Assembly: GCF_964204865.1 (NCBI RefSeq)
Contig: NC_135258.1
Location: forward strand, 3,215,001-3,279,000
From: Styela clava
Taxonomy: Eukaryota; Chordata; Ascidiacea; Stolidobranchia; Styelidae
Direction of reading: 5' to 3'
Length of the DNA stretch: 64,000 nt
Shown here: piece after piece, positions 1 to 64,000 of the stretch
How the letters are laid out: each line of letters starts with the position of its first letter
How positions within the stretch are numbered: position 1 is the first letter of the stretch
Made by a program: the position numbers and the translations under genes
Notes under the pieces: model-generated
Databases searched by the model: none
Seen by the model: the letters and a program-made list of their open reading frames with translations, nothing else
What the model was told of the DNA's origin: nothing

Positions 1-68
1 GTAGGGAAATCACCGATTAGTGCGAATATCGTTAGAAGGACGAATGCGAGGATGAGATCGTTGCGCAT
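1..68 (-). CDS. Possible 5' coding exon with signal peptide, cut by window edge
   Basis: On the minus strand an ATG at 68-66 opens a frame that stays open to the window edge (22 codons). It reads MRNDLILAFVLLTIFALIGD: a short polar start, about 14 hydrophobic residues, then a polar stretch. This is the layout of a signal peptide or first membrane segment. Nothing downstream is visible, so no product can be named. A chance open frame of 22 codons is quite possible; support comes only from the hydrophobic core and its position. Confidence 0.3.
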   Translation of the reverse strand, partial: MRNDLILAFVLLTIFALIGDFP

Positions 69-2082
69 GGAAGAGTCGATAAAATTGTTTATATTGAGGA
101 GTGGAAAGCCTACGAGACACCGTGGATATTAAACGGAGCAGGACCATTCGATAGGTCATCACATCAATTTACCATATTCTCAGACCTTGAAATACCTATT
201 ATAAATGCCCGAAACGAGTAAGATATTTATTATCATGACACAAATCTTGCCTAGATTTCTACTAGTTGTAAGGTTGTACTTGCAACAAATGAATAACTTC
301 AAAGAGAAATTGTCGAATATTCCAATTTTTGATTCTCCTGAAAACATATTGTTGGTCACTTAACAATTGCAGTAGCCATGTTCCCCAGAGACAACTATTA
401 CGCAATTAATTGCCCGGCGAAACTTGACAAGACGGAAGAGAGGACACTTGTGCGCTCGCACCAGCGCAGGGTTATCATGACGTTGTGACCTTTTGCAGAG
501 CTTCACTCAAACCGCAGTTAGTTATAGCTGACCGAATTCTATTTCGGATCTCTTGTACGAAGCCGGTTAGGGTTTGGTTGGGAATGCAGATTTCGCTGGA
601 AATTTGAATTTTCAAATTATTCCCAACCTGGCCCGATCCCAAACTGCAATTTGTTGTTTTAAAACGTTTTTTTTTTTTTAGTCATATTTCACATTTGAGG
701 GGGGGGGGTCCAGTGATGGAATTCAATTTTTTTGTCAGCCGGTTCCATCGCAAAAGTCATAATTTTCACCCTGTTCTGTTACAAAAAGGCATTGACAGTA
801 ACCAGTAATGCTAACCGGTTCGCTGATCTCATAAAATTCCGTGAGACGGTTCTAGAGAACCGGCTGAATCCCACCACTGGATGGATCACGTATTTCAACC
901 CCAGACTCACTGTCCATCTACAAACCAATCCTATATGAACCGCTAACTATATAGAAAAATACTAAATAATTCAAAATTAGAGGAATTTATTAAGGCTAAC
1001 AACAAACAAAATAAATTCGTTGATAAATACATTTTGAGAAAAAATTGCAATTCATTAGATTTAATTTATGAATAAATGTTTAGTATATTGGTAAACGCCA
1101 AACGGTTACTATTGATATAAAACTAGTCTCTAGGAATGTCATCCACAAAAATAGACATCAGGCTTTGCAAAAATGTTGGGATGGGCCTAGAGGTAAGATG
1201 GGCCCAAAAATTCCACTTGGGTATTAACCCCGACCCGACCAATTGACTGGATTTGGAGGCCCGAGCCCGAAATTTCATATTTTATTTATTAAGAGTTCTT
1301 CGAATTCCACACATAGTTTTAGTATATATTTTTTATAAACATATATTTATTTTAGAAAAAGTCAGCGATAGAGAAGCCCAACCCGAACATAATGATTGAT
1401 ATTTCAGGCCAGACTCAGCCCGAATTTTGGGTCGGGCTTCAGAACTTAGCTCTAGATGGGCCTATGTTAGCGGTAGTTCATGGACTCATTGAAGAGGACC
1501 CAGTAACGGACCGGTGGTTAAATCCAAGAAACTTTGGCGGGGAATCAAACAATCACATTTTTAGAATTGCAGAGCAAGGCTGGTGGAATCAACACATACC
1601 GTATTTCCCAGCGAATAAGTCGCTTTTCTAGACCCAAATTTTTGGCATGATTTTGGTGGGGGGTCGTCCCATCATTCAATTCGTACCATAAAATACCAAA
1701 TACGTTGGACGATAGCATCCCCACGTTTTCATCATTGCCGTGTTGTTTTAGATCGGTAATGTTCTTATATGGTGCGCTCAATCACGAATTAGGTTGAACA
1801 CAATTAGATTGAAAGACAGTTTGAATTCTCGTAGTTGTTATGGATTGAATATTACTCTACAAGAAAAAATCATCATAGGCTATTTTAACCAATGCGCAAA
1901 GGCGGCGATCGCTCAAAAGTCTCTGCATGGTAATTTGAGACTCTGATGTTGATGCGATTTTACTACTCGTCTTATTATCAGGTTATATGCGAGAAGCCAT
2001 TTTTTCAGGCTCAAAAACAGGCCTCGTCTTATTCACCCCGTAGACTTATTCGCCGGGAAATACGGTAATTATTATTAGATTT
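69..2082. other. Intergenic, no gene recognised
   Basis: AT-rich DNA with no credible coding frame. It contains a T-run and a G-run near 668-709. Between about 1175 and 1470 it holds a region rich in GGGCC/CCCGA words, with a loose inverted match between TGGGCCTAGAGGTAAG near 1185 and CTTAGCTCTAGATGGGCC near 1445. This looks like a decayed hAT-type non-autonomous element. Short open frames at 732-938 and 1392-1631 have no protein-like features. Confidence 0.5.
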
Positions 2083-2180
2083 CTAAAAATAAATTGCATA
2101 TCTCATTTAAGTACATAATACACAATTTTGGCAACATAATTAACTTTGTAGAAATCAATTCGTCGGCTACTGGTAAGCTG
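2083..2180 (-). pseudogene. Duplicated stub of the desulfhydrase gene's 3' end
   Basis: This stretch repeats the end of the neighbouring PLP-enzyme gene and its 3' flank. TAAAAATAAATTGCA occurs at about 2085 and again at about 2507. CATAATTAACTTT followed by TAGAAATC occurs at about 2135 and again at about 2552, where it covers the last codons and stop of the gene. Only the last few codons are duplicated and they have drifted. It is a remnant of a tandem copy whose body has been lost. Confidence 0.5.
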
Positions 2181-2556
2181 ATACAGAAGCTCAGCCGTAA
2201 TAGTGAATACAAAACCAAATTATATATCTGAAGGCATGAACTTGGCTGGTGGAAGGTGTGTAAATCAGGGATGTGCAACCTTCAATACAGGAGGTCCAGA
2301 TACAAATAACTAGGTGAAATCGTGGGCAGGCTTTCTATAAGTTGTGGGCACAAAAATTTTGGGTATTGATCTTATGACATTCAATGTTGGCTACTCACAA
2401 GCTAACTGTTACGTATCTATGGAACAAAGCAGGGTAATCAGTCATTAGTGGTATAATGGCAAGCACTCTCGTGACACTTAGCATTCTGCACCAATCATCG
2501 AAATTTATAAAAATAAATTGCACATTTCAATTAGTTGTACAATTATAGAGACATAA

Positions 2557-3708
2557 TTAACTTTCTAGAAATCCATTTGCCGACTTCTCAATATCTTTCC
2601 AATCATATATTCTATTAACATCTTTCTCAAAAAAATCAAACATTCTTTCATCATACAGTCCAAATATACCACCAGTATGTACAAACAAAAATCTATCTCC
2701 CTTGAAACGCTTTCGATTTATATTCAGCTCTGAAATTAACCCTTTAATGCCTTTCCCACTATAGACAGGGTCACAAAATATTCCAGTGGCTGCAGCCAAT
2801 TTACGATACAACTCGTGGTCTTCAGGAGTTGATATTCCATACCCGGCTCCTTTATAACCTTCGATAATATCAACAATGTCTTCCGAGCAGGTCTCACTGC
2901 TCAATCCAATTTCTTCAAGCATAGAATTAATATGGCCATGAAAATAGGCAGCGTCGTCACAAACGGCCACTGCATGAATTTTAAGTTTCCCCCCAGTGAG
3001 ATAGTTACCGATCGAAATGCCTGCGATTGTCCCTCCGCTGCCACAAGTAACAATAACATCGTCAAAATTATCTTGCACTTTTTGATCTAACAATTCGTTC
3101 CATGCATTGAGGTAGCCATGTAAACCCACACTATCCGAGCCCCCAACACAGATTGGATACGCGGGCTTTCCAGTTTTCTTTAAAATAGCTTCAGCTAAAG
3201 CCTCTTGTCTTGGTTTTAACTCTGTCTCGTATTTAGCACGTTTCGGTACTAAATATACATTCGCATTGCACATTTGAGATAAAAATAAATTCCCACTGCT
3301 TTTTATTGCGTCAACATCTTCCTCTGATCGTAGCAACAGATGCGTTTCTAGTCCAAGTTGAGACGCAGCAACCGCAGTTGCACGACAATGGTTCGATTGT
3401 AATGCCCCACATGTGATAACAGAGCCACATCCTTTTTGAATCGCATCTGCCAGTAAAAATTCCAGTTTTCTTACTTTATTTCCACTCAAAGCAGCTCCAG
3501 TCATATCATCTCTCTTCACAAATAATTTAACGTCCTCAGGTAGTCCCGGAACTTTCCAAGCATGTATGGGTGTCGGTGTTAACGCCAGTGCGGCTCTATG
3601 TGTTGGACATTTTTCCAGATGTTTGCACCATGAAGGCGGACTGTATTTGTATATTTCATTATAAGATACTCTACTCATTGCTACTAAGCATTTAAAGCTA
3701 AATTTCAT
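2557..3708 (-). CDS. D-cysteine desulfhydrase / ACC-deaminase-like PLP enzyme
   Basis: A fold-type II PLP enzyme of the D-cysteine desulfhydrase/ACC deaminase family, expected to deaminate small amino acids (D-cysteine to pyruvate, H2S and ammonia, or ACC to 2-oxobutyrate). From the ATG at 3708 the protein has 383 residues, near the family's usual size. SGNKVRKLEF carries the expected Schiff-base lysine (about K78). GALQSNHCRAT is the substrate-carboxylate loop, CGSGGTIAG the glycine-rich phosphate-binding loop, and DPVYSGKG the C-terminal tyrosine motif. The whole coding region is one exon. The ATG at 3708 directly follows a splice acceptor (TTATTCAG); a second ATG 10 codons on (3678) is also possible, and an ATG at 3747 lies upstream of the acceptor and is probably not used. 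Bacteria and plants have well-known members. Which substrate this protein uses cannot be told from sequence. Confidence 0.88.
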   Translation of the reverse strand: MKFSFKCLVAMSRVSYNEIYKYSPPSWCKHLEKCPTHRAALALTPTPIHAWKVPGLPEDVKLFVKRDDMTGAALSGNKVRKLEFLLADAIQKGCGSVITCGALQSNHCRATAVAASQLGLETHLLLRSEEDVDAIKSSGNLFLSQMCNANVYLVPKRAKYETELKPRQEALAEAILKKTGKPAYPICVGGSDSVGLHGYLNAWNELLDQKVQDNFDDVIVTCGSGGTIAGISIGNYLTGGKLKIHAVAVCDDAAYFHGHINSMLEEIGLSSETCSEDIVDIIEGYKGAGYGISTPEDHELYRKLAAATGIFCDPVYSGKGIKGLISELNINRKRFKGDRFLFVHTGGIFGLYDERMFDFFEKDVNRIYDWKDIEKSANGFLES

Positions 3709-3728
3709 CTGAATAAGAATAAATGAAA
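3709..3728 (-). other. Splice acceptor immediately before the start codon
   Basis: Read on the minus strand, a pyrimidine-rich tract ends in TTATTCAG directly against the ATG at 3708. No matching cis donor is convincing within a few hundred bases upstream. This could be a trans-splice acceptor or the end of a long 5' UTR intron. Confidence 0.5.
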
Positions 3729-3852
3729 TAGGTAAATATAAGTGCAATTGTCAAGGTTTGAACTAATGAGATTTTGCAGAGCCTGAGGCGAAATAGGGGA
3801 ACACACACCAAACTAATCTCTGATCCAGTGCTTGTCAACCGAGTGTATAGTA

Positions 3853-4238
3853 CAGGGGTTCCCAAGCTTTTTTCAGGACGACCCCAAAGACAACTTTCAA
3901 GTGTCCAGTGCGACCCCAGGTCAATATATATATTTTTCACGAAACTTTAGAGCTTCTTTCACTGGACTTTTGAGTTTGGTTATGTGGTGGTATTAAGTAA
4001 AATAAGCTAAAACCAAACAGTGATGTCATAATAAACACCTACATTTTCAATAACGAAAGCATAGAGCGATGCCTATAGGCCTGTTTTACATTAAGCCATG
4101 GTACAAACTGCTAAATTTAACATGGTTTGTCAAATCTTAGATGAGTTGTACATCCATCCTCTACCATACCTCAGCGACCCCATGACCTGGTTGCGACCCT
4201 ACCTATCACTTCGACCCAATTTGGGGTCGCGACCCCTG
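3853..4238. mobile_element. Non-autonomous hAT-like element, 386 bp
   Basis: Terminal inverted repeats start CAGGGGTTCCCAAG and end GGGTCGCGACCCCTG. They are flanked by the 8-bp duplication GTATAGTA / GTATAGTT (7 of 8 identical). The CAGGGG ends and 8-bp duplication are the hAT signature. There is no transposase. It lies about 145 bp upstream of the desulfhydrase start, inside that gene's likely promoter or 5' UTR region. Confidence 0.8.
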
Positions 4239-4246
4239 GTATAGTT

Positions 4247-5522
4247 AGTAGTACATCACAGGGTGTACTATGTAGATACTCCTAATGTGTGGAGCACTGG
4301 AAACGAGGTTATTACCTCGCTCTGCACAAATGAATTGTGGAATCCAAGAGCAACATCCACATTAACTGAATAATAAATTATTGCATCAATATAAACACAC
4401 CTTCTAAACATTGAGTTTTTATTTAATAAAAATGTTAGATGGGCAGGGTGTACCATTCCAAATGAGATAAATGAGCACTGCTCTTATCTCATCTCTAAAG
4501 TTCTGAGAGAAAAAGATGATTTTCATAAAAAACATACCGTATTACTTATTATACCAGGGGTGTGCAACCTGCGTGCCAAAGCAGCCTACAAGAAGCCTTG
4601 TGCGGCACGTGGAGAACAGCCAACTAACAATCACGAACTAAAATTTTGAACAAACTTTCCAGGCCACAATATGACTCAGATCAATGGCAAATTCAAGGGG
4701 GTCAAGCGTCAATTCCCCCTTATTGAAATGTAAAAAAAAATTTTTCGGTATCATACATCGCATGCACACTAGTACATACACAGCACCCTAGCTGATACGA
4801 TCCAACTGAGAAATTAGAAATCTCAGAACCCCCCTCAAAACTCCTGGCAATGCCCCTGGCTCCGATATTCGCGGCGTAGGTATGTTACCAAGCTTTATGG
4901 TGACTCTGAAGAGACTAAAAAATATTTTATTTACTGTGAAATATTCATACTGGAAAATATTCAACAAGCTTACTATCCCGATTATTCAAAAATGGAAAAC
5001 GAAGGCATTATTCTAGAGAAAAATATAAGGGATGCCATAAGCCCATAACATTGCATAAAATCTATGTTGCCTGTAACTAGAGAGGTACAAAGTATGCTGT
5101 TCATTAGCTATTTTGTGGAAATGAAACTCAAAAAAGTGCAGATAAGAATACAAGTTTTATCAGTTGATAAGATGAGGCAGAAATCATAAAAAATAATGAT
5201 AGTACACAAATATTGATACACGATTATAGTAATACAAACACCTAGATTATAATAAAAATTCATTACTGAAAATATGAATATATAACCATAAAGAGAGTTG
5301 ATTAGGATACTAACCATGATTTAGTGCAATAAGTCATGTATTGTTTTTACATTAATAAAAAAAAAAATGCTCGGTTAAACGTGAAGAGAATAAATCTCAC
5401 CAAAAGTAAGGAAATTCATCAATTGGGCCCCACTGGCAATCAGTATCACTCAATACATACTCAAAATAAAGTTCAAATTTTTATCTGGCTTGTGGGAATC
5501 GAACTATTAAAAACACACTGAA
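4247..5522. other. Intergenic between desulfhydrase and SLC25A3, no gene
   Basis: AT-rich and without a credible frame. A CAGGGGTGTGCAAC sequence at about 4556 looks like one end of another hAT-like element; its partner end is not clear. The 3' end of SLC25A3 transcripts should fall here. Confidence 0.5.
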
Positions 5523-6590
5523 TCATAGTTTCCCTTGAGCAGCCAGTTTTATTCGCAGACTGTCTGGCATTTCTGGTGGTGGCGGGCGAGGTAAACGGAA
5601 ATAAACTTTCACTGAATCATAAATAAACCACTGAAGGGCAGTGACAGTACCAATCATGATAATACGAGCTGTGAGACCTTTCCAAATTCCGACTGGCCCT
5701 AATTTTTTAAGAGCATCAAGTGGAGAGCTACCAGCGTCATTATTAAGTACAGACACAACCGAGTCAGGAGGATGGGACCCAATAGCGCAGAGTACACCTG
5801 CGATGTAACCAGCGACAAACGTAACAACCAGCTGCTCTGGCTTGCTGCATTCATCTCTCGGTTTTGGCACAACATACTTGTACATTGCCTCTACTGTTCT
5901 CTCAAAACAAGAGAATTTGATCATGGTATATGGAATTTGCCTCATCCAAAGTGGAGGTAAACCTTTGTAAAAGGCAGTAATACCCTCTTCTTTCCACATT
6001 TTAGGAAAAGCTTCACGTAAAGTATTTGCAAATCCTGGCTGAGTTTGAATTCGTACTTTACAAGCTTCCATCGGTGCCAAAGCTATATCGGCAAAAAATT
6101 CAGCAGAAGCACTTGCCGCCAAATATAAACTTGTTCTCCATAAATATGATTTTTCTTCACCCAATAAATTCCCATAAAAATTCTTAAAAACTTCATAAAA
6201 TCCAAATTTGCCAAGTCCTTGCATTGAATAACCGATAAAAGTAGGTGCCCATCCTTTACCTAGGCCTCGAATGCCTTCTTCTTGTATAGAGACTCTAAAA
6301 CCGCTGATAATCCCCCTGTATTTATCTGGCTCAACTTGTATTCTGCATTTCACCAAATCAAGAGGAACCATGGCAGTATGAGTTAGACCACAACTTAGAA
6401 TCCCTCCGAAGCCACAGATGGCATAATATTTTGCCGATCCAAATTCACAACTATTGCCAGTTTCCTCTACTGATAGTATTCTTGTATCTGCAGGAACTTC
6501 AGAAAGTTCTGTGAATTTTGCCTTTTCCTGGCATATTGCTTTCATATTAGGCATGCCTAAGACATTCCCATTTAAAATTGAGTTGACCAT
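5523..6590 (-). CDS. SLC25A3: Mitochondrial phosphate carrier (SLC25A3)
   Basis: An inner-membrane carrier that imports inorganic phosphate with a proton for ATP synthesis. From the ATG at 6590 it has 355 residues, close to the 360 or so of vertebrate SLC25A3. Three mitochondrial-carrier repeats are visible, with signatures PLDLVKCRIQ (repeat 1), APMEACKVRIQTQPG (repeat 2) and SHPPDSVVSVLN (repeat 3). The C-terminal QWFIYDSVKVYFRLPRPPPP is nearly the chordate form. The frame runs on to an ATG at 6683, but a clean acceptor (TTGGTATTTCAG, AG at 6622-6621) lies between, so the upstream 31 codons are intron. The whole coding sequence is one exon, unlike the multi-exon vertebrate gene. It is transcribed in the same direction as the desulfhydrase gene, 1.8 kb away. 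Confidence 0.95.
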   Translation of the reverse strand: MVNSILNGNVLGMPNMKAICQEKAKFTELSEVPADTRILSVEETGNSCEFGSAKYYAICGFGGILSCGLTHTAMVPLDLVKCRIQVEPDKYRGIISGFRVSIQEEGIRGLGKGWAPTFIGYSMQGLGKFGFYEVFKNFYGNLLGEEKSYLWRTSLYLAASASAEFFADIALAPMEACKVRIQTQPGFANTLREAFPKMWKEEGITAFYKGLPPLWMRQIPYTMIKFSCFERTVEAMYKYVVPKPRDECSKPEQLVVTFVAGYIAGVLCAIGSHPPDSVVSVLNNDAGSSPLDALKKLGPVGIWKGLTARIIMIGTVTALQWFIYDSVKVYFRLPRPPPPEMPDSLRIKLAAQGKL

Positions 6591-6620
6591 ATCTTTATTC
6601 CTGTATTCCGTATTTAAATA

Positions 6621-6901
6621 CTGAAATACCAATATAGAAAAAAGGATAGATGTTAAGTTGAAAGGCAAACATAGGATTTTCATATTTATCTCAGCGTAGA
6701 GTGAACTGGAAAGTCAATAAGATTGCTGAATGTTAATCCAGTACCGTAACCATAGGCAAAGCAAAGTTTAAGGTGCATGTCATTTACTGTCTCAATTTCC
6801 CACAACTTTCACAAAAGGTTTCCGATTTTCTACAAGAACAACCACACAAACAAAATAACAGTAACTCTGTAACTGAGAATAACAGAAACTCTGTAACTTA
6901 C
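6621..6901 (-). other. SLC25A3: 5' UTR intron of SLC25A3
   Basis: On the minus strand a donor (ACG|GTAAGT, exon ending at 6902) pairs with the acceptor TATTTCAG at 6628-6621. This gives a 281-nt intron ending 30 nt before the ATG, with a non-coding first exon somewhere between 6902 and about 7100. Confidence 0.5.
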
Positions 6902-6989
6902 CGTAACATAAATGTATGAGTATCATCGCCACTTATATATCTGTATATGCTGCCGATGTCTTCATTGTCTTTCTATATCGCCTTATTTG

Positions 6990-7100
6990 TGCAAGCCTAT
7001 GATGTCATTCTGATGTAACGATGGTGCAATTTTGATGACGCGCGCCATTACGTCCTAACATACGTCACGAATTAGCGACGGTACTTTTCAAGTTCTTGGC
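6990..7100 (-). promoter_or_regulatory. Likely SLC25A3 promoter region
   Basis: Just upstream of the inferred non-coding exon, the DNA becomes rich in CpG relative to its surroundings. It contains a CRE-like TACGTCAC at 7061-7068 and TGATGACGCGCGCC near 7033. CREB/ATF-type sites are common at nuclear genes for mitochondrial proteins. The placement is inference from position and composition. Confidence 0.3.
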
Positions 7101-7396
7101 GTTGAACAATTACCATAGCAGACCTGGGAGAATTGATTACTATCTTTGCTACACGACGTTCTGAACTTCTGACTAAAATGAAGTGCGGCTATACACGGAT
7201 TAAACGCTATATGAAGTGTAAATACATGAGATTGCGACTGGGTAACGATAGTAATACACTTACCAAGGTACGGATGATTACGATACTGTAATTCACGCGT
7301 TTCGATTTGAAATGTAATTTGTTTCGATGGTACAGTATTATGCATATATAATAATTACGTATTATACAATATTTCACACTATCCAACACGGAATAA

Positions 7397-7690
7397 GTCA
7401 ATCAATCAATCAATCGTTTATTTTGTCATCACAAAAAAACACGTTCAAACATAAAGTGACACGAGGAACTTATATGGTTTTACATAAGAATAGTGGTTAT
7501 TATCGACGGTTACATATGGCCAATCCTATATATGACCCCCACAAAATTCTCAGAAGGCTGAAAAAGTCACCGTGCGATTGCATTTTGTTAAAATCACCGA
7601 TTGTTTTTATCAGTGGGGCGTAGGCCGTAAACACCTTTACGTTTTTTTTTTTTTTTTTTGCCAAATTCAAATCCATTGCCAAATTGGATA
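7397..7690 (-). mobile_element. LINE-like 3' end with TTGA-type tail
   Basis: Read on the minus strand, the element ends in CAAAATAAA followed by a short (ATTG)n array (TCAATCAATCAATC on the plus strand). A matching tail occurs at about 50355. Short tetramer tails after AATAAA are typical of CR1/L2-type retroposons. No reverse transcriptase is recognisable in the body. Confidence 0.35.
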
Positions 7691-10008
7691 AACCAAAACT
7701 ATAATTTTTATAAAAACAATTTTACGTTGGTATTTATTCTCCTAAATCACAAATTGTTGTTGTTCCAAGAGCAAGATGATGATTGCTTTTTCGCACGGAA
7801 TTTTGAGTAAACTGTAAAAAATGAGTTGTTATAGTGTATTCATCAGCGATGTGATGCTAAAGATGATAAAGGGTAAATAAAACGAAGGGAAACACAATGA
7901 GTTTTGTTTTAAGAGATCCGCGTAAATCGCACAATTTGTTTGGCTACCGTTGAAAATTTTTCAGCTTGGCAATATATTTTTCATAAAAGTACTGTTCACT
8001 CCCATTTATAAAATCGATCAATTCGGCAGTGGCAAACATTATAAATTTATTAATATGGTGTGGCAATCATGGATTAAATACTTTGCCCGTTCGGGATTTT
8101 AACGCAGACGCTTGGGTTTTTCCAACGGCGATATTTCAAAAATAATTTTGAGTAGCAGTCAGCGCTGAAAGAGAATAATTCAAAGTTGACACATCCCAAG
8201 GTTGCAAAAATTCGAATCCATCTATTCATAACCGGGTATAGTGTATCGCGTATTACATGTCCACAAATTTTCATAGTTTTTTAGAGTAGTCCTCCCTTTG
8301 TTTTACCGTAAGTCAACGCAAAGGCGATAATTATTCGCTGAAAAAATGTCTATTTTAAAGACTGGAGTAATCACGGCACTCGATTTAGAAGTTATTGCAC
8401 GGGAATTTTTGAATTCCCATTTTGGAACCTACCTCATCATCATTCTCCCCGCCCCCCCCCCCATCATTTTTTTTTGTAATTCTGGCTACACCCCTATAGG
8501 GACCCGACACTCGAGTTTTTTTTTGTGCGAATTTCGTTCATGTAACGCTGGTCGGTTACGGCTTTTTCTATCATCAAGTCCACACATCTGAAAACAAATA
8601 ACTGGCTTACTAATTCTATACCCGACAGGAACTGGTAGCTGGGCAAAAGGCCTCAAGTCAACTTTCTCATCTCTTGTATATTTATATTCTGTCCTAAACG
8701 ATTTCTTTATGCACGAAATCGATGCTTGGAAAAACATTCATCGTGTTTGTCTGCTTTTTGAATTTATTTTTAATTTCGTTCAATCCCTTGGAAGCATTAC
8801 TTTCATTATTGCTAATTGTTTTCAAATCTTTTCAGAGCTTTTCGAAAAATTTTGTTGATTTTGAAAAAATGTATTTTAAATACCTATATAAACAAGTTTT
8901 GTCTTCAGGGTTCTAGTCGGGACTGAAAACAAAGAACAGTTTTCGAATTACATTTTATTGAAAATTAACTTTATTGGAATAAAACTAATACAATGAAATA
9001 TATTATAGTGAAAACAGGGAAGGGGAATTCTGATGTTATTTCAGGTTTCAGATAGTGCGCACGTCCGTCTTCCCACCGTTGATTTTCTACATTGTATGTA
9101 CAGGTGCAAATCTTGTGGTTTGCGGCCATAACCGTATACGAAGTCGACATCTTATAAATATAATTAATAAAATTTAGCAAGTCATCGGCTGTTTTTTTTC
9201 CGCAGTGGAAAGATTATTTTTGATAGGAGTATTGTGAGAGGCGTGGTTTGGTTGATGACTTGAATTAGGCCTCAAGAGGTCGTGTGTGAGTCACCGAGAA
9301 ATTACCTCCTCCCACGTACGACTCACAAGTTCGCCTTTTAGTTCAACATGGTTCAACCGCCTTAGTTAAGTTTTCTTTTTCATATTTGACTTCAACCTTC
9401 GAATCAGTAGACCCGGCAGATTTATGTAACTACTAATTATATTTCTAGAATGAGTACATATTGATGGTGTGTATTATGCAGTGTAGAGCAGACTATTATT
9501 TCCTTTAATGACGAGGAACACTTGAAGTTACCGGTATCTATGGATTTACATTGTTTACTTAGATACCGGTACCGCGATTGCGCGATACCGGTACCCCTAT
9601 AAATAATGTTATCTGGAATGGCTGCTTATGGGGTCTGGTGTAGTTTAGTACCACATGTACTTCTAATTGGCTTGTGTCATCACTACGACGTTACTGTGAC
9701 TTATCAAGCCCCTCCTGAACTAGATACAATTTATGCCAGTCCCACGATTTTTCAGTTTAAAATTTTTATTTTTTTTTAGTTGTGTTTTGTATTTATGGTA
9801 TATTATTTCACCAATGTCTTTCATCTTTTTATATCTAACCATGGATAAGAATTCTGATATTTATTTTCATGTTTCTATAATTTGGATTGTACACAAGGAA
9901 TTTAATTCTTGGTTGTAAGATAGAAAAATAAACGTATAAACATTTGTCTTTTTCACATCTTTCTAAAATTAGTTCCAACTGGGCTGTTTATTTTTTTCAA
10001 GTTATATA
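7691..10008. other. Intergenic upstream of LNX, repeats only
   Basis: No credible coding frame. It contains a C-run with a CTGGCTACACCCCTA end near 8450-8505 (partial hAT-like element of the CAGTGGCGTAGCC family), a SINE fragment at 8536-8640, and a small hairpin near 9530-9600 built from TACCGGTATC and GATACCGGTA. A possible donor GTGAGT at 9286 could start a 5' UTR intron of LNX. Confidence 0.45.
8536..8640 (+). repeat. SINE fragment (body, no tRNA head)
   Basis: It matches the middle of the tRNA-derived SINE at 46567-46903: GTAACGCTGGTCGGTTACGG, then AACAAATAACTGGCT and the CCCGACA box. Head and tail are missing. Confidence 0.6.
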
Positions 10009-10019
10009 TTATTATTCAG
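10000..10019 (+). other. Splice acceptor 10 nt before LNX start
   Basis: TATTATTATTCAG ends at 10019, only 10 nt before the ATG at 10030. It is either the end of a 5' UTR intron or a trans-splice acceptor. Confidence 0.5.
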
Positions 10020-10029
10020 TAATCGTATT

Positions 10030-12732
10030 ATGGAATACTCTTATCAAGCTCCTGATTGCTTGCCAGGACAGAACGATCTTATAGACTTCAGCTCAGATAG
10101 CAGCGTGGGCGTTCATAATCAAGAAGAGGGGGGTGAGATCGAATCCTCCAGTACTTTGACGAAAAATAGAAATCAAATTAATAGAGATGTAGTGGCTGTT
10201 AAAAGTGGGACTGGGGATATAGGGTTCGTCGCTGTCGGACGGCCGACCTCAGAAAATTCGATCTCAAAACAAAAGCATCGTAAAACACGATCGAACATCG
10301 AAAAAGAAAGCTATCACTCAGATTCGTCTCCTCGATGCCCTAGTAGTGGAATTGATAATCTCGGATACCAAACAATTTCAAGAAATGAATCGTATAGTTA
10401 CGATGACACAGGACTTAGTTATTGCTCTGAACTTGAACGATGGGGAAATACTGAATTTTTGAACACAAATTTAAGTTCGTCTCAACCGGAGTATGTTTCT
10501 GTCGAAGGGGAACGTTATACTACAATCGATTATTCAAACGCTACTATCCAGCATGTCACAACCAATCAACCACGTAACGATAGAGGAGGACAATTTGTGG
10601 AGCTTCCAGAAACATCTGGACAGCGTACGCAAATTTCTGATACAAATCGATCGTCTCGTCAAGGACGTCAAACACCATCTAGTGATAGAGAGTCGTCCTA
10701 TTCATCGCACTCGTCTCGTGGGAATTCACCAGTTGAAAACGAACCTAGTACTGAAATGAGGACATCTAGTGTCGAGAACAATGTAAACGAAACGACTCAC
10801 AAAAGCACATCACCTGTACCTAAATCACCACCGTTATGCAAATGCTGTGGGCAGAATCACGGTGTTACGGAAAATCATGAATATAATTACGTCGACGAAG
10901 TTGATGAAGACCTGATGTGTGATATTTGTCTGCAACCACTGGTTGATCCCTACGATACAAAATGCGGACACACGTTCTGTTCTATTTGCATCAAAAATTA
11001 TTTAAGAGTGAAACACATTTGTCCAGTAGATAGAGAAGAATTAACCAACACAGCAACAGACTGTTGGCAGTCAAGTCTAATTCTACGAAAACTAGTTAAC
11101 AAATTAACAGTTACCTGTCCGCATGAGGAATATTGTGATAAAAAAATACAGCGCTGTGACCTTAAGGGCCATTTAAAGGAAATATGCCCAGGGGCCGTTT
11201 CACGGTGCCCTAAATCGATGTATGGCTGTGATCATAAAGGTCCAAGAGCTGGTATCGAAGCGCATTTGAAAATTTGTGCTTTCAAGGATAACAATGATAA
11301 GCTTTCAGATTTGCACCCTTTTTCGGAAGAAGTTGTCGTTGAATTGTTTCGACCAGAAGGTACAGCTGAGCTTGGATTGCTTATAGTCGGTGGTAGTGAT
11401 ACGCCGTTGCATTATATTATTGTTCAAGATATTTTACCGCAGAGTTTAGCGTTTCAAGATGGTCGTATTCATGTTGGTGACATTATAATGGAGATAAATG
11501 GAGAACCAATGTTTTCAGTAATGCATGCTGAAGCTCGTGCTGCGCTTACGAAGCCGTCTAATTTAATGAGGTTTATGTTGTTACGAGATGTGGACAATGA
11601 GGACCCCAGTGACAGCGTTGCTTCTTTAGTCAGAAAACCAAGCTCTTCTGCATATTATGAGGAATGTGTTGGCCTCATCAAACCTCCGCTTGAGCAGCTC
11701 GGGATTCGTATATCTTCTAGTGAAACCGGAGCGAAAGGTGTTTATATCATTGAACTAATCCCGGGTCAAGTTGCGGAATCGGACGGTCGTCTTCAAGTCG
11801 GAGACAGAATAATGAAAATTGGGAACACCGAAGTCGGTGATAGTACACCAGAACAAGCTGCTAGAGTTATCGGAAGTTGCGATAAAGAAGTAAAAATACT
11901 AGTTCGCCATCCGCTGGTTAAACCTACTATAGTCTGTAACGAATGGGCTCATGATTCAATAATACAAAGGCAGAAAAGTGCTTCAAATGATGCATCTACT
12001 TCAATGTCAAAATCCACGAATCCGTATTCGCCGCAGCAAAAGAAGTTGTCAAAATCATCCCACACGAAAAAAATAATTTCTGTCACAAAATCACCAAAGG
12101 AAAATTTAGGAATCATTGTTTCAGGAGGAAATGGGAGCCCTCGTGGAAATCTACCAATATTTGTTCAAGATGTTCTTTCCATGTCAGTATTAGGTAAAGA
12201 CAAGCGAATACGTCGTGGCGACCTCCTTTCAGAAATAAACTCGATACGTTTAACTGGTCTCTCTCACACTCAAGCAATGAACGCATTACGGGAATCAGCT
12301 CAGCAAAGAGAAGTTACTCTCGTTGCTTACGAATTAGAATATGAAGGGAAAGCTGAAGACACAGCTTTATGGGATGAACTGACTTCTCTACATCAAAATC
12401 CAAGTAAATGGGCTCCATCTTGGAAAATGTGGCTCGCTGCTACACATGAGTTTTCATCGATACGCGAGGTGGTTTTACGGAAACCTTCTTCTACAAATTA
12501 CGGATTTAAAATCACGGGAGGATTTACAGAAGAACATGGGCCATCCCCGATTTTTATTACGCATATTTCCAAAAATTCAAGCGCGAATAAATTCCTGAAA
12601 TGCGGGGATGAGATTGTTGCAATCAATAAAAGACTTGTGAAAGATATCCCTTATCTACAAGTCCTAAATATTTTGAAATCTGTTAACTGTGTTTCGATAA
12701 AACTTGTATCATGGCCTGGTAGTCTTCATTAG
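10030..12732 (+). CDS. LNX: LNX-type E3 ubiquitin ligase, RING plus four PDZ domains
   Basis: 900 residues in one exon. In order: a Ser-rich low-complexity N-terminus (1-270); a RING finger starting CDIC at 297 and ending CPVD at 331, so the last ligand is Asp (C3HC3D, as in LNX1/2); a TRAF-like zinc finger at about 359-402; and PDZ1 (about 436-520, GLLI loop), PDZ2 (545-630, LGIRI), PDZ3 (680-765, LGIIV) and PDZ4 (811-897, YGFKI). It ends in SWPGSLH, like the vertebrate C-terminus. Family members ubiquitinate Numb and cell-junction partners at membranes, picking targets through the PDZ domains. No NPxY/NPxF Numb-binding motif is visible between RING and PDZ1, and the N-terminus before the RING is long. 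Vertebrate LNX genes have many introns; this one has none in the coding region. Confidence 0.95.
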   Translation: MEYSYQAPDCLPGQNDLIDFSSDSSVGVHNQEEGGEIESSSTLTKNRNQINRDVVAVKSGTGDIGFVAVGRPTSENSISKQKHRKTRSNIEKESYHSDSSPRCPSSGIDNLGYQTISRNESYSYDDTGLSYCSELERWGNTEFLNTNLSSSQPEYVSVEGERYTTIDYSNATIQHVTTNQPRNDRGGQFVELPETSGQRTQISDTNRSSRQGRQTPSSDRESSYSSHSSRGNSPVENEPSTEMRTSSVENNVNETTHKSTSPVPKSPPLCKCCGQNHGVTENHEYNYVDEVDEDLMCDICLQPLVDPYDTKCGHTFCSICIKNYLRVKHICPVDREELTNTATDCWQSSLILRKLVNKLTVTCPHEEYCDKKIQRCDLKGHLKEICPGAVSRCPKSMYGCDHKGPRAGIEAHLKICAFKDNNDKLSDLHPFSEEVVVELFRPEGTAELGLLIVGGSDTPLHYIIVQDILPQSLAFQDGRIHVGDIIMEINGEPMFSVMHAEARAALTKPSNLMRFMLLRDVDNEDPSDSVASLVRKPSSSAYYEECVGLIKPPLEQLGIRISSSETGAKGVYIIELIPGQVAESDGRLQVGDRIMKIGNTEVGDSTPEQAARVIGSCDKEVKILVRHPLVKPTIVCNEWAHDSIIQRQKSASNDASTSMSKSTNPYSPQQKKLSKSSHTKKIISVTKSPKENLGIIVSGGNGSPRGNLPIFVQDVLSMSVLGKDKRIRRGDLLSEINSIRLTGLSHTQAMNALRESAQQREVTLVAYELEYEGKAEDTALWDELTSLHQNPSKWAPSWKMWLAATHEFSSIREVVLRKPSSTNYGFKITGGFTEEHGPSPIFITHISKNSSANKFLKCGDEIVAINKRLVKDIPYLQVLNILKSVNCVSIKLVSWPGSLH

Positions 12733-14130
12733 AACTCTTACTTTTTTTTTATATTTTATATTGGTTAGTACACTTGTTCTTTTGTGCCATTGTTAGCTGT
12801 GATATTTATTCATGTAATGGTAAGGATTGCAAAACAAATCCAGAATTCTGCATTGCCAATTCAATTTCTTTGATTTATAATGATTTCTGCTAATTCTATG
12901 GTGACATTACCAAATTTAGAATTTTGATGTTCTTAAAAAAATATATTTGATTTTGGCTATCTCTGAAAATATAAGAGATACTAAATCTGGTAGAAGTTAG
13001 ATCCTAAAGTTACATGTTAGAGACTACAGGTTCAAAACTCCGCAGAAACTTGATCTGATTTTAATACCCGACACCCCACCCATGAAATTTTAGTTGCCAT
13101 TGTGCTTACGCTATAGCAGGCTAAACGAGACAAAAGATTTATTCGCAGAAACTGTTTATGGTATTTGAGGTTTTGTTTGGCTGTGGCTTGTGAGCATTCT
13201 TTGGTTGTGTTAGTATACAAAGTTTCAAAGCCTGAGGGCCAAAAAATGAGCCTAATACTTGAATCTATACAGGTTTAGGTTTATTCAATTTAAAATTATT
13301 GACTTTAAGAAAATTATAAAATCTCTGAATACCATAAAAAATCAAATCATTGTTTATCTTACCTATCCTGCATTTCCAAATTCAAACTTGTCGAATATAC
13401 ACAGACTACTATATGTTTCTATTGCATATTGGAAAAAAATAATTTCCGAATACTAGAAATTTGGTGTCGGTCACTCACGGTTTCAAATTTGTGAACTTCT
13501 ACTATGCAGTGTGTAGATAGAACTTGCCACTTTGAGTGGATTGTTGAGTTAAATCAATGAAAATTAAATATTTCCTATCACTGGTCATGAAAGGGCGCTC
13601 CTAAGAATATTTTTGTAACATTTATGTGAAATAGAGGAAAACAACATAAAATGAAGGAAACATCATTAACTCTGTTTGGCGCCCTTTTCCTCAGTTTCAA
13701 GTTGTTGTCTATTTGCTGTATTTCGTTTTTTCAGTAAGTAATAAGATTCTACGAGTACCACCAGACAGTACCAGTATAGCACATAAGACTTTATTATCTC
13801 TATCTCCCCTGGGAAGGTATTTATAACATTTATGTGACATGTAATGAGTTATTGACTAAAATAAGGCTCATCCTTCTCTACCATATGTTACCTTAATTAA
13901 TTGTATCATGAATAATTTAAAAAGGAAAATTGGATGTTGTAAATAATGTTAACAAAAATGTTTAAAGCAACTAGCATTTCACTGTTTCTTGACTTATGAT
14001 TTATTTAAATATGGACACCCTTTTGATTGGATTTATTTTTCCTTTTATAATTTTTCTTTTGCTATATGCTATTCCTGTTTGTTTTGTTCCTGCTTTCGTC
14101 TTTATTTCCTATTCTCTCTCCACTTCATAG
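12733..14130. other. LNX 3' flank and intergenic DNA, no gene
   Basis: AT-rich 3' UTR and flank with no coding frame worth naming and no clear repeat structure. Confidence 0.5.
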
Positions 14131-14331
14131 AACGGTGGTTTTCAACCTTTTTGGTACTTGCAACTTACAATTTCTGCATATGAATTCGTTGTAAGGCAAT
14201 ATGAATAACTAATTGAAGTAAGACTAATACTGGGAAAATAAAATGACTTTTAAAGTGTAGCAAGTTTAATTAATAATAGTGCCAAACCTAATAGCTATAT
14301 GATTTCCATTGAATCATGGTTGAAAACCATT
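14131..14331. mobile_element. Short hAT-like inverted-repeat element
   Basis: It begins GGTGGTTTTCAACCTTTTTG and ends ATGGTTGAAAACCATT, a good inverted repeat about 200 bp apart. These ends belong to the widespread CAGTGGTTxTCAA class of hAT MITEs. Confidence 0.55.
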
Positions 14332-14340
14332 GCTCTACAG

Positions 14341-14662
14341 CAGGGGTGGGCAACTTCTCTAGTCGGCGGTCCAGATGTGGGAAAATGAAGTCCTCGGCGG
14401 GCTGGATTATAACATGAATAGTATTCAATATCTTAATCACATATATTTATTCGCTAATGCAAGAAAGAAAATTATAAATCGCGTTTAAAGTAAGGTTTAA
14501 ACTTTACAAAAAATAGAGACCAAAAAACCAATAATGAATTTATCATTGTGTACTAAAAGTGTAATAATGTAATATTATAATGTACTGAAGTTCAGACAGG
14601 GGGCCGGTCAAAATCTTGGCGCAGGAGGACCCGGCCCGCGGGCCGTATATTGCCCACCCCTG
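14341..14662. mobile_element. hAT MITE with CAGGGGTGGGCAAC ends
   Basis: A 322-bp element with ends CAGGGGTGGGCAAC and ATTGCCCACCCCTG and 8-bp duplications CTCTACAG / CTCTATAG (7 of 8). It sits 9 bp after the preceding element. A relative lies at 48519-48767, sharing CTTCTCTAGTCGGCGG and GTCAAAATCT. Confidence 0.85.
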
Positions 14663-15118
14663 CTCTATAGAGTATTATATGAAGGATCTCTCCTCAGCAT
14701 TTGAGCTGGTTATATATGATTATATGCTTGATTTTGGGAATGAATTTTCAGTTATAAATTTCTTTACGGTATTATTTTTATTTATCCTGCCATTCTGCTA
14801 TTTCTGACTTTGTTTCTCTTATATTATACTATTCTCCTTGCTTCATTTCTTTCAATAAATTTTTTCACTGCAATTTATAAGTACTTTATATTTATATTAA
14901 AATTGAAACTCAACTTGTAGTTTCCCAAATAATTTTTATGAGGTTCTATCTATCCATATGTTGGCTGTAAGCTCCCATCTGCTTACTGTGTGCCATGTAA
15001 ACAGGACCATTTAGTCAATTTACAGTATATTTGATATTTCTTATTTAAAAATGCTATTTTAAAATTTATTCCCAATAATAAATTATTTGGTTCTGGACAT
15101 CTCTGCTTCTAGACCTAC

Positions 15119-15291
15119 CTATAGTGACACAAATCAAAATTATCAATATCTCTCGCATTTTTAATAGATTTGTGGCCCCCGGAAAATGTGGGACATGGCC
15201 CATTGCTGAGCTACAACGCTTTCAGGTAGGCCACAAGCATTTAAAATCGCTAGAGATGTTAGGAATTCATTTTCATTTGTGTCACTATAGT
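15119..15291. mobile_element. Inverted-repeat MITE, CTATAGTGACACAAAT ends
   Basis: It starts CTATAGTGACACAAAT and ends ATTTGTGTCACTATAG, a perfect 16-bp inverted repeat 173 bp apart. The inner part is also loosely palindromic. TA at both borders would fit a Tc1/mariner-type element. Confidence 0.65.
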
Positions 15292-15353
15292 TAATTTTGA
15301 TTGCAATGGCAGTGTAAAATGATGGGTCATTCTATCCTGTAATTAGTACTAAT

Positions 15354-15580
15354 TACTTATCGATCTTAAGATCGGTAAGTATGTTGATAGGTATTTGTCT
15401 GTCTGTTTGTCTGTGTGTTAGATGCACGCGATATCTCACAAAAGCGAGGTTGAATCCGCTCCAAATTTTGCATGTGCATTCATCATAGCTCGGATCAGAA
15501 GCCTATTGATTTTGGATGGATTATGTCTTATAATTAGCGAGTCATTAAGTAATTAGTGATGGGACACACGGTGTCACTAT
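15354..15580 (+). repeat. Dispersed repeat, copy 1 (partner at 25906-26086)
   Basis: It begins with a palindrome TATCGATCTTAAGATCGGTA and ends CACACGGTGTCACTAT. The reverse complement of most of it recurs at 25906-26086, sharing ATAGGTATTTGTCTG, GATGGGACAC and the CCAAATTTTGCATGTG segment. Confidence 0.65.
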
Positions 15581-16439
15581 GGAGTAAGACCACTGTTTTG
15601 CGGGATCCCCTAACCTTAGATCGATACGTCTTCGGTTTCTAACCAGTATTCTAGTTTGACAAAATTATCAATGGAGATACTAGCACCACAAATTTGACTA
15701 TAATTATATAAAATTAATTAATGTGTGTGTGATCCTAAAAAAATTTACTGCAAATATATTGCTTAGAAACTTTGTGAAAAGGTTTGAGTTCGATTATTCG
15801 GCGCCATGGTCAAGACATTGAACTGTGTTGTATTGGCATTACATTCGGAAAAATGTCCACTCATGGTGTAATAAATTGGCCAAGCAATGCAGAACGAAAA
15901 AAAATTCTGCCATTAACCATAGCAGGTCCTAGCTCAGCAGTAACTGTTTGTACTAAACCTTGTTTAAAATGAAAGGCGTAAAAGTGTTGTTTAAATAATA
16001 TATTTTGTTAGAATCTCGTTGAATTTGACTTTGAACTTTTTGATGACCTTCAGATCAAAGTGCTAAAATTAGTTACCACCGTCCGGCCCACTTTGGTCTG
16101 TTCTATTCCATTTATACAAACTTGTAAAACATGAAATGTTATTTGCTTTCCAATCATGTCATGTTTTTTGGATAAGGACAGGATTCAAACATCAATTTTT
16201 TTAAAATTTAGATCAATCTTGGTATACTGATGAAGTACATATATTATGTAGTGTTTATTTGCGGCCCATGTCTGTCACAGGATAAATTTAAATCTATTTC
16301 TAATGTCAAGAAAAATTTGCTTTGTTTGCTTTTTATAGTTGTCATGTTTTACAATTATTGAAAAATGCTGAATTATAGAAAAGGACTATTCTGTGTGGTG
16401 CAAGAGTATTTATTGCTGCACACTAACACAATCATAAAG

Positions 16440-16618
16440 GGTGTCCATAAAGTCCCTTTAAAATTTCAACTTTGTTATGAAGTCAGTTCACAATATATCT
16501 TAACCAGGTATGTTGTTTTTTAATCAGTAATCGTTCAAGTATTTTCACTTCATTCAATACATCTGTGAGACTGTGACAATATGAGGTATTGATAAATTCG
16601 AGACTTTATGGACACCCT
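16440..16618. mobile_element. Mariner-like MITE, AGGGTGTCCATAAAGT ends
   Basis: The ends AGGGTGTCCATAAAGTC and GACTTTATGGACACCCT are inverted repeats 179 bp apart. A second full copy is at 54840-55045 and a decayed one in opposite orientation at 24997-25200, all sharing AATATATCT and CAATACATCTGTGA-like inner words. Confidence 0.75.
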
Positions 16619-19600
16619 ATATTTATGTTACCTTCCTCCTGTCAATGATCAGATTCTTCAGAAAACATTATTTTATTAGGATTGCTATCACCACTTAGAT
16701 AATAAGTTATGTGATGGATAGGTTTTGTACTCTCTTCTAATATATAAATAAACCATTCCCAACTTGAATAATCTTCTATTTATATCTGGCCGTATATAAT
16801 TCCAAGCCTTTTTCACTTCCTTGACGTTTATTTACATTACCCGAGATAGATTACTTCAACTGGGCCAAAGTTGGGCTAATGATATTAAATGGATAATATA
16901 AGGACGACTCCCAAAATAGTGTATAAACCGTTGCCCCCATTGAAGTTATTTATATTGAGTGACTCATAAAATTCCTAACCTACTACCTATGGTAACTGTG
17001 GTTCACCCAAAGATGTCCAGAACGAATCAAATTCATTATATTTCATATTTGTCTCATTTTAGATGTGATCAACATGAAGATTTATTGTTTTAGGAATTTT
17101 TCACATGAACATGCCCCCAATTAGAATGTATTCGATATTCCGCATTCGAAAATATTTTTTTCAGAATGTATTCGAGATAGTGAAATATTTGATTTTGGCC
17201 ATCCCTACTGATAACTCAAGGCAATGACGTTTGGACTAACAATTTTCCTTTGAGCAGCCTTCAAAAATATTGTAGATCTCCTAGTATGGATTATTAATTC
17301 TTATGCACGCTTGATTAGGCGAATATAAAAAAGAAATTCTGCTATAAATAGGATTAAGGTAATCTGTAGCCTTGCTAACTCCAACATACATTGTTAAGTG
17401 ATGTCCAATATCAGTCAATCCACAGCTGTTTTTTTTTAGTCTGGTCTTTTTGATAATTCTATGAGAATACCAAATAGTCCAAAATTAAATGAAATTATGC
17501 TTAAAATCAAGCGTCGAATTTATGTTAATATTTCTAAAGCCTGTTATTAATGAAAATTGGACACTTGGTCTAATTTCACTCAAAAAGCCCTCTCGTAGAA
17601 ACATATTTATTAAGGATATTTCGGATTTACTGTGGAATTATATAGAATTCGATGTATTTCCATGTATTTTACAGTTTTCAGGTGTAAAAGAAAGCATTTT
17701 TGGTCATAGTACACTTTTTGGCTACTTATTTCACTCCCAAGATTTGCCTTTTTTTCAGTTCAGCGAACACATTTAACTTTTGCATAGGTTCATTCAAATT
17801 TAAATGTTGAACCAGTGGTTCTCAAACTTTTTAGGCCGCGTCCCTAAAAATATGTGGATGGAACGGAAAAATCCAAAATAAAGAAATTTGAATATCCAAA
17901 ATAAGGCAGGCAAGATCTAATCTAACAAATATTTATAATTAGCTTCACACCCCCTTAAAAAATTGTCAAAGCCCCCCTTTTGCGGCACGCCCACCGTCTA
18001 AGAACCACCCTCCGCCTATGTTAAACCATTTCTTCTCAAAAATGACCAATCCAACTTAACCAGGATGTAGCATATTATGTTTCAAGTGTACGATGACCAT
18101 TTTCAAATCGTCCAATCATTCTTGAAATAGCCTAAGGCTGTTTTTATTTGAATTGAACGTAACCAAGCTGAATCAGCTCAAGTACCTCCTTAACTTAACA
18201 CTCAATGACAATTCAATAACATTACTTGCTGATTGAAATCGCTCTGTGAAATGGCCTGTTTTATGTAAATAATAAAATAGCTTACAATCTCTGATCTTTT
18301 GCGAATAAATTTCGCTTAAATAGATATTGTTTGGAATTAGGGATGGCCAACCTTAATTCTATTCTGAATTTATCCTAAAATAGTATTCTCGGAAATGAAA
18401 TATAAAACATTATCGATAAAATCTTTGACATTGAAATTTTTGAATGACCTTTGAAAGTCCCAAAATTAGTTATCGGACAATTTCGGTCCGCTTTTTTCCA
18501 TTTATGCGAACATGTGATACATAAAATGTTACAAACTGGAGTCAAAAAAAGAATTTGGCAATGCAGGATTGGCAAGATTAAAATTGTTTTTAATATTTTT
18601 TTTATCTGTTACCGAGTTTGAAAGTTATGCGAAGTCAATTGTAACGCCTGACCTAAATTTTCATATAACTTCCATCACAGTATGGAATAGCATTTTTGAA
18701 TAAGGAATGTTGAATATGTTCTATCTTGTAAAAAATCGAGTTTGGTAATGCATGACTACCAAGATAAGATAAACATTGTTTTGATTAATATTTTATTTTT
18801 CACTGTCAGAAGTTGAATGAATTCAATCTTATGTCTGACTTTCAGATCAAGATAAATTTTCCCGACATCTAACATACTGTAAAGTAGTATTTTTGAAAAA
18901 GGAATATTTTCCAGCTTTTGTCGGAAATTGAATTTGGTAATGCAGGATTGGCAGGATAAGATAAACATTGTTTTGATTGATTTTCTAAAAGTTTAATGAA
19001 GTCTATTTTATGATAAAATTTTGAATTATTTATAAAGCCAAAAATTTATAATGTCAATTATAACCAGTTTCGGATGTTTGATTTGTTCGGGACATCCCTG
19101 CTTGAAGTTTTCAATGGTACAATTTCAATGTTAATTGGCCAACGGGTGAACTATACTTTTGTGTCAATACAGTGGTTATTAGAATATTGTCTATTAAACT
19201 GCAGGTCCTTTTCTCCCTGTCTAATTTTATGACTTGAGGCTGTATCATACGATGATATACGGCAACTTCAATAACAAACTTTAATTGGTTGAGCAAACAT
19301 TAATAACAGTTTACGGGTACATTATGCTATTTATTCCATTTGAAGTAAATCGTAGAATTTTCTTATCGATGTATACAATTTAATTTCAATATTTTTCAGC
19401 TTTATAATTTACTTATTTTTTCATGGTAGCTTTACTTTTTTTTCGCGTAGTACTATGGGTTGCAATATCTTTAAATATTTATGTAAATTTAATTATATGT
19501 ATATCTATATGGTGAAATGTAGAATTTTTTTAAGCTTTTTCGTGATTACTAAAAAGAGTGAAGAGACATTGTCAAAAGAATCAAAAAGATTGTGAGCTAT

Positions 19601-20334
19601 GTTCCACAAATCTTTTTTGTATTTTAGTGAGAATCCTGATTCTAACCTAAATCTAATCAGGCAAAATCAGCGAAGCAAAAGAATAAAAGAAATACTAACA
19701 ACAGCAACATAACATTAATAAAAAAAATCCATACCCATCATTGTCATATTCTGCTTTGGTACGAAATGGACTAAAAAAACGTTTTTCCACGGGGTGTTTT
19801 GACTTCAAATAAGGCTTCGTATAAGCTGCCACTGGTCCCAAGAATCTACTATTTTTAGGGAGATTTAATTTTCCATATTTTTCATTGACCATCTTTATAG
19901 GTCAGCAATTCATCACCTTGAAACATTCTAAAATGGTATTGTTGAGAATGAAATATCAAAAATTTTCGCTAGAATTTGACGTTGAAATTTTGAAAGGACC
20001 TTCACCATGGCTTTCAGATAACAGTTCCAAAGTTATTGGCCCAAGATGAGGAAGTGGGCATGGGGTTTAGACATAACATTTTAACTTTTGAATTTATTAT
20101 GGTTAGATCCATCATTCTAACCACTACAGCAAGACCCCAGTGGATAAAATATCTACGTTCTTGTTCTAAAAACCATTTTTGTTTCAACTGTCTCTATTTG
20201 CTCTTTCTAGTAATCGCCAATGACATAATTTTTGTGTTCGTATTGTGTATTGTATAATTTAGTATTGGGTTTAATTATAAATTGATGCCAATTTTTTACT
20301 ATTTGCTTTCTGTACTGTGTGTATTAAGTGTACG
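16619..20334. other. Intergenic with degenerate tandem repeats
   Basis: No gene. It contains a hAT-like element with CAGTGGTTCTCAAAC at 17813 and TAAGAACCACC near 18009. A degenerate tandem array at about 18357-18960 has roughly 190-bp units, each with TTTGGTAATGCA or TTTGGCAATGCA and AAACATTGTTTTGATT. Single units related to its start recur near 16005-16170 and 19922-20040. Confidence 0.5.
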
Positions 20335-20490
20335 AGCTGGCTGAACGTCTGCATCTGAAACAAATAACTGTGTATCTGTCCCATACCCGACATGGACCGC
20401 TAATGGGTTGAAAAGTTGGGGTTTCACCCACCATATGATTCAGCCGTCTTATCACATTTCCTTCCCCTGTAATAAATCTGAAAATCGAAT
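20335..20490 (+). repeat. SINE 3' fragment
   Basis: Contains CTGAAACAAATAACTG, CCCATACCCGACATGGAC and a CATATGATTCAGCCGTCTTA segment, matching the 3' half of the SINE at 46567-46903. The tRNA-like head is missing. Confidence 0.6.
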
Positions 20491-20504
20491 CCTATTCAAA
20501 AAAG

Positions 20505-20740
20505 GGTGCTCCCGAAGTATGCGAACCAAGATGGCGGACATCGGAACGTAACATGGGTAACAGGTTAGGGTTAGGCGATAATTTTTTTCCAATTTTCCTT
20601 ATTTTAGTCCCATTATCAGTTCGAAGACTAGCCAAGAGCCTCCCGTAGTATTTATACCTAAAATTATGGCCTAACCCTAACCTAGTACACATATTACATT
20701 CCGATGTCCGCCATCTTGGTTCGCATACTTCGGGAGCCCC
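20505..20740. mobile_element. GGTGCTCCCG-family MITE, copy 1
   Basis: 236 bp. Arms GGTGCTCCCGAAGTATGCGA and its inverted partner TCGCATACTTCGGGAGCCCC extend inward over 40 bp. The flanking 8-bp duplication is CAAAAAAG / CAAAAAGG (7 of 8). GGTTAGGGTTAGG lies in the left arm and CCTAACCCTAACC in the right. The GG start fits Merlin- or Mutator-like elements better than hAT. Short open frames across it are not genes. Confidence 0.85.
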
Positions 20741-20759
20741 CAAAAAGGAATAGCAAATA

Positions 20760-20870
20760 ATACAAGTCCATGCTCCTGGAAACAAATGACTGACTTACTA
20801 GTCCCATATGGTTAGGTTGTCTTATTGGCTTCCCTTTCTCCTTAGATAAATATGTAGTAAATCTAATCTC
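20760..20870 (+). repeat. SINE 3' fragment
   Basis: Begins ACAAGTCCATGCTCCTGGAA and continues through AACAAATGACTGACT to a tail with AATCTCTATCCTA, as in the SINE 3' end. It lies just downstream of the MITE at 20505-20740. Confidence 0.5.
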
Positions 20871-21374
20871 TATCCTACCCTAGTAGAATCATTTCGACTC
20901 TACATTTTCCGATAATTTTTTACAAATTGAATGTATCCGACTCATTCATGGGAGCATTTGAATCTTTCTCAGGCTTAGCCTAAGATTCCAAGTGAATACG
21001 CATTATATTGGGGAAAATATTCAAAGCAATGATCAAGTCACCGTTTCATGTCCCTTCCAGCATTAAAATATTTTTTGAATTTGGACAATGAACTGATATC
21101 TGTTCGAGTGCTCAGATAAAATTAAAGAGAAACATTGTTTCCACTTTCTGTTAGATTTTCTTTTCTTACTCCATGGTAACATATTTATGCACCCTTGTTC
21201 CTATTGAACTATTTATTAAACTGACACTATTTTTTATCTAAAAGTTTGTTTAATGTCTTTTTTCACTAACAATCAATCTAAAATGTCTGCAGATTATATC
21301 TTTATAATGGATAAATCTGGCAACATTGGTTTCCTTAAACCTCAATTTCTGGGTTTCTGTGACCTTGAAAAGGC

Positions 21375-21485
21375 CAATTGACCTCTGGTACGTATATGTG
21401 AAACTAATGATTCAGAAGCCGTGTTTCATCATATTATTGAATTGCCTTATCGGCTTTTCTTTTTCTTAGGATAAATATGAGAATC
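21375..21485 (+). repeat. Decayed SINE 3' fragment
   Basis: A GAAGCCGTGTTTCATCATA segment, CCTTATCGGCTTTTC and GGATAAATATG match the last 100 bp of the SINE consensus seen at 46820-46900. Confidence 0.4.
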
Positions 21486-21719
21486 CTGAATGTTTTAAAA
21501 AATGTACTCTTGAATTTTTGCTTAATTTCATTTTGCACTATTTCGTATGTTTTGGGTGTTTTTCTACACAATGAAATAGTAGTTTTCAAAATGAAATTTT
21601 TTATCTTCTAATGTAAAAAGGTTATATACAGAATTTCCAATGTCTTTTCCACCTTAGTACCATTTGATCTCATTGTTATCAAGAATTGACGCTGAATTTC
21701 ACAATAAGATACTTTATAA

Positions 21720-21970
21720 CAGGGTTTTCCAAACTTTTAAGATTGCGATCCCCTCCAATTTATTAAAGTTTTTTTGCGTCCCTGTTTTGAGAAGCGCGCT
21801 GCTTCTCTGGTCTTAACTATTAAAGTGGGCAATGTTTTGCAAGCTCGCCACGTCTCTGATCCTATGTCTTGTCTCAAAATCATGAGAATACAATAGATAT
21901 CGTACTTTCTGTGAAATTTGTGTAAACTTTATGACCACTAAAATTCATTTCCCCAGTTTGGGAAGCCCTG
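21720..21970. mobile_element. hAT MITE with CAGGGTTTTCCAAAC ends
   Basis: A 251-bp element. The ends CAGGGTTTTCCAAACTTTT and CAGTTTGGGAAGCCCTG are inverted, flanked by CTTTATAA / CTTTATAG (7 of 8). Another hAT-like end, CAGTGGTTCCCAAC, starts at 22093 with no clear partner. Confidence 0.8.
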
Positions 21971-21978
21971 CTTTATAG

Positions 21979-23287
21979 CCTCAGTCGCTCTTGGCACTTA
22001 TCCGTTATGGTTATCTGTAACCTTGCTTAGAGTTAGAGACAAATCTCCTTAATTTCTCGCTCGATTATATTTTACCGTATGATACTTTAGAGCAGTGGTT
22101 CCCAACTTTTTATGGCCCATGGCCCTCCCCCAGAGGCTTTTAGCACTCATGCCCAACCCCCTGTTTATAAATCTAGTGGTATTTTGATTGGTATATCCCA
22201 AATCCCATTAGGTTTTCCTTCAGTGCAGGTGACCTTGCTTTGAGCAAATTTCATTAAAACAAAGTCAATGAAGCATTAAACAGCATCATTGTTGTTCATG
22301 AATTTGGATTATATTATTCTGGCCAGCCACGCTTCATTGATTTTGTTGTTGATTTTGAATGGTACTAATGTACACTAAGTCTATTTATCTTTAAGTATTG
22401 TCTTGTCAGCAATTTCACGCTTGGTATGCTTTTATCTATTTCAACAAGGGTGGGTTGATAACGGCGTATAAGATTTTGCCTACACTATTTGGACCTTTTC
22501 CAGTTACCCCCTCCCCCCAAAAATAATAATAATATATGAATATACTCACCCAGTTGGGCTTAGGAATGCTGATTGCCCTGGAAATTCAATTTTTTAAATC
22601 ATTACCATCCCTATATCTAACCCCAACTGGTTGATTTCTATTTGTTATTTCAAAATAGGGCGGGGTAATATTAAGGGGGGAGGAATAACTGGGGAAGTTA
22701 CCATTATTTTGTGTGTTTTGCTGTAATTCTGATATTAGGAAAACAACCCACAAAAAAATGTGCCCAAGAAATTTCCTACTCAGGATGTTTCACCAATTCC
22801 ATTCAGATCAAATTTAAAGGCTTCATTTTAGTTGATTTTTTCTATAATGTCATATTTTTGTACTGGTATCAGAATTTTCTGGGCACCGGCCTTATTTACA
22901 ACCCAATTTAGTATGTTGGATCGCTCTGAAAAATAGATTTTTTTATGTACACTATTGTAAAGCCAAATAATAAATGTTAATTTCCACTCTGCTAAGTTGT
23001 GATCACTATTTCATGCATCATTGACTTTTGAAGACCAGGAATCCCTATTCCAGCGATGTACTTCACTCCTAACATATTTTTGCCTAGTTAAATGTGCTTG
23101 CCAATTGTTAATAGTTTTATTGAAATTTCTATTTGCTGTGCCATTATTGTGTAATATGATAAATTTATTGTGATGTCACATTTATTATAGATGATTTACC
23201 ATTAGCAAACAATACAATTTAAACAAGAATATGACACCTGTCTTCTGCTAGCTCTATGTTATGGCTGCCACTTTAATATAGGGATAG
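21979..23287. other. Intergenic upstream of thioesterase gene A
   Basis: No gene. Contains the orphan hAT-like end at 22093 and runs of C and A near 22510. Any promoter of gene A should be in the last few hundred bases, but no motif stands out. Confidence 0.4.
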
Positions 23288-23347
23288 TTTGCTTGTTTTA
23301 GAAGTCAAGATTATTTCTTGGAAAAAGTGTTAAAGAAAGTAAATTAA

Positions 23348-26300
23348 ATGGAAATTGTATTTGGGAAACACCATTGTGAAATTGGGATAAAACATCTGGA
23401 TTATGGGCAAGTCATCGGTGGAGGTAAGAATTGGTATTATTGCACTCAGTGCACGACAGGGTTACTTAAATTTATTCAAAATTTAATTTTAGTAATAATC
23501 AAGGATAGTCCCTTCGTTATTATTGTACTCAGTACATGACAGGGATACTCAAATTCATAATTATAGTGATAATTTGAGATGATTTGAAATAATCATTTAG
23601 CATATGAAGTCTCGCAGTATAACCAAAAGGGCCTTTATTTCAATTCCAAAAACTTGAAATATTCGATATTCTGAATTCTTGATTTTGGTAAAAATTTGGA
23701 ATAGTTTCGTGTGAAAAGTTATCAATTTAAGCAGTTGAAATCTCGCAGTATAACTAAAAAGCATTCATTTCAATTTTGAAAGCTGTAAAAAGTATAGAAC
23801 AAAATGAAACCTCTATATATTATTTACAGTAGTTTTTTCGGCATACCTTCTTTTGGCGCCCAAATAAGGAGGCGCAGTTCTTACCACTTCATGGCAGCTC
23901 CTGCCATGAACGAACCGCGGCAGCTCTTGCCATGGTTTTATAGCGCTATTCAGTAATCAGTATTAACGATATATTCACAGATTGATGTACCAGATTTTAA
24001 TTGATCATGCAGAATTATATCTACTTAAACCCTAACCCCAAATCCATCAAAGCTGTATCCATAAGAAAAACAATCCAACTTACCCAATATTTGTCACCAT
24101 AAGGGACAGCCCTGTCTTTACGGCCCACCTGTCGTGGTTACGGCAGCAAAATTTTACCTGCCACTGGTTTTCAATTTGCTGCCGCGGTAACGGCAGCTCG
24201 TCATTGGTTTGTGACAGCTAAAAAGTCAGTCGCCATAGGTTTGGCCGTAGCAGCCATGGTATGAAAATATTGCCATGGTTTTGCGGCAGCTGCAGACGCC
24301 ACAGAATACTTAAAATTGCACTTGCAGGCTCAATTATGGTCAAATCTGTTACCTTTGGTGACACCATTTTACGATTAGCTAAAGATTAAAACTCTTGCTT
24401 GGTGATTATTTTTGTGGCCCAGCTCTGACAATATCAGATTCTATGTCATTATTCAGAACAGAATATTTGGCCTCTTCAATTATGTATGGTTTTAAATATT
24501 TATAGAAATTTAATACTTTAACTGTGCGAGTGTGGATATCACTGTCTCAGATCTGGTGATGACGCTGCGCAGTGGCGTAGCCAGGGGGGTGGTTTTGCGG
24601 ATCGAAAGCGCCCCTTTTAAAATGTAAAAAAAAATCATATTTCTGTATCAATTTTCCGTAGCTTGAAATGATTTTTAGACTCCCAATACTACTAAAAACA
24701 CGCGTATTCCAGTGTTCGATCGCACCCGCTAGCAGTTTCGATCTAACTTGGCAAACAAAAAAAATTTCAGCTCCTCCCCCCCCCCCCCCCTTTGATGAAA
24801 ATTTCTGGCTACGCCCCTGACGATGTGTATAATATTGGGGCTTAGCCTAGTCACTTGAGTAAGAGATTTTCTGATCGAATGGAATATTTGTACTCTATTT
24901 TTTAACTTCTTTATTTCAGGGAAAATTTAGAAAAATTATATTTTTGAGCAATCAGAGTCGTCTCTCAGAACCTTCATATAAACCCATTGAATATATAGGG
25001 TGTCCATGAAGTCTTCAATTTTTTTAAAATTGCACAAAGTGATTTTATCGATACCATAATATTGTTTTGGCCCTCACAGATGTATTAAATGAAGTAAAAA
25101 TACTTGAACAATTACTGATAAAAAAACAACAAACCTGGTTAAGATATATTGAGAACCTAACTTCATAGCAAAATTGAAATTGTAAAGGGACTGTACTGCC
25201 TGTACATCGACTTTTATGAGTTCTTTGTTGAACGCGATCTTATTGGACACGAAGTGGACATAACGATCGTTTCAAAATTTTGTTGTTATTGTTATTTGTC
25301 TCCGTCTCCATTTTTAAAAAATCGCTTTTCTCTTCGAATACTGGACCAATTGCTTTGAAATTTTCAGTGGTTAAAGATAAAATTTTTCTCCAGAAGGCTA
25401 TTACTTTTTTTTTCGCTATGACGTCATCAATATTATTGCCATTGGGTGGCGCTACGTGTCCATATATTTGAGCATAGCTCTCTTGTTTACAAGATAATTG
25501 ATATTTCATACTCAAAAATATCATTTCTGAATGAATCTAAAATGGTAAATTATTCAATGTTGACCACACTTAGGTCATATTTGATATCGGTATTTGCGAA
25601 GTGGGTAAAAACTAACCTAATTTCTCTGTTGAATATGAAGAAATTCCATATTCAAAAATATTATTTTCATTATGTATTCTAAAATCTAAATGGTAAATTA
25701 TTCGGTTCTGGCCATCTTTATATCATCTTTGTTACACTTTTTGCAAAGCTATTAATAAATGAATAATATTGAATAATGAGGATAATAATTGAATAATAAT
25801 AATGAATAATAATTGGATATTATTGAACTAGATAGCAATAGCGGAGACCGCTGACTTATCTTCCGCATGTTCTATATTTTTTTCGATTCATTTGCTCTGA
25901 CTTAATAGCGACACCGCGTGTCCCATCACTAATTAATTAATAACTCGTCCAAACTCATCCAAATCAATAGGCTTCAGGTCCGAGGTATGATGAATACACA
26001 TGCAAAATTTGGAGCAGATTCAACTTGAAAGTGTCTAACAGACAAACAGACAAATACCTATCAACATACTTATCGATCGAGATAGATATGTAAAAATGAC
26101 CTTGTATTGACCTACAAGTAATACAAAGGAAGAGTTTCCTTCTCTGAAGTAATTCAATTCCTCTCTTATAGTGAATTAACCCCAAAAGGTTGAGAGATCC
26201 TGTAATAAATTATCCGAATATATTTTCAAAATGCCCCCGATTGGTGTTTTATTAAGGGTTTCACACCTGTTTCATTTACCTGTTTTTTGTTACAGTGCGA

Positions 26301-27101
26301 TACGCCCCATCAGGACTTCTCAAGTTACTGGAAATGGGTAGAGCAGTCGGAAGCGAGCTATTCAGAAGATTATGCGATTCAGCAGGGGAAGAACACAATC
26401 ATATGATTTTCTTAAAATGGCAGCAAGTAGAAATATTGCCTTCGTTTTATAAAAAGGAAGCTGACCCTGACGACCCAACAACATCTATCGATTTTGTGAA
26501 TCAGAAAAAAAGGATGTTCCATTTTTTTTTGCCAATCAGTAACACGTCTCGTCGAATTGAAAACTGGGTTTTTGATTCAGGCACTGGAACACCGATAATG
26601 ACAGCTTCAGTTTTGTCTGTAAATATAAACCCTGAAACTCGCCGTCCGTTACGATTCAATAATTATTTAAAGAATTATTTCAGCCCAAAAAACCTTTCAT
26701 CTGCAAATATGCAGTTTCAAAAACTGCCGCCTTCATGCATGAGCGAATATAAAATGCCAGATTCTGTGTTGTTTCATTCGTTACCTACGCAGATTACAGT
26801 CCGTTATGTTGATCGTAACGGACACACAAACCAATCAGCTTACGGTGATATCTGCTATAATTGTCTTGCTGACGCTATTTCAAAGAAAGTCTTTTTTCTT
26901 TTTGGTTCAATTTTTGATTACAAAATTCGTCGAATGTCGTTCTTATATTTAAAAGAATCCCTTCTTGGGGATAAAGTAGAAGCCATCGTGTGGCAAGATG
27001 AGAGCCATAATTGGAAATTTAAATTTCATATTAAAAAAGACGGGATTGTTCTTTGTCAAGCTGAATTCATGTTTTACCCAGAACTGAAAGCAAAAATATA
27101 A
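23348..27101 (+). CDS. Double-hotdog thioesterase-like protein, copy A
   Basis: Two exons: 23348-23423 and 26296-27101, joined at a phase-1 intron (donor GAG|GTAAGA, acceptor TTGTTACAG). The product has 293 residues. Family-wide motifs: the first hotdog-like HLDYGQVIGG (residues 16-25), where the His of the other copies is Gln at 21; the invariant WQQVE; NINPETRRP, like the TRR segment of acyl-ACP thioesterases; and the second hotdog motif VDRNGHTNQSAY near residue 197. It ends in AKI, a weak PTS1-like tail. The fold suggests hydrolysis of acyl-CoA or acyl-ACP thioesters; the substrate is unknown. A splice acceptor (GCTTGTTTTAG) lies 46 nt before the ATG. The 2.87-kb intron is full of transposon debris. 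A MITE begins 10 nt after the stop. It is the most diverged of the four copies. Confidence 0.75.
24570..24819. mobile_element. hAT MITE with CAGTGGCGTAGCCAGG ends
   Basis: 250 bp, starting CAGTGGCGTAGCCAGGGG and ending CTGGCTACGCCCCTG, with flanking ACGCTGCG / ACGATGTG (6 of 8). A long C-run lies near the right end. A relative with GTAGC ends is at 29818-30324 and a fragment near 8450-8505. Confidence 0.75.
24997..25200. mobile_element. Mariner-like MITE, decayed copy
   Basis: Starts AGGGTGTCCATGAAGTC. The inner sequence (TCACAGATGTATTAAATGAA, ATATATTGAGAAC) is the reverse complement of the copies at 16440 and 54840. The right end has decayed. Confidence 0.6.
25906..26086 (-). repeat. Dispersed repeat, copy 2 (inverted relative to 15354)
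   Basis: The reverse complement of 15354-15580, from ATAGCGACACCGCGTGTCCC to TACTTATCGATCGAGATAG. Confidence 0.65.
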
Positions 27102-27111
27102 TTCTTTTTTG

Positions 27112-27324
27112 GGTACTCACGTAGTATGTGTACCAGGTTAGGGTTAGGCCATAATTTTATTCCGATTTCCCTTATTTTAATTCTATTTCGAGTTCGGGGA
27201 CTGTCTGTGTTAGCCAAATGAATATACCCCTGTCCATAGGATTCTGTCCCTTCACACAACTTGATGTGAAGTAGGCGAACAAAATTAGTTACCTCCATAT
27301 TGGTACACATACTTCCAGAGCACC
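27112..27324. mobile_element. GGTGCTCCCG-family MITE (longer subfamily) abutting gene A stop
   Basis: 213 bp. The ends GGTACTCACGTAGTATGTGT and CACATACTTCCAGAGCACC are inverted, with 8-bp duplications CTTTTTTG / ATTTTTTG (7 of 8). The left duplication starts 3 nt after the gene A stop codon, so the element has pushed away whatever 3' UTR was there. AGGTTAGGGTTAGG is present in the left arm. Related copies lie at 36409 and, inverted, at 36797. Confidence 0.8.
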
Positions 27325-27332
27325 ATTTTTTG

Positions 27333-28023
27333 TCTGAATTAGGGCTGTAGAGCCGAGTTTAGCATGTTTTCACTACAGTCTTAGCCAGGGTCGTCACATT
27401 TTCAAACAATACCTTACAATAATTTTTATACATTTCTTTATTCTATAATTTTTCTATAATTTATATATATGCATATGTCTGGCAATATAAACGTTCAGAA
27501 TTATTTTCAAAGGTAAATAGATTCAATTTTACTTAATAAAGTGCTGCTGTAATCTGTATCTTGCAAATATGAAAGTGCAATTATGTAGCCTATATTTTTT
27601 TATTATTGTTCAATTTTCATATCAAAATAAATTTTCAATAAATATTTTTCATTAAATAAGAACAATTGTATCTATAAGCCAAATGCCTTGTTAGGAGTGT
27701 CGTTGTATAAATTGTTACCATTTCTTATAGGCTTGATACTATTTCTATCTCTCTAGCGCCCTCTATCTTGTAAGCTCCATCTTTCTAATTTTTCAGTTCG
27801 CACACTGCAATGTTCACGGTGTGAAATTGCAATTATGTACAATTTATCTCTAATATTTAATTTTTCTTAAGTAAAATATTTGTTTCTTTTAATGACATAT
27901 GGTCTGTCCCAAGTCAGGGCATGTTAAAAAATTTCTTTCTTGTGTGTTCTAGCGTATCAGCCAATTTTGTTTGTTTAATAGGCTAATTATCAAAAATGCC
28001 CATTACTGATGTTACATCTGGAG
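27333..28023. other. Gene A 3' flank, no gene
   Basis: AT-rich. Several AATAAA/ATTAAA signals between about 27530 and 27660 could serve polyadenylation of gene A. CTAGCGCCCTCTATCTTG at 27755 is GC-rich relative to its surroundings. No coding frame. Confidence 0.4.
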
Positions 28024-28265
28024 CGAGTTGTAAGCAGCAAACCGATGCTTGACGGTGTGGCTACACTGCATTGGCTCAAAACCTGTTGGGGATAATTGTA
28101 CGTGGGAAGATTGCTCTACTCCCTTCCTTTGTAGGGTGGTTCTAGTTACCACTGGTAGGTTATCTGGAGCAAATAACTGGCTGACTAATCACATACCCAA
28201 CATGGACTGGTTCGCCACATGATTAATCCGTTTTATTGTTTTTCCTTTCCCCCTGAATCGCAAGC
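28024..28265 (+). repeat. Decayed tRNA-derived SINE
   Basis: Starts GCTTGACGGTGTGGCTACAC and continues TTGGGGATAATTGTACGTGG, then AACAAATAACTGGCTGACTA-like words and a CCCCCTGAATCGC tail. The tRNA head is internally deleted, so the B box is lost. Confidence 0.5.
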
Positions 28266-28587
28266 ATTTTAAAATTTTCTATCTTTACAATGACTGACTT
28301 CACTGTTCTAATCTGTAAATTATATTATAAAAGTATGCAATCTGGAATTTTTATTTTTTATCAATTCAGAATTAAGTTGTAATTCTATGTACTTGATTGA
28401 TACATATACTAATACCTAGAATAGCTGAGCATTTTTTTTGCAATTTTGTTTACCTCACTGTTTATCGCAGACGATAGAATAATATTGCGGGACATTTGTA
28501 CAATGTGACAAAACATTGTTAGAAGTAGTCTTTTTAATGAGGTGTTCTCTCTAAACAAGGCTCTGTGGAAGCAACCACTGATCATAT

Positions 28588-28910
28588 AGAGCAGGTGGGG
28601 GCAAAGATTTTGGGCCAGGGGCCAAAAATTGTGCCCACCCAGACTGGCGGGCTATGTAAATGTGACGTAAAAAGTTACATTTCATGAACAATATTTACAG
28701 TGTTACAAAAGAAAAAAACAATAAGCCTTGTGCCAAAATTAAATCGCAATTACAACAAATTCCTTGGGCTACTTTTCAGCTGAAACATCAAAATTTAGTT
28801 TTACTTAGGTTGTGGCAGGCGGCAGCATAGGGCGGGCCAGATTGAATTACCCAACAGGCTGGACGGATTTGGCTCGTCGACCGTCGTTTTCCCATGTCAG
28901 ACATAGAACC
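28588..28910. mobile_element. Decayed hAT-like element (relative of 33430-34010)
   Basis: Begins GCAGGTGGGGGCAAAGATTT and includes GTTACAAAAG, AATTCCTTGGGCTACTTTTC and GGGCGGGCCAGATTGAATTA. The reverse complement is recognisable at 33430-34010, where a further insertion interrupts it. Confidence 0.6.
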
Positions 28911-29012
28911 ATGATTTTTGGAACAACCAGAATTCAATTTATGACATCTTAAAAAATGTGTTTGAACATTTTATCTTTAAAAATATCTTTAACTCATGGC
29001 AACAACATAATA

Positions 29013-29559
29013 CAGTGTTTCCCCGAAAATAAGACCTAGCCTGACTTTTAAAAATGATTTTAATACAAGCCCTCCCTTCAAAAAAATTGGGTGAGCGAAC
29101 ACGTACTACTTCTTTTATCAATATCTTTCCATCTAAAATCTGTACGTTTCAAACCTTACTCGAGGTTTTGTTCGCTTTCCCGATTCTATAATCAGTTACT
29201 TTTATTTTTGTTTTTATCTATTATTTTATCGTCTATTGCTGACTATGGAGTCGAAATAAACTTATACTTATAAAAAAAGACTTAACGGTAGCCAACAGCG
29301 CAATTTTTTTTTGACCAAGTCTGAAATCTCTCCTACACGTTTTGAAAGATTAAAAATCTGTGTTTAGAAGTTTTTAAAAAATAAAAACATGTTATTTACG
29401 GGTATATATAAATGGATATAGGTTTTCATATTTTGTATATGCAAAAATATAGTAATTCTCTTTGTTTTAATTTTGTTTTTGATAAATAAAAATACCACAC
29501 ATTCCCCAAAGTGAAAAAAAATTGGAAAAAGGACCGTCTTATTTTCGGGAAAACACGGT
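29013..29559. mobile_element. Inverted-repeat element, CAGTGTTTCCCCGAAAATAA ends
   Basis: Left end CAGTGTTTCCCCGAAAATAA; right end TTATTTTCGGGAAAACACGG; about 547 bp. No clean flanking duplication. The reverse complement of part of it (AAACATGTTATTTA, TTTTCATATTTTGT) occurs at 38100-38560. It belongs to the broad hAT-like class by its ends. Confidence 0.6.
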
Positions 29560-29709
29560 AATTGCTTTTTTACTTGTACCGCTCGAACTACTATACAATA
29601 CCTCCACCTTATGATATGATTGTGAAGATCGTTTTCTAATTTCTCAATGTTGATTCCTTTCCATAGCAATAGACTAGCGTAGGTATATTAATAAACACTT
29701 GAGGGCGCA

Positions 29710-31930
29710 ATGGATGTTGTGTTTGGTAAAACTCATTGTGAAGTCGGACTCCAACATCTTGACTACGGACATATCATCGGTGGAGGTGAGACTGTTGGTC
29801 TATACTTGTTGGGGTCAGTGGTGTAGCAAGACTCTCGTGGGCCCCCCCCCGCAAAAATATTTTGTGGAAATGACCCTGAAAACTCTCGGACATAAGCTAA
29901 AACAACGCTTTTTTTATTTCGTCAAAAAGCATAACATGTCGCTATTAAAAGGCAATGGTAACCTAAAATTTCCCTTTTTTTTGGTTACTTTAATTTTTTT
30001 CATACGTGCTTCCTCTTATGCCCTTTCGTTGCGTTTCTGTGCGCCACTGAGAGGTTTCGCTTTCGACATCATTCACACAGCCTTCATAATTTTGCCGGTG
30101 CGATCAAACCACAAGACGCCGAAAATCGACGACTCCCTGGCATTGTTACGTAACAAAACGATTTGAGCAGAACTAACATCAACGATATAAGATGTGCATT
30201 ACTGGTTTTGCAATGCAGCTTTTGGGTTTGCGGCTTAAATTTCTAAATTCTAATCGCTTGGGCCCCTTTGCGCTGTGGGCCCTTTTGCTACCGCGGGGGT
30301 TGCGGGGTGGATGCTACGCCACTGTTTGGGGTATAGTCTATGTCAATATTCTTCAAACTTTTTCCATCATGACCCACTTGGCTCGGCCAAATTTTTTTGT
30401 AATCTTCAGGAACTAGAAATATACAAAAAAAATTTAGAAAATGATCAATATTAACCATGCCTTCAATGAAACCTGTGTGCTCATACAAAAGATTGAATCC
30501 TGGCTCTATTTCGACAATTTTGAGTCAGTACTGGTTCAAAATCTATTAAATTTGATCGATATTTATTTTCAACATGAGTTGGTAAACCCAAAGGCCCTCA
30601 GTGACATTCAAGTAGTGGTCAGGATAATAATTTCATCCTTGTTATTAAACAATGTGGCCCATACTCGACTGACTACCAAAAGGACTCTATTTGAACCTCA
30701 AACAAAGTGTTTGTGATGGCGAGAAAAAATCCAATCAAGCTTGTACATAACAATGTCCGTAAGTGGCTTGACGGTGCGGCGCATCGTGCTAGGCGTTAGT
30801 GATGCGCTCGCCACCACACCTCTGATTACCCTGCGTGGGTTCGCAGGTTCGAATCCCATGTGGGGATAATTACGTGTAAGAGAATTGCTTGACTCGCTAT
30901 TGGGTGGTTCACGTAACTGCTGGTCGGTTACAACTCTTCCACCATCAAGTCCATGCTTTTGAAAAACAAATAACTGGCTAACTTATCCCACACCTGTGGT
31001 TCACTATATGATTAAGTCACCTTTTCTCTCCCCTCAGAATAAATCGTAGATCCTATCCTAAGACGTAAATCTTGCTCGTTGCCTACTTTTATAACAGCAT
31101 GTTTCATTTTCATTTCAGCCTGTATTCCTCCATCAAAAATCTTAAAAATAATGGAGACGGTGAGGTCTGTTGGAGGTGAATTAATTGACAGGACTTCCAA
31201 AAAGCAAGGAATCGCCAAAAAAAGTATAATTTTTCTGAAATGGCAACAACTGGAATATGGAAAATCATTCTATGCTCGGCAAACGATTCCGTCAGAAACG
31301 TTTTCATACATAAAATACGTCAACCGTAAATTCCGTCTACACCATTATTTTTTGCCGGTTGGAAATACATCTGTGAGAGCTGACACTTTTATTAATGATG
31401 AAACGCTCGGAAAAACTGTTCTGTACAGTAATTCTTTGATTGTCAATGTCGACCCAACGACACGGCGCCCAGAACCATTCTTAAAATGCTTGAAGGAGCA
31501 TTTCAGTGTTGATAATTGTGAAACCCCGAATCTCAATTTCGATAAAATGTCACCAAAATGTACGGAAAGATACGAAAAACCTGAATCAGCAAAATTTCAT
31601 ACATATTCCAGTAGAATATCAGTCTCATTTCTTGATGCTAATAATCATTCAAACGCGGCGTGTTATGCTGATCTGTGTTACGATTGCCTCGGTGACGCCA
31701 TCGATAAAAAAGTCTTTGATTCATTGACTGGGTCTATCTTTGATCTTAAAATAAGGCGCGTATCATTGCTTTATCTTAACGAATGTAGAATGGGTGATAT
31801 TGTCGATACTGTGATCTGGCAAAACAAGAATAATAAAGAAGAATTCAGGTTCCATGTGCTGAAGAACGGTGATCTTATCTGTCAAGCAGAAATTGAGGTT
31901 TTTCCAATGTTGCTTGAGGCGAAGTTGTAG
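29710..31930 (+). CDS. Double-hotdog thioesterase-like protein, copy B
   Basis: Exons 29710-29785 and 31119-31930, phase-1 intron (GAG|GTGAGA to TCATTTCAG). The product has 295 residues. Exon 1 gives MDVVFGKTHCEVGLQHLDYG then HIIGG, with the first-half D18/H21 intact. Exon 2 carries WQQLE, NVDPTTRRPEPF and LDANNHSNAACYADLCYDCL, the second hotdog motif with Asp, His, Asn and Tyr in place. It ends in AKL, a functional type of peroxisomal PTS1 in known proteins. The inferred role is a peroxisomal acyl-thioester hydrolase; the substrate is unknown. Upstream acceptor candidates are TTTCCATAG at 29666 and shortly after. A hAT element sits 32 nt into the intron and a SINE later in it. The unusually long frame opening at 31079 is intron read-through; the true exon starts at 31119. 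Confidence 0.8.
29818..30324. mobile_element. hAT-like element in intron of copy B
   Basis: 507 bp. Ends CAGTGGTGTAGCAAG and GATGCTACGCCACTG, flanked by GTTGGGGT / TTTGGGGT (7 of 8). It lies 32 nt from the splice donor. Open frames across it (29699-30166, 30192-30416) do not resemble a transposase. Confidence 0.8.
30767..31060 (+). mobile_element. tRNA-derived SINE in intron of copy B
   Basis: The head starts CTTGACGGTGCGGC; the B box GGTTCGAATCC is intact near 30850. The body matches 46567-46903 and ends TAGATCCTATCCTA. The A-box region is altered. It ends about 58 nt before the exon 2 acceptor. Confidence 0.75.
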
Positions 31931-33429
31931 ACCAAAATGAATCGAATATTCTACATTTTCAATTCTTAATTTTAGGAATAATTTTAAAATGGCTCCATTT
32001 GAAAAGTTGAAATCTAGAGGTGCAATGAAAAGTCTTTTGGCCTGGGTCTAAAAAACTTTCAAGCTGCGAAAATTGCTATGTATGATAAAAAAGGTGCGCC
32101 TGGAGTATGCGTACCAAGATGGCCGACACCGGAACGTAGTATGTGTACCAGGTTAGGGTCAGGCCATAATTTTAGGCCTAAATACTACGGGAGTCACTTG
32201 GTCAATCCCCGAACTCGTAATAGAACAGAAATAAGGAAAATTGAAAAAAAATTATGCCCTAACCAAGTACACGTATTTCGTTCCGGTGTCCGCCACCTTG
32301 GTACGCATACTTCAGGTGTACCGATAAAAATTGCTTGTTTAACACATTTCAAACGAAGGGGGGGTTCGACCATCAAAACCCTCCCTGGCTAAGCCCCCTC
32401 TTTATTCAATTTCTTCGGAATAAAAAAAAGAAGTATTTATGAATATCAAATACCATTTTAACTTCTATTGTTTCGCTAGATTTAATAATTAGTAATTAGG
32501 TACTTTTTAATATGCATATAGAGCCATTACTATAACGTAATCATCTATTATCCTCATTAAAAATTATTTTTTTATATAGTCACTCAGTTTGATTTTATTT
32601 TTTCATGTGTTTTTCACATATATAAATGATTGACTCATTTTTTTGTTTTTTTCTCTAATTTTGAGATGATGGTTAAGGCCATTATTCAATCCACTTTGGG
32701 CTTCTTGTTATAGAAGTCAGTTTCCATTTTGAATTTGAATATTAATATAATCGCTTATTTACAGTACATTTTTATAATTAAAAGTTTTTGCATGATTTGG
32801 TATTTTATTGCTTAAATTTCTAAAATATGCGTTGTAAAGTGTAAATTTCTAAGAGAAAGAGTCATCAGATGCAAATGGAAATATTAAGAATTTTCGGTCA
32901 AGTCTGAGTTTAACTAATTTCAAATGTTTAGTCATTTCTACCTCTTGTTCGTGAAATCCTTTTGCATTTTAGAATTAATAATTGCCTATTTACAGTACAT
33001 TTTTATGCTTGAAACATTTTGCATGATTTGTTCTTTTATTGCTTAAATTTCTGAAATAAGCGTTGTAAAGTGTAAATTTCTAAGAGAAGCATGTCATCAG
33101 ATGCAAATGGAAAAATTTCAAATATTCTATTTGATTTAGTCATCTCTACCTCTTGTTATTAAAGCCCTTTTGTATTTGAATATTAATAATTGCTTTTTTA
33201 CAATACATTTTTATAATTAAAACATTTTTCATGATTCCTTATTTTATTGCTTCAAATTTCTAAAATATGCATTTATACCTTGAATTTTTTAGAAAAGGGA
33301 TATAATTTGTCTTAATTTTGTACGTACATGTACTGTTACTAATCAAGTTACCTCCCACTATATATTAAATTTTCAATAAAAATTCTGATTCTGATCATCA
33401 ACATGTTTTCTTGCTTTTCACAATAATGT
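31931..33429. other. 3' flank of copy B with a degenerate tandem array
   Basis: After the MITE at 32092-32322 there is a degenerate triplication at about 32749-33290, with units of roughly 200-240 bp. Each unit has TTACAGTACATTTTTAT or TTACAATACATTTTTAT, then GCATGATTTG-like and TTTTATTGCTTAAATTTCT words. The first two also share TGTAAAGTGTAAATTTCTAA. No gene. GGAATAAAAAAAAG at 32415 is a possible poly(A) signal for copy B. Confidence 0.55.
32092..32322. mobile_element. GGTGCTCCCG-family MITE, copy 3
   Basis: 231 bp. Left arm GGTGCGCCTGGAGTATGCGT, right arm ACGCATACTTCAGGTGTACC, and a perfect 8-bp duplication GATAAAAA on both sides. It also contains CCAGGTTAGGGTCAGG. The internal frames read on both strands are not genes. 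Confidence 0.8.
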
Positions 33430-34010
33430 ATAGAACATGACTACGGCCCTGGGCTAAATCCGGCCCGTTTGGTAATTCAATCTGGCCCGTCTGATGTTGC
33501 CACAACCAAACTAAAACCAAATTTTGATGTTTCAGCTAAAAAATAGCTCAAGGAATTTGTTTAAATTGCAAATAAATTTAGTTTTGGCACGGGGCTTCTT
33601 GTTTGCCAATTTTGATTTTGTAACACTGTAAACATTTGCTAATGATTTGGTTTCTGCGAGACTAACTACTTATCCTTCTTCTATGCTTTTGTGTCGGTGG
33701 ATCCGTATGCATATAATGCAAGGATACTGTAGCAAGAGTAGAGATAACAATCCTGAGTGATTCAAGAGTCTTGCTGCACACTAACACAAATATATTTCTG
33801 TAACGTTTCGTCTGACCAAGGTCAGACTTCTTCAGACATACATAGTATATTTGTGTTAGTGTGCAGCAAGACTCTTGAATCACTTAAGACTGTAAACATT
33901 GTTCATAAAATTTTTTGTCACGTTTTTTGTCACACTCACATGGCCTCCAGTTCAAGTGGGCAAAATTGTTGGCCCCTGGCCCAAAACCTTGCCCACCCCT
34001 GGTATAGAGC
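33430..34010. mobile_element. hAT-like element interrupted by a nested insertion
   Basis: The left part (33430-33635) and right part (33889-34010) together match the reverse complement of 28588-28910. The right end reads CTTGCCCACCCCTG. The 253 bp between them (33636-33888) is foreign and is bordered on both sides by ACTGTAAACATT, which is single in the uninterrupted relative. Confidence 0.65.
33756..33884 (-). repeat. 39-bp perfect inverted repeat enclosing a hammerhead-like core
   Basis: Arms 33756-33794 and 33846-33884 are perfect inverted complements (39 bp). Between them, read on the minus strand, is CTGAAGA, then GTCTGACC-TT-GGTCAGAC, a perfect 8-bp hairpin, then GAAAC. This is the order of a hammerhead ribozyme: core, stem II, GAAA, with the long arms as stem I. 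The core would normally read CTGATGA, so one position differs. Penelope-like elements and retrozymes carry such motifs. Stem III is not convincing. Confidence 0.5.
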
Positions 34011-34035
34011 ATGCAACTGTCTGGGTTTATGGACT

Positions 34036-34360
34036 ATAGGATAGGATAGGATTTACATATTTATCCCGGGGGAGAGGGAAGCCGATAAGACGGCTTATCC
34101 ATATGGCGAACCACGGCCTCTCGTCCGGTTACCATTCCAAGTCGGGTATGGGATTAGTTGTATTGTTTGTTTTCGGAAGCATGGACTTGGTGGTGGAGGA
34201 AGCCGTAACCGACCAGCGGTTACGTGAACCACCCAACGACGACGAGGAGTCCAGCAATCCTCTTGCACATAACCATCCCTACATGGGATTCGAACCTGCG
34301 AACCCACGCAGAGTAATTAGAGGTGCGGTGGCGAGCGTATTCCTAACGCTCGCCACCTAG
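34036..34360 (-). mobile_element. tRNA-derived SINE, near full length
   Basis: On the minus strand: head with GGTGGCGAGCGTTAGGAATA, B box GGTTCGAATCCC near 34288-34277, body, and a tail made of repeated ATCCT units (plus-strand AGGATAGGATAGGAT at about 34038). Same family as 46567-46903. Confidence 0.8.
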
Positions 34361-34777
34361 TTTTTTTATGAAATGTTTTCACATCTTACCTCCGTAAATT
34401 AGGCCCTAGGCAAGCAGTCGATTTAAAAGTGCCTGTCTGTTGGCATAGCAGACATCAGGGGATCTCAAAACTTACGGAGCCAGTGAAAAGGTTGACCATT
34501 ATTTATTCACAAAGCCCCACAATGAATTGATGAAAATTAACTATTGGAACAAATAGACAATGTCATATCTGAATTACCGGCTTGTTGCTGCATTTTGTTG
34601 CTACCGCTGTCAAATCTCTCTAATGCCGTGATTACTTCTTTGTACAATTACGACATTAACCAAGTCAATATTTTAATAAGGAAATACTGGTCAAAGCTTC
34701 TAGGTTTCTTTCGCAGAGTATTGAACTCCATAAGAAGCACTTTGAGAACCTGTGGCCTACTTTATAGGTGTTTTATC

Positions 34778-34888
34778 GGTGCTCCCGTAGTATTCGTTCC
34801 AAGATGGCGCACAACCTGAACATAGTATGTATACCAATCAGGGTTAGCAGGTTGTGCGCCATCTTGGTACGAATACTAGGGGAGCACC
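34778..34888. mobile_element. GGTGCTCCCG-family MITE, short palindromic copy
   Basis: 111 bp, almost a complete foldback: GGTGCTCCCGTAGTATTCGT at the left and ACGAATACTAGGGGAGCACC at the right. The perfect 8-bp duplication GTTTTATC is present on both sides. Confidence 0.9.
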
Positions 34889-34896
34889 GTTTTATC

Positions 34897-35553
34897 TATC
34901 ACAGTTTAAAGATCTGGGTAGCCTCCGAGCACACTGTATTTTCATAGTACAGTATAGGTAGCTTACCATACGTCCCGCTTTTGGCGGGACAGTCCCGCTT
35001 TTCATCGTCTTGTTCTGGTGACCCGACAAGTCATCCAAATGTCCCGCTTTGGCGTTTAACCAGTCGGCATAATACACGAACAATACCAATTAGATTGTTC
35101 TTGATACTGTTGTTGCTGTGTAGCCTATGGTTAGCCTTCTTACTGAAGGTGGGTACGTGGTTCTGTTTGTTTCGTTGTTTTGTTAGCGGATAATTGCTAC
35201 ATTTTGTTACGTGTGAGCCCCGTACCCCAAAATGGTGCTTAATGTTAACATAAATTTATCTCTATTTTCGAACTGAAACCGATATTTAGACAGACAGCGC
35301 ATGAACTCTCGATTACAATATGGTCATGGAAGACGGTCGGGATGGTATTAAATGTAGGCCCCCAATGTAAAATTTGAAGCTGCAAAAATCACAGCTTTGG
35401 TCCGTGGCGCCGTCCCGCTTTGAGATCACAAAAATATGGTAACCCTAAGTATAGGTCTAGTAACTGCTTGTCTAGGGCCTTATTTATAAGTGTAAAGGCA
35501 AAGGTGTAAAACAATGGTACAAAAAAGCTGCTCATGAAATATAGTGAAAATAT
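34897..35553. other. Intergenic upstream of copy C, no gene
   Basis: Contains a low-copy-looking repeat between about 34960 and 35450: CGTCCCGCTTTTGGCGGGAC at the left and GTCCCGCTTTGAGATCAC at the right. No coding frame of note. Confidence 0.4.
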
Positions 35554-35789
35554 GGTGCTCCCGAAGTATGCGAACCAAGATGGCCGACATCGGAACGTAA
35601 CATGGGTAAAAAATTAGGGTTAGGCGATAATTTTTTTCCAATTTTCCTTATTTTAGTCCTATTATCAGTTCAAAGACTAGCCAAGAGCCTCCCGTAGTAT
35701 TTATACCTAAAATTATGGCCTAACCCTAACCTAGTACAAATATTACATTCTGAGGTCCGCCATCTTGGTTCGCATACTTCAGGAGCCCC
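35554..35789. mobile_element. GGTGCTCCCG-family MITE, copy 5
   Basis: 236 bp, nearly identical to 20505-20740. Flanked by GAAAATAT / AAAAATAT (7 of 8). It ends about 160 bp before copy C's ATG and so sits in that gene's promoter or 5' UTR region. Confidence 0.85.
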
Positions 35790-35949
35790 AAAAATATAAA
35801 CCAGTGGTTCTTAATCTTTCAAGATTCGTGGCCCTATTTCAAAAATCTATGCTCGTATTTTGTGCCAATGTTTCATAAACCTTGATATTGATGATTAAAC
35901 TTGAATATTGTTTATTACAGCTTTTATTTAATTATACATATGTCGCATC

Positions 35950-37924
35950 ATGGATTTTGTCAAAGGTAAAACTCATACTGAAATTGGACTGCAACATTTG
36001 GATTATGGACATGTCATCGGTGGAGGTAAGCGGTATGATCCCCAGCTTTTTATTTTAGGGGGGGGGGTGTTTCCAAACTTAGACAGTGGTAGATATTTTG
36101 CTGTTATAAAACTATTCAACTTTGTTATGTATGAAAGTGTGATGTCACACCTTGAAATTAAGGGGGGGGGGGTTGAAATTTTTTGGAAAAGGGGAGGGAA
36201 ATCACTGAAAGTGAATCATATAAAGGAATCTTTAGTCCAAATAAATGAGGATATTTTTCATATTTATAAAAAAGATTTGAGGAAAGAAGATTTGTTCATG
36301 GGTACCAATGGATGAGGCTTTTACAGGCTCAGGGTGGGTGAGACCACTTTAAGCTGTTAGGAGTTAGCAATCCTTTTACGCAAGAGCCTCACAATTTAAA
36401 ACTGGAAAGGCTACTCCCGCAATATGTGTACCAGGTTAGGATTAGGCCATAATTTTATCCCGATTTTTCGTATTTTAATTCTTTTACAAGTTCGGGACTG
36501 TTTGTGTTAGTCAAATGAATGTACCCCCTGCTCATAGGTTTCGGTCCCTTTACACAACTTGATGTAAAATAGGCTAACATAATTAGTTACCACCTTATTG
36601 GTACGCATACTTCTGGAGCGCCAAAAATCCAACCTCTCATTTAAAAAAAGTCAAAAATTTCAACTCTACCGAGCTAAAAATTTGTTACCATGGAAATTAA
36701 CTATTATATCACCAGTCTTGTTTGCTCACAATCCTGTTTTGCTCAAATAAAATTAGAAACCGTGGTCAGTGAGGTGTTCAATCAATTTGTAGATCCAAAA
36801 GTGTGTGTACCAATATGGAGGTAACTAATTTTGTTCGCCTACTTTACATCGAGTTGTGTAAAAGGACTGAGCCTATGGGCAGGGGTGATATTCAATTGGC
36901 TAACATAGACAGTCCCCGAACTCATAATAGAATTAAAATAAAGGAAATCGGAATAAAATTATGGCCCTAACCGGGTACACACACTACAGGAGTACAGAGA
37001 AAGGTATATAGCATGTGGCAATGGCATGGTGGCGATTGTGTTCCAGGCATAGTTTTGACATTTTTCCCTCTCAAATGTTTATTTTATGAACGACTTCCTA
37101 CATTCTTTTTTTTTTCAGACTTCGTCGTTTCACCGTTCAGCATATTAAAATACTTTCAATTTTCGAGAGGTTTGTCGTTTGACCTCAATCATGGATTGAT
37201 GAAAGAAAACGGTCTCCACCAAAGTTTGATGGCATTCATGAGATGGCAACAAATGGAATATCTTCCTTCTTATTATGAAGGGGATTCTGCCGCGATCCCG
37301 AGATATAGAGCATTGGTGAAACGCCCTTATCGTTTATTTCACTACAATTTGCCTATTGGGAAAACATCCCTCAATTTTGAAAATGTCATGGTGGATATGG
37401 TTACTAAAAAACCAGTGGTTTGTGCTACCGGTATGTTCGTTAATATTGATCCTGAAAAAAGAAGGCCAGCACCATTTCCAAAATGCCTACAAGATCATTA
37501 TACTGAGGAAAATTGTGAGAAGGTTCCATTTAATTACCAAAAAATGGAACCAAAATGCTCTGTTAAATATGATAAGCCACAAAATGTTGTGTCGCACACC
37601 CTAACGAGCAAGGTTGTTAGTCGACTGGTGGATTCATACAAACACATGAACGACTGTTCTTATGTTATTCTTTGTTTTGATTGCCTTTCTGATGCAATTT
37701 TCAGCAATGTGTTCTCTTTAAAGGGTTCGATTATGGATTATAGAATCCGTCGTGTGTCTTTGCTTTATCTAAAAGAATGTGTATTGGGTGATATCATCAA
37801 CACAGTAGTTTGGCAAAGTGAGCAAAATAAATGGCAGTTTAAGTTTCATGTCATAAAAAATGATGAAGTCCTCTGCCAGGCTGAAATAGAATTTTTCACA
37901 AATGATTTCACTTTTAAATTATAA
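35950..37924 (+). CDS. Double-hotdog thioesterase-like protein, copy C
   Basis: Exons 35950-36025 and 37119-37924, phase-1 intron (GAG|GTAAGC to TTTTTTCAG). The product has 293 residues. Exon 1 reads MDFVKGKTHTEIGLQHLDYG then HVIGG (D18, H21). Exon 2 opens DFVVSPFSILKYFQFSRG, whose position fits the central hotdog helix following the DxxGHV motif. Then come WQQME, NIDPEKRRPAPF and VDSYKHMNDCSY (D197, H201, N203, Y207). The C-terminus is FKL, which lacks the small residue needed at -3 of a good PTS1. It is very close to copy D. A splice acceptor TTTATTACAG (35911-35920) lies 29 nt before the ATG; copy D has a matching one. The open frame beginning at 37013 is intron read-through. Confidence 0.82.
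36409..36622. mobile_element. GGTGCTCCCG-family MITE (longer subfamily) in intron C
   Basis: Ends GGCTACTCCCGCAATATGTG and GCATACTTCTGGAGCGCC. Interior shared with 27112-27324 (GTTCGGGACTGT, ACACAACTTGATGT). No clear flanking duplication. Confidence 0.7.
36797..36990. mobile_element. Same MITE subfamily in opposite orientation, intron C
   Basis: Reverse-oriented relative of 36409-36622: GTACCAATATGGAGGTAACT, then GACAGTCCCCGAACTCATAA and ATGGCCCTAACCGGGTACAC. Ends decayed. The pair could form a large hairpin in the intron C transcript. Confidence 0.65.
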
Positions 37925-38099
37925 TTATTTAAGTTCAATTTTAAATTATTCAATTACAGTGTTCACAATTTCGAGCAATGAAATTAATTTTCGTCTATGA
38001 TCACTGCTGCCACCTAGAGAGCAAATCTTAAGCAATCAAGCCATATTTGCAGGGATGTGGAGTCCCTGTCATCTCCAGCACCCAACCTTAAAATTCCTA

Positions 38100-38560
38100 T
38101 GGTCAAAGGGATACCTTGTTTTTTTTTAAAAAAAGAACACTAGGGCTTACTTTGGGGGGTGTTTTTTTATCACAAAGTAGAGGATTACGAGATATTCAAA
38201 TAAACAAAATATGAAAACTGATATCCTTTTACTTATAAATAACGGTTCCATTACATTTGAACCCAAGTACATTTGAACCCATGACAATTGCACCCGCATA
38301 CTATTGCACCTATGGAAATTTTTTTGTTGTACGGATAGTTGAACCCATACTAACCCTAACCCATGGGTTTCAGCACCCGCATATTGATTGAATCCGCGGA
38401 TATAGACATGGGTTCAAATGTACATGGGTTCAAATGTACGTTCACCATAAATAACATGTTTTATTCTCTCGCACATTTTTGATTAATCATTTAAAACACA
38501 TAGAAGGGATTTCTTGCTATCAACTAGGTCTTATTTTAAGGGAAACCCAGTATGTAGGCA
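38100..38560. mobile_element. Relative of the 29013 element, reverse orientation
   Basis: Contains TAGGTCTTATTTTAAGGGAA near its right end, with TATCCTTTTACTTATAAATA and AACATGTTTTATT inside, the reverse complement of 29013-29559. It is interrupted by the 38244-38446 element. Confidence 0.6.
38244..38446. mobile_element. Nested MITE with perfect 9-bp target duplication
   Basis: 203 bp. Left end GGTTCCATTACATTTGAACC, right end GGTTCAAATGTACGTTCACC, flanked on both sides by ATAAATAAC. The inside repeats ACATTTGAACCC and TGCACC words. The 9-bp duplication and GG ends suggest a Mutator-like element. The uninterrupted relative at about 29391 supplies the empty site. Confidence 0.8.
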
Positions 38561-40054
38561 TGCTTGCCGGTTAAAAATACTTATTCAAATTCAACTTGAT
38601 GCTTTTTTAATTAATCAGTTTGATTACCACTGTTAGGAGTCGAAATTCTGACTTCGAAAATTACAATTTCGACTCCCATGGATGGAACGATTAGCTCGTG
38701 AGCATTCCAATGCAGAACATAAAGCAGTTTCAGAATTTGTCAAATTTCGCACCCACCTCGAAAAAAACTGGCTAACAATAAGCTACAAATAACAGATAGT
38801 AGGCCAAAAGTATGTTTTAATCAGAAAAACTTTGGATGGTATGTAAATATCTAAAATCAGGCAGGCAAAATGGAATCTAACAAATATAGCTTCAGCCCCT
38901 CCCCTTTTTGGGGCGTGTCCCCAATTTGAGAACCACTGAATTATAACCAATACTGGTTCGTCTAATATTTAAGCCGTTTTCTTGGTATTTCTCTCATCTG
39001 CAACAAGTAATACTTCTCACAGTAATTATTCTTAATTGCTCAACTATGTTCAAACCTTCCAACATGTTTTCGTGGATTCAACTTACGAATTCTGTGTTTT
39101 TTTTTCCCTGTTAATTTTGTGCAGGTATATATTGTGTTATGCCAATCTAATTATATATGCATGAATATCAAAATGCCAGATAGTGTAAGGAAGTTCATGT
39201 TGCCAGTTTTTGATTTTATTTTTTCCAATATAATGTACATCACACTAGATGAACTATCTAGTCAGCTGTTCCCATAGCTAAATGGGAAGTGTGGCTCGCT
39301 ATCATTATTTGGGCTGGTCATTTCGAATTGGATAGTGAATTATTCGTATCGGTCCAGAGAAAATTGTTAAAATTGCCATTTTGTTTTCCCATTTGCCAAA
39401 GGTTGAGGTGAATCAGTAATTTTTTGTTGAAGCAACTCTTTTCTTCCTGGTGATTTATTGGTGGAACATGTTTCTTATTGTGTGTGACTACTCATTGAAG
39501 TGTGTAAGTGACAGATTCTGTTTTTAGTTGTTTGTGAGACTGGTGGACCCATACAATTACCAGTCTTCCAAGCATTTAAATCATCAGGCATTCGATCTAA
39601 TTATCATACCTCTGAGACAATAAATTTTATTCTTTATCATGATGCTTTTCATATATATGTAGCTGAAACTTGTTTTTCTTTAACTGAGGACCATATGCAC
39701 TTTAAATCAACTTAATTCTCTTCTGTTTAAATTCTATTTTTTGATGGTATCTTTTTAATCAAATTTAGATAGCTCAAATTAATTGAAATAAATTTTTAAT
39801 GCAAATCATGGAACCAATTTCTCCTATTGAAGGGTAGGAAGGACGTTAGCAAGATGGCATGGCCGTGCTGGGATGGCAGATTACACATCTTGGGTAAGGA
39901 ATTGGGTAGGCAATGCTGAACAGGAAAAAAAACAGTCTATCCAACAAAAGGTAGCTCTTTACATGGGTTGAATTTAGACCCAATCACCTGATTGGACAAA
40001 TTCGAGCCATATTTTTTTTCACAAAATACGACATGGATAACACGGCTCGGTCCA

Positions 40055-40185
40055 TGGCTCCTTTCAAAGACTCTCAACACTTAATGCCCAATCTGTGGCC
40101 CCTTCCAAAGACTCTCAACACTTAATGCCCAATCTGTGGCCCCTTCCAAAGACTCTCAACACTTAATGCCCAATCTGTGGCCCCT
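40055..40185 (+). repeat. 41-bp minisatellite, about three units
   Basis: Tandem units with TGGCCCCTTCCAAAGACTCT and ACTTAATGCCCAATCTG at a 41-bp period (TGG at 40096 and 40137), plus diverged units to about 40270. It lies about 400 bp upstream of copy D's first exon. Confidence 0.8.
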
Positions 40186-40576
40186 TCTGAAGACTCGAAA
40201 CACTTATGGCCCATTATAAACGCTCACAACAACTATGGCCTAATCCATGGCCCCTTTCAAACACTCAAAAGCTTTGAGTCCCCCTAGTTTAATATATAGT
40301 TTTTTTCTCTATGCATCAGGTATTTTACTTTAAAATAATGTGGTCATTGCGAATACGACCCAGTGAAGGTTTTAGTTGGAATTCGACGGAGAACTGCTCT
40401 GTGGCCCAGTTTTTTTTGCTTGTGGCCCCTAGAGACCCACTCCGTAGCCCCCTGGGGGAACAGAGGTTCCAGTTGGAGAAACCTTGTTATAGACAATTAA
40501 AAATGAATATTGTTTGTTTCAGCTTTTCTTTGAATTTATTTACGATAGATAGTTCTTGGTATACATATGTCGCATC

Positions 40577-42351
40577 ATGGATTTTGTCAAAGGTAGAACT
40601 CATACTGAAATTGGACTGCAACATTTGGATTATGGACATGTGATTATTGGTGGAGGTAGGTCATGTATGGATATCTGTGATTCAGGGTGACCCAATAAAA
40701 ACAGAGTTTAAATATTTGGGCTTGTTTAGTTGCTATTTCTTGATATTCGAATTATCACATCATAGAATATAAGCTCCCAGGGTGACCCAAAAAAACAAAA
40801 CCCAAGAATTCCGAAATTACCTCTGAGAAAACGAAGATAATCCATTTAACACTTGAACTTCTATATGGGCGCTCCGGAAGTATGTGTACCAAGATGAGGC
40901 ACAACCTGAACCCTAACCTGGTACACATACTATGTTCAGGTTGTGCGCCATTTTGGTACACATACTTCTGGAGCACCTCTGTTTGTGTATGAAAGTGCCC
41001 GAGAGTTTCAATAATCCTGGTAATTCAGCAATCACTTTGCACAAGAGTTATATTTATTGTATAATATGTTCTCAATGAATAAATCACTACATTTTCTTTA
41101 TTAGACATTTCTCACATCCCTCTGAAAAAGGCTCTGTATAAGCAGACACAATTATGTAACAAGATAATTTTCAGTTCCAATCGAAAACAGGTTGCTGAAA
41201 CTTTTGGGTACAACCATACACAATCAGAAATTTGTGCGTTAAGTTTTTTTTTTTTCATTTTTGCAAGAAATAGTCGAATTCTGATTCAGTGATAGAGAAG
41301 GATCAGTTTTTGGTACGATGACCTAGAAAGCCATTTGTGGTTAGATGGCACATTTGTTGTGCTCAGCACAGCGCACCAGCTGTGTAGCTCCAAACAGAGA
41401 TATTGTAGGAAGCTACACAGCGAGGGGGACACGTCCCCTCAAAAAATGTCTACGCTCCGTTGTGGGTTGCAACACACCGTTTGAGAACCACTGTTCGACA
41501 TTTTTTTTGTTCCTCCACTTATGAAAACTTTTTTTGTTGTTTCAGACTTTGTCGTTTCACCGTTCAGCATACTAAAAAACTTTCAATTTTCGAGAGGCTT
41601 TTCTAATACCCACATGCGTGAAATGATGAAAGAAAGCGGTCTCCATCAAAATTTGATGACGTTCATCAGATGGCAACAAATGGAATATCTTCCTTCTTAT
41701 TATGAAGGGGATTCTGGCGCGATCCCGAGATATAGAGCATTCGTGAAACGCCCTTATCGTTTATTTCACTACAATTTGCCTATTGGGAAAACATCCCTCA
41801 ATTTTGAAAATGTCATGGTGGATATGGTTACTAAAAAACCAGTGGTTTGTGCTACTGGGATGTTTGTTAATATTGACCCAGAAAAACGAAGGCCAGCTCC
41901 ATTTCCAAAATGTCTACAAAATCATTATACTGAGGAAAATTGTGAGAAGGTTCCATTTAATTACCAAAAAATGGAACCAAAATGCTCTGTTAAATACGAT
42001 AAGCCTCAAAATGTTGTGTCGCACACCCTAACGAGCAAGGTTGTTAGTCGACTGGTGGATTCATACAAACACATGAATGACTGTTCTTATGTTATTCTTT
42101 GTTTTGATTGCCTTTCTGATGCAATTTCCAGCAATGTGTTCTCTTTAAAGGGTTCAATTATCGATTATAGAATCCGTCGTGTGTCTTTGCTTTATCTAAA
42201 AGAATGTGTATTGGGTGATATCATCAACACAGTAGTTTGGCAAAGTGAGCAAAATAAATGGGAGTTTAAGTTTCATGTCATGAAAAATGATGAAGTCCTC
42301 TGCCAATCTGAAATAGAATTTTTCCCAACTAATCCAACTTCCAAATTATAA
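40577..42351 (+). CDS. Double-hotdog thioesterase-like protein, copy D, PTS1 SKL
   Basis: Exons 40577-40655 (79 nt) and 41546-42351, phase-1 intron (GAG|GTAGGT to TTGTTTCAG). The product has 294 residues. Exon 1 carries one extra Ile codon (HVIIGG) compared with the other copies. Exon 2 is nearly identical to copy C, except residues just after SRG and a few at the C-terminus. All motifs are present: D18/H21, WQQME, NIDPEKRRP, and VDSYKHMNDCSY. It ends NPTSKL, a canonical peroxisomal targeting signal. Inferred to be a peroxisomal acyl-thioester hydrolase. The 5' acceptor GTTTGTTTCAG at 40522 matches the one before copy C. The donor GTAGGT is weaker than in the other copies. The gene looks intact and recently duplicated from C or its ancestor. 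Confidence 0.83.
40868..40977. mobile_element. GGTGCTCCCG-family MITE, short copy in intron D
   Basis: 110 bp, foldback-like: GGCGCTCCGGAAGTATGTGT left and ACACATACTTCTGGAGCACC right. Flanks TCTATATG / TCTGTTTG (6 of 8). Confidence 0.75.
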
Positions 42352-43956
42352 TTATATAAATTCAAATTCAAATCATAGTGTTCACATCTTCGAGCAATGG
42401 AATTTTTATAACGTCAATTTCTGTCTATAATCTTTGTCGCCACCTAGAGAGCAAATCCTTTCGATCTGTCCGCTTACTCAACTCCTATCCTTAAAAATCT
42501 ATTTTTTTACAAACTTTGGCATAGGCTGCTTTAAATGTTTTTTGGGGAATGCTTGTCGACTTAATGCTTTCCTAATTCCCTGCTCAATGCTTACTCAAGT
42601 TTTTGATTACCATTGTTAAAATTCCATAAAGAATTTTGACTCTATCCGATTTACATCAAAACGAGCCAAACTCGAATTACAACATCACAGCCCTGAGTTT
42701 ATTTGAGTTGATTGCTGGATTCCACATCGACCACTGGTTGTAGCTTCCTTAACTAATCGAAAGTCCACGGACGAGACAATTAGTTTGTGAGTGCCCTGAG
42801 TGATAATCACACAATACTCACTGATTTACATTATGTTTAAGCCATTTTATTGACTCCCCTCTAATCCCCGATAAGTATTAAAATTGTTTAGTGTTTGGAT
42901 TCATGTTAGCACTTTTATATCTTTTAGCCACAAAGTAATTATTCGTCATTGTTTGAGTATATTATAACCGTCCAACATGAATTCACAGAATCACAGGTCT
43001 GTTACAGCTTCCTCCACCATCGAGTCTAGCATCTGAAACAAATAACTGGCTAACTCATCCCATACCCGGCATGGACTGGTAACCTAACGAGAGACCGTGG
43101 TTCGCCATATGATTAAGCCATTTTATCGATTTTCCTCTCCCCGGGCATAAATATGTTTATCCTTTCCAAAACTTCGAAATTTGTCTCGGTTGATAAAAGT
43201 TCATATTGTGTAATGCAAATCTAATTATATATGCATGAATATCAAAATGCCAAATAGTGTAATGAAGTTCATTTTATCTTTGCTAATATATTGTAACTAG
43301 AGAAACTAATTGGTCAGCTGTACCCATGGCCCATTGTCAGCCCACTATAGGGGGTGAACAACCTTCATAAAATTTCAAACCCCGCCCCTTATTTTAAGAT
43401 GTGATACCACACTATAATCTCCCCCCTAAAATGAAAAGCTGGGAAGCGTGACTCTCTATCAATATTAAGGCTGGGCATTTCAAATCAAATAGTAATTATT
43501 CTAATAGGTGCAGACAAAAATTCAATTCAGTGCAATCTTTTTTTTTTTTTATTCGCCAAAAACTGAGATGAATCAGTCATTTTTTGTTTAGGCTATATAT
43601 TTTGAATGCACACTCTTCTCCCTGGTAATTCATTGGTGAAACATGTTTCTTATTGTGTGTGGCAACTCAGTAAACTGAGTGATAAATTCAATGTTTTCAG
43701 TAATTTAAGAGTCTGAAAGACCCATTAGAATGAAAAATCACATACGATTGCCAATTTCCAAGTATTTGATTCTGAAATCATCATGTATTCGCTCAGCCCT
43801 AATCACATCTTTCGCAGAGGATAAATTCTATCCTTTATGATGGTGGCTTCCCTATAGATTTTGCTAAGAGAATATGCAATTTTTAGTCAACTTAATTCTT
43901 TTTTATATGAATTATTGATGGTAACTTTCTAATTAAATTTACATAGTTCAAATTTA
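42352..43956. other. Copy D 3' flank and spacer, no gene
   Basis: Starts with GCCACCTAGAGAGCAAAT as after copy C. Contains a SINE 3' fragment at 43005-43170. The part from about 43190 to 43950 is homologous to the spacers near 39120-39860 and 45090-45850. Confidence 0.55.
43005..43170 (+). repeat. SINE 3' fragment in copy D spacer
   Basis: TTACAGCTTCCTCCACCATC, AAATAACTGGCTAACTCATC, CATACCCGGCATGGACTGG and a CCGGGCATAAATATG tail match the SINE at 46567-46903. Confidence 0.7.
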
Positions 43957-44330
43957 CTTACCAAAAAATGGAACCAAAATGCTCTGTTAAATACGAAAAG
44001 CCTTAAAATGTTGTGTTGCACATCCCAACAAGCAAAGTTGTAAGTCGAATGGTGGATAATTACAAGCACGTGAATGACTGTTCTTATGTTATTTTCTGTT
44101 TTGATTGCCTTTCCAATGCGATTTCCAGCAATGTGTTCTCTTTAAAAGGTTCGATTAGGAATTATAGAATCCGTCGTGTATCTTTGTTTCATCTAAAAGA
44201 ATGTGTATTGGGTGATGCCATCAACACAGTAGTTTGGCAAAGTGAGCAACATGAATTAGAGGTCAAGTTTCAAGTCCTCTGTCAAGCTGAAATAGAATTT
44301 TTCCTAAATGATTTCGCTTATAAATTATAA
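43957..44330 (+). pseudogene. Truncated pseudogene copy E of the thioesterase family
   Basis: Matches only the C-terminal 125 or so residues of copies C and D, from YQKMEPKCSVKY to the stop. The first exon and most of exon 2 are missing; the homology begins abruptly at about 43957 next to spacer DNA. A CAA-to-TAA change puts a stop at 44004-44006. Six codons are deleted between KFQ and VLCQAEIEF. It ends YKL. The second hotdog motif survives as VDNYKHVNDCSY. Non-functional remnant. Confidence 0.9.
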
Positions 44331-44631
44331 TTATATAAGTTCACTTTGAATTATTCCAATCAGGATGTTCACAATTTTTATAAACGCTGCTGCCACCTAG
44401 AGAGCAAATTTTTGCAGGGATGCGGAGTCTCTGTCAACCCCAGCTCTTAACCATAAAAATCTAATTTTTGACTTAAATCGATAAATGTGTCCATTGAAAA
44501 CTCTCAGGTCAGCTTAATGCTTTTTAGTTCAGTAGTCTAGTTTCTAAGGTAACATCATTGTTTGAAGTCATTTCATCCAAGTTTTCATAATTTTGACAAT
44601 TGTGTAGTAGAAATTTAATGCATTCAACCTG

Positions 44632-46178
44632 TTGCTAAAACATATATACCTCACATTAATGTTTTACGGTAAAATGGTGCTGAATTACATTTCAAATACT
44701 AAAATTAAATGGGAGAAGATTACTGCATGTCAAATAATTGCAACGCTTAACATTTTTTTATATTATAGTTGTTTGAAATAGCATTCAACGCCACCTTTTT
44801 GGCTTGCTCTTTTTAGTTTCCTAGTCTAAATTCCGACTTGGAAATTAAAAATTTGACAACCATGCAGATGCATGGAACGATAAACTTGTGACCATTTCCA
44901 TGATCTCATCTGCGACATATATTGGAATTGCTAATGTTTGACTTCATGTTATTGTTAGCTCTTATACATGTTAGTCACTTATACTGCATTGTTTAGCTAT
45001 GTTCAAACCTTCCAACATGTTTTCGTGGATTCAACTTACGGATTCTGTGTCTTCTCCCTGTTAATTTTGTGCAAGTTTATATTGTGTTCTGCCAATCTAA
45101 TTATATATGCATTAATATTGATATGTCAGATCAATCTTAACTTTGCCAATATATACCATACAACTAGAGAAATCATCTGGTCAGCTGTTCCCATAACTGG
45201 ATGAGAAGTGTGGCTTGCTATCATTATTAGGGCTGGGCATTTCAATGAATATCTTTTTTTTTTTATTCGCCAAAGGTTGTGCGATCTCTTCTCCCTGGTG
45301 ATTTATTGGTGAAATATGTTTCTTGTTGTGTGTGACAACTCAGTAAACTGTCTGAGTGTTAAATTCAATGTTTTCAGTAATTTATGTGTCTGTGGAGAAC
45401 CCATTACAATAAAAAATCACATACAATTGCCAATCTTTCAAGTATTCAATTATATTCTAAAATCATCATGTATTCGTAAATGCCCTAATCATCTATAACT
45501 CTCACAGATGATATAAATTTGATCCTTTATGATGATGGTTTCCATAAAACTGAGTGATAAATTCAATGTTTTCAGTAATTTATGAGGCTGGATGACCCAT
45601 TAGAATGAAAAAGTCACATACGATTGCCAATTTCCAAGTATTTGATTCTGAAATCATCATGTATTCGCTCAGCCCTAATCACATCTTTCGCAGAGGATAA
45701 ATTCTATCCTTTATGATGGTGGCTTCCCTATAGATTTTGCTAAGAGAATATGCAATTTTTAGTCAATTTAATTTTTTTTGTTTAAATTCTACATAGTTCA
45801 AATTGAGTGAAATAAGTTCGTTAATGCAAATCATGGAATCGCTTTCTCTTATGGAAGGGGCGGGCAATAGCAGTAGAGGACTCTGTAAAATAACCATGGC
45901 GACTAGATAGTCTTAAACCAACAGGATAAGCGCGAAACTGAGGTAAACAGTGCCATTTGTTATTTCCGAGCAATGCCAGCTCTCACCCTCCATGCGAGTA
46001 GAAACGGCAACCGGATTCTGACCTATTTTTAGCTTTTCATAATTTGCTAGCTAAGAAGTGAAGAGTTTCAGTGACAGCATACGATAGAGCCAATCGTGCT
46101 GTTGTTACCCATAAAACAGGATAAATGTGAGCAAATCAGAATGAAAAAAGTTTAATCATCATGAAGAAAAGTCGTTAG
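44632..46178 (+). repeat. Large tandem duplication, unit 1
   Basis: From about TATATACCTCACATTAATG to AAGAAAAGTCGTTA. The same sequence recurs at 46199-48026 at high identity. It also contains an internal partial duplication (TTCAATGTTTTCAGTAATTT at about 45367 and about 45559). No coding content; short open frames here are not genes. Confidence 0.85.
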
Positions 46179-46198
46179 GATAAATGTGAGCAAATCAG

Positions 46199-48026
46199 AA
46201 TGCTAAAGCGTATATACCTCACATTAATGTTTTACGGTAAAATGGTGCTGAATCACATTTCAAATACTAAAATTAAATGGGAGAAGATTACTGCATGTCA
46301 AATAATTGCAACGCTTAACATTTTTTTATATTATAGTTGTTTGAAATAGCATTCAACGCCACCTATCTGGCTTGCTCTTTTTAGTTTGCTAGTCTAAATT
46401 CCGACTTGAAAATTAAAAATTTGACAACTTATACTGCATTGTTTAGCTATGTTCAAACTTTCCAACATGTTTTCGTGGATTCAACTTACGGATTCTGTGT
46501 CTTCTCCCTGTTAATTTTGTGCAAGTTTATATTGTGTTCTGCCAATCTAATTATATATGCATTAATTGCAGCGCGGCGGTGTGGCTCAATGGGCTAAGCG
46601 TTAGGAATACGCTTGCCACCGCACCTCTAATTACTCTGCGTGGGTTCGCAGGTTCGAATCCCATGCAGGGATGGTTATGTGCGAGAGGATTGCTGGACTC
46701 CTCGCCGTCGTTGGGTGGTTCACGTAACCTCTGGTCAGTTACGGCTTCCTCCACCACCAAGTCCATGCTTCCGAAAACAAACTATATAACTAATCCCATA
46801 CCCGACTTGGAATGGTAACCGGACGAGAGGCCGTGGTTCGCCATATGGATAAGCCGTCTTATCGGCTTTCCTCTCCCCCGGGATAAATATGTAAATCCTA
46901 TCCTAATATTGATATGTCAGATCAATCTTAACTTTGCCAATATATTGTATACCATACAACTAGAGAAATCAACCGGTCAGCTGTTCCCATAACTGGATGA
47001 GAAGTGTGGCTTGCTATCATTATTAGGGCTGGGCATTTCGGGTGAATATCAGTGCAGACAAAAATTTTGAATCAGTGGAATCTTTTTTTTTTTTATTCGC
47101 CAAAGGTTGAGCGATATTTTTTGTAAGCGCACTCTTCTCCCTGGTGATTTATTGGTGGAACATGTTTCTTGTTGTGTGTGACAACTAAGTAAACTGTCTG
47201 AGTGTTAAATTCAATGTTTTCAGTAATTTATGTGTCTGTGGAGAACCCATTACAATGAAAAATCACATACAATTGCCAATCTTTCAAGTATTCAATTATA
47301 TTCTAAAATCATCATGTATTCGTAAATGCCCTAATCATCTATAACTCTCACAGATGATATAAATTTGATCCTTTATGATGGTGGTTTCCATAAAACTGAG
47401 TGATAAATTCAATGTTTTCAGTAATTTATGAGGCTGGATGACCCATTAGAATGAAAGTCACATACGATTGCCAATTTCCAAGTATTTATCATCATGTATT
47501 CGCTCAGCCCTAATCACATCTTTCGCAGAGGATAAATTCTATCCTTTATGATGGTGGCTTCCCTATAGATTTTGCTAAGAGAATATGCAATTTTTAGTTA
47601 ATTTAATTTTTTTTGTTTAAATTCTACATAGTTCAAATTTGAGTGAAATAAGTTCGTTAATGCAAATCATGGAATCGCTTTCTCTTATGGAAGGGGCGGG
47701 CAATAGCAGTAGAGGACTCTGTGAGTTTTAATGGCAAAATAACCATGGCGACTAGATAGTTTTAAACCAACAGGATAAGCGCGAAACTGAGGTAAACAGT
47801 GCCATTTGTTATTTCCGAGCAATGCCAGCTCTCACCCTCCATGCGAGTAGAAACGGCAACAGAATTCTGACCTATTTTTAGCTTTTCATAATTTGCTAGC
47901 TAAGAAGTGAAGAGTTTCAGTGACAGCATACGATAGAGCCAATCGTGCTGTTGTTACCCATAAAACAGGATAAATGTGAGCAAATCAGAATGAAAAAAGT
48001 TTAATCATCATGAAGAAAAGTCGTTA
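46199..48026 (+). repeat. Large tandem duplication, unit 2, with SINE insertion
   Basis: Second copy of 44632-46178. It differs by the SINE at 46567-46903, by loss of about 110 bp present in unit 1 near 44865-44975, and by scattered substitutions. Confidence 0.85.
46567..46903 (+). mobile_element. Full-length tRNA-derived SINE, 337 bp
   Basis: Pol III A box TGGCTCAATGGG (46582-46593) and B box GGTTCGAATCC (46651-46661), spaced as in a tRNA with a long variable arm (Ser/Leu-like). A 230-bp unrelated body follows, ending AAATCCTATCC. Flanked by TAAT on both sides; unit 1 of the duplication has the same site with a single TAAT and no insert. Best-preserved member of a family with at least eight pieces in this window. 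Confidence 0.9.
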
Positions 48027-48518
48027 ACGGAATTTTTGGTTCAGTGCAAAACATACAATCAATACACAATCAGATACATAAAGAAACAATTGCAAAAACA
48101 TATCATCATTAGCATATATCAAACTTACGATTCACGTTTAGTCAAAAGTATCGTAAACGTTTACATACTCTGGAACGGTGGTTCTCAAACTTCTAGGCCT
48201 GAACCTTTTTTTATAAATTATCTGGCACCCCACCTTACAAGTAAAAGATATTGAGGCGAATACATTTTATTCAAAAACATGTTGAAAATACGTATCCAGA
48301 ATAAAGCCGGGAAGATCATATCTAGCAGATCTTTTTACTTTCAAGCCCCCTTGTGTATGCGCCCTTTTTGAAGTTCGACCCACCGTTTGAGAACCACTGC
48401 TCTAATATATAAAACATATCATCATTTGCACAATATGCATGCATCATGCAAGGACCAGCCTGGCTCTTGCATGTGTTCGAAAGTACTAACATCTGTAAAC
48501 GCTTGTATACTATAGAAC
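48027..48518. other. Intergenic, hAT-like element, no gene
   Basis: Contains a hAT-like element at about 48179-48396, with CGGTGGTTCTCAAAC and GTTTGAGAACCACTG ends. No gene. Confidence 0.55.
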
Positions 48519-48767
48519 AGGGGTGGGCAACTTCTCTAGTCGGCGGGCCGCTCTGTTAAATGTTTGTTCAACAAGTGTGCTAACACAATTGTTTGTTCAC
48601 TAAGGCAATTGTTTATTTCACCAGCACGCACTAACAGTGCGGTGAGAGTAGAGCGATCGACAACTTTCGGGAATGATGTGTCGGACCACATTACAGAGTG
48701 TGGTTGGATACAGTCAGCGGGTCGGTCAAAATCTCGTCGCGGGCCGGACCCATGTTGCCCACTCCTG
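48519..48767. mobile_element. hAT MITE, relative of 14341-14662
   Basis: Starts CAGGGGTGGGCAACTTCTCT and ends TGTTGCCCACTCCTG; 249 bp. No clean target duplication. It ends 69 bp past the stop of the zinc-finger gene, in its likely 3' UTR. Confidence 0.75.
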
Positions 48768-48835
48768 CTAAGTCTTGTCACCTTAACCACCACTCGATCC
48801 AAAAATTTGTCACTGTTGACATCGTGTATGGATTT

Positions 48836-50062
48836 TCACGGAATACTATCCACATGTTTCACAGCAGTAAGGGTTTTCTTATTGTGAATTTTCATATGTT
48901 TATTCAACTTGCAAGAATGTGAAAAACATTTGCCACATATTTCACATGAGTATGGCTTATCACCTGAATGGATTCGCATGTGTTTGTTCAGAAGATATGG
49001 TTGTGAAAAACATTTGCCACACATCTCACATGAGTATGGCTTATCACTTGAATGGATTAGCATGTGTCTGTTCAAATTACTTGATTGTGAAAAACATTTG
49101 CCACACATGTTACATGAGTATGGCTTATCACTTGAATGGATTAGCATGTGTCTGTTCAAATTACTTGATTGTGAAAAACATTTGCCACATATCTCACAGG
49201 AATAAGGTTTATCACTTGAATGGATTCGCATGTGTGTATTCAAAGAACCTGATTGTGAAAAACATTTGCCACATATCTCACAGGGATAAGGCTTATCACC
49301 TGAATGGATTCGCATGTGTGTGTTTAAATGACCTGATTGTGAAAAATATTTGCCACAAATCTCACAGGGATAAGGCTTATCACCTGAATGGATTCGCATG
49401 TGTGTGTTCAAATGACCTGATTGTGAAAAATATTTGCCACATATCTCACAGGGATAAGGCTTATCACTTGAATGGATTCGCATGTGTTTGTTCAAACTAC
49501 CTGATCGTGAAAAACATTTGCCACATATCTTACAGGGATAAGGCTTATCTCCTGAATGGATTGGCATGTGTGTGTTCAAACTATCTGATCGTGAAAAACA
49601 TTTGCCACATATCTTACAGGAATAAGGCTTATCACCTGAATGGATTCGCATGTGTCTGTTCAAATGACCTAATTGTGAAAAATATTTGCCACATATCTCA
49701 CAGGGATAAAGCTTATCACCCGAATGGATTCGCATGTGTAGGTTCAAACTACCTGATCGTGAAAAACATTTGCCACATATCTTACAGGAATATGGCTTCT
49801 CTCCTGTATGAATTCGAACATGATCATTCACGGCAGCTGTGTTCACGAAACATTTGCCACATACTTCGCAAGAATATGGTTTTTCTTCTGTATGACGTCG
49901 TATATGAACATTCAGATTGCCGTATTGTGCAAAACACTTCCCACATATCCTACAAGAGTGCGGTTTTTCTCCAGTATGAGTTCTCATATGAATCTTCAAC
50001 TTATTTGCTGTTTTAACGGCATTTCCGCATATTTCACAAAATAATTGCTTTTCTTCTGACAT
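48836..50062 (-). CDS. C2H2 zinc-finger protein with 14 homogenised fingers
   Basis: 408 residues, almost wholly C2H2 fingers at a 28-residue period; likely a nuclear DNA-binding protein. I count 14 fingers. Fingers 1-3 have ordinary TGEKP- or TEEKP-type linkers; fingers 4-14 use SGDK or SSDK linkers and are nearly identical outside the recognition helix. Fingers 8 and 9 are identical (YFSQSGHLNTHMRIH). Helix positions -1, 2, 3, 6 vary: RGSL, QGHR, RDST, RGSK, QGHT, QGHT, QGST, QSNR, QSNR, QYLK, HCKK for fingers 4-14. Finger 1 has NAVKTANK in place of the usual KxF loop and may be weak. No KRAB, SCAN or BTB domain. The start is fixed by an in-frame TGA 12 nt upstream. The long antisense frames are artefacts of the repeat. 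Confidence 0.9.
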   Translation of the reverse strand: MSEEKQLFCEICGNAVKTANKLKIHMRTHTGEKPHSCRICGKCFAQYGNLNVHIRRHTEEKPYSCEVCGKCFVNTAAVNDHVRIHTGEKPYSCKICGKCFSRSGSLNLHMRIHSGDKLYPCEICGKYFSQLGHLNRHMRIHSGDKPYSCKICGKCFSRSDSLNTHMPIHSGDKPYPCKICGKCFSRSGSLNKHMRIHSSDKPYPCEICGKYFSQSGHLNTHMRIHSGDKPYPCEICGKYFSQSGHLNTHMRIHSGDKPYPCEICGKCFSQSGSLNTHMRIHSSDKPYSCEICGKCFSQSSNLNRHMLIHSSDKPYSCNMCGKCFSQSSNLNRHMLIHSSDKPYSCEMCGKCFSQPYLLNKHMRIHSGDKPYSCEICGKCFSHSCKLNKHMKIHNKKTLTAVKHVDSIP

Positions 50063-50354
50063 ACCAGACAGTCATTCAGTTCAATCGAAAAATATCCAAT
50101 CAGTCAACTATCGCAATCCAGTATGTAACAATATATTCTGGACTAAATCTGAACAATCAATAAAATAGGGTAATGAAATATTAAATATTTATTTGAATAT
50201 AGTCTGAATCCCAAGTGAGTTTAAATGTAATAGGACTTCCAAAGATAGCCAAATCTCGATATTTCTAGAAAAATCCCATTTGGGAAATGCTCCAACAAAG
50301 AACTACATAATTCAGGAATAACATTTGAAAAAAAAATGAAGCACACTGAGACAC
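50063..50354. other. 5' flank of the 14-finger gene
   Basis: AT-rich; no promoter motif stands out. Confidence 0.4.
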
Positions 50355-50780
50355 TTCAATCAATCAATCATTTATTTTGGTTCTCTGACATAAACAATAC
50401 AAAAAGTGAACAGACAAACAAAATGCAGAGATACCTGGGAGACGGGCATAACTTAAAATGCGTACAATGTACGTGCCCGCCGACCAAAAAGAATAACACA
50501 AACACAGAGAAACGCGAGAAATTTCCTTCAAGTATTTTGATGCTGTTCTATTAAATACGGAAGAAAAAAAGTTTCACGTAGATTTATTTTGGACATCTTC
50601 GCTTGCCGCAGTGCCCTTAAGATAATGGCACCACCTCTCTTTTTTATCAACTCAACAAATTTATTGAAATGTCGAGAGATGAAAAACATTGCTTTAGAAT
50701 AAAAGAAAACACAAATACTACCGTAATTCAATATATTAAAACAAATGAAAAAAGAGAGAAGTTGCTTGTGCACCCGCTTA
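50355..50780 (-). mobile_element. LINE-like 3' end, second copy of TTGA-type tail
   Basis: TTCAATCAATCAATCATTT at the left edge is the reverse complement of a (TTGA)n tail following CAAAATAAA, as at 7397. The minus-strand frame at 50528-50773 (with FNILNYGSICVF) is faintly reminiscent of the end of a reverse transcriptase, but too short to claim. Confidence 0.35.
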
Positions 50781-51002
50781 CCAAAATTAATGGCAGTAAT
50801 TTAAAGAAAATCACACTTTTAAATTTAGCTACTGAAAATTTCAAATCGGTCTTGTCTGGTAATTTAAAAGAAAGCAATTTTCATGTCCCAACCTTTCAGT
50901 TACCGTAAATGGTTGTTCAAAATGATTGAAATTACAGTTTTATTGTTAAGAATTAATGCTGTGAGTATTATTCTACCTGAAACTTCTACCTGATTCTTAC
51001 TT

Positions 51003-51570
51003 GTGCACAAATGATAACGTTTTGACCACGAGACTGCTGGTAGATCAATGCTGTTGCTCTTATGCAAAAGATACAATTAAATTTAATCAAATACAAGCGG
51101 TAACGTTCATGATCACACCTAGACAAGCGATTGCGTGTGTGGTGTGTACGTGCACGCTCTTTATGGTCTGTACCTGTTGCAATTACCGGCAAGTCAGCAT
51201 TATATCATTTCGTTGCGTGATCAAAGTCTCGATACGCGAAGGGTTAAAACTCGAAAAAAAGTTGCCAAACTAAGGGATCGTCTTATTCGCGCATCAGAAT
51301 TTGATCGAGCAACGAGATGATATTATGTTAACTTGCCGGTAATTCCAAAAGTTTCGAACCATACCAAGTTCTCACGATAAAAAGCGTGCACGCACACACA
51401 CAATCGCTTGTGAAGGTGGATTGTCTTATCATACAGCTGATGGCTTGTACAGTCTGTGATTGACAAGACGCTTGATTGGTTTGTTTTCGCTTGTGTTTTT
51501 TTTACATAACAGCAACCGTGTCGATTTACGGCCAGTTGTTTCGTGGTGAAAACGTTATTATTTGGTGCAC
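51003..51570. mobile_element. Long foldback element, about 570 bp
   Basis: The left arm starts GTGCACAAATGATAACGTTT and the right arm ends AACGTTATTATTTGGTGCAC. Further in, AAGCGATTGCGTGTGT (about 51126) and ACACACACAATCGCTT (about 51394) are also inverted. The arms are each about 160-190 bp and imperfect. No coding content. Confidence 0.7.
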
Positions 51571-51675
51571 TATCGTCGTAGAAGCAATTAACGACGCGCG
51601 ACTTTTAATCACCTTTACGATATGTTATCCGTTAAGGGGCAGTGATAAGGACTCTTATCGAAATTAACCACATTG

Positions 51676-52250
51676 TGGACGATCAAAGGAAATTGTTTTA
51701 TGCTGACTCAGGGACTCTCTCAAACTCCCGACAACAATCCCTTCCATTATTACAAATCACGACGCATGAAAAGCAATATAGACTTTATTAACATGAATTT
51801 ACAAGTAAGAGTTACGAGTAAGGATCTACGACCGTCGCTTACAAACAGAAATGATAAACGTGAGAAATATTTATGTTACAGCAATTTTGTTTTCTTTTTG
51901 CGCTTTTCTTTTCTTAAGGCGTCTGGCGTGTTAAGATTCCAAGCGAATTATAAGAATGTGTTAATACAGCGTTATTTCTTTCCTTGAAACGGACAAGGAA
52001 CGAAATTAATCGCAATTGTGGCGATCAAAGGAAATTGTTTTTTGCTGATTCAGGAACTCTATTTGAAACTCTCGACACAATCACAGAAGCAATATAGACT
52101 TTATTAACAGAAATTAACAAGTAAGAGTTACGGGTAATAATCCACCTACGGTCCTCGCTAACATGCAGAAGCGATAAACGTGATTGCGTTACATTTTTTT
52201 TTCCCATTTTACAATTTTCTTGAGGCGTCCGGCGTGTAACGATTCGTGGG
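51676..52250. repeat. Tandem duplication, about 345-bp period, two units
   Basis: GATCAAAGGAAATTGTTTT occurs at about 51679 and 52024; AGCAATATAGACTTTATTAA at about 51772 and 52088; GGCGTCTGGCGTGT and GGCGTCCGGCGTGT close the two units. It lies 3' of the five-finger gene. No gene. Confidence 0.75.
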
Positions 52251-52365
52251 ACCGGCTTATGTGCGATTTTTTATAAAATCGCCGTTTTAAGGGAGTCGGC
52301 CTATTCGCGATATAGGCCTAATTTCGAGAAAATACGCTAGTTTTATACATTCATACTTGAAGTCA

Positions 52366-53409
52366 CTAGGAAGTACCCACAGGTTCAACAAATTCAGTTA
52401 CATGCTTTCGCAAATGCACATTTAAACTGCTGCCCTGAGTAAATGTCTTGCCACATTCTCCACATTTATATGGTTTTTCACCTGTGTGTGTCCTTTCATG
52501 AACAGTAAGATATGACTTTAAAGCAAATTTAAACCCACAAGTGTCACATTCGTACGGTTTTACATTACTATGAGTCTGTGTATGAGTTTTCAAACTCGAG
52601 GGTTGGGAAAAACATTTCCCGCATGTTAAACATTGATACGGCTTTTCTCCTGTGTGAGTTCTTTTATGTGTTACTAGATATGATTTCAAAGAGAACGTTT
52701 TATCACATGAACTACATTTGTAGGGTTTATAACCTGTGTGAATACGTGTGTGTCGCTTTAAAGTCCCACTTTGGGTGAACGACTTTTTACAGAAACTGCA
52801 TGTGAAAAGTTTTGATGGTGATTTATACGTACAAATGGAGCTCGGATACCGAACAACTTCAGATGAATCAGAATTGACAACTGTCTTATTAGCACTGAGT
52901 TCATTTTGAATTAAATTATATGGGTTGTGCAACAGATTTGGAAAACTTTGTGTATTAGAAGGCTGAATTTCCAGTGTAGTTTGAAAATTGTCATCATTTG
53001 AAGTTGCAGCACTCAGTAAACGTTCACAAACGCCATTTATGGAAGCTTTTTGTTGAAGTTTTGCATTTCTTACACTGTGTTCAATGCTAGTAGAGTTTTC
53101 TGATGATTCAGCTTCAGTTTCTGATACAACAGCATCACAATTCTGCTTCAAGTCTTCACTGAATCTTGGTGTGAGTGCTGAGTTTACCTCAATACGAGTC
53201 TCCACTTGTGATAAATTTAGTGAATTGTCAAGTGTGGATTGCCCTGCCATCAGATATATAGGATATAAACTTGTCCCAACTGTTGTTGCATTAGTCATAG
53301 CTTCTTCAGATCTAGAAATATTATCAAATCCAGAATCACAAATAATCTCCAAACCAAGGCTTGTCTGGCTTTTTGAGTTGCTGGAATCTTTAGATTCTTC
53401 TCTTATCAT
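52366..53409 (-). CDS. C2H2 zinc-finger protein with five C-terminal fingers
   Basis: 347 residues. The first 200 are Ser/Thr/Asn-rich with no recognised domain. Five canonical C2H2 fingers follow from about residue 203: TCSFCKKSFTQSGTLKRH, KCSSCDKTFSLKSYLVTH, QCLTCGKCFSQPSSLKTH, ECDTCGFKFALKSYLTVH and KCGECGKTFTQGSSLNVH. Linkers are TGYKPY, TGEKPY, SNVKPY and TGEKPY. Fingers 2 and 4 share the LKSYL helix, which suggests an internal two-finger duplication. Likely a nuclear transcription factor; the target is unknown. The start at 53409 is the first Met of the frame, but an acceptor-like TTGCAG lies about 40 nt upstream. It is not closely related to the 14-finger gene next door. Confidence 0.88.
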   Translation of the reverse strand: MIREESKDSSNSKSQTSLGLEIICDSGFDNISRSEEAMTNATTVGTSLYPIYLMAGQSTLDNSLNLSQVETRIEVNSALTPRFSEDLKQNCDAVVSETEAESSENSTSIEHSVRNAKLQQKASINGVCERLLSAATSNDDNFQTTLEIQPSNTQSFPNLLHNPYNLIQNELSANKTVVNSDSSEVVRYPSSICTYKSPSKLFTCSFCKKSFTQSGTLKRHTRIHTGYKPYKCSSCDKTFSLKSYLVTHKRTHTGEKPYQCLTCGKCFSQPSSLKTHTQTHSNVKPYECDTCGFKFALKSYLTVHERTHTGEKPYKCGECGKTFTQGSSLNVHLRKHVTEFVEPVGTS

Positions 53410-54082
53410 ATTATTGTGTTCTATAACTCGATGGCTTCGACTGCAATTTTTCGTTTACAATTGTTCAAGGCAATGAAATGCAACTGAAGTGTCAGAAGTA
53501 ATGTCTTGAAGCTCGTTGAGGTGTAGACCGTAGAATAAATTTTATGATTTCGAGCATAAAGTCAGTAATATGTAAAAAGATGATCGATGCCAAGTTTCAG
53601 AAGACCGTGCTAAAATATGCCACTAGTACTGTCATATTTAATCTTCCCAGAATCAATCTATTGGCTGTAGTGATGATATCTCCCAATAAACCTATTGTTT
53701 GTGGCAAAATTAGTAGATCTTCACGTAGCTGTTAAATCAGCTATAGCAAAAGGAATAATTCCGCAAAGCAGTGATATTTGTCCAGAATACCTTTAGAAAA
53801 TCCACAATAATTCAAGATGGTAAGAGTTACAAACAATAATCCAAGAGCCTGGGAGTGGCATGTCGCAAAAAACAGAATATGCGAGACTTTAGCATTGACA
53901 TCAAAGAATTTCCGTCTTACAAGTTAAGTCCTTGATGTGTTTCTAATTAGGATTTACAGTAAACCTAGAAAAAAAAATCAATAATTACGTAAAAGGTCGC
54001 AAATTAAGACAAAATACTTTCAAAGTGAAAGAAAGGTAGCAGATAGGATAATTTTATAAAGAATTGTGAAACATATTTTAAA

Positions 54083-54485
54083 AAGAACAGGTAACGTGAT
54101 TGCTCTAGCCATGTGGGAAAATGTAGAACTGGGAGTTGACTTTCCACTTTCCCAGGACGCTCTGTGACTTTCAGTGGCCGCTTGTCTAGGGCTCTGTTGG
54201 GAGAGAATTGTGGAAAATATGATCAAACAGCTAGATGTAATGGTTCCTCAAATTATTTCATGCCATAAGAAAAAACAAAACAATTTTATGAATGAACATA
54301 TTGTAGAACGCATATCAAAGAGCACAGGTAACGTGATTGCTCTAATCATTTGCGGAAACGAGAACTGAGCGATGACTGCTTTTCTCATGCTGGACAGCTC
54401 TGTGACTTTCAGTGGCCGCTTGTCTAGGGCTCTGTTGGGAGAGAAATTGTGGAAAACATAATCAAAAGCTAGATGAAATGATTTC
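54083..54485. repeat. Direct tandem duplication, about 240-bp period
   Basis: GGTAACGTGATTGCTCTA at about 54091 and 54330; CTCTGTGACTTTCAGTGGCC at about 54160 and 54400; GGCTCTGTTGGGAGAGAA follows each. Confidence 0.8.
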
Positions 54486-54839
54486 TGAACCAATTTCAAA
54501 TCCAGAATCAAAAATCTTGCTAAAATTTTTTAGTTTTCTTTTCTAATCATATTCTTATTGCGCTCTCCTTAATTATTGTGTTCAATTCAACTCTATGGCA
54601 TCGAATGTAAAATTGCTCAAGGCAAAAACAAAACAATAGCAAAAACACAAAAGATTCCATCTATTATTACAACCTAGAAACAGTGCAAAATTGACTATTG
54701 ACAAAATTGAAACTAACAATCTCGAAATAGATAATTATAATAAATAACAGTTTATTTCTGTGAAATTCATAATTTTTGCAGCGAAATTATTATCATATTT
54801 TTTTCCTTTAAGTAGATATAGATAACACCAAACATGTAC

Positions 54840-55045
54840 AGGGTGTCCATAAAGTCCTTTCACAATTTCAATTTTGTTATGAAGTCAGTTCTCAATATAT
54901 CTCAACCTGGTTAGTTGTTTTTTAAACAGTAATTGTTCAAGTATTTTTACTTTATTTAATACATCTGTGAAAGCCAAAACAATATATGGTACCAATAAAT
55001 TCACTTGGCAATTTTGAAAAATTTTTGAAACTTTATGGACACCCT
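54840..55045. mobile_element. Mariner-like MITE, AGGGTGTCCATAAAGT ends
   Basis: Ends AGGGTGTCCATAAAGTCC and ACTTTATGGACACCCT, 206 bp apart. The interior matches 16440-16618 (TTGTTATGAAGTCAGTTC, CAATATATCT). Confidence 0.75.
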
Positions 55046-56160
55046 ATATGTCTTGTAGGTCTTTGGTGCCCGAGTTTGGAGTGATTTTATTGATATTAGA
55101 CTTGATATTGTATCTATAAAATGCTTGGAGCCCGAATAGAGTCAAATTTCCATTTAGATTTGGAATCAGATTTTTCTGGGCAATAATAAAGTAGCTTGAA
55201 AAATTTGATTTTCTTAAGAGTTTTGGAAATGGTGTCCTAATTGCGTGTCACTTGATTTGTACCCGAGATGTGAAATCATACCAACCAACATAGTTAACCT
55301 AACACTTGGACCGTTGGGGCCATTGTGCCGCCGACTTGTTGTGAACTCCCATGAAATTTGAAAAGATTCAAGAACAAAGCATTGTACAAGAAGCTGATAC
55401 ATATGGAACTGCTAATTTTAGAAACTGGAATTCAATATAAAAAATTTTGGACCCCATTGGACATTTATAGCAAAGTACTGTATTCCCATACTGATAAGTC
55501 AAATCATCAAATGAGACAAGGTCAATTTTTAGCACTAAAAATTAGGGTTCTCCATATCTTCGTCAATAAGTCGGGTTGCTTGGTCCAAAGCTTATAATGA
55601 GCAGACCCCATAAAAGATAAAATAAGACGAGCCACCCAATAAGCCGATCTCAGAAAACGGACTTATTAGCTACAAAATATAGCATTTATGATAGAAGAAC
55701 ACCAGCTTCATGACATTCCTACTATAGAATGACTGTTTGACTCAAGCCTTCTTCTGAGCAAAAAATATGAAAAAAACAGGGTGTTAATCAAGTCTTAAAA
55801 ACTTTTTATTATAATTGCAAAAGGAAACGGTTGCAATGGTCTCGTCCAAATTTCAATATGTCAGTTCGCAAGTAGGCTTGTTTTAACTCACAATAATTAA
55901 TTTTTATTCATTTTTTTTTTACTTGATTTACACATCTGGCTAGCAAATTATATAAAGCAGAGGAGACCGAACTTCCTTCGACCCTGATCGGTAATGAGGT
56001 CATACACAAAAATATGCGAATAACTGCACACACGCATTGGCCATAATCAATATGTTGGCCACCCCTGATATATGGTAACGATACATTCCATTTGCAATTT
56101 AAATTATTTTGAGACTTTATGAGCACACCATATTATATTAAATTAATAAAATAGCTGGGG

Positions 56161-58377
56161 TTACGTTTCCTTGGGTACTAAACCCATACATTGTAAAGCG
56201 ACAGTGGCCGCACTATATTTTGCTTGTTTTTTATTATTCGCTGGATGTCCAATATATTCATCATTACATACTGTGACACGATATGTAAAGTTTTTAATAT
56301 TACAGGGATCAGCCAGTCTGAAATCAGGTGGGTTCCAGTGTCGTTTGCTACAAATCTCCATCAACGCTGAAACTGGGTGTTTACCGCTCAAATCCATTAC
56401 TGGTTTTGGGCCGTTTGCAACTCGTGCCTTCTTTGAACTTGCGGTCGATGGTAATGTTTCCATAAAACTGCTGAGTCCTCTTCTATCATTCTTCATATCC
56501 AATTGCAGAGGTTCCAACTGTCCCATCATTGTTTTACCAAGTGGTGTCCCAGGGGTCCACCCCATCTTTTCCAGTAACGACTTCCCGATGCCACCAACTT
56601 TTTTTGCGTTCTTAACATCATCTGCTTTAAACCATGCTTGTTTCCCACTTTCTAAAACTTCTTTAGGCATTGGGGTTAGCCCTGTGTGCCCAGTAAATTG
56701 CCCGGGTGTTTGCTTTTTTTTTGTCCAAGTGTCAAGCTGTTTTTGAGCTTGCTCCATTTTTTCTTGCGCTTTTATGTTAGTAGGGTTGTCTTGTAGTTGT
56801 CGCACGGCAGAAATACGATCTGCGATTGCTGAACTTAAATCCACTTCCAATGGTTCAGTCTCATCCATAAAAACTTTATCACTTGTTACGAGTTCTTTCA
56901 CAGCGTTTTTTGTTGCCTCGTCTTTCGCTATTGTTTCCCATTTCCCATACACAGTTTCTAAGACTTCTTTTCTCCTATGTTGCTGCCCGCACGATACTGG
57001 GAACTCTTTTGTGAGTGTGGAAAGAGCTTTTATCACTGGAGGCGGTGCTGGCGTCCCCATCCTAACTGGTTTTATATTAAATGAAATAGGGGTTTCACGA
57101 ACTGCGAATGGGTGATGCACGGTGGCCTCTTTAGACTTCTTTATATATTCCTCAGCTTTTTCTTTTGTTAGAATTTCATCTTTGTCAACAATTGTTGGTT
57201 CTTTTTTATTCACAATATCTTTGCAAATTTCTGTTAATTGATTTACAGACATCGAACCCGATTTTAACAAGGCGCCCATAGAGGTAACAGATGCAGCATT
57301 ATGAGAAGCCTTGTGTTGAGCTAATGCATTTGCTTTTGCAATTTCAAGCAAGCGAACTTTATCTTTGGTTGTTATTCTAGGTGAAGAACTTCGCCGTGAT
57401 CGTTTACGATGACGTCTCTCTCGTGACCTTGATCTACTGCGTCTATGTTTATCATACGACCTTGACCTATGACCCCTACGTCGCCTGCTACGTGACCTTG
57501 ATCGACTTCGTGACCTATGACGTTTTGACCTTTTCACCGGTGACCGACTTTTAGATTTTGAACGGCGAGATGACTTTTTAGGCGAGCGACTTCGTGACCT
57601 TGAACGACTTTGATGCAAATGTTTCAATCTCCTTGAAGGTGACCTTGAATTCGATTTTCTATCACCATTGTCCTCATTTTCAGAATGTTTATTTTTCTCA
57701 TTTTCATTCTTTTCGTTCCCGACACTGCTTTGATTTTTCGACACAGATTTGAGCAAACCATTTGCCTCTTTTTTTAGTCTCTCTCCTTCGCTTTTTGCTT
57801 TCAACAACTCAATTTTCATCTTGATAGTAGCAATGTCTTTCTTTGGACCAATAGTAGTAACATGCTCGGTTTTTTTGTCACTTTTACTATTCAACTCAAT
57901 AGTAGATTTTCCATTCTTTAAATCCAAATTAGTTTTATGGTCGATTCCCGCTTCTGGGTCTTTTGCTTTGTCAAGTATTTTGTCTTCTGTATTCAGTTCA
58001 ACCGGTTCTGACTGGTTACGACCGGTTTTATTCTTTCTCGAATCATATTTACTCTCTTTTTTATCCTTCTTCTTCTTCTTTTTTTTATCCTTCTTCTCTT
58101 TTTTATTCTTTTTTACTTTCGGGAAGGACTCAACCCAGTCATTACTTTGATCATCTTCATCTACTTCCACTTTTTTTTCTTCCAATTCGTTAACCTTTGA
58201 CCCCAGATTTTTCTCGAGTCGTAATTTCATGTTTAATTCCAGTTCACTCATCGCTCCGTTTTCTACATTTTTCGATGCTGCTCGTTTTATTCCGAGTTGT
58301 TGTAGTTTCTTCTTAACGAATGCTTCGAACATTTCATCAACGTCGTCAATCTTTTGTTCGTCATTTGCCATTGTCAT
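56161..58377 (-). CDS. SON: SON-like splicing factor (RS domain, G-patch, dsRBD)
   Basis: 738 residues in one exon. In order: acidic/lysine-rich N-terminus with a K-rich block (about 88-112); an RS domain (about 245-335) of SRSRSRS and RHRSRS repeats; a conserved middle segment; a G-patch from about 594 (VGGIGKSLLEKMGWTPGTPL); and a C-terminal double-stranded RNA-binding domain from about 664 (SGKHPVSALMEICSKRHW to the GLVPK end), which is the vertebrate SON pattern. SON is a nuclear-speckle protein that supports splicing of weak introns and cell-cycle transcripts. It lacks the very long repeat-rich central region of mammalian SON, so it is much shorter. The start is bounded by an in-frame TAA 6 nt upstream; Met1 or Met3 could be used. 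Long plus-strand frames within it are shadows. Confidence 0.93.
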   Translation of the reverse strand: MTMANDEQKIDDVDEMFEAFVKKKLQQLGIKRAASKNVENGAMSELELNMKLRLEKNLGSKVNELEEKKVEVDEDDQSNDWVESFPKVKKNKKEKKDKKKKKKKDKKESKYDSRKNKTGRNQSEPVELNTEDKILDKAKDPEAGIDHKTNLDLKNGKSTIELNSKSDKKTEHVTTIGPKKDIATIKMKIELLKAKSEGERLKKEANGLLKSVSKNQSSVGNEKNENEKNKHSENEDNGDRKSNSRSPSRRLKHLHQSRSRSRSRSPKKSSRRSKSKSRSPVKRSKRHRSRSRSRSRSRRRRGHRSRSYDKHRRSRSRSRERRHRKRSRRSSSPRITTKDKVRLLEIAKANALAQHKASHNAASVTSMGALLKSGSMSVNQLTEICKDIVNKKEPTIVDKDEILTKEKAEEYIKKSKEATVHHPFAVRETPISFNIKPVRMGTPAPPPVIKALSTLTKEFPVSCGQQHRRKEVLETVYGKWETIAKDEATKNAVKELVTSDKVFMDETEPLEVDLSSAIADRISAVRQLQDNPTNIKAQEKMEQAQKQLDTWTKKKQTPGQFTGHTGLTPMPKEVLESGKQAWFKADDVKNAKKVGGIGKSLLEKMGWTPGTPLGKTMMGQLEPLQLDMKNDRRGLSSFMETLPSTASSKKARVANGPKPVMDLSGKHPVSALMEICSKRHWNPPDFRLADPCNIKNFTYRVTVCNDEYIGHPANNKKQAKYSAATVALQCMGLVPKET

Positions 58378-58388
58378 TATTTATGTTA

Positions 58389-58405
58389 TAGCACCCCCTG
58401 GTGGC
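58389..58405 (-). promoter_or_regulatory. CTCF-like motif just upstream of SON start
   Basis: On the minus strand GCCACCAGGGGGTGCTA lies 12 nt before the SON ATG. It differs by one base from the canonical CTCF core GCCACCAGGGGGCGCTA. It would fall in the 5' UTR or core promoter. A single motif match is weak evidence. Confidence 0.35.
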
Positions 58406-61400
58406 TTTTCTTTAATACAAAATCAATTTAAATTAATGAGACGTTAAAAATGATAAAGTTATTGTTATAGGTCCTATAGGAGATGTGTTAATATTCATCA
58501 ACAGGGTAAAATTGAGATTCGCCCGCACTAACTATTAAAACCGGTCTGAGAGCCCAAACACCAAAAAAACCATAATTTAAAAAACTGTGCTTCAAAATAC
58601 GGATTTATATGATTTTGATTTGGTATAGTTTATTTTGACAGACTCGATTATTATCACAAGATATAAATCTTGAATTTTTCGAAGGGTACTTTACATTATC
58701 AACAAAGAATGCTACATCTTAGATTAGAATCTGCTTTCCAAATTATTCAAACTGTGATCCTAAATAAATCCTCATTTTCAGCACCAATATTCAAACCCTA
58801 ATATGCGATTATTTGGTGATTTTTACTGATTTTTTACTTTTACCATTGATATGGACCTACTACTGTTAACTAAGCCCAATGGCCCATATAAGTATGAATC
58901 TGAAAGACAAAATGATTTTTAAACTGTAACAAAGCAAGAGTAAAAGAGAAGAGATGCTTTAAAAACCAATACTGATGTTTTCGTTAACTCAACTAAGTAG
59001 CGATAAAAGCACGCAAACATATTCTGAAAAATCACCAGTTCCCAACCGGGACTTCCACTAGGTGGGACAGAGCAGTAGAACGAAGACCACAATGCTAGGT
59101 GAAAACTCCCCGTTCCTCCTAGTTTCATTGCTTGATAAGGTTATTTCAGAGGGTATCAATCAAAAACAAGAGATCATGAATGTTAAAAGTCGTCGGAAAA
59201 GGGGAAATGTGCCATAGAAGGAACCACTTCTATAAATCTTTCTATATGCTATAGAACAGTGTATGCAGTTTAAAAGCATCTCTTTATATATACTCTCTTA
59301 CTCTTACTTTGTGACATCACAGCAGGTCGGAGAAGCGTGACATTGTCCTCCGGATTCATCATATCGACGATACCCACATAAATGTGGTTATTCAACTGCA
59401 ACCACTTCTTGTTGACAATTTTTTTTCGCTGCAAAAATCTTTTCGTTCTGAAACAAGTAGGTTACTTACTGGGGTGCTATTCCCAGTCACAATTTGTTCA
59501 TTTAGAAGCTTGTTAACATGAAGGCACTTGTTTCGGTCTTGTTTGACAGGGTAGATTTGGATAGCTTCAAGTCCAACATATTTATGAACATATTTATGTT
59601 GAACTCGTAGCACTACAAATATACTGTTGAAAAATTATATTTTTGCTTCTTCAGCTTGGCTTATGGATAAATCGGGTGACCTAGCAAAGGCTAGCATGAA
59701 CAAATTCTGACTGGGTTTACGAAAAATGAATTCAATATGCTGCAACCATAAATGTTGAGGTCTTGAGAATGAATGGAGCATGACCAAAACGATGTAATTT
59801 GCTTCAACATTGTGCTTTATTTATCCTCAACATGAATTAACTTGGTGGAAATCACAAGTTATTGAATGATTTTATTGCTAAGTTTTAGCTAAACAATACT
59901 GAGTGATAATATAGTTGTTGTAACTATCTGGTTACCATTGAGTCGGTCCTTTGACGTGAATGTCTAGTTATTGATTCTGCCAAGCAGAACCAAGTTTTAA
60001 ACAGTTCTGGCACCCTGCTACAGACATAACTATGTGTTAGTCACACCATCGTTAAGTCAATGTGACCGGTAATGACTAATTTTCATCCCAAAAAGTTGCA
60101 GCATAAATATTGGAGAAATAGCACCAGTGAACTCGATCAACGCTTCTCAAACTTTCTTTTAACATAATTATCGTACCAATAGCAACTTGCTAACATTATT
60201 TGCGGGTTCAAAGTCATATTATAAACTCCATCGAATCATAATTCCGAAATCGCATGGTCAAGAATTGTTGTTTTACATTTTGAAATCTGGCAGCCAGTGT
60301 TAAAATTCTCAGCGAAACCATAATCTAAAATTTTTAACAGAAATTGAAAACAGTATGGCAGGCTATACGGATCAAGCGACATTGTCTCGTTTCAGGGAAA
60401 CCCATTTTAGCGATGATCAGACACCACCTCTTTGGGAGACGTCTGGAAATTGTTGTTCTTCAATATCAGTAAAAATACAGTATAGTAAGTTGCGCAAAAT
60501 ACTACAAAGAGTGGCAATCTAAAAACGTCATCAATGAATTCCTCTGGAAAAAATAATCTGATTTACTGAAAGAAAAAAAATTTCACTGTGGCATTCGAGA
60601 GTTTTCAGAAAAAAACGACAATTTTGTTCATGTGATGACCACGATTAATTTGGATTATTATTGTGACAAGCATGACGCGATATGACTCATCTGCCGTAGT
60701 GCCAGACGCTCTTCGTTTGTTAGACACATGGAGTGTTTGTTTTATTGAACCAAATGGAGGGAAATTTTTGGAATTTGGATAGTGTGCCGTACTGGAAAAA
60801 GGGGATTTATATTTCAAAATTTTCATGGTCCAAATTCAGCCAGGATTTAGGGCAAACTTAGTCACCCAAGAGAAAATTTTTTCGAATGGCAGGTGAATCT
60901 CTTTCAGACATCGCAACTTTGATACCAGTCAAAATATCTACAGAATGAAATGGTTGAGAAGCATTGTTGTCATTCAGCAAGTAACCTACTTATGTAAACA
61001 TAAAATCCATCTCAAATTTAACATCCATTAGTATTCTTTAGAACCTGTATATCAAAACTTTTGTTGCTTGTTCCTGTAATAAATCTTGGTTATTTTGCCA
61101 TAATGCCCCCTATGTTGTAAAAATGAAATCAGAAAGCAGGAAAGGTAAATCCGTTTTAGTCTTCCTTGAGTTTGCAGGTTGAAGATAAGGATTTCAAAAA
61201 GTAACCTAACCAATATTAAAATGATAAATTCTTGATTTTAGAATGAATTTGGAGTTTTTTTAATTGACAAATGGCCTACAAGTGATATAAAAAAGCATTA
61301 TGACAACATAACCTTGGTCCAAGATCATATACTTGGATATTGATCAAGTTTTACTTTTTTAACTTGGAAAAAAGTAGTTACAGTACATTACGCTAAGTAG

Positions 61401-61570
61401 GCATGTTTCATGAACTCTAGGTACAAAGGTATCACATGAGATACAACATGATGTTATAGTGTTGTTTTCACTGACTTGAGGTCTAGAAATAAACGCTGTA
61501 ACTGCTTAACTAACACTGAACAAAATTGATGTGAAATGAAAGCGACGTAACTGATTAATAGACTTTTCTT
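58406..61570. other. Intergenic upstream of SON, no gene recognised
   Basis: AT-rich with many stops in all frames. Frames at 59392-59613 and 60605-60826 have no recognisable domain. Possibly old transposon-derived DNA, but I cannot support a call. Confidence 0.45.
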
Positions 61571-61806
61571 GGTGCTCCCGAAGTATGCGAACCAAGATGG
61601 CGGACATCGGAACGTAACATGGGTAACAGGTTAGGGTTAGGCGATAATTTTTTTCCAATTTTCCTTCTTTTATTCCTATTATCAGTTCAAAAACTAGCCA
61701 AGAGCCTCCCGTAGTATTTATAGCTAAAATTATGGCCTAACCCTAACCTAGTACACATATTACATTCCGATGTCCGCCATCTTGGTTCGCATACTTCGGG
61801 AGCCCC
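61571..61806. mobile_element. GGTGCTCCCG-family MITE, perfect 8-bp duplication
   Basis: 236 bp, close to 20505-20740 and 35554-35789. CTTTTCTT is duplicated perfectly on both sides. Arms GGTGCTCCCGAAGTATGCGA and TCGCATACTTCGGGAGCCCC. Telomere-like AGGTTAGGGTTAGG and CCTAACCCTAACC are present. Probably the youngest copy. Confidence 0.92.
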
Positions 61807-61814
61807 CTTTTCTT

Positions 61815-63643
61815 TATAAATTTTGGCTGTATTTTCACATCACATTTTTGTTTGGTGTTTACTTCGTTAGACCCCTGGGTTGTTTTTTGGGTTAAATTAG
61901 GAACAAATCGTACCCAAAATAAAACATCCATTGGAGAAACGGTACCGGTACCGTGTTCGTATTAATCAGACCGAATGTCAATAAACAGATAAACCGGAAC
62001 TGATAAAAGAGGGCTATCACACTAACCTAACAGTACACATACAATTACAAATAATTACAGTAATGTTTATTACTGTATTACCCACAGAGTAAGACGTAAG
62101 TAAGAAGAAATTGATCGGTTAGGACATAAATAGAGAAGTAAAGCTAAATTTATAACAAACAATATTTACAAACGTCACGTAAAGACCAAAATAGCAGACG
62201 GCAGACGCAAATTCAGCAAAACGAGGCGACCAGACATTTGTTTGATATTTATTTTATGTCGCTTTTTGTCTACAACTATCGGGGAAAGTTAGGAATGGAA
62301 AGACTTTAATTACGATTTCCCGGCTTTCTTATTGCTTATATAACTCAGTTTAAAAAAATAAAATTACTTAACCATAATTAAACATAGAATATTACATAAA
62401 CTGGGAAATATACATCCAAAAGATGAATGCGGCGTTTCGTTCTATGTGATACGCTAGGTAGCGGACTAACATAAAGTAGATTTACAGATCGATATTGCAA
62501 GTATTGTATGACTGTATGCTGGTATGATAGAAAATTATATTTTAATAACTCGCCGAATGTAGCAAGGTTTTTTTCGTTGTTCATATGCTTCGTGTATACT
62601 TACTTGTTTCTAATTTTTTTATGTAATTTTAATAATAATAATAATAATAAAAAAAGAGGAGGTAAAGAGGAATATTTCACATTGTGGCATTTGGTGCGGT
62701 ACGGTATTTTAAATTATTGATAGCGTAATTTTATTCTGTTATACCGGTATTAATTCTAAAGTATATTAGTGGAGCCATTATACCCGTTATTGATAGGCAG
62801 ATTTGACATAAAAATTATGTTAGATAAGTAGCCTAAATATATTAGTTGCATTGTGCCTATCAGCCAATGAAAATGTTTTTTTGAGGATTTTTCATATTTC
62901 TATGTTTCAGTGTTTATTGTATTTTAGACTAGGTAAAGAAAGACAGGGTCAGAAAGTTATGAAGTGTCTTAGTTCGAGAGTGTAAAGGCGTCTAGGATTG
63001 ATTTAAATAAATCAGGAGGATCCTCCTATCCTAGATACTGAGATAAGTACCGTAAATATATTAGTTGCATTGTGCCTATCAGCCAATGAAAATGTTTTTT
63101 TTAGGATTTTTCATATTTCTATGTTTCAGTGTTTATTGTATTTTAGACTAGGTAAAGAAAGACAGGGTCAGATAGTTATGAAGTGTCTCAGTTGGAGAGT
63201 GTGGAGGCGTCCAGGATTGATTTGAATAAATAAACTTGGCTTCAACGCAATTCCTAAACAATACCTTCATATTAATTTGCCTCCCCCCACACTCTTTTTG
63301 TATTAGATTAAATATGTTAGTATTAGCATAAGCGTACAATGGCCCAATCGTTTAATGAATTTGTATATTTTTAATTTTTTTTCATTTCTGACCCAAGCCT
63401 TTTAACCTAGGTTTGTGTTTTTTGCGTAATTTTTTATGTGTGTATTCTTGAGCGGACACGTGATATACCTACTCTAAATTTCGATCTTTTTTTTGTCACA
63501 TCTTAGTCGAGTCAATCACAGAGCTAAGTCTCATTGGGCTATTAGTTGATGATGAGTCGTAGTTATTTCATTTAGACGACTCGAGTCTTTGATAATTAGT
63601 AATTAAGAGTTGAGCCTATGATTCAATACTCATAGGATACTCA
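61815..63643. other. Intergenic with a tandem duplication, no gene
   Basis: Contains an (AAT)n microsatellite at about 62628-62650 and a direct duplication at 62833-63232. No coding frame of note. Confidence 0.5.
62833..63232. repeat. Direct tandem duplication, about 219-bp period
   Basis: AAATATATTAGTTGCATTGT at about 62834 and 63054; GACTAGGTAAAGAAAGACAG and GGATTGATTT follow in both. The spacer contains the palindrome AGGAGGATCCTCCT near 63016. Confidence 0.85.
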
Positions 63644-63840
63644 ATAGGATTTACATATTTATCTTGGGGGAGAGGAGAGAGAATGAGACGGCTCAATCAT
63701 AATATGGCGGACCACGGCCTCTCATTCTGATACCAGTCCATATTGAGTATGGGCTTCACTACCCAGTTATTTGTTTTCAGATGCATGGACTTGATGATGG
63801 AGAAAGCCGTAACCGACCAGTGGCTATGTGGACCATCCAT
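63644..63840 (-). repeat. SINE 3' portion at window's right end
   Basis: The plus strand shows AATAGGATTTACATATTTAT, GACCACGGCCTCTC, TCCATATTGAGTATGGG and AAAGCCGTAACCGACCAG, the reverse complement of the SINE body. The tRNA head is missing; the DNA beyond 63840 resembles another decayed fragment in plus orientation. Confidence 0.65.
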
Positions 63841-64000
63841 CACTGGTACTGCAATATGACTGTGGTTCACCTTATGATTAAGCTGTCTTATCAACTTTCC
63901 TCGCCGTCTTAAAAAATATGAAACTTTAGAACTGTATTCATTTACCTCTTCTCAGTAATTACCACGAGATGAAGCCAAACCACGACTTATCATCCTTTGA

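Follow-up and report, generated by a model that had tools for sequence, protein, structure and literature searches.

Organization of the locus

The window, a 64,000-nt stretch of Styela clava DNA (contig NC_135258.1, positions 3,215,001 to 3,279,000), contains an array of four intact two-exon genes, g1 to g4, all on the + strand and followed by a truncated fifth copy, g5 (Table 1). The introns of g1, g2, g3 and g4 (2872, 1333, 1093 and 890 nt, respectively) all have GT–AG boundaries and lie in phase 1. An earlier note on this DNA had described a tandem array of four two-exon genes with a common strand and a phase-1 intron; the predicted models, rebuilt from the sequence, agree with that description and confirm it. 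The product length of 294 residues given there holds for g4, in which exon 1 has three extra bases encoding one additional Ile, but not for g1 (293 aa), g2 (295 aa) or g3 (293 aa). Likewise, the pseudogene it mentioned does exist as a degraded fifth copy, but only as a 5′-truncated piece of exon 2 with an 18-nt deletion relative to g4. A full-length pseudogene can be dismissed, the C-hotdog alone being left. No further copy was found in the window by tblastn (E 1e-3) with the g1, g2 and g4 products and g3 exon 1 as queries; an Rfam scan gave no match at the gathering threshold, and a tRNA scan gave no tRNA.

Table 1 Features of the array, in window positions
Feature	Position	Strand	Description
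g1 exon 1	23348..23423	+	Start of N-hotdog; 25 aa + 1 base
g1 exon 2	26296..27101	+	Remaining N-hotdog, VNINPETRRP linker, C-hotdog with DRNGHTN; C-terminal AKI (PTS1-like)
g2 exon 1	29710..29785	+	
g2 exon 2	31119..31930	+	C-hotdog DANNHSN; C-terminal AKL (PTS1)
g3 exon 1	35950..36025	+	
Inverted repeats	36412..36994		Inverted pair of ~210-nt mobile-element-like repeats (36412–36625 and 36786–36994) within g3 intron
g3 exon 2	37119..37924	+	DSYKHMN (Asn to Tyr); C-terminal FKL, no PTS1 by the pattern used
g4 exon 1	40577..40655	+	3-nt insertion
g4 exon 2	41546..42351	+	DSYKHMN; C-terminal SKL (canonical PTS1)
g5	43953..44330	+	Truncated copy, C-hotdog only; in-frame TAA at 44004; C-terminal YKL

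Exon 1 is 0.68–0.98 identical in all six gene pairs, whereas the flanks of the same pairs are only 0.23–0.47 identical over the 60 nt upstream of the ATG and 0.20–0.37 over the 60 nt past the donor. Because identity falls so sharply at the start codon and at the donor site, the gene models are not a product of chance. Over exon 2, g1, g2 and g4 share just 40–43% identity. The g3/g4 pair is under purifying selection (dN 0.047, dS 0.132, dN/dS ~0.36), and its dS of 0.13 bears out the recent duplication claimed by the earlier note. The introns of g3 and g4 could not be aligned, which may be due in part to the inverted repeats in the g3 intron.

Relationship to acyl-ACP thioesterases

Judged from their sequences, the predicted array proteins are relatives of the double-hotdog acyl-ACP thioesterases (ThYme TE14). 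A search against Pfam profiles, as the earlier note had suggested, gave a divided result. The C-terminal model Acyl-ACP_TE_C (PF20791) exceeded its curated cut-off of 21 in all five copies (24.0–30.9 bits), but the N-terminal model PF01643, which scored 108.5 bits on a bacterial control sequence, matched none of the five exon-2 frames (E up to 10) and none of the three spliced products of g1, g2 and g4 (E up to 1). For 4HBT_2, whose curated cut-off of 25.5 bits no copy reaches, the N-hotdog gave weak matches in g3 (E 3.1e-5, 24.8 bits) and in g4 (E 3.8e-4, 21.3 bits). NCBIfam assigned no family with confidence: g2 had no match, and the best E was 0.026, to a YbgC-type thioesterase in two of the four members. 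The TesB/ACOT8 type was also considered and rejected, PF13622 and PF02551 being absent from the Pfam matches of the five exon-2 frames and the three spliced products.

Using hhalign, the four spliced products aligned with nine TE14 proteins over 190 columns (P 97.1, score 78.4; best of 100 column shuffles, 24.6). Each half on its own also scored ahead of 100 of 100 shuffles, the N half with 46.9 (best shuffle 21.1) and the C half with 43.9 (best shuffle 23.1); these comparisons show homology of the predicted products over both hotdog halves. The N-half signal emerged once nine TE14 sequences were used. With one bacterial TE14 as the sole partner, the N half showed no signal (P 0.4) and the full-length comparison stopped at P 18.7; with one bacterial and three plant sequences P rose to 94.0, the alignment covering mainly the linker and C-hotdog. 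The N and C halves of the array proteins, compared with each other, likewise gave no N-half signal. The exon-2 products aligned with plant FatA/FatB pieces over 135 columns (P 90.6, 27% identity), placing the D, N, H and E of g2 on those of FatA.

Two structure models, both without exon 1 and the second built from an alignment that had a bacterial TE14 row, are weak overall, with mean pLDDT values of 43.8 and 52.6. With Foldseek, acyl-ACP thioesterases (FatA/FatB/bacterial TE14) ranked at the top for both (best E 6.7e-6), with pLDDT mostly below 50 in the N-hotdog. The C-hotdog of g4 is predicted to consist of a strand, a helix and four strands; most of its 10-residue blocks have a mean pLDDT of 60–88 (lowest 43). 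Taken together, the hhalign, Pfam and Foldseek matches support the earlier proposal of a hotdog-superfamily acyl-thioesterase nearest to plant and bacterial acyl-ACP enzymes, with homology extending over two hotdogs in the chain.

Active-site residues and distant paralogues

Every motif residue (DxNxHxN on the C-hotdog, plus Glu) is present in g1 and g2, and Tyr replaces the first motif Asn in g3, g4 and g5. Three distant paralogues with 24–26% identity to the array lie on two other contigs (C9 and C18), apparently with the same intron position and phase. Their proteins keep the motif Asp and His, have lost both Asn and have Gln in place of Glu, and lack both the RR of the TRRP linker and a PTS1; they are nevertheless constrained (dN/dS 0.26–0.37). 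The C9/C18 proteins are probably a non-hydrolytic sister clade. Neither the Asn-to-Tyr change nor this degenerate clade had been remarked on in the earlier note.

The retention of constraint in proteins with so degraded a motif, together with the Tyr in g3, g4 and g5, would also fit a family consisting partly or wholly of non-hydrolytic acyl-CoA binders, with g3, g4 and the C9/C18 proteins acting as carriers, sensors or subunits. We hold this reading of the family to be unlikely, given the complete motif in g1 and g2. Moreover, some other hotdog thioesterases work with Asp alone, and therefore loss of the Asn need not end activity.

Distribution and origin

A PANTHER family named acyl-ACP thioesterase has animal members. 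Among the matches listed in the literature search there was no paper devoted to such an animal family. The window alignment picked up no relative in genome contigs or viral contigs, tblastn of plasmids with the window proteins gave no match, and viral contigs scanned with bacterial TE14 gave none; a second genome-contig scan with the plant pieces as query returned one locus. The earlier note had read the genes as a lineage-specific family in a chordate-like genome, a view that this analysis does not confirm. COX1, the single lineage marker used, had no match in the assembly, and according to an excerpt of one report on a mollusc transcriptome, the giant-clam contigs left after removal of Symbiodinium matches include an acyl-ACP thioesterase (PMC5087672).

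Passages of two papers describe TE14, or acyl-ACP thioesterases, as plant and bacterial (PMC3176148; PMC11043601), which would accord with the genes having been acquired recently by horizontal transfer from a bacterium or an alga, or with assembly contamination, in either case followed by duplication. We regard such an origin as very improbable, since one intron position and phase is conserved in the array and apparently also in the paralogues of 24–26% identity on other contigs, an animal LNX gene lies nearby, the array sits on a 23.5-Mb contig, and the bacterial genomes, viral contigs and plasmids scanned with window proteins contained no relative. Recent contamination is rejected on account of the introns, the animal neighbour gene and the paralogues on other contigs; an ancient transfer could still be the source of the array genes.

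C-terminal signals

Three of the four intact genes end in a tripeptide matching the PTS1 pattern [SAC][KRHN][LIM], as given in part of one source (PMC4690255); g3 and g5 fail it. The earlier note had overlooked these ends. The pattern precedes 53 of 6251 stops in the window (0.85%) and closes 6 of 209 stop-to-stop frames of at least 60 aa, the three array genes included, and tripeptides within one gene family are not independent observations. Over the last ~50 columns g3 and g5 agree at 0.90–0.91 versus 0.82–0.84 for g3 and g4; g4 is the odd one out, and its SKL may therefore be a late gain. Elsewhere in the genome (contig C8), Pex14_N, a domain of the peroxisomal import machinery, scores above its cut-off (34.5 versus 23.2 bits). 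Other enzyme families are known to hydrolyse acyl thioesters in peroxisomes. The predicted PTS1 ends favour peroxisomal acyl-CoA over acyl-ACP as the substrate.

The same ends could instead be silent, as PTS1s are known to be in some cases (PMC545800, in part), and the proteins could be cytosolic thioesterases that off-load acyl-ACP or acyl-PKS and have kept the substrate class of FatA/FatB. The closest relatives in sequence and fold are indeed acyl-ACP thioesterases (as described in part of PMC3176148), and g3 lacks a PTS1. However, the signal occurs in three of four intact genes despite the exon-2 divergence of g1, g2 and g4, and the five neighbouring proteins of the window that were scanned include no polyketide or fatty-acid synthase, so that we consider cytosolic off-loading rather unlikely.

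Proposed function

Most likely, the array encodes peroxisomal acyl-CoA hydrolases of TE14 descent, accompanied by a probably non-hydrolytic sister clade. More specifically, we assign a probability of roughly 0.5 to the reading that these are two-hotdog acyl-thioester hydrolases of FatA/FatB/TE14 stock, of which at least g1, g2 and g4 are peroxisomal and act on acyl-CoA. In such a mechanism, the acyl chain would be held by the N-hotdog, and the catalytic Asp-x-Asn-x-His-x-Asn would sit at the head of the long helix of the C-hotdog, with a Glu on a following strand (LLYLxE). The PTS1 receptor would bring at least g1, g2 and g4 into peroxisomes, where they would split acyl-CoAs into free acid and CoA, in parallel with the vertebrate peroxisomal enzymes ACOT8 and ACOT3–6 but independently of them. 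Catalysis, a preference for acyl-CoA over acyl-ACP, the peroxisomal location and any difference in specificity of g3/g4 are what we infer from the sequences. A broader scenario is put forward tentatively, as possible but doubtful: an undescribed animal TE14 class that passed from acyl-ACP to the peroxisome by gain of PTS1 and split into the catalytic array and the non-hydrolytic acyl-CoA binders on C9 and C18.

If the peroxisomal reading is true, the array would be another instance in which animals have drawn on a different enzyme family for one and the same step, comparable to the tandem Acot genes of mouse. It would also caution annotators that the label acyl-ACP thioesterase on an invertebrate protein may hide an enzyme acting on peroxisomal acyl-CoA. 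The presence of motif-complete and degenerate clades in one genome makes the question of function directly testable.

Comparison with known systems

FatA/FatB and bacterial TE14 enzymes (PF01643 + PF20791) resemble the array in having two hotdogs per chain, as predicted for the array proteins, and a TRRP-like linker; they have the DxNxHxN motif in common with g1 and g2, as well as the Glu and a GD after the motif. The array differs from them in its animal host, an N-hotdog unmatched by PF01643, a PTS1 in three of four genes and the Asn-to-Tyr change in g3/g4. No plastid transit peptide is visible by eye in the array proteins.

Among other thioesterases, ACOT8 belongs to the TesB-type double-hotdog family (PF13622/PF02551) rather than TE14, ACOT7 to another hotdog subfamily, and type I ACOTs are α/β-hydrolases with a fold unrelated to the hotdog; ACOT8 and ACOT7 are set apart from the array here by these general family assignments. 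THEM6 is a single-hotdog 4HBT_2 protein; the profile of this kind of protein matches the N-hotdog of g3/g4 weakly, but such proteins have a single domain versus the two predicted in the array. The role proposed for the array, acyl-CoA hydrolysis in peroxisomes, would be the same as that of vertebrate peroxisomal ACOT8, which bears a PTS1, SKL (PMC8919083, in part). The mouse Acot1–6 cluster (type I) consists of tandem duplicates, some of them peroxisomal, as proposed for the array; excerpts of two sources name Acot3–5 (PMC8919083) and Acot3–6 (PMC4356623). ACOT7 has two thioesterase hotdogs per chain, the number predicted for the array proteins, one of which is inactive in ACOT7 according to part of the latter source (PMC4356623).

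Gene models and layout of the array

The window lies on contig C10 (bases 3215001-3279000; assembly of 376.6 Mb). On its plus strand we rebuilt the four two-exon genes (g1 to g4) and the degraded copy (g5) that an earlier note had described on the same strand, with successive gene starts 6362, 6240 and 4627 nt apart. Exon 1 encodes 25-26 residues and one further base, the first of a split codon; exon 2 encodes the other ~268 residues. In all six pairs of g1-g4, exon 1 identity is 0.68-0.98, compared with 0.20-0.47 over the 60 nt 5' of the ATG and the 60 nt 3' of the donor. Because identity is high in exon 1 and drops outside it, the gene model is supported without RNA. At the acceptor, most pairs show no such step in ungapped identity: a clear rise occurs only in g3/g4 (0.48 to 0.88) and g1/g2 (0.32 to 0.53), and identity falls in the remaining four pairs, whose copies differ by one codon at that spot. 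Copy g5 shares 84% identity with g4 across 410 columns; it has lost 18 nt and carries one in-frame stop.

Family assignment

The array encodes TE14-like thioesterases in an animal, TE14 being the family of acyl-ACP thioesterases with two hotdogs per chain. The C-terminal Pfam model PF20791 (Acyl-ACP_TE_C) passes its curated cut-off in five of five copies. Its N-terminal partner, PF01643, matched none of them in Pfam scans; a Balneola TE14 control matches both models. An NCBIfam scan of the array proteins gave no convincing family.

For profile-profile comparison, a TE14 profile was built from nine proteins: one from a bacterial-genome contig, four from plasmid records and four from records labelled phage (label unverified), the plasmid and phage members being 8 of 33 matches, with frames taken stop to stop. 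The four spliced products match it with P 97.1 and a score of 78.4 over 190 columns (best of 100 column shuffles, 24.6; reversed alignment, 14.5). Each half alone also exceeds its shuffle maximum: 46.9 against 21.1 for the N half and 43.9 against 23.1 for the C half. The exon-2 products match plant FatA/FatB pieces with P 90.6. Weaker signals came from one bacterial plus three plant sequences (P 94.0, mainly on the linker and C-hotdog), from a single bacterial TE14 sequence (P 18.7 whole, 0.4 for the N half) and from the PDB, where one array protein found FatA-type chains at E 0.086 and 0.11 and the array profile found a single-hotdog thioesterase at E 0.0049 and the bacterial TE14 structure 2ess at E 0.0051.

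Published work describes TE14 as plant and bacterial (PMC3176148, PMC11043601). Giant-clam contigs left after removal of Symbiodinium matches include one listed as an acyl-ACP thioesterase (PMC5087672, section 22), so the TE14-like family is probably wider in animals.

Predicted structure and active site

Two AlphaFold models of exon-2 products have mean pLDDT of 43.8 and 52.6. In the second, the C-hotdog forms a strand, a helix and four strands, with pLDDT averaging 60-88 in most of its ten-residue blocks and 43 in the poorest; most of the N-hotdog stays under 50. Acyl-ACP thioesterases top the Foldseek matches of both models, with a best E of 2.9e-3 and no match at 0.001 for the first, and a best E of 6.7e-6 and 93 matches at 0.001 for the second, which is not fully independent as its input alignment included a bacterial TE14 row. 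Against whole TE14 chains the second model's TM-scores are low (0.28-0.41; rmsd ~14-15 Å in most such rows); against single hotdogs, target-normalised TM reaches 0.56-0.69 among the 50 Foldseek matches listed. Thus the double hotdog previously proposed appears well supported by sequence profiles, in which both halves beat shuffles, but is only half borne out by the predicted structures.

In acyl-ACP thioesterases the C-hotdog carries the active site, and the pocket for the acyl chain lies in the N-hotdog (PMC11043601). The C-hotdog motif reads DRNGHTN in g1, DANNHSN in g2, DSYKHMN in g3 and g4, and DNYKHVN in g5. All four intact genes share the following strand, (L/F)LYL(K/N)E, and the inter-domain linker VN(I/V)(D/N)P..RRP.

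Selection and age

The array is constrained and recently expanded. The recent pair g3/g4 has dN 0.047 and dS 0.132 (NG86). When the pair is cut into 40-codon blocks, two stretches are fast: a single N-hotdog block (dN 0.178, dS 0.205) and the final 17 codons (dN 0.200, dS 0.348). The remaining six blocks have dN 0-0.023, two without any synonymous change. Among older pairs, dN is 0.48-0.55; dS is saturated or nearly so, at 1.99, 2.50 and 3.10 in three of them, and could not be calculated for another two.

C-terminal ends

The array proteins are most likely peroxisomal acyl-CoA hydrolases, with both location and substrate predicted from sequence. Genes g1 to g4 end in AKI, AKL, FKL and SKL; three of the four match the peroxisome targeting (PTS1) pattern [SAC][KRHN][LIM], as given in PMC4690255. 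Such a tripeptide precedes 53 of 6251 stop codons of the window and ends 6 of its 209 stop-to-stop frames of >=60 aa, three array genes included. A Pex14 N-domain is present in the genome, and thioesterase families of mouse and zebrafish also have PTS1-bearing members (PMC8919083, PMC4356623). Three points count against a peroxisomal location: g3 and g5 lack a PTS1; the last codons of g4 are unlike those of g3 and g5, so that its SKL may be new; and silent PTS1s are documented (PMC545800).

Relatives elsewhere in the genome

Across the genome, PF20791 occurs at three places, every one in the array (3 of 6 candidates), and the g2 exon-2 protein at at least eight (11 candidates): five in the array and three others. 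These three paralogues, on contigs C9 and C18, are 24-26% identical to the array (25-28% in the rows of the protein search) and 75-84% among themselves, and their second exons start at a candidate acceptor with position and phase as in the array. Of the motif they retain Asp and His, but both Asn are absent and Gln stands in place of Glu; the RR of TRRP is missing as well. They end in AAK and are under constraint (dN/dS 0.26-0.37). Pfam gave only sub-threshold 4HBT_2, with none of the three over cut-off. Compared on their own with the TE14 profile, they reach a score, uncalibrated by shuffles, of 31.9 (P 28). They form a distant sister clade that is probably not hydrolytic.

Strings of ~25 residues recur upstream of their second exons; each closes with IGG and is followed by a GTAAG donor. 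In the exon-1 search their scores did not rise above background, and they are at most probable first exons. C9 carries three such strings for the two second exons located there, which may leave one first exon over.

Neighbouring genes

A C2H2 zinc-finger gene and LNX, an animal gene, lie near the array. Other features of the window are listed in the table.

Positions of the array, its relatives and other features
Feature	Position	Strand	Description
g1-g4	23348-42351	+	Intact two-exon genes
g5	43953-44330	+	Truncated fifth copy
Repeat family	26800-37200		Mobile-element-like; direct and inverted copies between and within array genes; arms 82-172 nt
C9/C18 paralogues	Two on C9, ~3.7 kb apart; one on C18		Distant relatives
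25-residue strings	L022 (C9) near 3552, 4596, 8601; L023 (C18) near 7284		Start MEYRIAGATGS, end IGG
PLP enzyme	2557-3750	-	Single open frame, same stretch as animal genes; closest solved structures D-cysteine desulfhydrase/ACC deaminase
Mitochondrial carrier	5523-6713	-	Three repeats, one open frame; presumably resembles phosphate carrier
LNX	9973-12732	+	919-aa open frame, apparently without introns; RING, TRAF-type zinc finger, four PDZ stretches
Zinc-finger frame	48836-50071	-	84-nt tandem units
Opposite open frame	48871-50016	+	381 aa, left by the 84-nt units
G-patch/dsRNA-binding protein	56161-58380	-	One long frame, G-patch and double-stranded RNA binding domains; presumably resembles SON
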